A DNA stretch of 64,000 nt, from the NCBI GenBank assembly GCA_947044365.1, contig OX345636.1:45571037-45635036 (forward strand), read 5' to 3'. Position 1 is the stretch's first letter, and every line of letters begins with the position of its first letter. The position numbers and the translations under genes are program-made. Below, piece after piece: positions 1-64,000 of this stretch. This stretch comes from Petrosia ficiformis (taxonomy: Eukaryota > Porifera > Demospongiae > Haplosclerida > Petrosiidae). The notes below the pieces were generated by a model, which worked only from the letters and a program-made list of their open reading frames with translations, was not told where the DNA came from and made no database searches.

Positions 1-987
1 CAACACTGTAAAGATGTGTTTGTTATTTTAACTTACCTCAGTTTCACTTACATTTACAATATATTGTTAGAAACATGAAATAAGAGGATAATTAGCATTT
101 TGTCTGGTTATAATATAGCTATATGGTAAAAAGGAATGTTATGACTACGGTTATAAATGCATATACCCAAACTCACCCTACTACTATATAAAGAGACTGT
201 TATTGATAACTTCAAAATTAGATAATATTATGAAACGATTTGTTTCAAATTATTGAAAAACTAATCATGCAATCAAGAATGTACACACCAATATACACCT
301 TAATACCATATAAAGAGGATGTTATTGATAACTTCGATTTGTTTCAAATTATTGTTATCACTAATTAATCATGCAATCATGAATGCAATATACACCCAAC
401 TGCCACATGTAGAATGTACAATCATCACTTTAGTCATAGCAATCCTTATTATTATATATATATATATAATTATAATTATTATAACCAGACATAATGTTAA
501 TCATCCTCGTATTTGATGTTTCTAACTATGTATTATAAATGTACATGCATACAACTGAGATGACAACTGGTCTGTTATTAAAATAACAAAATCATTTTTA
601 CAATGAATTCAGCTGTTGCTATAAATCTTGTTGGAGCTCTTCCATAAACTTTAATAGTTCTCTTATCACAAGCCATAACAGAAGTATCACCCAGAGAATT
701 TAATTGAAGCACTTCTCATAAACTTTAATAGTTCTCTTAATATTATGGTTCAACATTCACACAACAATAAAATAATTGTTTATTTTTGGAATGCGATGTA
801 ACAGGTCTGAACATCGAATTGCCTGAATCTAGGCATTTCCCTGAATCTGGAGACAATGATTTGACTTTATTAGTATTTTATTAATTTTAATTTTCAAAAA
901 ATAATATATTTATTATATAATATTATACAATATTTTCGTGCAAAGATAGTTCTATATATATATAAACATGGTTCTGCCTACGGTATA
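1..987. other. 5' flank of receptor unit 1, non-coding
   Basis: No credible exon is seen. The stretch is AT-rich and is closely matched by the flank before receptor copy 3 (about 30639-31610), and more patchily by the flank before copy 2 (about 15960-16400). Shared short blocks such as the 'cataaactttaatagttctctta' type repeats occur at 640-740 here and again at 31260-31370. The shared flank marks the left part of the tandem unit and probably contains the receptor promoter, but no promoter element can be pinned down by eye. Confidence 0.6.
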
Positions 988-1446
988 CAGTTTTATATTA
1001 ATTATTCATGAGATACTTTTTTCCATTGTATCATAAACTGCAGTTGTTTTTATAAAACTGTACAATAAACAATGAAAAGTTTACTGTAAAAAGTCACGAT
1101 TTCTTTGGCACTTGTTTCTTGCTCTCTTATACTGAGCCACTGATGTCGATCTCTCATCTGCCAGATCCTTGTCCTCTCGCTATTTCCGACTACTGTAGGA
1201 CTTACTTGAGGGCGGCTCGAAGAGATTTTAGGTCTCTGAGCCATAGAACTGGAGATATAAAGTCACTTGTCTCTTCAGACACCATTTTTACCCAGTCCAT
1301 GACCACAAAAAGCTTCGTTGTCTTTGCGAAAACTCTACGAGCCGCCCTGCCCATACCTGACGTATACGGCAGGAATTGCGGAATAAACTGAAGCAAAAAA
1401 AAATAGCGTAATCTGACTCACCCGCTGATCACGTGCATATCTACGA
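988..1446. mobile_element. Unit-1-specific insertion with possible minus-strand first exon
   Basis: Comparison with the flanks of copies 2 and 3 shows that this stretch interrupts otherwise matching sequence only in unit 1. It is richer in G+C than its surroundings. On the minus strand an open frame runs from 1396 to a good splice donor (gtaagt) at 1200-1205. A methionine at 1300 starts a short peptide beginning MDWVKMVSEETSDF. No partner exon is obvious. It may be a transposon fragment or a captured gene start; no family was recognised. Confidence 0.35.
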
Positions 1447-1540
1447 TTAAGTGTGCGATTAATTATTGTCGTTAGAGTAAAACAGACTTGTGTGCACTCG
1501 GTCACAGAAAAATTAATGGTGAGCAATATTAAAAACTATT

Positions 1541-1541
<1 letters not shown>

Positions 1542-1593
<52 letters not shown>

Positions 1594-1602
1594 TATATAT
1601 AA
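1542..1602. repeat. (TA)n microsatellite in intron 1
   Basis: A run of alternating T and A lies just after the first splice donor. The same intron carries a TA run in copies 2 (16540-16592) and 3 (31738-31812), so the microsatellite predates the duplications but differs in length between copies. Confidence 0.9.
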
Positions 1603-1934
1603 GTACTGATCTTACATGTATATTCAGACATAACAACAGCTAAACATAATTACATTAATTATCTAACCAAAACATCTCCAGACAATTCAATCAACAAGTA
1701 ATACTATGTGTTTAATATTTCATCTCGTTTCACAGGACAGAAACAGGTTTAAACTTGCAATACAGTGCACTGTAATATGCAGTTTGACTTTACTATTTAT
1801 CATCTCATTTTCGTACACATTTATTGTGTATTTTTCATCTGAAAAGAAGGAACTCGAGGTATGTTATGCATATACTGTTTTATTTTATGCCAGTTCTATT
1901 TTACAATATGACAATAAATCATGGTGTAAACAAG

Positions 1935-2400
1935 GGGGAGCTTGGGGGGCTTAACCCTTAGAGGGCTGAACTTGTTTCTCAAAATGTTTCCATTTCCAAC
2001 ACTGGTGTTTCATTGCATATATTTTTGCCACCGTTCACTTTCTTCACACCAAACTTGGCTCTTGGAGTACTACTTCCACCAACTTGCTTACTGGGACTCG
2101 AAAGTCCCCAAGCGCTTTGTAGAATTAATTCAAATACAGTGCTCTCCCTCTTTTGACTGCAACTGAGACAAACACCAGCTAAACCCACCATTTTGGGTTT
2201 CACAGCAAGGGAAATGTCTCAGCTACCCACAAGATTGTGTGGGCGGGGTCACTGAAACCCCACATTTTGTGGGTGGCAAGGGGGCTGTGTTCCCTTCCAA
2301 CCCCCATTAACAGGGGGAAAACCTTTCTTTAAAATTCCCCTCGTACTAATTTTTAGGCCAAAGGGCTGCCGAAAAAACTTCAACTTTTTTAGTCATTTTC
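1935..2400. repeat. Dispersed repeat in intron 2 of copies 1-3
   Basis: A GC-richer block including 'ggcttaacccttagaggg' and 'ggaaatgtctcagctaccca' lies in intron 2 here and recurs at about 16930-17400 (copy 2) and 32160-32490 (copy 3, shortened). Copy 4 lacks it, going almost directly from exon 2 to the 'acagttgttgctagtcatga' sequence near 46330. Short open frames inside it are not conserved in frame and look non-coding. It behaves like an old insertion, later lost in copy 4, or one that occurred before only some of the duplications. Confidence 0.5.
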
Positions 2401-2528
2401 ATGACCTAGACCCCCTACAATGTACTGGCATGCTTTGCACGCCGCAAATCTTTCAAATCCTCCACACTCTCAAAATGTTGTCTATATATAACTACATCTA
2501 GTTATGTATAGTCACAGTTGTTGCTACT

Positions 2529-2849
2529 CAGGGGCGTTTTTCAGGGGGGGCTAGGGGGTGCTCAGCCCCCCCAAAACAATTTTGAGCCCCTTTCTCGAAG
2601 ACTGCAACAACTTTTTATACAATCAGTAATGTTTAATTAAGTCTATCATCGTGTCTTGTAGATAAGAACAGCAGTGAAACCAGTACTAATTAATTGCTAA
2701 ACTTCCGAATTTCTAATTATTGCGCAGATAATTATTATTTTTGAGATAATTAATACGTATAATTAGCCACACCCCTCATGAATAATTAACAAGCCACTCA
2801 GCCCCCCCCCCCCCCCCCCCCCAATTTTCCAGTGCTTCCTACGCCACTG
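2529..2849. mobile_element. hAT-like MITE specific to copy 1
   Basis: A 321-bp insertion absent from the same intron in copies 3 and 4. Its outer ends start CAGGGGCG and, on the opposite strand, CAGTGGCGTAGGAAG. It is flanked by an 8-bp direct repeat, TTGCTACT at 2521-2528 and TTGCTAGT at 2850-2857 (one mismatch). A long C run (about 2801-2822) lies near its right end. An 8-bp duplication with CAGnGGCG ends is typical of hAT-type non-autonomous elements. It has no coding capacity. Confidence 0.65.
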
Positions 2850-3428
2850 TTGCTAGTCATGATCAGGTGTTTATTTGCAATTATATGTGCAGCATACTAT
2901 AGTTTACCATTAACTGATAATTTTGATTAAATTAATATCGACAATTTGTATCATTTTATAATAATAATTACTAAATGTATAATCATAATCATGATTATAC
3001 ATTATATTACATATAAAGTTATCATACTTAATTTTGAGGTCATTCTGAATTAATGTTCAATTGAAGAATTGTGTGGGTCTATTTTTCATAACTATCCTTC
3101 ATTTTTAAGGATGAGATACATATTGATGAGATTTGTCGTCCTTACTCTTATGGTGATCAATATGAAAATAATTCTAATCTTACATTCTTTGGAACTTTAT
3201 TACAGAATACATCAGGTATCTTGTGTCATTTCTCATTTACTATGTACAGGAATAGCCCTGATTAGATAGATGATTTTGGTTGGTTACAATCCTTTCCGAC
3301 TTTCAGTGTAAATTAATTTTTCTCAATGCTGTTTAGTGATTTCTGTTAGGTCATATTGTATATCTAGTAACAAAACAGCAAAACAGTGTATATAGCATTG
3401 TATTTTATATATAATAAGTACTATGTAC

Positions 3429-3560
3429 TAGTGTTGTTTTAGTTTGACATTAATGACCACTTTTAGTTATAGTTATAGTATGAGTAGTTTCTCAAAGAAT
3501 CACAATACCTTACCTAAGGGGTTTTAGTTATGGTTATAATAGTTAACTAAAACAACACTA
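3429..3560. mobile_element. 132-bp hAT-type MITE with perfect TSD
   Basis: Terminal inverted repeats TAGTGTTGTTTTAGTT / AACTAAAACAACACTA bound the element. The flanking 8-bp direct repeat CTATGTAC (3421-3428 and 3561-3568) is perfect. The same insertion sits at the same place in copies 2 and 4, and as a truncated right end near 33222-33250 in copy 3, so it was present before the receptor duplications. An 8-bp target duplication and TAGnG-type ends point to hAT. Confidence 0.8.
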
Positions 3561-5271
3561 CTATGTACACATGTACATATTTGTACTTATAATAACAAAT
3601 AATATCCTTTGTATCTAAATTACTGTGAGATTCTTTATTATGGCATGTACTTTAATTTATATACTAGTCAATATAAGAGCATATTATTAATATTGTATTG
3701 AAACTCATGTAACCAAACAAGGCTTAAAATAAACCACTAATGTTTATAGTTTGTACATTAAATTAATATATTATTACATAATAATCTACAACTGCTGTTT
3801 CTAAAACACTGGACACTTCTGAATTTCCATATTTGGTGTGTATACTCTCCTCCAAAGTGGCAAAAGAGTGGACTTACTAATATCTTCTCTACTATACTGG
3901 AAGCTATCACAAACCCAGGCAGAAATCTGTTTCAAGTTTGCATTGTTGTCCATCACTGCTGGAGACAGATGTATAATACTGCATATAACCTGTGGATTCC
4001 ACACAACTTGGTAAGTGTTGTGTACAACAGTGCATCAAGGCCACAGAACTCGGTAAGTGTATGTATATAGTCATCAATGTTGAATCGAGTCGGTAGCAAA
4101 CAAGGCGAGGCATCTACAAACTTATTTTGGCAACTACACTGAAGGGTCACGCACATATTCAAGTGCTCTATATTTATTACTATGTTTGAATTGTCATGTC
4201 AAGAAATCCCTTATACGGGTAATATTTACAAGTCATACACAGTTCATAGTATAGTATTGCATAGGTACAATCTGTGGTGTATTATTAGTATCCCAATTCC
4301 AACATCTTCAAAAACAACAAATGTTACTATATAGCTCATTCTAGAGTAATTAAATATGTATATGAATTTGTACTTATAATAGCAATAGCGTGTGATGTAC
4401 TCCACAAATATTTGAAAAGTCAGCACATGTGTCTAATTTTACATGTTTGGTACATTTTATTGCTTTTGGATGTTAAGTAACACAATGTAGCTATATATGT
4501 AGTATAATATTGTATAGGTACAACATGTGGTGTATTATTAATATTCCAATTCCAACATCTTCAAAAACAACAGATGTTACTAGAGTAATTAATTAATATA
4601 AATAATGTACATGAATTTGTACTTATAATAGCAAATAACAATGTGATGTACTCCACAAATATTTGAAACATCACCACATTGTATTGCTTTTGTTATCATG
4701 CCATAATTTGTCAATATAGAACAAAATGAAATTATTACTTGTACACATCACCTAGCTAGACAAGAAAGAAGCATTGACTTTTACAGTCTCAGGAGGAATT
4801 GAAACTCATGTAACCAAATGAGGGTTAAAATAACCAATTGATTTTTACAGTGTATATGTCTCTCCATATAAGTGTTGTTAATTATTAGCCTCCTATTTTG
4901 ATCCTTACCTTAAATATGTAACATTTGATACATACATAAAAATAATTATAATATTATATAAAATTGAAATAAATAGTACAGTGGCATAGCCAAGGGGGGC
5001 ATGTCAGGGACATAAGTGATAATTAATGCAAACTGTCATGAATCAGAATAGATAAAAGATTCAGTTTTCACAAATTATGCTCACACTTCTATATATAATT
5101 TAGAAGAGACAATGACTGGCTTGTGTGTGAAGATTGTTAACATCTATATAAATATCTACTACCTATAGCATATATTGTTTGCATCCTTTTAGTATAATAT
5201 ACATGTCTGTTCATGATTTTATTAAATCACTATGACCAAAATAATTTTTTACCAGTATTTGCGTAAAGTAG

Positions 5272-5373
5272 GCTGTTGTGTTTCATGCATGAGAAAGTTG
5301 GCCATGATTACTGTATACTGGACACCCGAATGCAATCATAGGGATACTTTTTTCTCAATATATCTTGTTTCAA
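5272..5373. repeat. Left arm of inverted repeat bracketing exons 4-6
   Basis: This stretch, including 'gccatgattactgtatactg' and ending near 'tatatcttgttt', matches the reverse complement of about 6165-6285 on the other side of exons 4-6. By eye the match runs about 100 bases with scattered mismatches. The same left arm is present in copies 3 (34568-34665) and 4 (about 47893-47992) but is deleted in copy 2. Confidence 0.6.
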
Positions 5374-6164
5374 TTTAAACCAGAACTAGTTGTTTTAATC
5401 TTTATAATGTCCTCCCTTGTTCATGATTTTAATACCTTTATTCATTATGTAGTTGATGAGATATATACTGATCATCCTATGTGTTTAGATGCACTATTAC
5501 CAGTATTTTGTTCAATATTATACTCTGATAATACTGACATGGTAAGTGTATATAATATATATACTAAATCTCTACATATAGTTGTGTACATACTAATATT
5601 TTAAAAGTATGATTGTTTCATAAAAAACAACTAAGAATTAAGCAGTGTTAAAAGCCAATTCAAAATTAAGATGATCATATAATTATACATAATAATACTT
5701 TAGTCAGGAGGGTGGAATGGATACAGCAGTTCACTAAATGAGTGCAATTCAGTTTTACCTAATGAACAAATACTCTACTTGTCATCTCTTCCATCAGGTA
5801 TATTCATTTTCTGCTAATATATCCAATGTATCTACATGCATTTATATGCACTTCTATATGTAATACTATTCGAAGGCTTTCCCTTTGTCACAGTATATTT
5901 TGAAGACATAACATGTGCTGATGGGTTTTATCTACTGAACTATACATGTCGACCACACTGCACTCAGTTTGAAAGTGTATATCATAGTACTGCTACAATC
6001 GAGATTGGTTTACAATACTTTGCTACCATTTCTAATGCAATTATCACTTCACTTTTTATTGTTGTGGTCTGCTTCAATAGAAAGACAATGTTAGTTCTGA
6101 AATGATGATTATTAAGTACACCTTTCCAACTCTTTGTGTTTTTTGTTTCAGAATAGTATGTTTG

Positions 6165-6590
6165 TATTTAAAAAACAAGATATATGAGAAAAAAATATCC
6201 CTACGATTGTTTTATAGTGTCCAGCATTCAGTAATCATGGCTGACTTTATCATGCCTGAAATACAACACCCTGTTATAGTTATTATTTTGATTATCAACT
6301 CTCTTTACCTTTTAAGGGATCTTGTAGAACTTTAAGAATATATTTCAGGTTGAATAGTTAGCTAGTAGTTCCAGTTTCTATGTAAGCTACAAGCAGCTTT
6401 CTTTCTACTGGTCTGAAGAGTTATTACGTGCCATGCCCATTAATTGATCGAGCCTCCCGGGAATGACACAGCTACCTTAACTATGTATACAACACATACT
6501 CGTGCAAGTGGACACAAGAATAAATATATTTATATAGTTCGAACCTGTGGAAAAGCAATCATAGGGATGGCCTTATGGGCCATAATAATT
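6165..6590. repeat. Right arm and dispersed repeat in intron 6
   Basis: The first 120 bases are the inverted partner of 5272-5373. The rest runs on to a short palindromic end, 'ggatggccttatgggccata', at about 6565-6584. The same segment is at 35456-35880 in copy 3. In copy 4 it is in the opposite orientation and moved downstream of exon 8 (49430-49790). The open frames seen here in copies 1 and 3 are similar only because the DNA is; they are not needed for the receptor frame and I treat the block as an intronic repeat. Confidence 0.55.
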
Positions 6591-9182
6591 GTTTTTTTTT
6601 ACATTTTCATATGAACTGCTATATTAGTCCTATATATGCTAATTTCATATCACATCTGGGAGTAAAATGCACTTACAATATAATAGAACTGATGTTACTC
6701 TACATAGATATATTACTGATGTTACTCTACATAGATATATTACAAGCATGTATTCTGAATTGATATATGATGAATACAGTTGAATTCAGATTGTACAATT
6801 TTTTGCAGGTTGAAATTTCCATCTGTTCTATTTGTGTACATAGTTGTTTTGTTATCAGTATTGCGTAAGTTAACATCTGTCAAGGTTTTATGTATGATTT
6901 GTATATGTATGTTGGGAGGGGTGAAGAAGAATATTTAATGTCATGTCACACTTAAGCAGTGTAGTACCAAAGGTGAATTGCTAAATAATATGAATTGACA
7001 AAGCCATTTCTGCTTCAGAATGTATTGCACAATCATTTCACATAAGAATGCACCATGTAAGGGAGGTGTGGGATATCACCCCCTGGAAATGTTATATAGC
7101 TATAGGGCTTAGTCCTTCTGAGATTGATTCTGATACATTCTGAGATAATCACCATACTTTAATAATCTTCACTGTTATTTTAATTGATAACAATCTTGGA
7201 AGCACCCCTCTAGGAGAGGTGTAACATGTGATCTTTCTTTCTCATATAGCTCTAACTATTCTAATTAACTTACTAAGTGGGAGAACTTTATTGTGTTCTG
7301 ATGATGACCTTATAAAGAGTTTTCAACGACCCAGTGCTTACTGTGTAATATCAGGTCTACATGCATACATGTTCGCATGAACACACTAAATCATACTTGC
7401 ATGAGTATATTTACACACGACAAAATTTCCATAAACTCACATATTCTCAAGCTACTCTAGCACACTATGTGTGGTTTAATTGTTCATAATTATTCATCAC
7501 ACTTAAGTTAGCACATTGACAGTGTGCACAGTATGCGTTGTAACGTAATTAATACATAATTATAATTGTTGATCTAAGAGTGTAGATAAAGGTTAAAATA
7601 ATCCATTCATTTTTAGAGTATATGGTTAGTAAGTAGGTCTCTATCACTTTTCAGCCTAAGTTTTGGGTGTTTCTAGTTTCATAGTAACTCTCAGCTTTGT
7701 ATGCCTATGAAATGCAACTAGAAACATCTTCAATAGCAGATCTGATAAAAGAGATAAAGATCTGCCTACAATACTTCCAATATTGCATACGTTTTTGTTA
7801 TAATTCAATTATTATTATATATTTGTATATTATATATAATTATATTAATTATATATATACATTATAATAATTATATAATGTAGGGCTGGGATGATTAATC
7901 AATTAATCAATCAATATTGAAAATTCCTATGATTATCGGTTATAGGTCTGTGATATAAATTATGCTAAATATTCCAGAATACATGCATGCAACAGCAAAT
8001 AGTGTAAGTGACAGGAAGTCTTTTGATCATCAAATTAATTGGCCTAATTACTTCTACTGATTTTAATCGATTATAGATTTCAGAATCTCAACTGATTCCC
8101 AGCCCTATTATATATATATATAATATAATTATAATAGTAATTATAATTAAATTTTACATAGCAATTATTATTATTATATATTACTTAAGCTTATATATAG
8201 TAGCGTAGTGCTGCATTCCTTGCTCTTCCTTTGTATACAGGTATACTGCGGATTATATATCTTAGTATATCATTTTTATGGATCATATTTGTGGCTGTCA
8301 TGTTTTGGAAGTTAGTATTTCCAAGTAACTCACATCGGTATCATTATTTGGACAAATGGATTCATGCTTTAACTCCTTTAATCAGTGAGCACAATTATTA
8401 TAAAAATTCCATTTATATATATTTGGTGGCAATAGTATTCTATTTGATATGATACAGTAGATACTAAATATAGAATTCAGTACGTTTCTTTTTTAAATCT
8501 GAAGGAATTATATTCCAAGCATTCATCTGATATCAAAGCTATCAATCATAATTCTGTTTTCATTATAGTTATCATTCTCGTAATACCGTATATTTTGATT
8601 ATAACCACTAACGGAGACTTCTTTCCCATTCAAAATGACTTTCCATCGCTCGGTTGTGGATCACGAAACGGTTTCTTTAACTTCAGCTACATAATCCTTC
8701 CTGCAATATTTCTCTGCAGTCTTGGTATGTTCCTTTTGCTGATTATACTCTTTCGTCTACAAATGGTAAGTAATTGTAACTGTACAAATTATAAAGTGTA
8801 GTAAATTTCAATGAATTGTGTAGCTCTGTTGAAATGTATATTGTAGCTCTGTTGAAATGTATTGGGTTGTGTGGCTACCTTTAATGGAGTACACAGCACC
8901 ATTATAATCCACACACAAACTAAACTTCAAGCAGTTCTTAAAAACTACATGTTATGTGAATTATCGGGATACAGCATGAACAGTGAGAATGATATTACTA
9001 CATGTAGTAAAGATGAATTAGAGACATACAGTTATGTTGGCTTGTCTATTACATCCAGCATATTCACTTTTATATTCCTACCATTGCTGCTTCTACTTGT
9101 AATGATTGAGTGGCAACGTTTCATACTATGGATGAAAGTGTCGTTTCAAATGAAAAAAAAAAAAACAGCTGTAATGAAATAA

Positions 9183-9908
9183 GACTTGCCAAATTACTAG
9201 AAAAGAGTTCTTCCTATTTTGAATGAAAATGTTTTGTTAGCTATATATATACATTAGACATTGTGCAGTAGAATACAGTTATGTTTGTTATTGCTAGTAG
9301 TGTAATAGGAAACATTTTTTTGTGATATCATACATGTCATAGTTTGTAATATATACATGTGTATATCTCTTAATAAGAAACCATGTTTATATTGCATTTG
9401 CATGTGGCAATTCAATGATCGTATTTACTGAATTGGTGGACTGAATCAAACTCAGAATGGTTATGAAAATAATTTCAATGGTTATGTCTGTCATCAGAAG
9501 TTTATATAATTATAAGCATTTTGGTGACATCATACATGTCACAGTTTTGTCATGGTAACTTTTCATATACCATGGGAGATGATATATCTATGCTTAAGCT
9601 AATTATTTATCTGGCTTCAGTTTACATGAAAGTGTTTTTTACATTTTCTTTCTAGCTAGAATCATGAGCTTTTAAAAATGTTACAGCACAGAAATGTAAA
9701 CCTTGCTTATTTATGTACAAAATGTATGATTGCATGGTATTGCCTTGTGAATTATCAGAATTAACGAATCGATCCATTTTGGCTTGGTCACAGTTTCCCC
9801 ACATTCACTATCCATTGAATGTTGATGTCTGGCTACACAAGACTATTCAAATTGAACATGTCAAACAATGTTACTAATAATAATAATAATAATACTATTA
9901 GGAGTTGA
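9183..9908. other. 3' flank of receptor copy 1, no gene seen
   Basis: This non-coding flank is shared with the downstream flank of copy 4 (about 53590-54310), and partly with those of copies 2 and 3. It includes a conserved 'acattagacattgtgcagta' block soon after the stop codon. No exon or RNA gene is recognised. Confidence 0.6.
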
Positions 9909-11468
9909 TTAAGAATAATATACCAATACTTTTACAATGAAATAATAATTAATTCTATTATCATTGGCTTTACAAACTTCATTAGCATGTCTGTTTAATT
10001 TCTGTATTTCATCTATGTGATATATTTTCCCACATTTTGGACATAAGATTTGGATCTTGAGGAATTGAAGAATCCTCATCATTTCTTTCTACTTCCTCTG
10101 TTCTCGGAAGTTGAGTCATTCTTCTAATATCATCAGCAAATGATTGTGTACTCAAAATATTCTAAGTATAAGAATAATACTATAAATTTCCAGAACTGAG
10201 AACTAATACCTTGGTACATATACACGTAGAACACAAAACCTGGCACTATATATATTATATAGCTTAGATCTATCAGCATGTGAATAGGAGACTGTAACTT
10301 AAAATAGACCAAAACTAGAGTATACATATAGGGATTTAGTATTATAATTAATTATTATAATAATACTGAATTATAAATATAAAAAATTGCTAATATATAC
10401 ATGAAAATCTTTATGACTTAGTCTTGCATATCCAGCCCTTCCCACTGTACAAGTAAAGAGGGTTTGGTATGTAGTTATGCATGTCTTGTTGTGAGAGCTA
10501 TCAGATTTCTGGTAGAACTCAAGTGGGTGTTAAAAATGGATAAACCTTTAAACACTTGCTTTCCAGCTGCAACTGTATTTGAGTTGTAGAGTTGACAATT
10601 TTGCTGGCTATACGCCTATACCTAATTACCTTTGGGAGTTAATATCTGCTTGCACACCACCATACTTGCAGTGGCTCTCTTGAACATATATACCAGACCC
10701 TCGTTTTTGATTTTTGACAATGTTTCCATGGCAAACACATAGTTAGTAAGTTAAATTTAAATTGTAATTTGAGCATACCATTTTACAGTGATAGCTGTAA
10801 GTGTGTAACCATGTATATAACTAACTGTTTCACTCTGAGTATTATTTCTTTCCACATATGAATTCTCCTTATCTTTGTCAGAAAATTCTTCATTGAGTTC
10901 TTCATTGCATAAATTATTAATATGAAGTCTAAATATCTGTATTTCAACAGCACGATACTGCTTTCCACACATTGGAAAAATCAGATTTGGATCAAAAGGA
11001 ATTAACCCATCTTCACCTTCTCTTTGCAATGTCTGAGTAGGTGGTGGTAGTCTACTGCCTTGTTGTTGAAGAAGCTAAATCTGCAGCCAAATAATTCAGA
11101 TTAGTGAATGATGTGCGTGTGTGTGTGTGTCTGAAATTGTTTACTGAGCTGTGTATGAGAATGGGTCTTTGATGACCTGCTTTAGATCTAGACTAGCTAC
11201 TTGTGAAACATAATGGGTCATATAACACAAATATGAAGCAATGACTCAATGCTTGCATTCGTACAAGTTAGAATTCTGACTCCAGCAGCATACACTGATA
11301 AATACTAATAGACTCAGATCCATACACAGGTAAACAGTCTCAGTCTCAGACCTTTACACGTGATCCTCAGTTTTAGACCTATACTGGAGTATCCACTTGT
11401 TTATTCATCTGCGCTCTGATAGACTTTATACCTTCTGAACTAGGCATAAAATGTTTGTGCTGTGGTTC
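9909..11468 (-). pseudogene. Zinc-finger gene remnant (CPxCGK fingers), unit 1
   Basis: Three minus-strand exon-like segments. The first runs from an acceptor at 11468 and encodes EPQHKHFMPSSEG. The second starts after an acceptor at 11073 with LLQQQGSRLPPPTQ and holds a finger reading FPMCGKQY...HINNLC. The third, ending near 9909, holds CPKCGKIY...HANEVC. The C-x2-C...H-x4-C pattern resembles UBZ or NEMO-type C2HC ubiquitin-binding fingers. That resemblance is structural inference only. The second segment has lost the first cysteine of its finger (FPMC for CPMC), and the third needs a frame change just before its finger, so this copy is probably not functional. Related exons recur at 24650-25270 and 54341-54559. 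Confidence 0.35.
11102..11135. repeat. (GT)n microsatellite
   Basis: A short GT run following 'gaatgatgtgc'. It is longer at the equivalent place in unit 2 (24863-24882). Confidence 0.7.
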
Positions 11469-11775
11469 CTGTGAAAAACATTATAAACTCATTTCAATCA
11501 TTTCAATTATTATAATTATATATATTATATACAATAAAGAACTTTACAATAATAATTAAAATATATAGCTACAGGATAAAATTACTGAGCAATAATTATA
11601 TAGTATAATAAACATTATTATAAAATTATATATGAATTATATCCAAAGTGTGATAAAGAATAAATATTTAAACAGTACAACTTATTGATGAAGTCATGCC
11701 ACAACTAGCACTACAACAATGTACCATAGAAACAGAAGACAACATCAGTGGAAGGAAGCAACATCAAAAACATGA

Positions 11776-13090
11776 TCAGTCAATAGTAGCAGAGGGCATT
11801 CCAATGTCAATTAAAATAAGAGATTTATTGTCACATAGAACCTCCTTTAGCTCTCTTAGAAGACAAACTGTGTATGAGTGTCGAACTTTGTAACATGTCA
11901 GCAAAACATCATATCTGACCTAAAATTAAAAGATTGTTATATCTTGATAGAAGAAAAGGGGTAACATGAGGAAAAGGACTTACTGTTAAATCAGATGTAG
12001 CTACGAAATCCCCAACATTGACTAGTTCCTTGTTATCAGACATAACAGCACCATGAACAGTCACAAAGTCATTAATAGTGCAATGGTGTAGATGAACAGG
12101 AAAGTGCTCATCATGCATCAACTCTCTTAATGTTTTTGTGGGGTTTGTACAACACATAAGATCAATTAACCTGGATTCTTTTGTGCCATGAATCAGCTAA
12201 TGTGTAAAATTGATAGCAATGTAGATATATAAGTAATAATTAATAATCACCTATACCTTTCTCAAACAACCTGATGGATAAATGTGCTTTGAAGAATTTA
12301 CTTCTTTAGATAAAAGACAGTTCGGAAATGATTGTACATGGGTAAATTATATAACTGTTTCAAGCCAGCTCCACATCTACATCCTACAAGAGTATATATA
12401 GTACGTACCAATTTACAAGCAAAAAAAGTTAATAAAAAATAAAGAAAAGAAACAGAGATCAACTTACCGAAAAGTGTCAATATCAGAGCAAATAAATCTT
12501 AGGTACTCTAATACAGAAAAACTTCTAGCAATGTATCGGCTTGGTGCCTGCCGATTTCTGGACTGTAGCATGAGGTGGGTCCAAATTCATTAATGCAAAT
12601 GTAATAAAATATGGACCTTCAGTCTTTTGGAGTACTCTGGCATGTGTTGCTGGATCTTCTGCACAAACTGAAAACAAACTTCTCTATACTCTTTAATTTT
12701 ACTATCAGTACCAGCTTCACAGTAACACATCCTAAAAATCTGCAAAACAATACTTAGAATAGATATATTTAAATGTTGCTGATACCTTTGACAAAAGAAA
12801 CCAACAATCCTCAGATAAATAGGCAGGAACAATAAATATGGCCATCTGCATCCAAGCCCTGAAATCGCGGCCAACAAAAGACTTGTATTGATAACAGATG
12901 TTACCAGTAATTCTGCATGACAGACCAGACATTGAAAATGAATTAATTCTTGGCAAGAACTTCCTTTTTCTCAGCAGATGTCCGATGATCCATAAAAGAC
13001 CATAGCATATACTTGGAAATTCCTAATAGAATTGTGTGAAGAACCTTAACAGGCATGACTCTGTATAATAAGCAGACATATGATTAGCCC
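11776..13090 (-). pseudogene. Transposon-derived gene remnant, minus strand
   Basis: Several minus-strand exons read in order. They are: MPVKVLHTILLGISKYM (about 13040 downwards); a segment with YKSFVGRDFRAWMQMA (about 12790-12950); CYCEAGTDSKIKEY...HILLHL (about 12600-12730); NRQAPSRYIARSF (about 12478-12560); a cysteine-containing piece near 12260-12400; 11984-12196 (71 codons, clean splice sites); and 11776-11919 (47 codons plus stop). The combination VLHT-x-LLG, GRDF and N-x-Q-A-P-S-R is known to me from transposon-associated proteins of fungi and invertebrates. Frame changes are needed near 12960, near 12590 and in the 12300 piece, so the gene is decayed. The last two exons remain clean. 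Family naming is tentative. Confidence 0.5.
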
Positions 13091-13884
13091 ACTCATCTTT
13101 GGTTCACTTGAAAATATCAATTGATAAAGAGGATAGAAAGCCTCTTGCAGACCACACTTCTTTCAAGTTTCAACAATACATGTTTTTTGTATGTTGTCTC
13201 TTTATTTCATCAATCTGTTGTATAGCCAGCCTTTATTCTCTCACTTGACCAATCTGACAAAGATTAGAACACCAAGCCTAGAAAGAAAAGTATTTAAAAT
13301 AATATGTAACACAGCAATTAGATATTATTAGTTTTAAAAGCACTTATCTTTCATTTCACTTTCTAAGTATTCACATCAATCCAGTTACAATTACGAATTC
13401 TAACCTGATACAAGGGTAAACTATTTATTTCTGATACAATACGATACTTTTTTTTACAGAATATAATCGGCCATCCATTTTCTTTGTTGTATCTACAATG
13501 CCGTAATTTACACCTTCATAATCAGTTACAATAAACACAAGATGAACATCAATGCTTGTGTGTAGTCTCTCTGCTACTGCGTGTCAGTACGTTGGTGGAA
13601 TGACTATACTATAGTGAGTGATAAGTGGTTGCCTCTAAACAAACACGTAAACAAACATGTAGTTTATATGAATTTCATTAGCATCTGCACATAAAGATCA
13701 TTGACTAAGAAAATTCTAATATATATACTTTTGTGGTTCAAAAATTATAATCTAAGTGTAAATACTAAATACATTATGTGATTCCACAATTACATGTACT
13801 CTTCCTACTACTACCACCATTATTAAGTTTGCAAAACGATGATCAAAGTGCATATTAATTCATCATAATTTTACACAAAAGCTT
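13091..13884. other. No gene seen
   Basis: AT-rich spacer. Isolated short frames show no splice context or recognisable residues. Upstream exons of the minus-strand transposon-related remnant could lie here but were not recognised. Confidence 0.5.
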
Positions 13885-14265
13885 TATTGACATGCATCAT
13901 AGGTGGGGGTTGATTCTAGTGACAAAGCTCCTAGAAGATGTATAGGTAACATCAGGAGATTATGAACACTGCGAAAGTGTATCAAACTTGTGTATCCACT
14001 CATCCAATTGTTGAAAAATGATACATCCATCTTGCTTCCATATATAGATATATACTGCTAAGCATTTGTGTCAATTTTGTGGGGGTTGTAGGATGTAACT
14101 TGCTTTGTGTCACACCTACTTGATGGATTTTCTATTTAAGGAAATTCACAAATGTGTCATTCGACCACAGATAGATTGCAAAATATACTGATGTATGACA
14201 CACTTTCACACCATGCATGTTTCGGCATTCATAATCTCCTGGTAACATATAATTACTTATTTTTT
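13885..14265. repeat. Segment inverted relative to its paralogue in unit 2
   Basis: This block, from 'gggggttgattctagtgaca' to 'ggtaacatataattacttat', is the reverse complement of 27020-27422 in the next spacer. The flanking sequence ('tgatgcatgtgttccatagg' at 14547 and 27415) has the same orientation in both. So the block itself has flipped, or has inserted independently in opposite directions. Confidence 0.65.
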
Positions 14266-15056
14266 ATTCATTTTTTTTTTAAATTCAATTTCAGAGTATG
14301 TAATATAAATTCCAAATTTCCCTGGCAGCATGGTTCCAGACCACCTAACATTTCATACACTTTCCTCTATTTTTCTTGGCCTGACAAGTGCAAAACTAAT
14401 AATTATTATGCATAATTACTTTCTTGATTAATGAGAAAGAATGTTAATTACCATTTGGAGCTTCTTCACTTGTTTTTGGCTGATCTGTAGCTTCAGTTTC
14501 TAATGTAGAGGATAATGATATTCATAATGCACACATCATACATATGATGCATGTGTTCCATAGGCATATGCAGACATTCAGTGATACATGGGTAAAGAAT
14601 TTGTGAGTGATATGTGTGGTGAACATTTTGCTCATTAACTTTTTATTAATGCATGAAGTATTAATTAATGGGGAATTTAACTAAAGCATGGGTAGCCCAC
14701 GTTTGACAGATCCATAAAATCTTTAATCTTACCTTATTTGGGTTTTAACTTGGTTAGCTAGAGTGAAATACTTCCTAGAAAACCATAAATACTGAAATCA
14801 AGATTCAGTACATTTACTACCAAAAATAGCAGGGCGAGTGATTAATTGTCAGTCAGTGTCGCAATGCCTACACTTTGCAATCTTCATGCACTTATAACTA
14901 AATAGTACTATACTTATATATGGCTTCAACTCCAACTAAGCAACTACAGTGTTTTTTGTTTTAATGAAAATTACTTATTGTTATTGCGTCCAAATAAACT
15001 CAAACCTTTTTTCCCTTTCATACTTCTGGATGTTTACCATTTTGTTAAACTCCTAA
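14266..15056. other. Spacer; one possible small minus-strand exon
   Basis: Largely featureless. On the minus strand 'cattag' at about 14502 precedes a 16-residue open segment ETEATDQPKTSEEAPN that ends at a donor (gtaatt) near 14450. This could be one exon of an unrecognised gene. The remainder matches the spacer of unit 2 (27423-27950). Confidence 0.3.
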
Positions 15057-15660
15057 TTGTGTATTAATATTTACAAACCACACAGAACTATTACAGGTCC
15101 ATGCACTGAGAGGAGGGCTATTTCCCTGCCAGGGCTCTGTGCAAAACTAAAGGAGCCTCTATCACTCTCTGCTATTCCTGATGATATTATTACAAACACG
15201 ACAAATGAACAGCCACCTCGCTATGAATCATGTTTTGGATTAGTGAATTTGAAAGGCAATTATTATAAACTTTGTCATTAATTAGGAATATCAGAGAAGT
15301 GCTATCAGCAATACAAACAATCAGTTGCAAAGCTTTCATCACAGTGCAAGTTTTTATATCCTTTATAGACGAACATTGAAACACACACACATACATAAAC
15401 ACACACACACACACAGCATGCATATACACACACACAGCATGCATATACACATACATAGATAATATATACACATACATACATTGTGTAGAATCGAAACTAG
15501 ATTAACAAAAGAGAAGCAATTGGAACAGATGACATCAATGAAACATGATCATTTACAACAGGCAAGATCTATGAGTAATAAAATTAGTTAGATCAGACAA
15601 GATCAATAAAACAAGATCAAGCAGAAATAAAGTGATATATAAATTGCAAGTGATGATAAA
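15057..15660 (+). pseudogene. Caspase-like gene remnant, unit 1 spacer
   Basis: Only the 3' part survives. Positions 15110-15257 encode a stretch with LCAKLKEPL and EQPPRYESCFGLVNLK, matching the p10-like end of the caspase-like gene at 28486-28879. The splice donor after LVNLK has become gc in place of gt. Positions 15481-15655 match the coiled-coil/membrane exon at 29163-29545 but contain stop codons and have lost the membrane-coding part. This is a decayed duplicate of the better-preserved copy in the next spacer. Confidence 0.6.
15383..15455. repeat. (CA)n microsatellite
   Basis: CA runs broken by 'gcatgcatata' lie in the intron equivalent of the caspase-like remnant. A shorter version occurs at 29092-29105. 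The short minus-strand frame across it, rich in Y, V, C and M, is an artefact of the repeat. Confidence 0.8.
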
Positions 15661-16511
15661 GTCTCATATTTAGGAGTACATTGTGTGAATAATTAATAAT
15701 TATGACGTGAATGTAGGATTATTATAAAAAATAGATAAAATGTTATTAATATCATTTCTTTTAACAACATCACACAAGGTAGCTTAATATTGCGGTCATT
15801 AAAAATAAGCAGCAAACAAGGAGAATTAATATTGCAAGCTAGAAATGTAAACATAATCACCAATACGCCAGCTGCAGCCCCTTCTATACCATGACCATTG
15901 GCCAACCTCACTTCTACATAATTATGCAATGCCCATGACCAGAACACCATGCATATACTGCAAAAGGAGATAGTCTACACGCTCTTATGTTTTTCCCAAC
16001 AATTCAGCTGTGTCTCAAAATCATGACATTCATAGTAAAGAATCTTGTTGGAGTTTTTACATAAACTTTAATGGTTCACTTATCACAAGCCATAGCGGAA
16101 GTATCATGATATCACCCAGAACATTTAATTGAAGCACTTCCCATAAACTTTAATAGTACTCTTAATATTATGGTTCGTCATTCACACAACAATAAAATAA
16201 TTGTTTATTTTTGGAACGCGATGTAACATGTTCTGAACATCGAATTTCCTGAATCTAGGCATTTCCCTGAATCTGGAGACAATGATTTGACTTATTAGTA
16301 TTTTATTAAAATTAATTTTGTAAAATAATATAATAATTATTATACAATATTATACAATATTTTCGTGCAAAGTAGTTCAATACATAGACATGGTTCTGTC
16401 TAGCTAGTTGAGCTATATAACTCGCCAGTGTTGACTCGGTCGAAGTGTGTGATTAATTGTCGTTGAAGAGTAAAACAGGATTTGTGTGCACTCAGTCACA
16501 GAAAAACATTA
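15661..16511. other. 5' flank of receptor unit 2, no gene seen
   Basis: Matches the flanks of units 1 and 3 in blocks (for example 'acctgaatctaggcatttcc'-type sequence at 16250). No exon is supported. A TA microsatellite follows the first donor (16540-16592). Confidence 0.55.
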
Positions 16512-16543
16512 ATGGTGAGCAACATTAAAAACTATTGGCATAC

Positions 16544-16593
<50 letters not shown>

Positions 16594-18900
16594 TATATTC
16601 CTCTAGAGCAGCCAAGTACTGATCTTATATTCAGGCATAACAACTGCTAAACATAATTATAATAATTATCTAACCAAAGCATCTCCAGGCAATTCAATCA
16701 ACAAACAATACTATGTGTTTAATATTTCATCTTGTTTCACAGGACAAAAACAGGTTTAAACTTGCATTACAGTGCACTGTAATATGCAGTTTGACTTTAC
16801 TATTTATCATCTCATTTTCGTACACATTTATTGTGTATTTCTCATCTGAAAAAAAGGAACTTGAGGTATGTTATGCATGTGTAGTGTTATTTTATGCCAG
16901 TTCTGTAATGTGACGATAAATCATGGGTGTGGATAAGGGGAGCTTGGGGGCTTTAACCCTTAGAGGTCTGAACTTGTTTCTCAAAATGTTTTCCATTTCC
17001 AACACTGGTGTTTCTGTTGCATATATTTTGGCCACCGTTCACTTTCTTCACACCAAACTTGGCTCCTATTCCGACATGGAGTACTACTTCTACCAACTTG
17101 CTTATTAGGACTTGAAAGTCCCCAAGCGCTTCATAGGATTAATTCAAATACAGTGCTCTCCCCCTTTTGACTGCAACTGGGACAAAAAAAAACGACCCTG
17201 CTGCATGTTGGCACTTGCTGCACCCACGATTTTGGGTTTTACAGCAAAGGAACTGTCTCAGCTACCCACAAGATTGCGTGGGCAGGGTCACTGAAACCCC
17301 AAGTTGGGTGGGCGGAGAGGGGGGCTGTGCCCCCTTCAAATCCCCATTAATGGGAGGACACCCCCTTTTAAAATTCCTCTCGTACTAGTTATTTAGGCCA
17401 AAGGGCGCCAATAAGGCATAAATACAATGTAGCTATATACATAGCTTAGTATTGTAGGTACAACCTGTAGTGTATTATATATATTTAATAAATAATGCAT
17501 ATGCATAATTATTCCTTATCGAATATCAAGACCAAAAAACATCAACATTATTAGTCATTTCCACGGGCTTATGTCTGACAACAATTACAAACATTTCGAG
17601 TGCTTTGTAATAGGTAATAAGAACACACTCTGAACTGCGTAGGGGTCAAATGTCACATATATGTGACATCAGTGATCTAAGGGTTAAGCCCCACCCTCAT
17701 AAGTTTTTGGCAACCATTAAAAAATATTATAGAAAAATGGTGTTGGATAAAGTATACTGTATTAAAAATATCCAAACAGTTTTTTCTACTATCATTATGG
17801 GACGCTTTGCACGCTGCAAATCTTTTATAGCCCTCCCACTCTGAAAACGTTGTCTATGCCCGTGTACATAACTACATCTACTTATGTATAGTCACAGTTG
17901 TTACTAGTCTTGAAAAAGTTGTCTATGCCCGTGTGTAATTACTAAAGGTCATTCACAAATGACTCAGAAAGAAGTTAGTTTTCAATAATAAACAGCCTTT
18001 TTACCATCTTCATGCAATTGTCCTCCCCCTTAGCTACACTGCAAAAACAGATATAATAGTTAAAATAACTATTTGATTGGTTAATTAGTACAGTTGCAAG
18101 GATTCAAGAATTAGTTGGTTGTTCAGATTATTATATATACATGCATGCTAATGCCGTAACTACTTTGCACTAATATTATTGTAACCAATTAATTGAAGCA
18201 GTATAATGTTAGGTTGCTGTCTACTCATATTTCAACCAACAACCACTTCAAACGATTGTATCTGGCAGTACTGGCCAACAAAAGGGTTTGGAAACCTGCA
18301 AACACATAATTTAATTTATTTTAGTGTATATACATGTTATTATACTTGGTGCACACAATGTCATAGTAACATCATGTATGTAGCCACAACAACCTGTATG
18401 ACAAACTAGATTGCAACGGTTATTTTAACTGTTTAATTTTTGCAGTGTATATTTAGTAAAAGTGATGTCAAATTTCAATCCACTGCTTCATTATTGAGTT
18501 ACAGTATAATCATTATAATATACATATAAAGTTATCATACCTAATTTTGAGATCATTCTGATTTAGTGTGAACAGACTTTAAAGAAGAATTGTGTGAGTC
18601 TATTTTTCATAACCTTCACTTCATTCTTAAGGATGAGATACGTATTGATGAGATTTGTCGTCCTTACTCTTATGGTGATCAATATGAAAATAATTCTAAT
18701 CTCTCATTCTTTGGAACTTTATCACAGAATATATCAGGTATCTTGTGTCATTTCTCATTTACTATGTACAGGAATAGTCCTGATTAGATGGATGATTTTG
18801 GTTGGTTACAAGAATTTCAGACTTTCAGTGTAAATTCTCAATGCTGATTGTGTTTCCTGCTAGGCTGTATTTAAAAGTACCAGTTTCATTTCATCTTGAT

Positions 18901-18998
18901 ATATACACTGTTCTGCTGTTTTTGTTACTGGATATACTAGTCAATATAATTATATTGACTAGTATATCCAGTAACAAAAACAGCAAAACAGTGTATAT
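18901..18998. repeat. 98-bp near-perfect palindrome in intron 3 of copy 2
   Basis: Two 49-base arms meet without a spacer at 18949/18950 and differ at one position by my reading. The arms run from 'atatacactg' to the central 'caatataattatattg'. The right arm is the ordinary intron sequence, also seen in copies 1, 3 and 4. The left arm exists only in copy 2, so an inverted duplication created the palindrome. Confidence 0.85.
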
Positions 18999-19033
18999 AG
19001 CATTGTACTATATGTATAATAAGTACTATGTAC

Positions 19034-19162
19034 TAGTGTTGTTTTAGTTTGACAATAATGACCACTTTTAGTTATAGTTATAGTATGAGCAGTTTCTCAA
19101 AGAGTCACAATAGTTACCAAAAGGGGTTTTAGTTATAGTTATAGTTAACTAAAACAACACTT
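19034..19162. mobile_element. Copy-2 instance of the 130-bp hAT-type MITE
   Basis: Same termini and same site as the element at 3429-3560. The right flank now reads CTATGTAT, one mismatch from the duplicated CTATGTAC on the left. Confidence 0.75.
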
Positions 19163-20493
19163 CTATGTATACATGTACATATTTGTACTTATAATAACAA
19201 ATAATATCCTTTGTATCTAAATTACTGTGAGATTCTTTATTATGACATGTACTTTATATACTAGTCAATATAAGAGAATATTCTTAATATTGTATTGAAA
19301 CTCATGTAGCCAAACAAGGCTTCAAATAAACGACTAATGTTTATAGTGTATACATTACATTATTACATAATAATCAATAACTTTCTACAACTAAAATACT
19401 GGACACTTCTGAATTTCCAAATTTGGTATGACACATTGTGTACTCTCCTCCAAGAGAGTGGACTTACTAATATCTTCTCTACTATACTGGAAGCTATCAC
19501 AAAGCCAATCAGAAATCTATTTCGAGTTTGCATTGTTGTCCATCACTACTGGCAGGAGCTTATAAGCTCCTGCTACTGAAGACATATGTATAATACGGTA
19601 TAAAACTTGTGGAACTTGTTTCAGTTTAAACCAGAACTAGTTGTTTTAATCTCTATAATGTCCTCCCTTTTTAATATCTTTATTCATTATGTAGTTGATA
19701 AGATATATATTAATCATCCTATGTGTTCAGATGCACTATTACCAGTATTTTGTTCAATATTATATGCTGATAATACTGACATGGTAAGTGTATATAACAC
19801 ATATACTAAATCTCTAAAATCATGTATATAGTTGTATACATACTAAAAATATAAATATTTCGTAAAAAAACAACTAAGAATTAAGCAGTGTTTAAAATCG
19901 AGATAATTATATAAGTATATAATATATATATACATTATAATACACATAATATTTCAGTCAGGAGGGTGGAATGGATACAGCAGTTCACTAAATGAGTGCA
20001 ATTCAGTTTTACCTAATGAACAAATACTCTACCTGTCATCTCTTCCAACAGGTATATTCATTTTCTGCTAATATATCAAATGTGTATACATGCATTTATA
20101 TATGCACTTCTATATGTAATACTATTTGAAGGCTTTCCTTTTGTCACAGTATATTTGGAAGACATAACATGTGCTGATGGGTTTTATCTCCTGAATTATA
20201 CATGTCGACCACATTGTACTCAGTTTGAAAGTGTATATCATAGTACTGCTACAACCGAGATTGGTTTTCAATACTTTGCTACCATTTCTAATGCAATTAT
20301 CACTTCACTTTTTGTTGTTGTGGTCTGTTTCAATAGAAAGACAATGTTAGTTCTGAAATGATGATTTTTAAATATATCTTTCCAATTCTTTGTGTTTTTT
20401 TTTTTTTCAGAATGGTATGTTTGTATTTAAAAAACAAGATATATGAGAAAAAAATATCCCTATGATTGCTTTATAGTGTCCAGCATTCAATAA

Positions 20494-20640
20494 TCATGGT
20501 GCCATATCTAATGCAATTATCACTTCACTTTTTGTTGTTGTGGTCTGTTTCAATAGAAAGACAATGTTAGTTCTGAAATGATGATTTTTAAATACATCCT
20601 CCAATTCTTTGTGATTTTTCAGAATAGTATGTTTGTATTT
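20494..20640 (+). repeat. Partial second copy of exon 6 end in copy 2
   Basis: The 3' end of exon 6, its donor (acaat|gttagt) and the start of intron 6 are repeated about 230 bases downstream of the original (20280-20410). The duplicate encodes the second half of TM1 again. It could act as a decoy donor or exon, but joining it in frame is not needed. Confidence 0.75.
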
Positions 20641-23600
20641 AAAAAATAATAGATTTTTTTACATTTTCATATGACTCTATATTAGTTCTATATAATTATG
20701 CTAATTTCATATCACATCTGGGGAGTAAAATACACTTGCAATATAATAGAACTGATGTTATCTCTACATAGATATATTACAAGGATGTATTCTGAAATCA
20801 TATGATGAATACAGTTGAATTCATACTGTACAATTTTTTGCAGGTTGAAATTTCCATCTGTTCTATTTGTGTACATGGTTGTTTTGTTATCAGTATTGCG
20901 TAAGTTAACATCTGTATAACACTGTCAAGGTTTTATGTAGGATTTGTATATGTATGTTGGGATGGGTGAAGAAGGATGTTTAATGTCGTGTCACACTTAA
21001 GCAGTGTAATACCAAAGGGGAATTGCTAAATAATATTAATTGACGAAGCCATTTCTGCTTCAGAATGTAGTACACAACCGTTTCGCATAAGAATGCACCA
21101 TGTCGGGAGGTGTGGGATATCACCCCCTGGAAATGTTATATATAGGGCTTAATTCCTATGAGATGGATTCTGATACATTCTGACATAAACACCATACTTT
21201 ATTAATCTTCACTGTTATTATAATTTAGATTCAGCCATATGAATATATCCACTAACAATCTTGGAATCACCCCTCTTGGAGAGGTGTAACATGTGATCTT
21301 TCTTTCTCATATAGCTCTAACTAGTCTAATTAACTTACTAAGCGGGAGAACTTTATTGTGTTCTGATGATGACCTTATAAAGAGTTTTCAACGACCCAGT
21401 GCTTACTGTGTAATATCAGGTCTACATGCATACATGTTCGTATGAACACACTAAATCATACTTGCATGAATATATTTACACACAACAAAATTTGCATAAA
21501 CTCACATATTCTCAATATGACTAGGCTACTCTAGCACACTATGTGTGGTTTAATTGTTTATAATTATTCATCACTCTTAAGTTTGTTAAAGAAGCACATT
21601 GACAGTGTGCACAGTATGTGTTGTGACCCTAAATGTGTATAATTATAAAGGTGTACAATGTGCAAAATAAAACTGAAAAATTTTTTTCTTATATAGTGTA
21701 TGTTACCATGGCAATTGTTTAATGTTTTTAGGCCTATATTATAGCATATTGGACCTGTCAAGTCAAGCGTATATGCTATATCATTTATAGTACATTGTAA
21801 AAAGTAACAGGTTTTGTTAACCTTTAGTTCTTTACAGGAATTTCAATGCCATTATATTTTACTCCATGCTGATTTATTTTTCCTATAGCTAATTATGGTA
21901 ATATTTACAAGTCATGCACAGTTCATTTGATCTTGATCCATATATTGACTAATATAAAGTGTATGTCATAATAAGGCATATGGTAACAAACATAGTAATA
22001 CAATGTAGCTATATATTTATAAGTACAACCTGTGGTGTATTATTAGTATTACATCTATGAAAACAAAAGATGTTACAAGCTCATTAGATTAATTAATATG
22101 TACATGAATTTGGACACATGTACTGCAATTAACATGTGATGTACTCCACAGATATTTGAAAAGTTAGCATAATTGTAATAGAATTTGTATGTTTGAAATA
22201 CGTGAAAATTGTATTATGTTTGTTACCATTTTTTATTATGGCATGTACTTTGTACACTAGTCAATATAAAAAACAGCATTGATTTGTAAAGTCTCAGGAG
22301 GAATTGAAACTCATGTAACGAAAGAAGGGTTGAAATAATCCATTCATTTTTAGAGTGTATAGTTAGTAGGTCTCTATAAGCTTTTGGCCTAGGTTTTGAG
22401 TTTCATAGTAACTTTCAGCTTTGTCTGCCCATGAAATGCAACTAGAAACATCTTCAATAGCAGATCTGATAAATGAGATAAAGATCTGCCTACAATACTT
22501 CAAATATTGCATGCGTTTTTGTTATAATTACATTATTATTATATATTTATATATTATATATAATTATATTAAAATGTAATTATGTATATATATACATTAT
22601 AATAATTATATAATTTAGGGCTGGGATAATTAATCAATGGATTAATCATTTAAACAATCAATATTGAAAATGTTTATGATTATATATAAGTCTGTATAGA
22701 CTATGCTAATTATTCCAGAATACATACGTTTCAAGCATGCAACAGCAAATAATGTAAGTTACAGGAAGCCTTTTGATCATCAAATGGGAGGAGTTCCTAG
22801 TTAATTGGCCTAATTAGCTACTTCCACTGATTTTAATCGATTATCAATTATTAGATTTCAGAATCTCAGCTGATTCCCAGCCCTATTATATATTATATAA
22901 TAATTAACAATTATTATTATTATAATTATATTACTTAAGCTTATAGTAGCATAGTGGCTTCCTTTGTGTACAGGTATACTACTGATTATATATCCTAGTA
23001 TATCATTTTTATGGATCATATTTGTGGCGGTCATGTTTTGGAAGTTAGTATTTCCAAGTAACTCATTTCGGTATCGTTATTTGGACAAATGGATTCATGC
23101 TTTAACACCTTTAATCAGTGAGCACAATTATTATACAAATCCATAGAATTCAGTACGTTTTTTTTTAAATCTGGATGAATTATAATCCTTGCATTCATCT
23201 AATTTCAAAGCTATCAATCATAATTCTGTTTTTATTATAGTTATCATCTTCGTAATACCGTATATTTTGATTATAACCACTAATGGAGACTTCTTTCCCA
23301 TTCAAAATGACTTTCCATCACTCGGTTGTGTATCAAGAAATGGTTTCTTTAACTTCAGCTACATAATCTTTCCTGCAATATTTCTCTGCAGTCTTGGTAT
23401 GTACCTTTTGCTGATTATACTCTTTCGTCTACAAATGGTAAATAATTGTAACTGCACAAATTATTAAGTACAAATAAGTTTAGTAAATTTTAATGAATGT
23501 ATATAGCTCTGTTAAAATGTATATTTTTTGCATTCGCTATGTAGAAGTATGGCTGCTCTATATGGAGAAAAGATGCTGTTATAAATACAGCAGAAAAGAA

Positions 23601-24058
23601 GATACTTTTGCTTTTATTTACAATGGGTTGTGTGGCTACAATTAATGGAGTAAACAACACCATTAGACTCCGCACACAATCTAAACTTCAAACAGTTGTT
23701 AAGAACTACATCTTATGTGAATTATCAGGATACAGTATAAACAGTGGGAATGATGATACTACATGTAGTAAAGATGAATTAGAGACATACAGTTATGTTG
23801 GCTTATCTGTTACATCCAGCATATTCACTTTTATATTCCTACCATTTCTACTTCTACTTGTGATGATTGAGTGGCAACGTTTCATACAATGGATGAAAGT
23901 GTCATTTCAAATGAAAAAACAACAGCTGTAATGAAATGAGACTTGCCAAATTACTATTTACTTTTTGAATGGAAATGTATTGTTAACTATATATATACAT
24001 TAGACATTGTGCAGTAGAATACAGTTATGTTTGTTATTGCTAGTAGTATATAATAGGA

Positions 24059-24420
24059 ACTGACAAATTAACATTCCACGTAATCACGTGACAGCCTGCC
24101 TGCGATCTGATTGGGCTGCAACTATAGTTGCAGCGAGTACAAACGATGGTATGCTAGTGTCCCCAGACCCTCCCGTCTTTTCCGCGGAGGTCTGGCTACG
24201 CGAGACTAACCTCCATGTACAATGGCAGCAATTCAAAGAAAACGATGTGGAAAAGAAAATCGCCCATCCTTGTCTTTAAAGAAAAAAAGAAAGACAACTG
24301 AAAGCAAACGATTTGTATTTGTAAATCCCGAGGAAGTAGAAGCGTAAACAAACATGGCAGCTGTGGCACACTCGAGGCAGGTGGCCAGTGTTTGAAGAGA
24401 TGTGGCTGTAAGCTAACCAA
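24059..24420 (+). mobile_element. Unit-2 insertion with truncated Crypton-like first exon
   Basis: This GC-richer block replaces the conserved 3' flank seen after copies 1 and 4. A short open frame with a good start context, 24222-24347 (41 residues), begins MAAIQRKRCGKENR and ends KRFVFVNPEEVEA before a stop. The RFxFV-x-x-EE-V/L start resembles the N-terminus of Crypton/DUF3504-type tyrosine-recombinase-derived proteins in invertebrates. Only the N-terminal piece is present, so this would be a fragment. Family recognition is tentative. Confidence 0.35.
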
Positions 24421-24649
24421 TATATTATATATATATATATATCTCTTAATACATCTTTTAATAAGAAACCCCTCTTATATTGCATTGGCATGTGGGAATT
24501 CAAGGATCATATTTACAAAATTGGTGGATTGAATCAAACTCTGAATGGTTACGAAAATAATTTCATGTGTGCAGCACAATGATTATGTCTGTTGTCAGAA
24601 GTTTATATAAATATAAACATTTTGGTGACATCATGCATGTTAGAGTTTA

Positions 24650-25270
24650 ATAATAAATCCTTCTTATAAATTCATTGCATAAATTTGTAATGTGAAGTAT
24701 ATGTTTCACTGACATGATACTGCTTTCCACACATTGGACAAATCATCAAAAGGAATTGACACGTTTTTTTCATCTTCTCGTTGCAATTTCTGAGTAGGCA
24801 ATGGTAGTCTATTGCCTTGTTGTTCAAGAAGCTAAATCTTTAATAATTCAGATTAGTGAATGATGTGTGTGTGTGTGTGTGTCTGAAATTGCTGTGTATG
24901 AGAATGGGTCTTTGATGACCTTCTGCTTTAGATCTTGACTAGCTACTTGTGAAACATAATGGGCTATATATATAACACAAATATGAAGCAATGACTCAAT
25001 GCTTGCATTCATACAAGTTAGAATTCTGACTCCAGCATACACTGATAAATACTAATACGATCATATCCATACAGTATCATTCTGAGGCTCATACACATGA
25101 TCTTTAGTTCCAGACCTATACTGGAGTATCTACTTGTTTATTCATCTGAGCTCTGATGGACTTTATAGCTTCTGAACTAGGCTGGGATGCACTAGATATA
25201 AGCATAAGTGTAGATTTTTTTTCTCAAAAACTTCTTGAATGCATAAACTAGTTTGTGCTGTAGTTCCTGT
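24650..25270 (-). pseudogene. Zinc-finger gene remnant, unit 2
   Basis: Minus-strand sequence matches the unit-1 exons at 10870-11468. LLEQQGNRLPLPTQ starts after an acceptor near 24835, followed by a finger-like CPMCGKQYHV that requires a frame change and has lost its H...C half in frame. The upstream exon (about 25100-25270) has several stops. This is a decayed duplicate. Confidence 0.4.
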
Positions 25271-26544
25271 CTAAAACATTATAAACTCTCATTAATAATA
25301 CACAACTATGAAGTGTGAAAGTAGACTTAATAATTATATGTGACTAAATTTGTACAAGGAAAGTTGTTCCACAGAATGATATGCTTACATTCAATTGCTC
25401 GTTAATTTATCATTTTGTGCAGGAAGTCAATGAAATTTGGTATGTATTCAATTATTAAGCTTCTTAGAATGTACATGTACTAAATTGTGTTGTCTTCCTG
25501 ATGCTTAATAATGAGCAATTAAAGGTAAGTATTTGATCAAAAATATTTTGCTGCAGAAGGTCCCTTATTGCAAATTTATATACAAAACATTTATATACAA
25601 AACATGTTATGCAATAAACAGGGAATTTGGTTATATAAAACTATGGACAGGTATACTTATCAGTATTTAAGCAGTTGTTTCAAACATTTTCTATATACCA
25701 ATATTTATAATATACATGATGTATGAACATACATGTAGTTAGTATATGTGGGTTAAATCATTGGAAGGTGTGTCTTGTGGTGTCTGACTGGTTTGATGAA
25801 GACTCTTGGCTTTTTTGCAAACATTTTTATCATTTCAGATTGCAGGGTCATCCCTGAGATAGGTTTCCACGGGGTTTAATGTATATTTATAATTGTGATA
25901 AAGCAAGTGAAAAGGCGTCAAAAGTAACATAACGTTTTATTCCAGTATAGCACAAAATTTACAGAAACCATGAATTTCAGTTGTTTTTTTGTAAAGTAGT
26001 AAAATACATTGGGTAACTGTTGCGAAACACATAGCCCACAGATCATTATAGTTTCTGTAGGAAGAGCATTTAAAATCTTTCTTATGCAATTTTCATTGTA
26101 ATTAAATATTTCAAAGTCTAGGTATTGAACTCGAGCAGGAAGTTAATGCTGAGGAGGCAGTCAACCGTTAGTCATTAATTCCAACTATCTCGTGATGACG
26201 CAACTGCCTTAACTACGTGTAACGCATAGTCGCGCAAGTGACACAAAACATACCGTATAACAGGTTTTTTTCGAGGTAATTTTATTTCGCAAATGAAGCT
26301 AAAAATAGCATTTGCGAATGTTAATTTTGCGAATTCAGAGAGATACAGGTGTAAGCCACACCTACCACAATAACAAAATTGAAATCCACGTGATTGTCTG
26401 CTTAATCCCGCACGTGTACTCGTGTTAGTAGAGACGTGTCATAATTTGCAGGCAATGGAGAGGTTTTCACTCGACTCCTGTGTTCGTGGACATCATGTCT
26501 ACAAAAATGTATAATTATATATATATATATATAATTATATATAT
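25271..26544. other. Long spacer without gene
   Basis: No exon is supported. Around 26180-26350 lie short-element sequences: 'cgcaactgccttaactacgt', also seen near 6470 and 35760, and a stretch starting 'accgtataacaggttttttt' that resembles the end of a common invertebrate MITE. The rest is unremarkable AT-rich DNA. Confidence 0.5.
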
Positions 26545-26961
26545 GTGACTGGCTCTGCGAAACCAGTCTTATGGATCAAGATTTAAAAATTGATTTTTTG
26601 TCTGGCTGAATAGAGAAGTCTAGAATGATATATTATACATTCCAATCATGTAAAAGACAAAGCTACAGTGAGCGATTAAATCATTCTAGTCACAAATACT
26701 TCATTTGGAGAAAAACACAATTAAATCAATTTTTAACCATAAAAATTAATGATTAACAATTTATTTAGCAGTGGCTAGCGAAGCACAGAGAGGTCTGTAA
26801 AACTTGCTAAAGGTATATCAGAAGACAGGTAAGACATTTGTGAAGCTTTTAATGTAATAAAACAGTGATCGCCCGCCAGAATAATTTAGAACTGTCTATT
26901 TTCGATCATATCTCCAATTTATATTTTGATCCATAAGACTGGTTTTCGCAGAGCAGTCGCA
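26545..26961. mobile_element. 417-bp element with 35-bp terminal inverted repeats
   Basis: The left end GTGACTGGCTCTGCGAAACC continues to 'agtcttatggatcaa'. The reverse complement of the right end (26926-26961) reads GCGACTGCTCTGCGAAAACC and continues identically. The arms differ by about three bases or indels. The ends sit in TA-rich flanks (tatatatat on both sides), so the target duplication cannot be read with certainty. No coding capacity; a MITE or similar. Confidence 0.75.
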
Positions 26962-27019
26962 AATATATATTAAACCCCATAAAAATCAATTATAGGGATG
27001 GCCCTACGGGCCGTAAACA

Positions 27020-27422
27020 CTGAATAAGTAATTTAATGTTACCAGGAGCTTATGAATGCCGAAAAGCGGTGCGAAAGAGTATCACACATCAGTATATTTT
27101 GCAATCTATCTGTGGTCGAGTGATACATCAAATTTTCTTATATAGAAATCCATCAAGTAGGTGCGACACAAAGCATCAGTAGAAGTTACATCCTTCAATC
27201 TACAAAGTTGGCACAAATGCTTAGCAGTATATATATATATATATATATAATATATATATATCTATATATGGAAGCAAGCTGGATGTATTATTCTTCAACA
27301 GTTGGATAGTGGATACACAAGTTTGACACACCTTTGCAGTGTTCTTAATCTCCTAAAGTTACCTATACATAGTTGGATCTTCTAAAAGCTTTGTCACTAA
27401 TCAACCCCCACTTATGATGCAT
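27020..27422. repeat. Inverted partner of 13885-14265
   Basis: Reverse complement of the unit-1 block, with a TA-rich microsatellite (27226-27261) expanded at the place where unit 1 has only 'tatatagatatata'. The flanks outside the block are collinear with unit 1. Confidence 0.65.
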
Positions 27423-28254
27423 GTGTTCCATAGGCAAATGCAGACATTCAGTGATATATGGGTAAAGAATTTGCAAGCCATGTGTGTGGTGAACATTTTG
27501 CTCATTAACCTTTTCTTCATGCATGAGGTATTAATTAATTTGGGAATTTAACTAAAGCATGGGTAGGCCGCGTTTGACAGATCCATAAATTCTTTAATCT
27601 TACCTTATTTGGGTTTAAACTTGCTTAGCTAGAGCGAAATTCTTCCAAGGAAACTAAAAATACCCAAATCAAGCTTCAGTACATTTACTACCAAAAATAG
27701 CAGGGAGATTGATTAAATATCAGTTAGAGTGGCAATGCCGACACTTTGCAATCTTCATTTAGTACTACACTTATAGTTTCAACTACAACTGAGCAACTAC
27801 TGTGTGTTTTGTATTAGTTATTGTTATTGCGTCCAAATAGATTTAAACCTTTTTCCCCTTTCATACTTCTAGATGTTTGCCATCTTGGTAAACTTCTAAT
27901 TGTGTATTTACAAACCACACTTAACTGTTACAGACCCATGCACTGAGAGAAGGGATATTTCCCTGCCAGGGCCCTGACCTGTTTTGGAGTTGGAGCTTCT
28001 TACTATTACAAATTCTTGTTTTAAAAAAACAACATAAATTTCATAAATAAGGAAAACTACAACAACTGTATTTCCTAGACACATTATTTCTTAGACATGC
28101 AAGGTAAAGACTGTACATTGTAATTGGAAAGTAGGGGCCCAAATTGAGAGTTTGCTCCCTGACTAATTATAGAATTAGAAGTAAATATAAAATTGGGATA
28201 TACAATTGCCTTCTTGAGCACACACATTATTACACAGTGTATATATTCCTCCAG
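27423..28254. other. Spacer upstream of caspase-like gene
   Basis: Collinear with 14545-15120 of unit 1 up to about 27980. After that comes sequence present only here. Upstream exons of the caspase-like gene (pro-domain and start codon) should lie here or further upstream, but none was recognised. Confidence 0.4.
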
Positions 28255-29545
28255 GTGTACATGTATTTCCTGTTAGTAAAGAAGATCTTATGAAAATGAA
28301 ACAGAGGATAGCAAACCTCTTCAAAGAGAGGCAGGAATGTCAGGGTATCGCTTTTGTCATTGGAATCCATGGTCCAGCTGGGACTGATGTTGATATCAAT
28401 AATGTATGTTCCACTTCCTTGACTTAAACTTTGCTGTCTGGCGTGAGAGAGATATCACCTGTGCTGATTTGGCTTTGTAGTACCAATGAAACTGAAGGGA
28501 GATGGTTCTCAACAAATATTATTCATTGAACAGAACATCCTGTCTTGTTTTAAGAAATCTCCTAAACGCTGTCTGTTCTCTTTCGATTGCTGCTTGGTTG
28601 CTAAAAGTACTGAAGACAGTGATGAATCTCCTCAAGTTAGCAAAATGTTCAAGCACACTGCTCCTGTTAAATGTCTTGTTGCATACGCAACAGCTACAGG
28701 TTATAAATGACAAGGAGATAAGGTTCAGGGAGGACTGTGGACTCATACTCTGTGTGCTAAACTAAAGGAGCCGCTATCACACTCTGTTATTCTTGATGAA
28801 ACACATGATATTATTACCACCACGACAGATGAAGAGCCACCTCGCTATGAATTATGTCTTGGTTCAGTGAATTTGAAAGGTAACATTTATGTTAAAACCT
28901 TCTTGTAACATTTTTGCTATATCTATTCATATAGCTATTTCTCAATAGTACTGTTTTAGCAATAGTTATTATTTCTATACACTTTGTCATTAATTAGGAA
29001 TATCAGAGAAGTACTATTAGCAATACAAACAATCTTTTGCAAAGGTTTCATTACAGTGTAAGTTTTTATATCCTTTATAGACGTATACATGCACACACAC
29101 ACAGCATACAGACATACATTGATAATAATTATAATTATTATAATCATACATACATTGTGTAGATAAGGTGGAAACACGAGGTATAAATGGAACAACACCG
29201 CCTGATCAGGATGAGATAGACTCTCAATTACACATAGAGTCACATTCACCGATAGTAGAGAGGTTACAACAATTAATACAAGAAGCTAGATTAACAAAAC
29301 AGGAGCAACTGGAACAGATGACATTAATGAAACACGACCAGTTACGACAGGCGAGATCAATGAGATTAATAAAACAAGATCAGTTAGACCAAACAAGATC
29401 AATGAATTTAATGAAACAAGATCAAGCAGAAATAAAGAGATATATAAAATTGCAAGTGATGATCCTTTTTCCAATCATTTTTGTTTTTATTTTTAGATAC
29501 CTAACTAAGTATTTAATATGCTCTTATAGTATATTGTGTGAATGA
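28255..29545 (+). pseudogene. Caspase-like protein with coiled coil and C-terminal membrane segment
   Basis: Exon 28255-28403 encodes a p20-like segment with IAFVIGIHGPAGTD, where IHG stands at the place of the catalytic-His SHG of caspases. A following exon, from about 28479 to 28879, gives GDGSQQILFIEQN, then KRCLFSFDCC at the place of the active-site KLFFIQACRG, then CLVAYATATGYK (compare caspase LVAYSTxPGY) and LCAKLKEPL. Exon 29163-29545 encodes coiled-coil-like repeats of about twelve residues with KxDQLxQ(A/T)RSM, then a hydrophobic segment (ILFPIIFVFIFRYL) and a short end. An in-frame TGA at 28708-28710 interrupts the p10-like part, and the phase between the first two exons does not match. 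I therefore call it a pseudogene or a misread active gene. The catalytic cysteine context is altered, so protease activity is doubtful. Confidence 0.6.
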
Positions 29546-29607
29546 TTAATAATTATGAGATTATATTAAAAATTTGGTTTTGAATAAAATGTTACTAATA
29601 GAATTTC

Positions 29608-30381
29608 ATATATATTACCAATATTTACCCTCGCCGCGTAGCGTAGGCGGAAGGGTACGGTAATCGTTTTGTCTGTGTGTCTGTGTGTCTGTTAGCACTT
29701 TTTCTGGAAAAATAAAAACATTGACAATTCAAACGGGGTACTGGTAGACTTCAAATTATACAAGGAAAAAAAATAACGTAGGAATTCTTCTAAAACCTTT
29801 TGGTTCTAAAGTTATGACAATTTTTATAACTCACAGTTACTGTTTCACAACTTTAAGATGAAACGAGGGCGATAACGAGAGTAAATATGGACACACAAAA
29901 CACAAGTGATCCTGTTTCATGGCTGTCGCTAGCCAAGAAACACTTCAAACCAAAAACAATCGAGGTAATGGTTGCTACTATACCACCATTGATGCAAGAT
30001 AGAAAGCTACCTAGCTCCACCTACAGGTATGTGCATGCGTCATGTACTAAACACGTGGTAGAGGCGATTCAATAGTCAATACGTTTTCACACGGAGACTT
30101 TAGAGGTAGACTTGAGAACTTCTTCATTGTTTGAGAATTAGATGTAAGATATAATTATATACAAATTATACATTTCATTGATATCCTTATTTTGTCTTTT
30201 AAGATATAAAGTTATAACAGTTTTAATTAATGCCCATAAATGTTTTTCTAATTTATATATCTATTCCATGTAACAAAAGTATTGTTTGTTTCATACACAA
30301 ACTTTATTATATTTTGAAAAAAATTGTAGTGCTTTGTATTACTTTGCCATGTAGGCGAGGGTCCCGTCCCGACGGCGCTCG
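29608..30381. mobile_element. Unit-3-specific GC-richer insertion
   Basis: Interrupts sequence that is continuous in unit 2 ('ataaaatgttattaata...acacaaggtagctt', 15735-15785). Its left part has CCCTCGCCGCGTAGCGTAGG and TGTGTCTG repeats. Its right end has GGCGAGGGTCCCGTCCCGAC. An open frame at 29887-30075 (62 codons, starting MDTQNTSDPVSWLSLAKKHF) shows an internal donor (gtaatgg) and may be a captured first exon. Clear terminal repeats or a target duplication were not found. Confidence 0.45.
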
Positions 30382-31707
30382 TACACAAGGTAGCTTAATA
30401 TTGCAGTCATTAAAAATGAGCAGCAAATAAGGACAATTAATATTACAAGTAAAAAATCTAAATGTAAGTACAAAAAAGCCAGCTGTAGCCCCTTCTATAC
30501 CATGACCATTGGCCAACCTCACTTCTTCATATTTTTTTTTGCATTTCACAATTTGTCTTATGACCAAAACACCAAATACTGCAAAAGGAGAAAGATGCAT
30601 GACAAGCGTCTACAGACTCTTGTTTTTTATTTTCAACAACACTGTAAAAATGTGTTTGTTATTTTAACAGACCAGTTGTTGCCTCAGTTTCACTTACATT
30701 TCCAATGTATTGTTAGAAACATGAAATAAGAGGATAATTAGCATTTTGTCTGGTTATAATATAGCTATATGGTAAAAAGGAATGTTATGACTACAGTCAC
30801 AAATGCATATACCCAAACTCACCCTACTACCATATAAAGAGACTGTTATTGATAACTTCAAAATTAGATAATATTATGAAACGATTTGTTTCAAATTGTA
30901 AAAACTAATCATGCAATCAAGAATGTACATACCAATATACACCTTAATACCATATAAAGAGGATGTTATTGATAACAATTTTTATCACTAATCATGCAAT
31001 CATGAATGCAATATACACCCTACTGCCACATGTAGAATGTACAATCATCACTTTAGTCATAACATTCCTTATTATTATATATATTATATTATAGCTATAA
31101 TTATTATAACCAGACATAATGTTAATCATCCTCGTATTTGATGTTTCCAACTATGTATTATAAATGTACATGCATGCAACTGAGGTGACAACTGGTCTGT
31201 TAAAATAACAAATTCATTTTTACAATGAATTCAGCTGTTGCTATAAATCTTGTTGGAGCTCTTCCATAAACTTTAATAGTTCTCTTATCACAAGCCATAA
31301 CAGAAGTATCACTCAGAGAATTTAATTGAAGCACTTCTCATAAACTTTAATAGTTCTCTTAATATTATGGTTCAACATTATATTAATATTATGGTTCAAC
31401 AGTAAAATAATTGTTTATTTATAGAATGCAATGTAACATGTTCTGAACATCGAATTGCCTGAATCTAGGCATTTCCCTGAATCTGGAGACAATGATTTGA
31501 CTTTATTAGTATTTTATTAAAATTAATTTTCAAAAAATAATATAATATAATATTATACAATATTTTCGTGCAAAGATAGTTCTATATATAAACATGGTTC
31601 TGTCTAGCTAGTTGAGCTATATAACTCGCCAGTCTAAGTGTGCGATTAATTATTGTCGTTGAAGAGTAAAACAGGACTTGTGAGCACTCAGTCACAGAAA
31701 ACAATTA
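30382..31707. other. 5' flank of receptor copy 3
   Basis: From 30639 it is collinear with window positions 1-980. No exon is supported. As the flank of the only intact receptor copy it is the best candidate promoter region, but no TATA box stands out against the AT-rich background. Confidence 0.5.
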
Positions 31708-31748
31708 ATGGTGAGCAACATTAAAAACTATTGGTATATGTATATAAT

Positions 31749-31781
<33 letters not shown>

Positions 31782-34700
31782 TATATATATTATAATTATA
31801 TATATATAATTATATATACATTCCTCTATAGCAGCTAAGTACTGATCTTATATTCAGACATAATAACTGCTAAACATAATTACATTAATTACAAAACGAG
31901 AGCATTTCTACACAATTCAATCATCAAACAATACTATGTGTTTAACATTTCATCTCGTTTCACAGGACAAAAACAGCAGGTTTAAACTTGCAATACAGTG
32001 CACCGTAATATGCAGTTTGACTTTACTATTTATCATCTCATTTTCATATGCATTTATTGTGTATTTCTCATCTGAAAAGAAGGAACCCGAGGTATATTAT
32101 GCATGTACTGTTTTATTTTATGCCAGTTCTATTTTACAATGTGACAATAAATCATGGGTGTAGACAATAGGGAGCTTAACCCTTAGAGGGCTGAACTTCT
32201 TCACACCAAACTTGGCTCCTGGAGTACTACTTCCACCAACTTGCTTACTGGGACTCGAAAGTCCCCAAGCGTTTCGTAGAATTAATTCAAATACAGTGCT
32301 CTCCCTCTTCTGACTGCAACTGGGACAAACACCAGCTAAACCCACGATTTTGAGTTTTACAACAAGTGAAATGTCTCAGGTACCCACTAGTTTGTGTGGG
32401 CGGGGTCACTGAATTTTGTGGGTGGTGAGGGGGCTGCGCTCCCTTCCAACCCCCATTAACAGGGGGCACCTTTCTTTAAACTTTAAACTTTAAACATCTT
32501 TCAAATCCTCCCCACTCTCAAAAAGTTGTCTACGCCCACATACATAACTACATCTAGTTATGTATAGTCACAGTTGTTTTGTTTTATAATGTGACTATCA
32601 CAGTTGTTGCTAGTCATGATCAGGTGTTTATTTGCAGTTATATGTGCAGCATACTATAGTTTTACCATTAACTGTTAATTTTGATTAAATTAATATCTAG
32701 ATAATGGACAATTTGTATCATTTTATAATAATAATTACTAAAGGTATAATCATAATCATAATTATACATTATATTACATATAAAGTTATCATACCTAATT
32801 TTGAGGTCATTCTAAATTAATGTGAACAGACTTTAATTGAGTTTAAAGAAGAATTGTGTGGGTCTATTTTTCATAACTATCACTTCATTCTTAAGGATGA
32901 GATACATATCGATGAGATTTGTCGTCCTTACTCTAATGATGATCAATATGAAAATAATTCTAATCTTTCATTCTTTGGAACTTTATTACAGAATATATCA
33001 GGTATCTTGTGTCATTTCTCATTTACTATGTACAGGAATAGTCCTGATTAGATAGATGATTTTGGTTGGTTACAAGAATTTCAGACTTTTAGTGTAAATT
33101 TATTTTGATCAATGCTGATTGTGTTTCCGTATTTACAAGTGCTAGTTTCATTTCATCTTGATCTATATTGTATATCTAGCAACAAAAACAGCAAAACAGT
33201 GTATATTTTATGTATAATAAGCTTTAGTTATAGTTAACTAAAACAACACTACTATGTACACATGCATGTACATATTTGTACTTATAATAACAAATAATAT
33301 CCTTTGTATCTAAATTACTGTGAGAATCTTTATTATGGCAGTACTTTAATTTATATACTAGTCAATATAAGAGAATATTCTTAATATTGTATTGAAACTC
33401 ATGTAACCAAACAAGGCTTCAAATAAACGACTAATGTTTACAGTGTATACATTAAATTAATACATTATTACATAATAATCAATAACTTTCTACAACTAAA
33501 ATACTGGACACTTCTGAATTTCCAAAGTGGTAAGAGAGTGGACTTACTAATATCTTCTCTACTATACTGGAAGCTATCACAAAGCTAGTCAAAAATCTGT
33601 TTCGAGTTTGCATCACTACCGGAGACAGATGTATAATACTGTATATAACCTGTGGATTCCACATAAGTTGGTAAGTGTTGTGTACAACAGTGCATCAAGG
33701 CCACACAACTCGGTAAGTGTACACATATAGTCATCAACGTTGAATCGAGTTAGTAGCAAACAAGGCGAGGCATCTACAAACTTATTTTGGCAACTACACT
33801 GAAGGGTCACGCACATATTCAAGTGCTCTACATTTATTACTATCTTTGAATTGTCATGTCAAGAAATCCCTTACACTGTAAAAAATAATAGGTTATTTTA
33901 ACCTTTAGTTGGAGTTTCAATTTTGCTCCATGCTGATTTATATCTTTTCTGTTAGGTAATATTAACAAGTCTTACACAGTTCATAGTATGGTATTGCATA
34001 AGTGCAATCTGTGGTGTCATATTAGTATCCCAATTCCAACATCTTCAAAAACAACAGATGTTACTGGAGTAATTAATTAATATAAATATGTACATGAATT
34101 TGTACTTATAATAGCAAATAACATGTGATGTACTCGACAAATATTTGAAACATCACCACATTGTATTGCTTTTGTTATCATGCCATAATTTGTCAATATA
34201 GAACAAAATGAAATATTACCTGTAAACATCACCTAGCTAGACAAGAAAGAAGCATTGACTTATATAGTCTCAGGAGGAATTGAAACTCATGTAACCAAAT
34301 GAGGGTTAAAATAACCAATTCACTTTTACAGTGTATATGTCTCTCCATATAAGTGTTGTTAATTATTAACCTCCTATTTTGATCCTTACCTTAAATATGT
34401 AACATTTGATACATACACATAAAAATAATTATATATAAATTGAAATATATAGTACAGTGGCATAGCCAAGGGTGGGCATGTTAGAGGCATAAGTGATAAT
34501 TAATGCAAACTGTCATGAATCAGAATGGTTAAAAGATTCAGTTTTCACAAATTATGCTTACACTTGCTCACATGCATGAGAAAGTTGGCCATGATTACTG
34601 TATACTGGACACCCGAATGCAATCATAGGGATACTTTTTTTTTCAATATATCTTGTTTCAATTTAAACCAGAACTAGTTGTTTTAATCTCCTATAATGTC

Positions 34701-37391
34701 TATAATGTTGATGATTTTAATACCTTTATTCACTATGTAGTTGATGAGATATATACTGATCATCCTATGTGTTTAGATGCACTATTACCAGTATTTTGTT
34801 CAATATTATATTCTGATAATACTGACATGGTAAGTGTATATAATATATATACTAAATCTCTACATATAGTTGTGTACATGATAATATTTTAAAAGTATGA
34901 TTGTTTCATAAAAAAAACAACTAAGAATTAAGCAGTGTTAAAAGCCAATTCAAAATTAAGATGATCATATAATATATACATAATAATACTTTAGTCAGGA
35001 GGGTGGAATGGATACAGCAGTTCACTAAATGAGTGCAATTCAGTTTTACCTAATGAACAAATACTCTACCTGTCATCTCTTCCAACAGGTATATTCATTT
35101 TCTGCTAATATATCAAATGTATTTACATGCATTTATATGCACTTCTATATGTAATACTATTTGAAGGCTTTCCCTTTGTCACAGTATATATTGAAGACAT
35201 AACATGTGCTGATGGGTTTTATCTACTGAACTATACATGTCGACCACACTGCACTCAGTTTGAAAGTGTATATCATAGTACTGCTACAATCGAGATTGGT
35301 TTTCAATACTTTGCTACCATTTCTAATGCAATTATCACTTCACTTTTTATTGTTGTGGTCTGCTTCAATAGAAAGACAATGTTAGTTCTGAAATGATAAT
35401 TATTAAATACACCTTTCCAATTCTTTGTGTTTTTTGTTTCAGAATAGTATGTTTGTATTTAAAAAACAAGATATATGAGAAAAAAATATCCCTACCATTG
35501 TTTTATAGTGTCCAGCACTTAGTAATCATGGCTGACTTTATCATGCCTGAAATACAACACCCTATTATAGTTATTATTTTGATTATCAACTCTCTTTACC
35601 TTTTAAAGGATCTTGTAGAACTTTAAGAATATATTTCAGGTTGAATAGTTAGCTAGTAGTTCCAGTTTCTATGTAAGCTAAAAGCAGCTTTCTTTTTGCT
35701 GGTCTGAAGAGTTATTACGTGCCATGCCCATTAATTGATCGAGCCTCCCGGGAATGACACAGCTACCTTAACTATGTATACAACGCATACTCGCACAAGT
35801 GAACACAAGAATAAATATATATATATAGTTCGAACCTGTGGGAAAGCAATCATAGGGATGGCCTTATGGGCCATAATAATTGAATTTTTACATTTTCATA
35901 TGAACTGCTATATTAGTCCTATATATGCTAATTTCATATCACATCTTTGAGTAAAATGCACTTACAATATAATAGAACTGATGTTACTCTACATAGATAT
36001 ATTACAAGCATGTATTCTGAAATCATATGATGAATACAGTTGAATTCAGATTGTACAATTTTTTGCAGGTTGAAATTTCCATCTGTTCTATTTGTGTACA
36101 TTGTTGTTTTGTTATCAGTATTGCGTAAGTTAACATCTGTATAACACTGTGAAGGTTTTATGTATGATTTGTATATGTATGTTGGGAGGGTTTAAGAAGG
36201 ATGTTTAATGTCATGTCACACTTAAGTGGTGTAATACCAAAGGTGAATTGCAAAATAATATGAATTGACAAAGCCATTTCTGCTTCAGAATGTACTACAC
36301 AATCATTTCACATAAGAATGCACCATGTAAGGGAGGTGTGGGATATCACCCCCTGAAAATGTTATATATAGGGCTTAGTCCTTCTGAGATTGATTCTGAT
36401 ACATTCTGAGATAATCACCATACTTTAATAATCTTCACTGTTATTTTAATTGATAACAATCTTGGAAGCACCCCTCTAGGAGAGGTGTAACATGTGATCT
36501 TTCTTTCTCATATAGCTCTAACTATTCTAATTAACTTACTAAGTGGGAGAACTTTATTGTGTTCTGATGATGACCTTATAAAGAGTTTTCAACGACCCAG
36601 TGCTTACTGTGTAATATCAGGTCTACATGCATACATGTTCGCATGAACACACTAAATCATACTTGCATGAGTATATTTACACACGACAAAATTTACATAA
36701 ACTCACATATTCTCAAGCTACTCTAGCACACTATGTGTGGTTTAATTGTTCATAATTATTCATCACACTTAAGTTAGCACATTGACAGTGTGCACAGTAT
36801 GTGTTGTAACGTAATTAATACATAATTATAATTGTTGACCTAAGTGTGTAGATAAAGGTTAAAATAATCCATTCATTTTTAGAGTGTATGGTTAGTAGGT
36901 CTCTATCACTTTTTGGCCTAGGTTTTGTGTGTTTCTAGTTTCATAGTAACTCTCAGCTTTGTATGCCCATGAAATGCAACTAAAAACATCTTCAATGGCA
37001 GATCTGATAAATGAGATAAAGATCTGCCTACAATACTTCCAATATTGCATACATTTTTGTTATAATTAATTTATTAAATATTTATATATTATATATAATT
37101 ATACTAATTAAAATGTAATTATGCATATACATTATAATAATTATATAATTTAGGGCTGGGATGATTAATCAATGGATTAATCAATTAATCAATCAATATT
37201 GAAAATTCCTATGATTATCAGTTATATGTCTGTGATATAGATTATGCTAATTATTCTTCTTTTCAAACTAAGTGACAGGAAGCCTTTTTGATCATCAAAT
37301 GGGAGGAGTTCCTAGTTAATTGGCCTAATTACTTCAGCTGGTTTTAATTCAATTAGATTTCAGACTCTCAGCATTCCCAGCCTATTATATA

Positions 37392-37462
<71 letters not shown>

Positions 37463-38704
37463 ATTATTATAATAGTAATTATAACAATTATTATTATTAT
37501 ATATTAGTTAAGCTTATATTTGAATAGTGCTGCATTCAATGCATCCTTTGTGTACAGGTATACTACAGATTATATATCTTATTATATCATGTTTATGGAT
37601 CATATTTGTGGCTGTCATGTTTTGGAAGTTAGTATTTCCAAGTAACTCACATTGGTATCGTTATTTGGACAAATGGATTCATGCTTTAACTCCTTTAATC
37701 AGTGAGCACAATTTAAATATCCCTACATACTCTTTCATTTTTTACAATGTTTTTTATTATTCTATATATTTGTTGGGAGTAGATTCTATTCTATTTAACA
37801 TGATAGATACTTAGTATAGAATTCAGTATATTTTTTTATCTGGATGAATTATATTCCAACCATTCATCTAATTTGACAAAGCTTTCAATCATAATTCTGT
37901 TTTCATTATAGTTATCATCTTTGTAATACCATATATTTTGATTATAACCACTAATGAAGACTTCTTTCCCATTCAAAATGACTTTCCATCACTCTGTTGT
38001 GGATCACGAAATGGTGTATTTTATTTCAGCTACATAGCCCTTCCTTCAATATTTCTCTGCAGTCTTGGTATGTTCCTTTTGCTGATTATACTCTTTTGTC
38101 TACAAATGGTAAGTAATTGTAACTGCACAAATTATAAAGTACAAATATACATTTATTTGTACTTTGTAAGTTTATGTATGAATCGATCTAATTGTGTAGC
38201 TCTAGATCTGTTGAAATATATATTTTTAATTTACTTTTTGCATTTGCTATGTAGAGGTATGGCTGCTCTATATGGAGAAAAGATACTGTTATAAATACAG
38301 CAGAAAAGAAGATACTTTTACTTTTAATTTCAGTGGGTTGTGTGGTTACATTTAATGGAGTGTTTTACACCATTATAAACTACACACATAGTAAATTTCA
38401 AGCAGTGCTTAAAAACTACATGTTATGTGAATTATCGGGATACAGTGGGAATGATATTATTGCATGTAGTAAAGATGAATTAGAGACAAACAATTATGTT
38501 GGCTTGTCTATTACAACCAGCATATTCACTTTTATATTCCTACCATTTCTAATTCTACTTGTGATGATTGAGTGGCGACGTTTTATACAATGGATGAAAG
38601 TGTCGTTTCGAATGAAAAAAAACAACAGCCTCCAGTTTGTCAAAGCTAAACACTGTAATGAAATGAGACTGGCCAAATTACCAGAACAGAACAATTCAGA
38701 GTAG
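31708..38704 (+). CDS. Frizzled-like (class F) seven-pass receptor, copy 3, intact frame
   Basis: Exons: 31708-31710, 31966-32091, 32830-33001, 34678-34829 (acceptor could be six bases earlier), 34995-35088, 35167-35380, 36069-36124, 36516-36620, 37558-37701, 37912-38108, 38255-38704. They join in consistent phases into 570 codons. Residues 2-43 hold a hydrophobic signal/anchor. Residues 44-183 form a reduced cysteine-rich domain with five cysteines, including MCLDALLPVFCSILY, which compares with the C-x-LRFFLCSLYAP core of frizzled domains. ITC...YTCRPHC matches the frizzled linker C...CGAPC. The seven membrane segments follow: TM1 in exon 6, TM2 in exons 7-8, TM3 in exon 9, TM4-TM5 in exons 9-10 and TM6-TM7 in exon 11. 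The exon-9/10 join W-x2-AL...NEDFF...CCGSRNG fits the frizzled TM4-TM5 loop. After TM7, RRFIQW stands where frizzleds have KTxxxW. The class is well supported; ligand and signalling are unknown. An alternative start, ATG at 31936, reads straight into exon 2. Confidence 0.8.
31738..31812. repeat. (TA)n microsatellite in intron 1 of copy 3
   Basis: TA-rich run with 'ataatta' interruptions, at the same site as in copies 1 and 2. Confidence 0.85.
33874..34335. mobile_element. Possible MITE with ACTGTAAAA ends in intron 3
   Basis: The left end, 'acactgtaaaaaataatagg' then 'ttattttaacc', is mirrored by 'ggttaaaataacc...ttttacagtgt' at 34303-34335. The internal sequence is shared with copy 1, where the left end is lost. 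Related single ends occur elsewhere (4824-4856, 18048-18080, 21793-21825). It has no coding capacity. Confidence 0.45.
37386..37458. repeat. (TA)n microsatellite in intron 8 of copy 3
   Basis: Long uninterrupted TA run upstream of exon 9. The corresponding introns of the other copies have only short TA stretches. Confidence 0.9.
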
Positions 38705-40409
38705 TGTATGGATTTTTAACTTCCGTTTTTGAATGAAAATATTTTGTTAACTATATAGACATTGTGCAGTAGAATACAGTTATGTTTGTTATTGCTAGTA
38801 GTACAATAGAAAACATTTTTTGTGATATCATACATGTCATAGTTTGTAATGTATACATGTGTATATATCTTAATAAGAAACCCCTCTTATATTGCATTTG
38901 CAAACTCAGAATGGGTTACAAAAACAATTTCATGCAACACAACAGTTATGTGTTGTCAGAAGTTTAATCATGCATGTCACAGTAAACCTGCTTTAAAAAT
39001 GGTTCTATAGCAAGTATTAATACTGGCAATTGTTTTGCAGAAATCAGTGGATTGAATCAAAAATTGGATAACATTGTGCACTAGCTAGAATAGTTCTGTT
39101 TGTCATCAGTAAAGTTAAACATTTTTACATGTCAGTTGCATTGTGTATAACTTATTATACCTTGATGTGAAAGTATTGTCATAATAATAATTAATTGTGC
39201 TTTTATACGTATTCTCTCTAGCTTAGAACCATTTTAAAATTTGAAAGTGATAACAGCACAGAAATGTAATTTACGAATTCTTGCTCATGTACAAAATGTA
39301 TGATTGCATGGTATTGTCTTAGTCAAAGTTTCCCCACGTTCCCTCTCCATTGAATCTTGATGTCTGGCTACATGAGAATATTCAAATTAAACATGTTGAA
39401 CAATTTTACTAATAATTATTGTATGTCTTGTGAGAGCTACGAGATTTCCAGTAGAACTCAAGTGGGTGTTAGAAATGGATAAACCTTTAAAGAAATAAAG
39501 AGATATATAAAATTGCAAGTGATGATTCTTTTTACAATTATTATTATTTTTATTTTTAAATACCTAACTAAGTACTCTTATATAAGATTATTGTGTGAAT
39601 AATTAATATGACATCATAAAAGTGAATGTTACGATTATATTAAAAATTATGTTTCTGAAAATTTCTTTTAACCAACATTACACAAAGCAGCTTAATATCG
39701 CAGTCAGCAAAAAGAAAAAGCAAACAAGCACAATTATTATCACAAGTTAGAAATGTACATATAATTATAAATACACCACCTGCAGCACATTCTATACCAT
39801 GACCCTTGGCCAACCTCATGCAGTCCTACATAATTATGCATTTCATAATTTGCCTCATGACCAAAATACCATCCACAAATTGTGCAAAAGGAGGGAAGGT
39901 GCATGACAAAAGTCTATAGACTCTTCTTTTTTCCCAACAATTCAGCTATAGTTAAAAATCACGACGTTTACTATAGAGAATCTAGTTGGAGCTCTTACAT
40001 AAATTTAACAGTTCTCTTAATATTATGGTTCAACCGATGACGTAGGAAGCATGGGGGCACTGGACACCATGGATAAAATTCCATGGAATTTTATACTTCT
40101 TATATAATAGAAATGCATAATAATTATGGAGATTTACACTGCCCAATATCCAGTCAGGTGTAATAATAACACTTGTGGTTTATTGTGTAATCTAAGAATC
40201 AGCCACATGATTGTTAATTATTATCTGCCCTATGATCAAAATCATCTTTCTATGACTAAGGGTTCATACAGCAATAAAGAATAATTATTATAATAATTAT
40301 TTTTATTGGTATGTGATTTAACATGTGATTTAACATGTAATGAACGAATTCAGTTAGTCCAAAAAAACTAAAGCATCGGCAAGGCAGTGGGGGAGTTATC
40401 TGAAGATAA
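38705..40409. other. 3' flank of copy 3 and collapsed spacer
   Basis: The flank follows those of copies 1 and 2 to about 39490, ending 'gataaaccttta'. It then jumps directly into 'gaaataaagagatatataaa', the 3' end of the caspase-like gene's last exon (compare 29432-29460). The whole zinc-finger-to-caspase interval, several kb in units 1 and 2, is missing here. From 39660 to about 40030 the 5' flank of the next unit begins. No gene is seen. Confidence 0.6.
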
Positions 40410-41400
40410 CAAGATAACAGGTACATTAGTATTGCAACAGGTATATTAGCTGTGTAACAGGTGCATTAGTGTGATAACAATAAAGGTAACAGGTACATTA
40501 GTAGTGTAACAGGTATATTAGTATTATAACAGGTACTAATTTACCTCTTAACTGGTATATTATATTAGTAATGTACAGGTATTGTAATACATAGTAATAA
40601 GTTAAATTGTAGTGTGATGGGTACATTAGTAAGGTAACTTGTACATTAGGAGTGTAACAGGTACATTAGTAGCATAACAGGTTCATTTGATTAGTAAGGT
40701 AACTGGTACATTAGAAGTGTAACAGGTACATTAGAGGATAACAGGTACATTAGTATTGTAACAGGTATATTAACAGTGTAGCAGGTGCATTAGTATGATA
40801 ACAGGTACATTAGTAAAGGTAACAGGTACATTAGTAGTGTAACAGGTGTATTAGTATTTTAACAGGTGCTAATTTACCTCTCTTAAAAGGTATATTAGTA
40901 ATGTACAGGTATAGTAATACATAGTAATAAGTTAAATTGTAGTGTGATGGGTACATTAATAAGGTAACTTGTACATTAGGAGTGTCACAGGTACATTAGT
41001 AGCGTAACATAACAGGTACATTCTGAAAGTAACAGGTACATTTCTATTGTAACAGGACATTAGTAATGTAACAGGCACATCAGTAAGATAACATCTACAA
41101 CAGGTACATTAGAGGATAACAGGTACATTAGTAGTGTAACAGGTATGTAACAGGTATATTAGCTGTGTTGCAGGTGCATTAGTACGATAACAGGTATATC
41201 AGAAGTGTAACAGGTACATTAGTAGTGTAACAGGTACATTAGTAAGGTAACAGGTACATCAGTAAGACAACATCTACAATAGTAGGGTAACATACATTAG
41301 TAAAAGTAACAGGTACGTTAGTAGTGTAACAGGTATATTGGTATTGTAAGTACAATAGCAGGATAACATTAATAAGGTGAGTGGTACCTTAAAAGAGTGT
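40410..41400 (+). repeat. Minisatellite, unit about 20 bp (GTAACAGGTACATTAGTA)
   Basis: Dozens of imperfect copies of GTAACAGGTACATTAGTAGT lie in direct orientation. A higher-order repeat of about 320 bp is visible: the block around 'aagttaaattgtagtgtgat' occurs at about 40600 and again at about 40930, each with the same variant units. It has no open frame of interest. The repeat units touch each other without unique spacers, so this is not a CRISPR array. Confidence 0.9.
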
Positions 41401-41640
41401 AACAGGTACATTCTGAAGATCACACTGTTGCACTGCTAATATACCTGTTACACTTCTAATGTACTAGTTACCTTACTAATTACCTGTCACACTCCAATTT
41501 CATGTATTACTATGTATTACTATACTTATGTACCTGTTCCTGTTACTTTACTAATGTACCTCTTACACTAATGTACCTGTTATCCTCTAATGTACCCGTC
41601 ACACTTCTAATGTACCTGTCACCTTACTAGGAAACAAAAC
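41401..41640 (-). repeat. Same minisatellite in inverted orientation
   Basis: Units read as ACTAATGTACCTGTTACAC, the reverse complement of the preceding array, beginning abruptly near 41405. Together the two parts could fold into a long imperfect hairpin. Confidence 0.85.
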
Positions 41641-42247
41641 ATCATTGTACATGTACTCATATTGGATCAATCAGACGTCACTTCAAACGTTTCGTGATGA
41701 GACAATGCCAAATAAAGAATTTAGGGAGTGATAAATTGCTCTTTTTGTGTTTTTAGCAAGTTCTGAAGGCTTGAACCTTGAGAGGGATTAACCCTTATTG
41801 CTTCGTTTTTATTTGAACCCTTTAGTACAGGGGATAATTAAACTGGACCTTTTTCATACATTCCGAAATTAATTATCTGGGGAAATGTGTGGGCGGAGCG
41901 TATAGTAACTAAAGATTTTCACCACTATAACTCTCTCGTTTTATGAAACTAGAGTTTCTAACTTACTTTGCTGGAAAGAAGAGTTGTTGAGAAAGCTATA
42001 CACGTAAAATTTATGCTTCGCTATTAGCAGGAAGATAACAAGGCGAGTGCTTGAATATTTAGTAGTCGAAAGGCAACGCCCACTTACTTACCTGTATAGC
42101 TTCCACATTTTAAACAACACAGACTTATGACTTCTAACAAAGTCGTAGATACCAAATACATGCTTCGTTAGTTGGAAGAAAGTAGCAAGACGAGTGTTTG
42201 AAAGTGCAGTGGTCAGTGCCAACAATTATTAATAATTATTACACACA
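41641..42247. other. Non-coding stretch before the transposon
   Basis: Unique sequence with no counterpart in units 1-3 and no recognisable exon. It contains an internal imperfect duplication: 'gaagataacaaggcgagtgc' at 42031 resembles 'gaaagtagcaagacgagtgt' at 42177. Confidence 0.45.
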
Positions 42248-43218
42248 ACCTTTTACGGGATTGACTAAAACACTGACCGGACCGGACCACGGACCATAAT
42301 AGATTCCAACTGTATCTGGGTCCGTGTTTTAGAATGAAGTGTCTAAAACGCGGACTATACTGCTAATACACGGACCAGATTATTTTGAAAACACGGATCA
42401 TACGACTAATAAACGGACTCATTGCAACCGCATGTTGGCAAGCAAAGACCAAAAAATATACTGGTAAGAATACTGTGTGTCTATATTAAACACTAATCTT
42501 ATTACAACTTATAATATGCTAACAGGTCCTATATTTTGTATATAGGGCCTGTTACCATACTATATACAATATTATTGTGACATCTCCTGCATAGTGTGCA
42601 CATGGAAGGTCTATACACAATATATAGAACTCACCACATCAAAGGGATGATGTCCTATAGATATAAATAAATATATAATTAATTAATTATTTATTTTTAT
42701 ATTTATATATAATACATAATTATATATATAATTTATATAATTATTATAACTGTCTATAATTATTACATTTTCAGCAATCCATGGAGTCATCTCAGAAATA
42801 TTGTACGAGTACAAAAACATATTAATTAATACACCTATTACATACATTACTACAGCAACAGATGCTGAGCAGGAATAATTAAGGCTGTTGATGCATGCCT
42901 TCTAGTTACATGTACAAGGGGATCCGGAATAAAGTGCTGGAATCACACGCTCAGTGCCGCCAACACATGGTTGAATGAAACTCCAGTTTATATTAGCCAC
43001 CTGCAAGACCTTTTTTATCAAACCACAATATAGAAGAATACAACAGTGAACTGTTTTCTGTTTTTAAATAATTTTAATTATACAGTATAATAATTATTAT
43101 TATGTACATATCTAGTCAGTTTGAAAACATTAATAATTTTTATGATAGTTATAATTATAATTATATATGTCATATAAATTAGATAATATATAATATATAA
43201 TACATGTATCTATGTATA

Positions 43219-43313
43219 GGTTATACACCGAGGTAAAGGTTTCTACTGAGGTAAAGGTTTCCTTCGGCCCTCGGTTTGATAAATCAGTAGAAACCGTACC
43301 GAGGTGTATAACC
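43219..43313. repeat. Hairpin within the transposon
   Basis: 'ggttatacaccgaggta' and 'taccgaggtgtataacc' face each other about 95 bases apart, with inner matches 'ggtttctactga' / 'tcagtagaaacc'. It looks like a small nested foldback element. Confidence 0.75.
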
Positions 43314-43869
43314 GTCTTCTACCATGAAACGCGCGCGAAATACAGTAACTAAGCAAATCTTTGCGCGTGGCAACAGTATACATAATTTCACTAACCTATG
43401 GATATAGTGTGGGTTTCTGTGACTCTTTAGACAAGTAACTGATCAACAGTTCAGTCGCAAATGACAAAAACAGCTCTACATGTGGCAAACTTCCGGCTCC
43501 TCCTCTACTCCAGTATAAGGTGTGGTCTTCCAACAGCAATCGCGATATCGATTGATCGCGATCACAGCTAGCGCTGCAAGAACAGCCCCACCCAACTATT
43601 TTGGAATCTCATACGAGAGGAAGCAATAGAGCCCTCAATCACAAGCATACAAACTGGTGTCAGATTTTCAAAAAGAACATGCATCACTATGAATTACAGC
43701 TAATAATTATAGACAACTCGATTCGCGAGAGTACAGTTAATGGAGTTAAGTAGAAGGAGTTACTTTTTCTTTCAGAGTAATATTTGGCATGAGTGTGTGG
43801 AGTGCAAATAGAAGGGAGAGATCATATGATTATAAGAAAAGACAGTTATATACTTGTTAAAATTTCCTA

Positions 43870-45320
43870 TCAAAACCCATATCCCGGGAAGTTTGATAAA
43901 TCACTTATCGAACCTCCCGGCATAGATAATAGAGTAAAGGGATTGGAAACTGCGTTCGCGGACGAAACATTTAATACACATTTTATATTGTTGTTATGGA
44001 ACACTATGCGAGTTGGTATTTCGCGGCGTTGCTAAGCTAATTATGTACAGTTAACGCAATAGAGAAACAAGAGAGAAATTGAACAACAGTATACATCACT
44101 TACCTTCTTTCAAAGTGGACTAACTTTATCTTCCAAGTATAAAGGTTAGCCCATAAGTAACACACTATGTAGTACTACAACACAAACGAGTTTCAAGGAT
44201 GAATTCGGTATTCCTCTGGGATAAGTGGGCGTTGAAAATCACGGCATTTGCAATTTATCAATTGAAATAGTTTTGTACCTTTTACTAGAATACAAAAATT
44301 TACTATGCTATCAATACAATATAAAAACAATGTTATTTGCCAACTTCATATAATGGTTACACATTTGCACTAACACTGCCTACCCAGAAGTAATTATACC
44401 CTCCTTTCTGTGAAAAGGTTTTGTACCTTTAACAGTCTAACAATACATAAACTTGAACTGAAACATGTCATGATAAAATATCATTTAAAGATACATATAA
44501 CAGTGCTATAAATATCTTTGTTGAAGTAATGTTACAAGAACAAAAGAACAAACGATCACAAGTCAGAGGGATTCCGCACAGATGATCTGTACAACATAAT
44601 TTTATAATATTGTAAACACAGCCTCTACAGGTATCATGGGTTGAAAGTCTCGTCTTAGTCATAACAGATATTACTATAAAAAGAAAAGTTCACAAGATTT
44701 AACTGTATCAGTCCCTCTACAAAAACTAACAAATCCAATTGGTAAATATACAAATGGTATAAATAAAATCTATTACATTTATTTATTTGCATTGAGTTTC
44801 ACAGCTTGGAAATATAAGAATGCATTCTGAATCATTTACTATATACCTGCAGAGTATATAATATAATAAGATATTTGACTGTAACAGTATACTGTGTTAC
44901 TAAGACTGAACCATCCTTATATATTCGTACATTATAGATTTATTATTTTATTTCTCGTCAAGCACTTCACACTGCATCCAAAATTCTGGATTGGTCATGT
45001 CAAACAGCGAATACCAGTGAACTCACATATGCAGCTGTTCAGTTAAGTGAGAAGTTATTGAAAACAAAAAAGTTATAGACAAGACAAAGGGACTAAGAAC
45101 AAAACTACAGACATCTCTTGACTGAATAACGTGATAATTTTATTATTACTTTGCTATTTATTCGTTTACGGTATATACATACGTTATATTTTATATATTA
45201 CGGTGCAACATAGTAACACAACTCGCATTTTTGTCCGCGAACGCAGTTTCCAATCCCTTTACTCTATTATCTATGCTCCCGGGAACACTTATCAAACCTC
45301 CCGGGAACACTTATCAACCT
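43870..45320. repeat. Nested inverted repeats inside the transposon
   Basis: The arm 43870-43975 contains 'agtaaagggattggaaactg' and 'cgttcgcggacga'. Its reverse complement is at about 45228-45315. Between them lie about 1.25 kb without a recognised gene. This suggests one element inserted in another, or a multi-layer foldback structure. Confidence 0.65.
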
Positions 45321-45429
45321 CTCAGTAGGTTTCAGTGTAATTTAGCAACCTCATTTACTGCAATCTGATTGGTCAGTTTACTATAGGCATGGTAGAAATA
45401 TATATATTATATATATATATATATATATA

Positions 45430-45460
<31 letters not shown>

Positions 45461-47083
45461 AGGATCTATATTTTATATATATATATATATATATATTATG
45501 TATATGTAATATACACACAGATAATATGATATAACCTTCCGCTACCGCAGAGTAATGCGCACATTCTGGTCCGTGGTCCCATCCGTATTTTAACGCAATG
45601 CGTATTGTATTGCATGGTCCGTGTTTCTGGTCTATGGTCCGTGGTCCGGTCCGTGTTTTAGTCAATCCCACCTTTTACGTCATTATGCGATAGTTCTTTA
45701 TATAGACAGGGCTCTGTCTAGCCAAAATCAGATGCAAGTACTAGTTGAGCTATATAACTCACCAGTGTTAAATCGGTCTAAACAGCACTTGATTGTCGTT
45801 AAAGAACTATAGGAGTAAAACGGGATTTGTCAGTGGTTGATATACACCATAGATAAAAATTAATGGTGAGCAATACTATAACAATAACTAAAAGTGGTCA
45901 TTATTGTTAAAATAAAACAACACTAGTACATAGTACTTATTATACATAAAATACAAGGCTGTATACACATATAAACACTATTGGTACATATATATTATAT
46001 ATATATATTTCTTTAGAGCAGCCAAGTACTGATCTTATATTCAGACATAATACTGCTAAACATAATTACCAAAGTATCTCCAGACAATTCAATCAACAAA
46101 CAATACTATGTGTTTAACGTTTCATCTTGTTTCACAGGACAAAAACAGGTTTAAACTTGCATTACAGTGCACTGTAATATGCAGTTTGACTTTACTATTT
46201 ATCATCTCATTTTCGTACACATTTGTTGCGTATTTCTCATCTGAAAAGAAGGAACTTGAGGTATGTTATGCATGTAGAGTGTTATTTTATGCCAGTTCTA
46301 TTTTATAATGTGACTATACATAACAACATACAGTTGTTGCTAGTCATGATTAGGAGTTTATTTGCAGTTATATGTGCAGCATACTATAGTTTTACCATTA
46401 ACTGATTAAAATCATATCTTGAAAATAGACAATTTGTATCATTTTGTGGTCATTCACAAATGACTAAGTTAGTTTTGAATAATAAACATACTTTTTACCA
46501 TCTTCATACAATTATCCTCCCCATTATTTTTGGTAAAAGTTATGTCAAGTTTCAATTCACTGCTTCATTATTGAGTTACAGTATAATCATAATTATACAT
46601 TATATAATTACAAGTTATCATACCTAGTTTTGAGGTCATTCTGAATTAATGTGAACAGACTTCAATTGAGTTTAAAGAAGAATTGTGTGGGTCTATTTTT
46701 CATAACTATCACTTCATTCTTAAGGATGAGATATATATTGATGAGATTTGTCTTCCTTACTCTAATGGTGATCAATATGAAAATAATTCTAATCTTTCAT
46801 TCTTTGGAATTCTATTACAGAATATATCAGTATCTTGTGTCATTTCTCATTTACTATATACGGGAATAGCCCATTTGGATAGATGATTTTGGTTGGTTAC
46901 AAAACTTTCCAACTTTCAGTGTAAATTAATTATTCTCAATGCTGTTTAGTGTTTTCTGTTAGGTCATATTTACAAGTACTAGTTTCATTTCATCTTGATC
47001 TATATTGACTAGTATATCTAGTAACAAAAACAGCAAAACAGTATATATACCATTGTATTTTATGTATAATAATTACTATGTAC

Positions 47084-47207
47084 TAGTGTTGTTTTAGTTT
47101 GACATTAATGACCACTTTTAGTTATAGTTATAGTATGAGTAGTTTCTCAAAGAATCACAATACCTTACCAAAAGGGGTTTTAGTTATAGTTAACTAAAAC
47201 AACACTA
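47084..47207. mobile_element. Copy-4 instance of the hAT-type MITE
   Basis: Same ends as 3429-3560, with the perfect 8-bp duplication CTATGTAC at 47076-47083 and 47208-47215. A partial inverted copy of the left part is also seen in intron 1 of this gene copy (about 45885-45935). Confidence 0.8.
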
Positions 47208-48587
47208 CTATGTACACATGTACATATTTGTACATATAATAACAAATAATATCCTTTGTATCTAAATTACTATGAGATTCTTTATTATGGCATGCTTTAA
47301 TTTATATCATAGCCAATATAGGAGCGTATTATTAATATTGTATTGAAACTCATGTAACCAAACAAGGCTTAAAATAAACCATTAATGTTTACGGTATGTA
47401 CATTAAATTAATATATTATTACATAATAATCTACAACTGCTGTTTCTAGAACACTGGACACTTCTCAATTTCCATATTTGGTGTGTATGTACTCTCCTCC
47501 AAAGTGGCAAAAGAGTGGACTTACTAATATCTTCTCTCCTTAACTTAAATACATTTGATATATACACATAAAAATAATTATATATAAAATTGAAAAAAAT
47601 AGTACAGTTGCGTAGCCAAGGGGGCATGTTGGGGGCATAAGTAATAATTAACGCAAACTGTCATGAATCAGGATAGATAAAAGATTCAGTTTTCACAAAT
47701 GATGCTTACATTTCTATATATAATGTATAATAGACAACGACTTGGCTTGGGTATGAAAATTTTTAACATCTACATATCTACTACTTATAGCATATATTGT
47801 TTGCATCCTTTTAGTATAATGTACATGTCTGTTCATTATTTTATTAAATCACTAACCAAAATGGTTTTTTCTACCAGTATTTGTTTAAATCAGGCTGTTG
47901 TGTTTCATGCATGAGAAAGTTGGCCATGATTACTGAATGCTGGACACCAGAATGCAGTCATAGAGATAATTTTTTCTCAATATATCTTGTTTCAATTTAA
48001 ACCAAAACTAGTTGTTTTAATCTCTATAATGTCCTCCCTTGTTCATAATTTTAATATCTTTATTCATTATGTAGTTGACGAGATATATACTAATCATCCT
48101 ATGTGTTTAGCTGCACTATTACCAGTATTTTGTGCAATATTGTATTCTGATGATACTGACATGGTAAGTGTATATAATATATATACTAAATCTCTACAAT
48201 CATGTATATAGTTGTATACATACTAATATTTTAAGTATGAATATTTCGTAACAAACAACTAAGAATTCATCTGTCATATAATTATAATTATATTATAATG
48301 TTATAATTATTATATATACATTATAATACAATATAACAATAATATTTTAGTCAGGAGGGTGGAATGGATACAGCAGTTCACTAGATGAGTGTAATTCAGT
48401 TTTACCTAATGAACAAATACTCTACCTGTCATCTCTTCCAACAGGTATATTCATTTTCTGCTAATATATCAAATGTATCTATATGCATTTATATGCACTT
48501 CTATATGTAATACTATTTGAAGGCTTTCCTTTTGTCACAGTATATTTGGAAGACATAACATGCGCTGATGGGTTTTATCTACTAAAC

Positions 48588-48915
48588 CCTATATATAATA
48601 TTTCCAGGGGTGATATCTTACACCTATCTTACACGGTGCAATCTTATGCGAAACCAGTGGTGTAACTGAGTGTTTAGTGATGGCAGGGCCAAGAAATTGA
48701 TAGTTGCAGGGGGTCTTGGAGCACAGCCCCCCAGAAGCCGAGGGTTGTTCAGAGTTAAAAAGACCAAATCGAGGGGAAATTTTGGCTTGTGGCTGTATTT
48801 TTGTTATATATATTACACTGCTGGAAAGAGTGCTCAAAAGCGGTGTACAAACACTGATCATGAATTGAGATGACAGAATAAGTGTGGGTATTAAAAAACT
48901 TGTAAAGATAAAAAC
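48588..48915. other. Foreign segment replacing exon 6 end to exon 7 in copy 4
   Basis: Begins where homology to the other receptor copies stops inside exon 6 and ends where it resumes ('gggtttagtccttatgagat', compare 7105). It contains 'gtcttggagcacagcccccc' and 'gaggggaaattttggc', in the style of the GC-rich short insertions elsewhere in the window. No coding frame is supported. Confidence 0.55.
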
Positions 48916-49429
48916 AAAAATTGTGGGTTTAGGGTTTAGTCCTTATGAGATTGATTATGATACATTCTGAGATAAACACCATATCTTCACTGCTTTTATA
49001 ATTTCATTCAGCCATGAATATATTCACTTAGTTGATAACAATCTAGGAAGCACCCCTCTAGGAGAGGTATAACATGTAATCTTTCTTTCTCATATAGCTC
49101 TAACTATTCTAATTAACTTACTAAGTGGGAGAACTTTATTGTGTTCTGATGATGACCTTATAGAGAGTTTTCAACAGCCCAGTGCTTACTGTGTAATATC
49201 AGGTCTACATGCATACATGTTCACACAACAAAATTTGCATAAACTCACATACTCTCAATATGACTAGGCTACTCTACCACACTATGTGTGTGTTTAATTA
49301 TTCATCACGCTTAAGTTTGTTAAAGTAGCACATTGACAGTGTGCACAGTATGTGTTGTGACCCATAATTGATCTAAGTGTGTAAATTAATAAAGATGTAT
49401 GATGTGCTATATAAAACTGGAAAAAAATA

Positions 49430-49790
49430 TTTTTATGGCCCGTAGGGCCATCCAAAGGATTGCTTTCCCACGTGTTCGATGTATGTTTATATAATTTATC
49501 TTGTGTCCACTTCGCGAGTATGCGTTGTAGTATGTGCTTAGCGCGTAATAGAACGTGCGCTCGAACTCAGCAGACTTACATAGAATTAGAAACTGGAACT
49601 ATACTAGCTAACTATTCTACCTGAAATATATTTCTAAAATTCTACAAACTTCTTTAAAAGGTAAACAGAGTAGATAATCAAAATAATAACTATAATAGGC
49701 TGATGTGTTTCAGACATTCATAAAGTTAGCTGGACACCACAAAGCACTAATAGCAATACTTTTTTCTCTATATATCTTGTTTTTCCTATA
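49430..49790 (-). repeat. Inverted copy of the intron-6 repeat, displaced in copy 4
   Basis: From 'tatggcccgtagggccatcc' onward this is the reverse complement of about 6165-6590 of copy 1. It includes the repeat's 'ctggacac' and 'tatatcttgttt' end. It lies downstream of exon 8, whereas in copies 1 and 3 the repeat precedes exon 7. Confidence 0.65.
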
Positions 49791-51755
49791 CTGTAATATT
49801 TACAAATCATGCACAGTTCATTTGATCTTGATCTATATATTGACTAATATATATATGTCATAATAAGGCATATGGTAACAAACGTATTAATACAATGTAG
49901 CTATATATTTAAAGATACAACATGTGGTGTATTATTTGTATTAAATGTAGCATCTGTGAAAACAAAAGATGTTACAAGCTCATTCGATTAATTAGTATGT
50001 ACATGAATTTGTACACATGGACTACAATTAACAAGTGATGTACTCCACAGATATTTGAAAAATTAGCATGTCTATAATGAGATTTATAATTATGTTTGAA
50101 GTATGTGTACATTGTATTATATTTGTTACCATTCTTTATTATGGCATGTACTTTGTACACTAGTCAATATAGATCAAAATCAAAAGAAAGAAATTACTAC
50201 TTGTGTAAGCATTACCTAGCTAGACAAAAAAAGCAGCATTGATTTGTTAAGTCTCAGAGGAATTGAAACTCATGTAACAAAAGAAGGGTTAAAACAGTCC
50301 ATTCATGTATGGTTAGTAGGAGGTCTCTATCACTTTTTGGCCTAGGTTTTGGGTGTTTCTAGTTTCATAGTGACTCTCAGCATTGTAGAAATGCAACTAG
50401 AAACATCTTCAATTGCAGATCTGATAAAGGAGATAAAGATATGCCTACAATACTTCAAATATTGCATACATTTTTGTTATATTTAGCTATATTATTATTT
50501 ATTTATATATTATAAAAAATAATATAATTATAGTAATTAAAATTAATTATATAATTTAGGGCTGGGATGATTAATCAATTGATTAATCAATTAATCAATC
50601 AATATTGAAAATTCCTATGATTATCAATTATAGGTCTGTGATATAAATTATGCTAAATATTCCAAAATATGTACTTTTCAGGCACGCAACATATATAATA
50701 GTAATTATAATTTATATAACAATTATTATAATTATATATTACTTAAGCTTATAGTAGCATAGTGCTGCTTTCAATGCATCCTTTGTGTACAGGTATACTA
50801 CAGATTATATATCCTAGTATATCATTTTTATGGATCATATTTGTGGCTGTCACGTTTTGGAAGTTAGTATTTCCAAGTAACTCACTTCGGTATCGCTATT
50901 TGGACAAAGGGATTCATGCTTTAACACCTTTAATCAGTGAGCACAATTATTATACAAATTCCATTTATATATAATTGGTGGCAATAGTAGATTATATTCT
51001 AATTGACATGATAGACACTAAATACAGAATTCAGTACGTTTTTTTTAAAATCTGGATGAATTATAATCCTTGCATTCATCTAATTTCAAAGCTATCAATC
51101 ATAATTCTGTTTGTTTTATAGTTATCATCTTCGTATTACCGTATATTTTGATTATAACCACTAATGGAGACTTCTTTCCCATTCAAAATGACTTTCCATC
51201 ACTCGGTTGTGTATCAAGAAATGGTTTCTTTAACTTCAGCTACATAATCTTTCCTGCATTATTTCTCTGCAGTCTTGGTATGTTCCTTTTGATGATTATA
51301 CTCTTTCGTCTACAAATGGTAAATAATTGTAACTGCACAAATTATTAAGTACAAATTAGTATTGTATAGCTCTGTTTAAATGTATATTTTAATATGCTTT
51401 TTGCATTTGCTATGTAGAGGTATGGCTGCTCTATATGGAGAAAAGATACTGTTATAAATACAGCAGAAAAGAAGATACTTTTGCTTTTATTTACAGTGGG
51501 TTGTGTGGCTACAATTAATGGAGTAAACAACACGATTAGACTCCACACAAAAACTAAACATCAAACAGTTTTTAAGCACTACATGTTATGTGAATTATCG
51601 GGATACAGTATAAACAGTAGGAGTGATGATACTACATGTAGTAAAGATGAATTAGAGACATACAATTATGTTGGCTTGTCTGTTACATCCAGCATATTCA
51701 CTTTTATATTCCTACCATTGCTATTTCTACTTGTGATGATTGAGTGGCGACGTTT

Positions 51756-51760
51756 CATAC
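51756..51760. repeat. Left target-site duplication CATAC
   Basis: CATAC occurs immediately before the 5' LTR and again at 53532-53536 after the 3' LTR. Copies 2 and 3 have a single CATAC at this place in the exon, which confirms the 5-bp duplication. Confidence 0.9.
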
Positions 51761-51984
51761 TGTAATGAACTGAGACATTTAGACTCAATATTGTTAATAA
51801 TAAAATAATTAACTATTGTATATGTTGTAGTTGTATTATATCTATTGTTGTACATTTTTGTAAGGGCTACTGCCCTCACTATATAAATGAAATCTGATTC
51901 TTGTAATGTGCAGTTTTTTGATAGAAAAGCTCATGGTTATTGTGCTATATATCAAATTGTAAAACTCTAGTTGTAAACACAACA
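51761..51984 (+). repeat. 5' LTR
   Basis: 224 bp, TG...CA ends, with a TATATAAA-like box in 'cactatataaatg' near its middle. Confidence 0.92.
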
Positions 51985-52017
51985 TTTGGCGACGAGGATT
52001 CTGAGCTACAGCATATC

Positions 52018-52386
52018 ATGGCCCTAATCGGAAACATTGGGGAATATATAGAGTCAAGGGAGAGCTGGTCCCAATATATTGAAAGGTTGGAACAGTTTTT
52101 TGTTGCCAATAATATTGCCGAGGGGAAGAAAGTGTCTGTTCTTCTATCAACAATTGGAGCTGTAGCTTATCGTACTATTGGAAACTTAGTGGCTCCCGGA
52201 AAGCCCGCTGATATAAGTTACTCACGTCTGGTTGAATTAATGACAGAATACTATAATCCAAAGCCATTGGTTACTGTGCAACGTTTCCGTTTTTATAGTC
52301 GTTTCCGTCAGCCAGAGGAGTCCATATCTACATTTGTTGCGGAATTGAGGAACCTAGCAAAAGACTGCGATTTCGGTTCATTATGA
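52018..52386 (+). pseudogene. gag: gag fragment
   Basis: A 122-codon frame beginning MALIGNIGEYIES and containing WSQYIERLEQFF and VQRFRFYSRFRQPEESI...LRNLAKDCDFG, typical of Ty3/Gypsy capsid-region proteins. The frame then ends because an internal deletion joins it out of frame to a polyprotein piece. The remaining capsid and zinc-knuckle parts are absent. Confidence 0.8.
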
Positions 52387-53312
52387 TTCGCAGAAAGCTC
52401 TTGTTCTAGCTTGTGATGCATCTGCCTATGGAGTGGGAGTTGTGCTGTCTCACAGATTGTCTGATGGATCTGAACGTCCAATTGGATTTGCATCCCGGGT
52501 ACTATCTCCGGCCGAACGAACAGTTTTGAACAGTTTTTAACTCAAAATGGCATTAGACATTTACTATCGTCCCCCTATCATCCCTCATCTAATGGCCTGG
52601 CAGAGAGAGAGGAGTTCGGATTTTCAAAGAGGGAATGTCCAAATGCACTGAAGGTACACTGCTAGACAGAATTTCTCATGTGTTGTTTTATAATCACATC
52701 ACACCACAAACCACCACTGGTCTGTCACCTGCAGAGCTCCTTCAGAATCGCCGACTACAAAGTCGTTTGGACTTATTAAAACCAGATCTTCAAGCTCGTA
52801 TTGAAAAACAACAATACAAACAACAATATTACTCAAACATCGGTTCTCGATACCGAGAGTTCCAGTCCGGAGAGCCTGTATATGTGCAGAACTTCGGCAA
52901 AGGCTCCAAATGGATTGCAGGAAAAATTGATGTTCCCTATGGAAATGTGTCATATGATGTCACACTAGATGACGGGAGAACATTCAGGCGTCATGTGGAT
53001 CATATCCGAAAAAGGCTCGATACTACCCCTATTGTCAATTTTCAGGACAACCCCGAGATAATCCACACCACTGAAACACCTAAGGCTCCAGCACTGTCAG
53101 TACAACCATCGGTCACCAGATCTGAAACAGAGGAGCCTCCAGCACCATTAGTACAACCGTTGGACACTCAATCGCCATCCCTCACGGAATCTGAAACCAC
53201 CAACACATCAGAAACGAAACCACCATCACCTATGGATAATCGATATCCTTCACGACATCGTAAGCCCCCTGATCGTTATATACCTCTAAATTTCAGGAGG
53301 GGGAAAATGTAA
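52371..53312 (+). pseudogene. pol: pol remnants (RNase H piece and integrase end)
   Basis: From about 52380 a frame reads LVLACDASAYGVGVVLSH and GFASRVLSPAER, the start of a Ty3/Gypsy RNase H domain, and stops near 52540. It is followed by NGIRHLLSSPYHPSSNGLAE, from the end of the integrase core, then a two-base insertion in a GA run shifts the frame. A long frame, 52635-53312, carries the integrase C-terminal part (GLSPAELLQNRRLQSRLDLL). Catalytic regions are missing or broken. Confidence 0.8.
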
Positions 53313-53531
53313 TGAACTGAGACATTTAGACTCAATATTGTTAATAATAAAATAATTAACTATTGTATATGTTGTAGTTGTATTATATCTATTGTTGTAC
53401 ATTTTTGTAAGGGCTACTGCCCTCACTATATAAATGAAATCTGATTCTTGTAATGTGCAGTTTTTTGATAGAAAAGCTCATGGTTATTGTGCTATATATC
53501 AAATTGTAAAACTCTAGTTGTAAACACAACA
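53308..53531 (+). repeat. 3' LTR
   Basis: 224 bp, apparently identical to the 5' LTR, followed by the right target duplication CATAC. Confidence 0.92.
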
Positions 53532-53580
53532 CATACGATGGATGAAAGTGTCATTTCAAATGAAAAAACAACAGCTATAA

Positions 53581-54340
53581 TGAAATGAGACTTGTCAAAT
53601 TACTAGAACAGAGTTCTTTATTTTTGTTAGCTATATATATACATTAGACATTGTGCAGTAGAATACAGTTTTGTTTGTTATTGCTGGTAGTAGTATAATA
53701 GGAACATTTTTTTGTGATATCATACATGTCATAGTTTGTAATATATACATGTGTATATCTCTTAATAAGAAACCATGTTTATATTGCATTTGCATGTGCC
53801 AATTCAATGATCATATTTACTGAATTGGTGGATTGAATCAAACTCTGAATGGTTATGAAAATAATTTCATGTGCACAGCACAATAGTTATGTCTGTCATC
53901 GGAAGTCTATATAATTATAAACATTTTGGTGGCATCATACATGTCACAGTTTTATCATGGGTAAGTTTTGATATACCATGAGATACAGATATATCTATGC
54001 TTATTAAGCTTAATAATTAATTATTTATCTGGCTTCAGTCTACATGAAAGTGTTTTTACACATTTTCTCTCTAGCTAGAATCATGAGCTTTTAAAATTTG
54101 ACAGCACAGAAATGTAACTTACGAATTCTTGCTCATGTCCAAAATGTATGATTGCATGGTATTGCCTTGTGAATTAATGAATCAATCTATTTTTGTCTTG
54201 GTCACAGTTTCCCCACATTCCCTTTCTATTGATGTCTGGCTACACGAGACTATTCAAATTGAACATGTCAAAGAATGTTAATAATAATAATAATACTATT
54301 AGGAGTCGATAAAGAATATCACTACTTTTACACTGAAATA
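53581..54340. other. 3' flank of receptor copy 4
   Basis: Collinear with 9183-9905 downstream of copy 1. No gene is seen. Confidence 0.6.
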
Positions 54341-54559
54341 TTAATTAATTATATTATCATCCGCTTTACAAAATTCATTAACATGTCTGTTTAATTTCTG
54401 TATTTCACCTTTACGACATACATGTATTTTATCACGTTTTGGACATATAAGATTTTGATTTTGAGGAATTAAAAAATCATCATCATTTCTTTTTACTTTC
54501 TCTGTTCTCGGAAGTTGAGTCATTCTTCTATTATCATAAGCAAATGTTTGTGTACTCAA
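54341..54559 (-). pseudogene. Zinc-finger exon remnant, unit 4
   Basis: A 72-codon minus-strand frame beginning near MTQLPRTEKVKRNDDD with a finger reading CPKRDKIHVCRKGEI...HVNEFC. Compared with the unit-1 exon (CPKCGKIYHIDEI...) the second cysteine is altered and a few residues are inserted, so the finger is probably impaired. It is the last sequence recognisably belonging to the tandem unit. Confidence 0.4.
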
Positions 54560-54755
54560 AATAATTATTCTAAAGTATAATACTATAAATTTTCATATTT
54601 GAGAACCAATACTTTGGCATATACATGTAGAACACAAAAATTGGCCCTATATAATTTATTAACTGTACTAACCAATAAATTAGTTATTTTAACAATTTTA
54701 TATTTGCGGTGTATTGTCATTCCGGAGTATCACTGTTAATTATCTCTTGTTCAAG

Positions 54756-57700
54756 ATGAATATATCATCAGTATTATATATAATAGTACTTGTAATATGT
54801 TCATTATCAGGAATACAAGGACAAAATAGACCCATACTACCAGAAGGAGGTAAATCTTTATGAAGTTGTTATGTATTACATTCTCAATACTATATCATTA
54901 TAGTTGTATATTTGTGGGCTGAGTATTTTGAACTAGCATTATCAGACTACTATATGATTACATCTCAACAATTCCCCGATACTAAGAATGGTAATCATGG
55001 TAATAAAGAATATCCTGAGGGTATTTGGAGTATGTATCATATTAGAAGAACTTATGGAATCTTTTACTATCAAAATGGTACTGAAGTTGAAGTCTGGACT
55101 GGAGCATTTAGTGAAGATAGGACAACAAATGATTACACTGGACCAGACCCATGCAATATTTCAGACTGATGATCAGCTCATATATACTATATTATTGAGA
55201 GATGAAGATTCAACAACACCAATAACATCAAATTATGAGGGTCTGTACAAGTGTATCATTGATGATAGAGCACTTGTAGTAGGAGTGTATGATACCAGTA
55301 CATACAATGATAATAGTGAGTTAATGATGAGTTGTGTAGTAATAGTATAATAATATATCACTTGATTTTATAACTAGTCCTAAAGCAGAAGACATGTCAT
55401 TATTCCTGATCTCCACACCAAGATATGTTGATCCTCCAATATTCAACCTGTAGCAGAAGGACCAAACTCATTTAGTTTTGATGAAACAAGTGATTACTTG
55501 TCTCGTGAGGTAGTGAATGATGGAACTGCTACACTGGTGACAATGACAGTGAGGATGAGAGAAGGAGGTAACTATCAGTGTACTGTCTCTAATGCCAGAG
55601 TAGAGGATGCTACTATTAATAGTGTCACTGCTACTCCAGGTACTTCTTTATTAAATGTAACAGGTTAGTAGAAAAGTAATTATGAAATATGTGACCATCC
55701 AAGAGAATCCCAAAGAATTGACATGAAATATGAAAGTCAGATTTAGAAAACGTAAATATTTTGGTGTATGCTTTTCAAAGTGTCACTGTATGTGACTGAA
55801 TTAGAAAAAGGTCTTGTGGTATTAAATTGGTTATTAATAAAAAAATTTTGTCAAATTAATTAAATGTTTCTTATATGAAATAGTAACAATTAAAGGTTAG
55901 CTTTTTATCAAAATTAATATTTACCAAATGACCCCTTTTCTTATGATCACAATTGTAACATATACTCATTTAACTACATTTGAAATAAATTTCCATTCTT
56001 GGAGATAGTTATTCAGCTAGAGGAAGTTGTAAAATTACTTGGTATGGACATATGAGTGTTTTGGGAGTGAATCCAGCTTTTCAAAAGCGAATTTCTTGTT
56101 TTAATTTAAAACAGTATTTCATGTGAAGTCATATAGATAATAGCATATATAATTACACTAAACCCAAACATTAAATATGACATAAAATATGAAAGTCAGA
56201 ATGCCATACATATTTAAACCCTAAAATCTTTATAAGTTAAACTACATTTCCATTCTTGGGGACAATTAAACTCATTCATAAGTTACAGTAAAGCATGGAC
56301 ATACCAATGTTATGTAACTGAGTGCATGTATGTACATCTATACATGTATACTCATTCGTGGTTTACACAAGTACATGCATGTCATATATACATTAGTTTG
56401 TATATTACATGTACATGTCATTCATAAGTACAGCTCTTCTCTTTGTATTTTGCTTTATAGCAGTGTAAGTACGTACTTATGTAGGGTTATATGGAAGTGG
56501 TTTGTTCAATTTTAGGTCCTACGTTAACCTCCCAACCTTGTTCGCATGCTTTTTGGGTTTTGACGTCCCTACATCTTCCTTCATTTTTTATTGAAAATGT
56601 TTTTATTATTCTTGTTTCCATTGTATTTTTCTGAATGGTAGATGATTTATGAATATTTTATTTCATTATTGAAGGTCAGACTTTTATATAATTAATTATA
56701 TCCATTATTTATGAATTGATTATCATTCTCATTTCACTTACAGATGACGCTCACTGTTTTCTACTGCATTTACAGCATTGCCACAAGGAGTAGTGCTAGT
56801 CTCATTCGGCATTCCAGTGCTTATCATAGTATATAATATATATTATATTATCAGTACACCATGGTTTTAATACTAATAATTATTATGCTCATTATTTTAA
56901 GAATGTATTTGCTCACAAACTATATTACTGTGCTTATGATTCCAACCAGAGATAATACATACTACGTATCAGGCAGTTTCAGTAAACAGCTTTCGAGTCC
57001 TGAGCAATGAGGACAAAATGCGCACGCGCAATTAATTCCACGTGGGTAAATTAATGTAAAAAATGGCGTCCAATTCGAGATCAAATCTTTACCGTCATTG
57101 AGACTGTCTTCTTTCATAGATATCATCTCGCTACTTTAAGACCAGAATTTTACTATGAATGCAACTGGAATGGTGCTAGAATCATTGTGATAGTTCAACA
57201 AACATAAAAATGATTTGTCCGGAAATAATAATAATAATAATAAGCAGATTCTGCCAGTTTTGCCACTCCGCAGTTCTCTACCTTAACGACAATCTTTAGC
57301 CATCTAGACAGTGTTGGTAGTCATAAAAACACTAGATATGAACAGGTATGTGTGTATTAAAGCTTATATGTATATATTACCAGAGATTTCAGCTTATCAC
57401 TTGCAATTGAAATGTATGGGCGGCCATTTTATTTCCGTGCCATCCCTAGTACTACCGTACTCTCTGATTTAACTCTTCTGTTTTCACAGCAATGGTTGAA
57501 GGTTTTGAAGTCATTCGTATTAATGGTACCACAGCTAGAGTAACATGGCAATACATTGAATCTGATGCTGTAGAGAGAGATACAGTATATTACTATAGTA
57601 CTAGTGAAGTGAAGAGACAGGTTGATTCAGGATCAAAGAACCTTCCAGCTAATGTTTCAAAAGGAGTAATAGATCATCCAGACCCAAACCTGGATTATAT

Positions 57701-58321
57701 ATTCTATATAACAACAACATTTATATGAGGTATAGAGTATGAGGGAGAGGAAATAGACTCAATCATACCATCTGGTAATGTAGTCTGGATAATAATAGAT
57801 ATTGTTTTAAATTATTTCTAATGAATAATTATAGTTATCTCAACTTCATCTCTTAATATATTAATCATGATGTTTTCTTGAAAAAATGATAATATATATG
57901 TAATAAACATTGTAATTATAATTATTATATTATAATTTTATAATAGTGATGATGATATTGAAATGAAGATTAGTGAAGCATATGGAATATTTGATCAGAA
58001 GTCACATAACTCATCTCAGTAAGTAACAAACAAACCATTCAATAACAATATTGTTTCAATAGAACATACAAAGAGATCAATATTATCTACGACACACCAG
58101 TCAATACAAAAGATGTGCTTATAACATCATCTCATGTTGAAAATACTCAGTAAGTAACAAATATTCAATAACAATATTGTTTTTACTATTTCAACAGAAC
58201 ATATAGAGAAGAGATCAATATTATCTACGACACACCAGTCAATGCAATAGTTGTACTTAACACAAAATCATGTGATCAGAATACTTATGAAACAGTACAA
58301 AATTGGCACGAAGTTTTTTGA
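54756..58321 (+). pseudogene. Decayed Ig/FN3 receptor with tyrosine-motif tail
   Basis: Exon 54756-54849 encodes a signal peptide (MNISSVLYIIVLVICSLSG...). An exon from 54910 gives an Ig-like domain (VYLWAEYFELALSD... then GLYKCIIDD), but the frame changes near 55150. A second Ig-like exon, about 55373-55641, has a one-base loss near 55452 before VAEGPNSF...GGNYQCTVSNA. An FN3-like exon, 57490-57774, has an in-frame TGA near 57727. Tail exons 57947-58018, 58063-58149 and 58198-58321 join cleanly and contain SEAYGIF, two copies of EINIIYDTPV and NTYETV. Several breaks upstream make it a pseudogene as sequenced. No membrane exon was located between 57774 and 57947. Confidence 0.65.
55655..57489. 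other. Long gap between Ig-like and FN3-like exons
   Basis: About 1.8 kb with no recognisable exon. Sequence from 56990 to 57480 is richer in G+C, with 'cgcacgcgcaattaattcca' and a short (ATA)n run near 57228-57243, and may be an inserted element. Confidence 0.45.
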
Positions 58322-58561
58322 CTGTTATGAAAACACAATAATTATGAAACTGATGTTTAGTTTATATCCAATCCCTTTATATATGTACACATTAACGCAT
58401 AGTAAGTATAATAGTATATATAATATCAGTGTGAATAAACAGTATTAAAATTATGTTCTGTTTTTAATATCATTTGTAATAATTAATAATATAAGAATAC
58501 ATTATCAAATGAACATGTTTTATTACCAGTTTTTCATAAGTGTTTGTATTTGTTTCTCAAG

Positions 58562-59073
58562 ATTCCTTAGACCAGTAGTAACGAAGGTAAGATCAGGTGT
58601 AGCTGGATTCATTGTCTGGAGTTCAACCAGGTATCCACCAACATTATCCAATATATTTGTGATGAACAATGGCCTGATAAAAAGAAATGGAATAGTATCA
58701 TATGGTGAGGTTTATAAGAGACTAACATTTCATAAGATGAAATGAGAGACGAATTATTAGTATATGAGGTAAGGAGAGCAAGAAGAACTAAAAGAGGATG
58801 ACCAGTAGATTGCCAAATGTGTCCTATATAGTATGTACATGTACATGTTACCATGGTGGGTAAGATGGTAAAGGGAATGGATCTATAGATCTGGTAACCA
58901 GTAAAGTAACATTAAAAGTGATTACTATGGAACATACAACAAAGGCATTATTATTATTAAACTAATCAGTGATAAATTATTTGTTATTATAGGGTGGTAG
59001 TCATAAGATATTAGATGAATGTAGTCTACCATTAACAGGAAAGAACACTGTGGATTGTATTATTACTGAAATG
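58562..59073 (+). pseudogene. Ig-like exon remnants
   Basis: Fragments of an Ig-like coding region: FIVWSSTRYPPTLSN from an exon starting 58562, then, out of frame, VTLKVITMEHTTKALLLLN near 58900-58960. A short exon-like piece at about 58993-59073 (GGSHKILDEC...CIITEM) ends at a good donor. Stops and frame changes separate them. It is a degraded neighbour of the Ig/FN3 genes. Confidence 0.4.
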
Positions 59074-59188
59074 GTATGTGTACATACGTATAAACAGACA
59101 ATAACAGATGATATAAAACAAGCAACATGTTGTTCATTTAAAGTGAATTATTATAAATATTTACAATTTATGATTGCACGCGCGCATG

Positions 59189-59206
59189 GGTGTGTGTGTG
59201 TGTGTT
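59189..59206. repeat. (GT)n microsatellite
   Basis: Short GT run after 'cgcgcgcatggg'. Confidence 0.6.
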
Positions 59207-59365
59207 TATATAATGAATTTGCTTTTAATATCATCACTGAAGTTGTTATTATGCTCACAAACATTAATTTTATAATATGATTGTGTTGAATAAACATTAT
59301 GTATGGGGGAGTATTTAGTATTACTATCATAGAGGATTATCACTATTAATAACATCTTGATCAAG

Positions 59366-62300
59366 ATGAATATATCATCAGTATTATTTATAATAGTACT
59401 AGTACTATGCCCATTATCAGGAATACAAGGACAACAAAGAATCAACCAAACAGAAGAAGAAGGTAAATCTTTATGAAGTTGTTTCTCAATACTATAATTA
59501 TTATTATAGTTGTACATTTGTGGGCTGAGTATCTTGAACTAGTATTACCAGACTAGCACATGTCTTGTAGTAGTATTATTGTACCTTTGTCTCTCAACGC
59601 TGTTTAAGTATGTTTGTATACAAGGGTTAGTCTTAAGTTAGAATAAAATATAAAAATAGATTATTATTAAAATATTGAGTTAAAGTCAAACCAAAGTCTA
59701 TTACACTTGTATTAATATTTATAATTATCATATTTAATATCTCAATACATATTAGATGTACAAAGATAGTTTGCAAACCCATAATCACTTAATTAAAATA
59801 TTTATTAGTACATTTAATTAGACAAGATAAGGAAGTTTAAATGGATTATAATTCTATTGTTGGTACAAGTGCATGTATATCGGTTATAATAGCCTGTATG
59901 ACTAATTAGATTGAGTGTACTACTACTACTGTACTACCCAATACATATTTACAGTGACACACTTGTATTAAATAATCTCATTTATATTAAAGCTTGAGAA
60001 AATTATTAAATGTCTCATTATTGACATACAAGTGTTTGGAATGTGTCTTTATACATTGGTACCGCTAAATGTAAACAGTTAAAAGCTAAATTGATTATAA
60101 ACTCAATTTATATATAGCAAAACATTGATATTATAAATTTGTTTCATTATTTTAATTGCACAGTTTCTGATACCCCCACTCTCACACTAACACGACTGGG
60201 TACAGGTCTACTTCATGTACAACTCTCCTGGACAGGATCATCACCTAGATATGAGGTGTTCTACTCTCTCAGGAGTAGTAATGATATTCAGAGTTTAGTA
60301 AACACCACTGATACAACCTACATTGTGAAATCAGGACTCACTCAGGATCAAACATATCAGTTCTTTGTGGTATCGTATGGTAATAATGGTACTGCTGATA
60401 ACAGTAGTATTGAGAGTGTGGCATTAAGTAAGTGATAGTAAACATCTTATGTATTATAATCACTATATTACGGATTCCCTTCAGCACTACCATCAGTGAG
60501 TGATCTCACTGCTACTTCTACTAGTAACAATATTACTCTGTCATGGACTGAATCGGATCCAATCCCTTCTATTGGTTATAGTATAACACGTCAGTGTCAT
60601 AGACTATGTGAGGAATCATTTAATGATTTTAATCAAAAGCTCTCGACTTCACCACCACTTGTGTTCAGTGGTATTAATCCTAGTAGTTACTGTACTATCT
60701 CATTATTCACTGGAATATTTGGTACTGATATCATTGAGTTTGATAGTGGGATTATGGTTATCACAATCTCTGTTGGTGAGTTAGACAAATTACATCTTTA
60801 TTTTATATAGCTCCATTTTGATACTTCTCTCTCAGAACCTACATCTCCTCCAGAAAACATAATTTTCTCATCAGTTGAGGCTAGGTCTTTCAATATCATA
60901 TGGAATGAGGTACCTTGTTCCGGACAGAATGGACCCATCACTGGATACTTACTTTACTACACAAACACAACATTCTCTGACACTATCAACATCACCGGAG
61001 GAGAGAACAGGTCATATACTCTCACTGAACTGAGACCATATACTAACTACATTGTGACAGTGTCAGCATATAATGATGCTGGAGCTGGACCAACAAGTGA
61101 CAATAGAATACAACAGACAGAACAAGCTGGTCAGTTAGTATATTCATTACTAGCTCATGTTACAGATAATGTTTGTGTTTTTCAGAACCTGCATCTCCTC
61201 CAGATAACATAACCTTCTCATCAGTTGAGGCTAGGTCAATGATTGTCTCATGGGAAGAAGTAACCCATTCCGGACAGAATGGACCCATCACTGGATACTT
61301 ACTTTACTACACAAACACAACATTTTCTAACACTATCAACATCACTGGAGGAGAGAACAGATCATACACTCTCACTGCACTGAGACCATATACCAACTAC
61401 ATTGTGGCAGTTTCAGCATATAATGATGTTGGAACTGGACCAACAAGTGATAATCGAATACAACAGACAGGACAAGCTAGTAAGTTAGTATACTCATATT
61501 AGTAAACATTTACGTAATGTTTGGTCTCTCAGAACCTACCTCTCCTTCAGATAACATAACCTTCTCATCAGTTGAGGCTAGGTCAATGATTGTCTCATGG
61601 GAGGAGGTACCCCGTTCTAGACAAAATGGACCCATCACTGGATACTTACTCTACTACATGTGCACAAACACAACATTCTCTGACACTATCAACATCACTG
61701 GAGGAGAGAACAGATCGTACACTCTCACTGAACTGAGACCATATACCAACTACACTGTGACAGTGTCAGCATATAATGATGTTGGAACTGGACCATCAAG
61801 TAATAATAGGACACAACAGACAGAACAAGCTGGTCAGTTAGTATTTTCATTACTAGCTCATGTCCCACATAATGTTTGTGTCTCTCAGAACCTGGTGCGG
61901 TGTCAAACCTAATGTCAAGCGGATCAGATGTAGATCAGATCAGTATCACATGGAATCAACCCTCCATTCTTAATGGTATCATCATTGTATATGATATACG
62001 TTATGAAGAGTCTGACAACAGTGATTCATTTATATATGTGAATGCTATAACAAACACTCAACAGATAATAGATGGACTGATACCAAACACAAGTTATACA
62101 GTTGGTGTGAGAGCATATACTATTGCTGGTCCAGGAGAATGGACAGCTATACAAGTCTCAACACTGTTACCAGGTATATCCAGTGTATATAGAACTGTTA
62201 TTAATATGTTATTATAATACAGGAATAGAAGATTTAATAGTTGAGATATTAGAAGATATAGTAATCATTAACTGGACACCTCTGAACTACACTGAACTCA

Positions 62301-62919
62301 CAAGTTATGTACTGGAATACAAACAAACTAATGAACAGACATTTCGTAATGTTACATTTCTAATATCAGTAGTCTCTATAGGATTACCTACATTAGAACA
62401 TGATATTGAGTATGTGTTTCAAGTGTATGGTGTCTTCACTATTAATAATGTGAAATATGAGAGTGGGAGATCACCTTTAGTTACTGTAATGATCACAATG
62501 GATAGTTCATCAATTGATTCACAGACTTTATCTACTGGTCTAGTAGCAGGTGTATCAGTGTTAAGTATTACTGTTATTATATCAATTGTTGTTAATATTA
62601 TCTTGATAGTTATTACTGTAATACTCTTGATCAAGAAACCCAAGGAAAAAGAAAGGTTTTCTATAGACATTAGTAATTATAGTATGAATTATATTCTCTT
62701 GTTTTTAGATCCACAATTAAATCTTCTAGTGATATTTATGAAACAATAGAATATTCAAAGTTAGTCACAAGTTAATGAAATAAATATGTTATAACATGTA
62801 TACATTATAGGAAGGATATCGGAATGAAAGAGTGTCAGGCATATGGACATGTTGACATATCTCCACAACAACAAGAGGAACAACAAGATGACACTAAAGT
62901 TTATGAAGCTGTGTATTGA
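59366..62919 (+). CDS. FN3-repeat type I receptor with tyrosine-motif tail
   Basis: Exons: 59366-59462, 60164-60427, 60485-60775, 60836-61129, 61186-61479, 61533-61832, 61889-62173, 62223-62655, 62709-62759, 62811-62919. They join in matching phases into 806 codons including the stop (805 residues). Exon 1 gives a signal peptide (MNISSVLFIIVLVLCPLSG). Each of the next seven exons encodes one FN3-like module. Modules 3-5 share NGPITGYLLYY and RPYTNY...SAYND, and the second has extra cysteines. The eighth exon adds a membrane helix (VLSITVIISIVVNIILIVIT) followed by KKPKEKE. The tail carries IYETIEYS, AYGHVDI and VYEAVY, candidate SH2-binding sites. Introns are 45-80 bp except the first (701 bp). 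The role is probably cell adhesion or recognition with tyrosine-phosphorylation signalling; ligand unknown. Confidence 0.85.
59510..59556 (+). pseudogene. Truncated Ig-like exon in intron 1 of the FN3 receptor
   Basis: A match to the start of the exon at 54910 (HLWAEYLELVLPD) that ends at a stop codon after about 16 codons, after which homology is lost. It shows that the signal-peptide exon and the beginning of the next exon were duplicated together. Skipping it joins exon 1 to 60164 in frame. Confidence 0.7.
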
Positions 62920-64000
62920 ACAATTACATAAACTGTAATTGGATTAGATGTAGTATATAGTCAATATAGATATTATATGAGGATATAGTATATAGAGGAT
63001 AGAGTCAATAATAAAGTAATCTCAGTAGTTTGTGTTCCATTAATGTAAATGGTAACTTGTTTACCTTTCTGTCTATACAGCTGTATTTGATGTATGTGTT
63101 ACTAATGTACATATGTTTTGTTTCAGTTAATGTCAATTGTTGTTTATAATGATGCAGTAATAATCACTACATACACAATATAACTATTAAATGCAGTGGA
63201 ATGAGTACAGGGGGGTGCAACTGCATCCCCAATAGTTTTAATGTGGGAGTAGTGCATACACATTCAATACAAACTCCCTGTTTGATTATATATACAATAT
63301 TGTGTACATTATTCATTAAAAAGATTTTGCTCCCCCAAAGTAAATATTGTGCCTACTCCACATGGTATATAATTATATAGTGTAATATTATAAATCATTC
63401 ATGTATGTATACTATATAGTTATATATGCACAAGTGATATTATACTGTAAACATGTATCTCCAATGTGAAAGATTGATGATTACTTTATGAGGTAATTAG
63501 TGAATTATGAAAACATAGCTAATACCTATATGTATTGAGTTATATACTGAATAAAAACCGTAATATATAGTGAGTGACACATGATGGTTGCTGCTGTTCT
63601 CTAATTCATGAAGATGATAACATCATCCATTATAGTGAACATCATCACATATAATGGACAGGAATAATTTAGTTATTGGTACTGAGTAGTCTGGGGTATT
63701 GATATTACTCTACAGCTATAACAGTTACTAAATTAATCATGAAAACATATCATGTCAAACAGTATAGCTACTGGTAACTTAATTATAATTATTAGTTATG
63801 ATTAAAAGATCATGAGGGCTGAACTTGACCAGTAGTTAGTATATGTGTATACTAATGAAAAACACATTATAATATGTGGATTAGTATGTACATGTTAATG
63901 TTTAACTATAACTAAACACAAGACATTGTGACTTACTTACTTAACTTAAATTACAGGTCTATTGCAATAACTATAACTAACTAAAATGAAACATGACCAC
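62920..64000. other. 3' flank of FN3 receptor, no gene seen
   Basis: Contains 'caataataaagtaatctc' at about 63006, a possible polyadenylation region, and a probable MITE at 63193-63362. The rest to the window end is AT-rich with no supported exon. Confidence 0.5.
63193..63362. mobile_element. Possible short MITE
   Basis: 'gtggaatgagtacagggggg' at the left faces 'cccccaaag...tgcctactccac' at the right, an imperfect inverted repeat about 170 bp apart. The style resembles the CAGTGGCGTA-type elements. No clear target duplication was read. Confidence 0.4.

Follow-up and report, generated by a model that had tools for sequence, protein, structure and literature searches.

A tandemly expanded, fast-turning receptor family of probable class F ancestry in the sponge Petrosia ficiformis

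Introduction

Can a receptor class that is held to few genes become, in one animal lineage, a large and changing family? Class F receptors are regarded as a small, conserved developmental set with few copies per animal. The question is raised by a 64,000-nucleotide stretch of the P. ficiformis genome (191 Mb, 29 contigs), referred to here as the window and lying at positions 45571037 to 45635036 of contig C1, in which a first-pass annotation described four divergent Frizzled-like genes in tandem. In what follows, the structure of this array, the extent of the family to which it belongs and the ancestry of its members are examined in turn.

A tandem array of intact and decaying genes

The array spans positions 1516 to 53580 of the window, that is, from the ATG of exon 1 in copy 1 to where the final exon of copy 4 ends. 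Self-comparison with blastn resolves four direct repeats here, with alignments that start at about 1448, 16443, 31635 and 45961, share 78 to 93% identity and in many cases reach E=0, far above chance (alignments longer than 500 bases, outside the minisatellite and FN3 repeats). Exons were set by GT/AG splice signals, pattern and conserved frame, and the models listed in Table 1 are predictions from DNA. All four copies follow a common plan of 11 exons. Copies 2 and 3 agree in the phase of every exon, and their joined frames are open throughout. In copy 1, exons 1 to 10 are open and exon 11 lacks its acceptor and about 25 codons at the 5' end. Copy 4 carries several lesions: the exon-3 donor is short of one base, exon 6 is truncated, no exon 7 was recognised in the exon-pattern search and an LTR element splits exon 11. 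The repeats and exon models thus bear out what had been described from the sequence, namely four tandem copies with a common order, phasing and introns, standing at different stages of decay.

The array extends past the window, where three further copies (U1, D1 and D2) can be recognised on C1. Four of the seven copies are open (2 and 3 in full, U1 and D1 from exon 2) and the remaining three are broken or incomplete.

Table 1. Features of the C1 array. Positions are those of the window unless prefixed by C1.
Feature	Position	Strand	Description
Copy 1, pseudogene	1516..9182	+	Exons 1516-1518, 1736-1858, 3110-3215, 5453-5541, 5704-5797, 5894-6089, 6809-6864, 7250-7354, 8241-8384, 8569-8765; exon-11 remnant in stop-to-stop frame 8856-9182
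Copy 2, intact, 499 aa	16512..23931	+	Exons 16512-16514, 16743-16865, 18632-18737, 19695-19783, 19958-20051, 20150-20345, 20844-20899, 21315-21419, 22974-23117, 23241-23437, 23545-23931
Copy 3, intact, 521 aa	31708..38704	+	Exons 31708-31710, 31966-32091, 32896-33001, 34741-34829, 34995-35088, 35185-35380, 36069-36124, 36516-36620, 37558-37701, 37912-38108, 38255-38704
Copy 3 exons 4-5, putative Fz cysteine-rich domain remnant	34741..35088	+	C-x8-C core, CLDALLPVFC; aligns with Fz exon of C2/C18 members
Copy 3 exon 6, linker C-x10-C-x3-C and first transmembrane segment	35185..35380	+	Phase 1 to 2
Copy 3 exon 11, TM6, extracellular loop 3 and TM7	38255..38704	+	Used as query to find the other family members
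Copy 4, pseudogene	45863..53580	+	Exons 45863-45865, 46138-46260, 46725-46830 (donor minus one G), 48075-48163, 48351-48444, exon 6 similarity to 48587, 49098-49202, 50793-50936, 51122-51318, exon 11 from 51418, broken after 51760
LTR element in copy 4 exon 11	51761..53531	+	Two identical 224-bp LTRs, 51761-51984 and 53308-53531; 5-bp target duplication CATAC; internal part short
U1	C1:45526445-45534794		Open over exons 2-11
D1	C1:45649429-45655125		Open over exons 2-11
D2	C1:45658590-45667511		Exons 7 and 8 unrecognised (picks for both spurious)

Direct searches with the window proteins

An obvious check on the class assignment, a search of the spliced copy-3 protein against the Pfam Fz and Frizzled profiles, returned no hit at E<=1. 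No Pfam family of any kind matched spliced copies 2 and 3 at E<=1, and parts of these copies matched no GPCR or Fz family in Pfam at E<=10. Copy 3 likewise found nothing in the PDB at E<=10 (phmmer), and a protein database gave no match to copy 3 at E<=1 or to residues 228-380 of copy 2 at E<=10, in a search that requires shared exact words and therefore excludes only fairly close relatives (by estimate, those of about half identity or more). Scans of genome-contig and viral-contig collections were also empty. A Frizzled HMM placed neither copy 2 nor copy 3 among its best 15 rows, which were all shuffles plus one reversed copy (HMMER). The profile was built on 117 of the 120 relatives listed for a typed query, and it is narrow and mostly vertebrate FZD1/2/7-like; aligned to it with hhalign, the window proteins reach 0.6% and the wider family described below probabilities of only 1 to 3%.

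The family across the genome

The four window copies cannot be the entire family, since the exon-11 protein of copy 3 alone finds 65 matching rows in the genome. Besides the C1 array, they include a big array at 5.58-6.10 Mb of C5 and fragments on other parts of C1; on C2 and C18 the matches are weak. With a C2 member as query, 64 rows are obtained, adding C4, C1:34.875 Mb and further places on C2 and C18, while a C18 member gives 58 rows on the same contigs as the C2 query. When rows are merged, at least 75 terminal-exon places can be counted on C1, C2, C4, C5 and C18 (33 on C5, 11 on C2, nine in the window array, one at C1:34.875 Mb, eight in other C1 fragments, six on C18 and seven on C4). 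Of these, 55 are single stop-free rows of at least 290 bp (C5 30, C2 8, C1 6, C18 6, C4 5), a figure that excludes two places formed by merging two short rows and probably frameshifted. Both counts draw on all 65 exon-11-query rows and 27 of the 64 C2-query rows; C2-query rows on C5 and at C1:45 Mb were left out, as the exon-11 query covers them, and C18-query rows were not added. Row counts are lower bounds, and possible assembly duplicates are still included in the 75 and the 55. For instance, C5 rows of equal score recur about 67 kb apart and C1 fragments about 1.08 Mb apart, and these repeated rows may be unmerged haplotypes.

Gene structure ties the arrays together. In models from C5, C2 and C18, the exons that match window exons 6 to 11 have phases 1-2, 2-1, 1-1, 1-1, 1-0 and 0-stop, as in the window. 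The model search took these phases as given, and what it shows is therefore that well-aligned exons, splice sites and open joins can be found that fit them; tblastn, run without any phase condition, returned the exon matches in collinear order. Exons 6 to 11 join into open frames in C2 members a, b, d, e, f, g and h, in C18 members B, D and E and in C5 members a and b. Models for C2 and C18 begin at exon 3, with no good exon 3 for C2d, C2g and C2h and no Fz exon for C18D in the stretches searched. C18A, C18C, C2c and C5c, whose models are broken or poor, are omitted from the 14-member alignment. A comparison of the window and C5 profile with that of C2 and C18 gives an hhalign probability of 100 (E=2.9e-41, 401 columns), and a tree of 16 proteins places the C2 array in one group and the C1 and C5 arrays in another, on a long branch.

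A side observation from the same genome concerns a cathepsin-L-like cluster on C15, where both of the two exons inspected carry a YAF signature and one has serine in place of the catalytic cysteine (CGCSYAF), as in silicateins; by itself this points to a demosponge, short of proof.

Probable class F ancestry through relatives

A profile of the window and C5 members finds no class F protein in the PDB, its lone match at E<=10 being cytochrome c oxidase (0.08). As this branch alone has no class F match, the class assignment of the window genes follows a two-step chain that leads through their C2 and C18 relatives. In these relatives the Fz domain can be recognised directly. A six-frame search of the genome with the Fz model gives 40 places at E<=1, with two C18 members above the cut-off and the C2 and C4 places below it; domain scores, for a cut-off of 32.1 bits, are 36.8 for C18B, 31.3 for C18E and 25.7 for C2f. 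Within a six-member set, four members have an Fz domain at E<=1 (best 6.4e-9), and the window and C5 members have no Fz hit. Even so, the window proteins keep the C-x8-C core when aligned. The linker that follows, C...F...N.TC.P.C, is invariant in all eight aligned members and aligns to the linker of Smoothened.

Structural databases point in the same direction. A family profile that includes the cysteine-rich domain and the C2 and C18 members matches Smoothened in the PDB at E=8.5e-13, over the cysteine-rich domain, the linker and TM1 to TM6. Fz-domain proteins make up 23 of the 26 hits in this search (Smoothened 17, MuSK 3, ROR2 2, Frizzled-3 1), and Frizzled itself appears just once, as a 124-residue chain of Frizzled-3 (E=0.77). 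Smoothened is still best, at E=5e-11, when the window and C5 members are removed from the profile. With the cysteine-rich domain left out, a profile of the linker and the seven transmembrane segments again ranks Smoothened first among 177,635 PDB sequences (E=5.1e-5, in register from the linker to TM4), and the sole other molecule at E<=10 is an integrin fragment (0.011). A best match to another GPCR class combined with a lack of Fz hits was also looked for: no class A, B or C receptor appears at E<=10 in the three family-profile PDB searches, no Pfam GPCR model matches the members scanned at E<=1, and Fz domains are present in C2 and C18 members.

Taken through these relatives, the window genes are very probably class F receptors. 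The features on which the class had been called, a reduced cysteine-rich core, a cysteine linker and seven hydrophobic segments, gain their support by way of the C2 and C18 members. The class call itself stands, and the part that does not is Frizzled as nearest kin; judged by profile, the nearest solved relative is Smoothened and not Frizzled, and "Frizzled" was set aside as a family name.

Pfam searches can also be used to place the arrays against the canonical class F genes of the same genome. The Frizzled 7TM model PF01534 finds five places (C16:3.219 Mb, C11:0.328 Mb, C16:3.619 Mb and two at C18:0.33 Mb), none of them in the arrays, which fits the view that the class is normally kept at low copy number. 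PF01534 matches none of the scanned family members and no array place, and the KTxxxW motif is absent after TM7 in all nine array proteins checked. A GPCR count based on Pfam would therefore miss the array family.

Constraint and change between copies

Comparison of copies 2 and 3 reveals uneven rates along the protein. Exon 11 differs by 39 nonsynonymous and 10 synonymous changes (ratio 1.03) and exons 3-5 by nine and two (ratio 1.19), and in exon 6 the ratio is 0.21. When all compared exons are taken together, copies 2 and 3 have a ratio of 0.68, and the two comparisons with copy 1 give 0.36 and 0.40. Every exon group of the C5 pair has a dN lower than its dS. At the sequence level this pattern fits a protein that is constrained over most of its length but, in one pair, changes faster or under relaxed constraint around TM6-TM7. 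Since the overall ratios are below 1 and those of the C5 pair are below 1 throughout, the values do not demonstrate diversifying selection.

Interpretation and alternatives

A tandemly expanded, fast-turning family of class F ancestry is well supported by these comparisons. We think it likely that the four window genes are part of such a large, class F-derived tandem family, duplicating and decaying, and we propose that its members are diverged surface sensors for something other than Wnt. The ancestor would have been a receptor of the Smoothened/Frizzled type, in which seven transmembrane helices follow a cysteine linker and an Fz-type cysteine-rich domain. In the branch leading to the window and C5 genes, the cysteine-rich domain is reduced and the 7TM core has drifted past direct recognition, and the family turns over as copies duplicate in tandem and decay. 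Each copy would act as a receptor at the cell surface, where an N-terminal hydrophobic segment serves as a signal peptide or an anchor and the diverged extracellular part may bind a ligand other than canonical Wnt, with the signal passed on through the 7TM core.

Care must be taken to weigh other readings of the same genes. They could be ordinary, if diverged, Frizzled paralogues that serve as Wnt receptors, and the class F family profile, the C-x8-C core and the linker cysteines in their expected places would all agree with this. However, the genome has separate canonical class F genes, two of them with PF01534 scores of 341 and 324 bits and the one at C16:3.219 Mb a single open frame of 613 aa with KTIVAW, whereas array members have 11 exons, no KTxxxW and no PF01534 match, and among solved proteins Frizzled is represented by that one short, weak Frizzled-3 match. 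We therefore consider this reading very improbable. Hardly more probable is an origin in another 7TM class (e.g., cAMP-receptor-like or adhesion-like), with the Fz domain of C2 and C18 members acquired by fusion. The absence of a direct class F match in the window/C5 branch and of any PF01534 match would agree with such a fusion, but the profile of linker and transmembrane segments, which contains no cysteine-rich domain, still ranks Smoothened first and finds no other GPCR at E<=10.

A different kind of doubt is whether there is a working repertoire at all, as most copies could be relics and assembly duplicates. The three broken copies among the seven of the C1 array, together with the repeated rows on C5 and C1 that could be unmerged haplotypes, lend this some weight, and we regard it as unlikely, though less so than either of the other readings. 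Against it stand the uninterrupted terminal exons at 55 of the 75 merged places and the open exons 6 to 11 in the C2, C18 and C5 members named above.

Returning to a turning-over class F family, what might it be for? The repertoire as a whole could serve environmental, microbial or self/non-self sensing. Such a sensory or immune role is a tentative suggestion, prompted by the copy number, the turnover, the reduced cysteine-rich domain and the missing KTxxxW. In its broadest form, it is conceivable, if short of probable, that an animal class F receptor became a large, fast-diversifying repertoire (55 uninterrupted terminal exons in several arrays, the cysteine-rich domain partly lost) that senses chemicals, microbes or self and non-self in place of serving Wnt or Hedgehog signalling, and that escapes the Pfam-based surveys behind GPCR counts. 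A large tandem family that shares the class F architecture yet has no match to the Pfam Frizzled model suggests that early-branching animals may have more class F diversity than has been counted. Little is known of the sensory and immune receptors in this lineage, for which the family is a candidate repertoire.

Comparison with known systems

Within the same genome, the canonical Frizzled genes at C16:3.219 Mb and C11:0.328 Mb share with the array family an Fz domain followed by a 7TM core. They differ in that both match PF01534 and that the C16:3.219 Mb gene is a single open frame with KTxxxW, where the array members have neither the match nor the motif. Smoothened also combines an Fz-type cysteine-rich domain, a cysteine linker and a 7TM core in one chain. 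The likeness is by profile only, and the sponge genes differ in their many tandem copies, their multi-exon structure and the reduced cysteine-rich domain of the window branch. "Smoothened-like" would describe their sequence and is not an orthologue call.

Among other sponges, the sections of PMC4302439 covered here describe three full-length (curated) Frizzled-family members in Amphimedon queenslandica, from nine Frizzled-like models, and class F genes that are long-branched, one of them basal to Smoothened. That survey picked its receptors by Pfam families, an approach that does not reach the family described here, and these sections describe no expansion this large. Frizzled is given as present in sponges and undetected in the 23 choanoflagellates examined in the covered part of PMC12716839. 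The portions of PMC7385117 and PMC10280926 that were covered mention no such expansion, and no report of a large sponge class F expansion was found among titles and the opening lines of abstracts, in a collection with few subscription journals.

A further parallel, by description, comes from the social amoebae. According to the covered sections of PMC10445921, their Fsl receptors have been amplified and have repeatedly lost the cysteine-rich domain, and KTxxxW, there treated as a defining motif, is present in only FslJ and FslK among the Fsl receptors of D. discoideum. The dictyostelid Fsl/Fsc receptors resemble the sponge family in that they were amplified within their own lineage, lost the cysteine-rich domain repeatedly, often lack KTxxxW and score weakly in Pfam (PMC10445921, same sections). 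Dictyostelids are amoebae and not animals, and the two are likened here by description and not by sequence. Expanded independently in social amoebae, the Frizzled/Smoothened-like receptors give a parallel to the sponge family that can be tested.

Features within and beyond the receptor array

Judged by its sequence, the LTR element inside exon 11 of copy 4, a pseudogene in the probable class F receptor array, is a recent arrival, because its two 224-bp LTRs are identical to each other and a 5-bp target duplication, CATAC, is found at the element. The element's internal part is short, and the Pfam matches in it are all weak and gag-like. Self-comparison of the window also picked out a degenerate, minisatellite-like tract between copies 3 and 4, with both direct and inverted repeats. 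Downstream of the array, successive open frames encode fibronectin type III domains (top Pfam match E=6.2e-18); their internal repeat units are ~87% alike in the same self-comparison.

Location of features in the window and in the same genome's contigs (C1, C5, C15)
Feature	Location	Offset
LTR element	window 51761-53531	
Minisatellite-like tract	window 40411-41629	
Fibronectin type III frames	window 60118-62749	
Family-member pairs	C5 5.579-5.613 vs 5.646-5.679 Mb	~67 kb
Family-member pairs	C1 0.59-0.61 vs 1.67-1.69 Mb	~1.08 Mb
Fz matches	G000:C1:38610316-38612919	
Silicatein-like exons	G000:C15 0.19 and 1.49-1.51 Mb	

Related and other loci in the genome

When the genome was searched with the exon-11 protein of copy 3, some family members on C5 and C1 fell into pairs at near-constant offsets, with equal or near-equal scores within pairs; these may represent segmental duplication or unmerged haplotypes. 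Clustered silicatein-like cathepsin-L exons occur on C15, and serine replaces the catalytic cysteine in one of the two inspected, which suggests a demosponge. A six-frame search with the Frizzled-type cysteine-rich domain (Fz) model found five consecutive matches elsewhere on C1, each assigned an open frame of 1065 aa, apparently a single multi-Fz protein.
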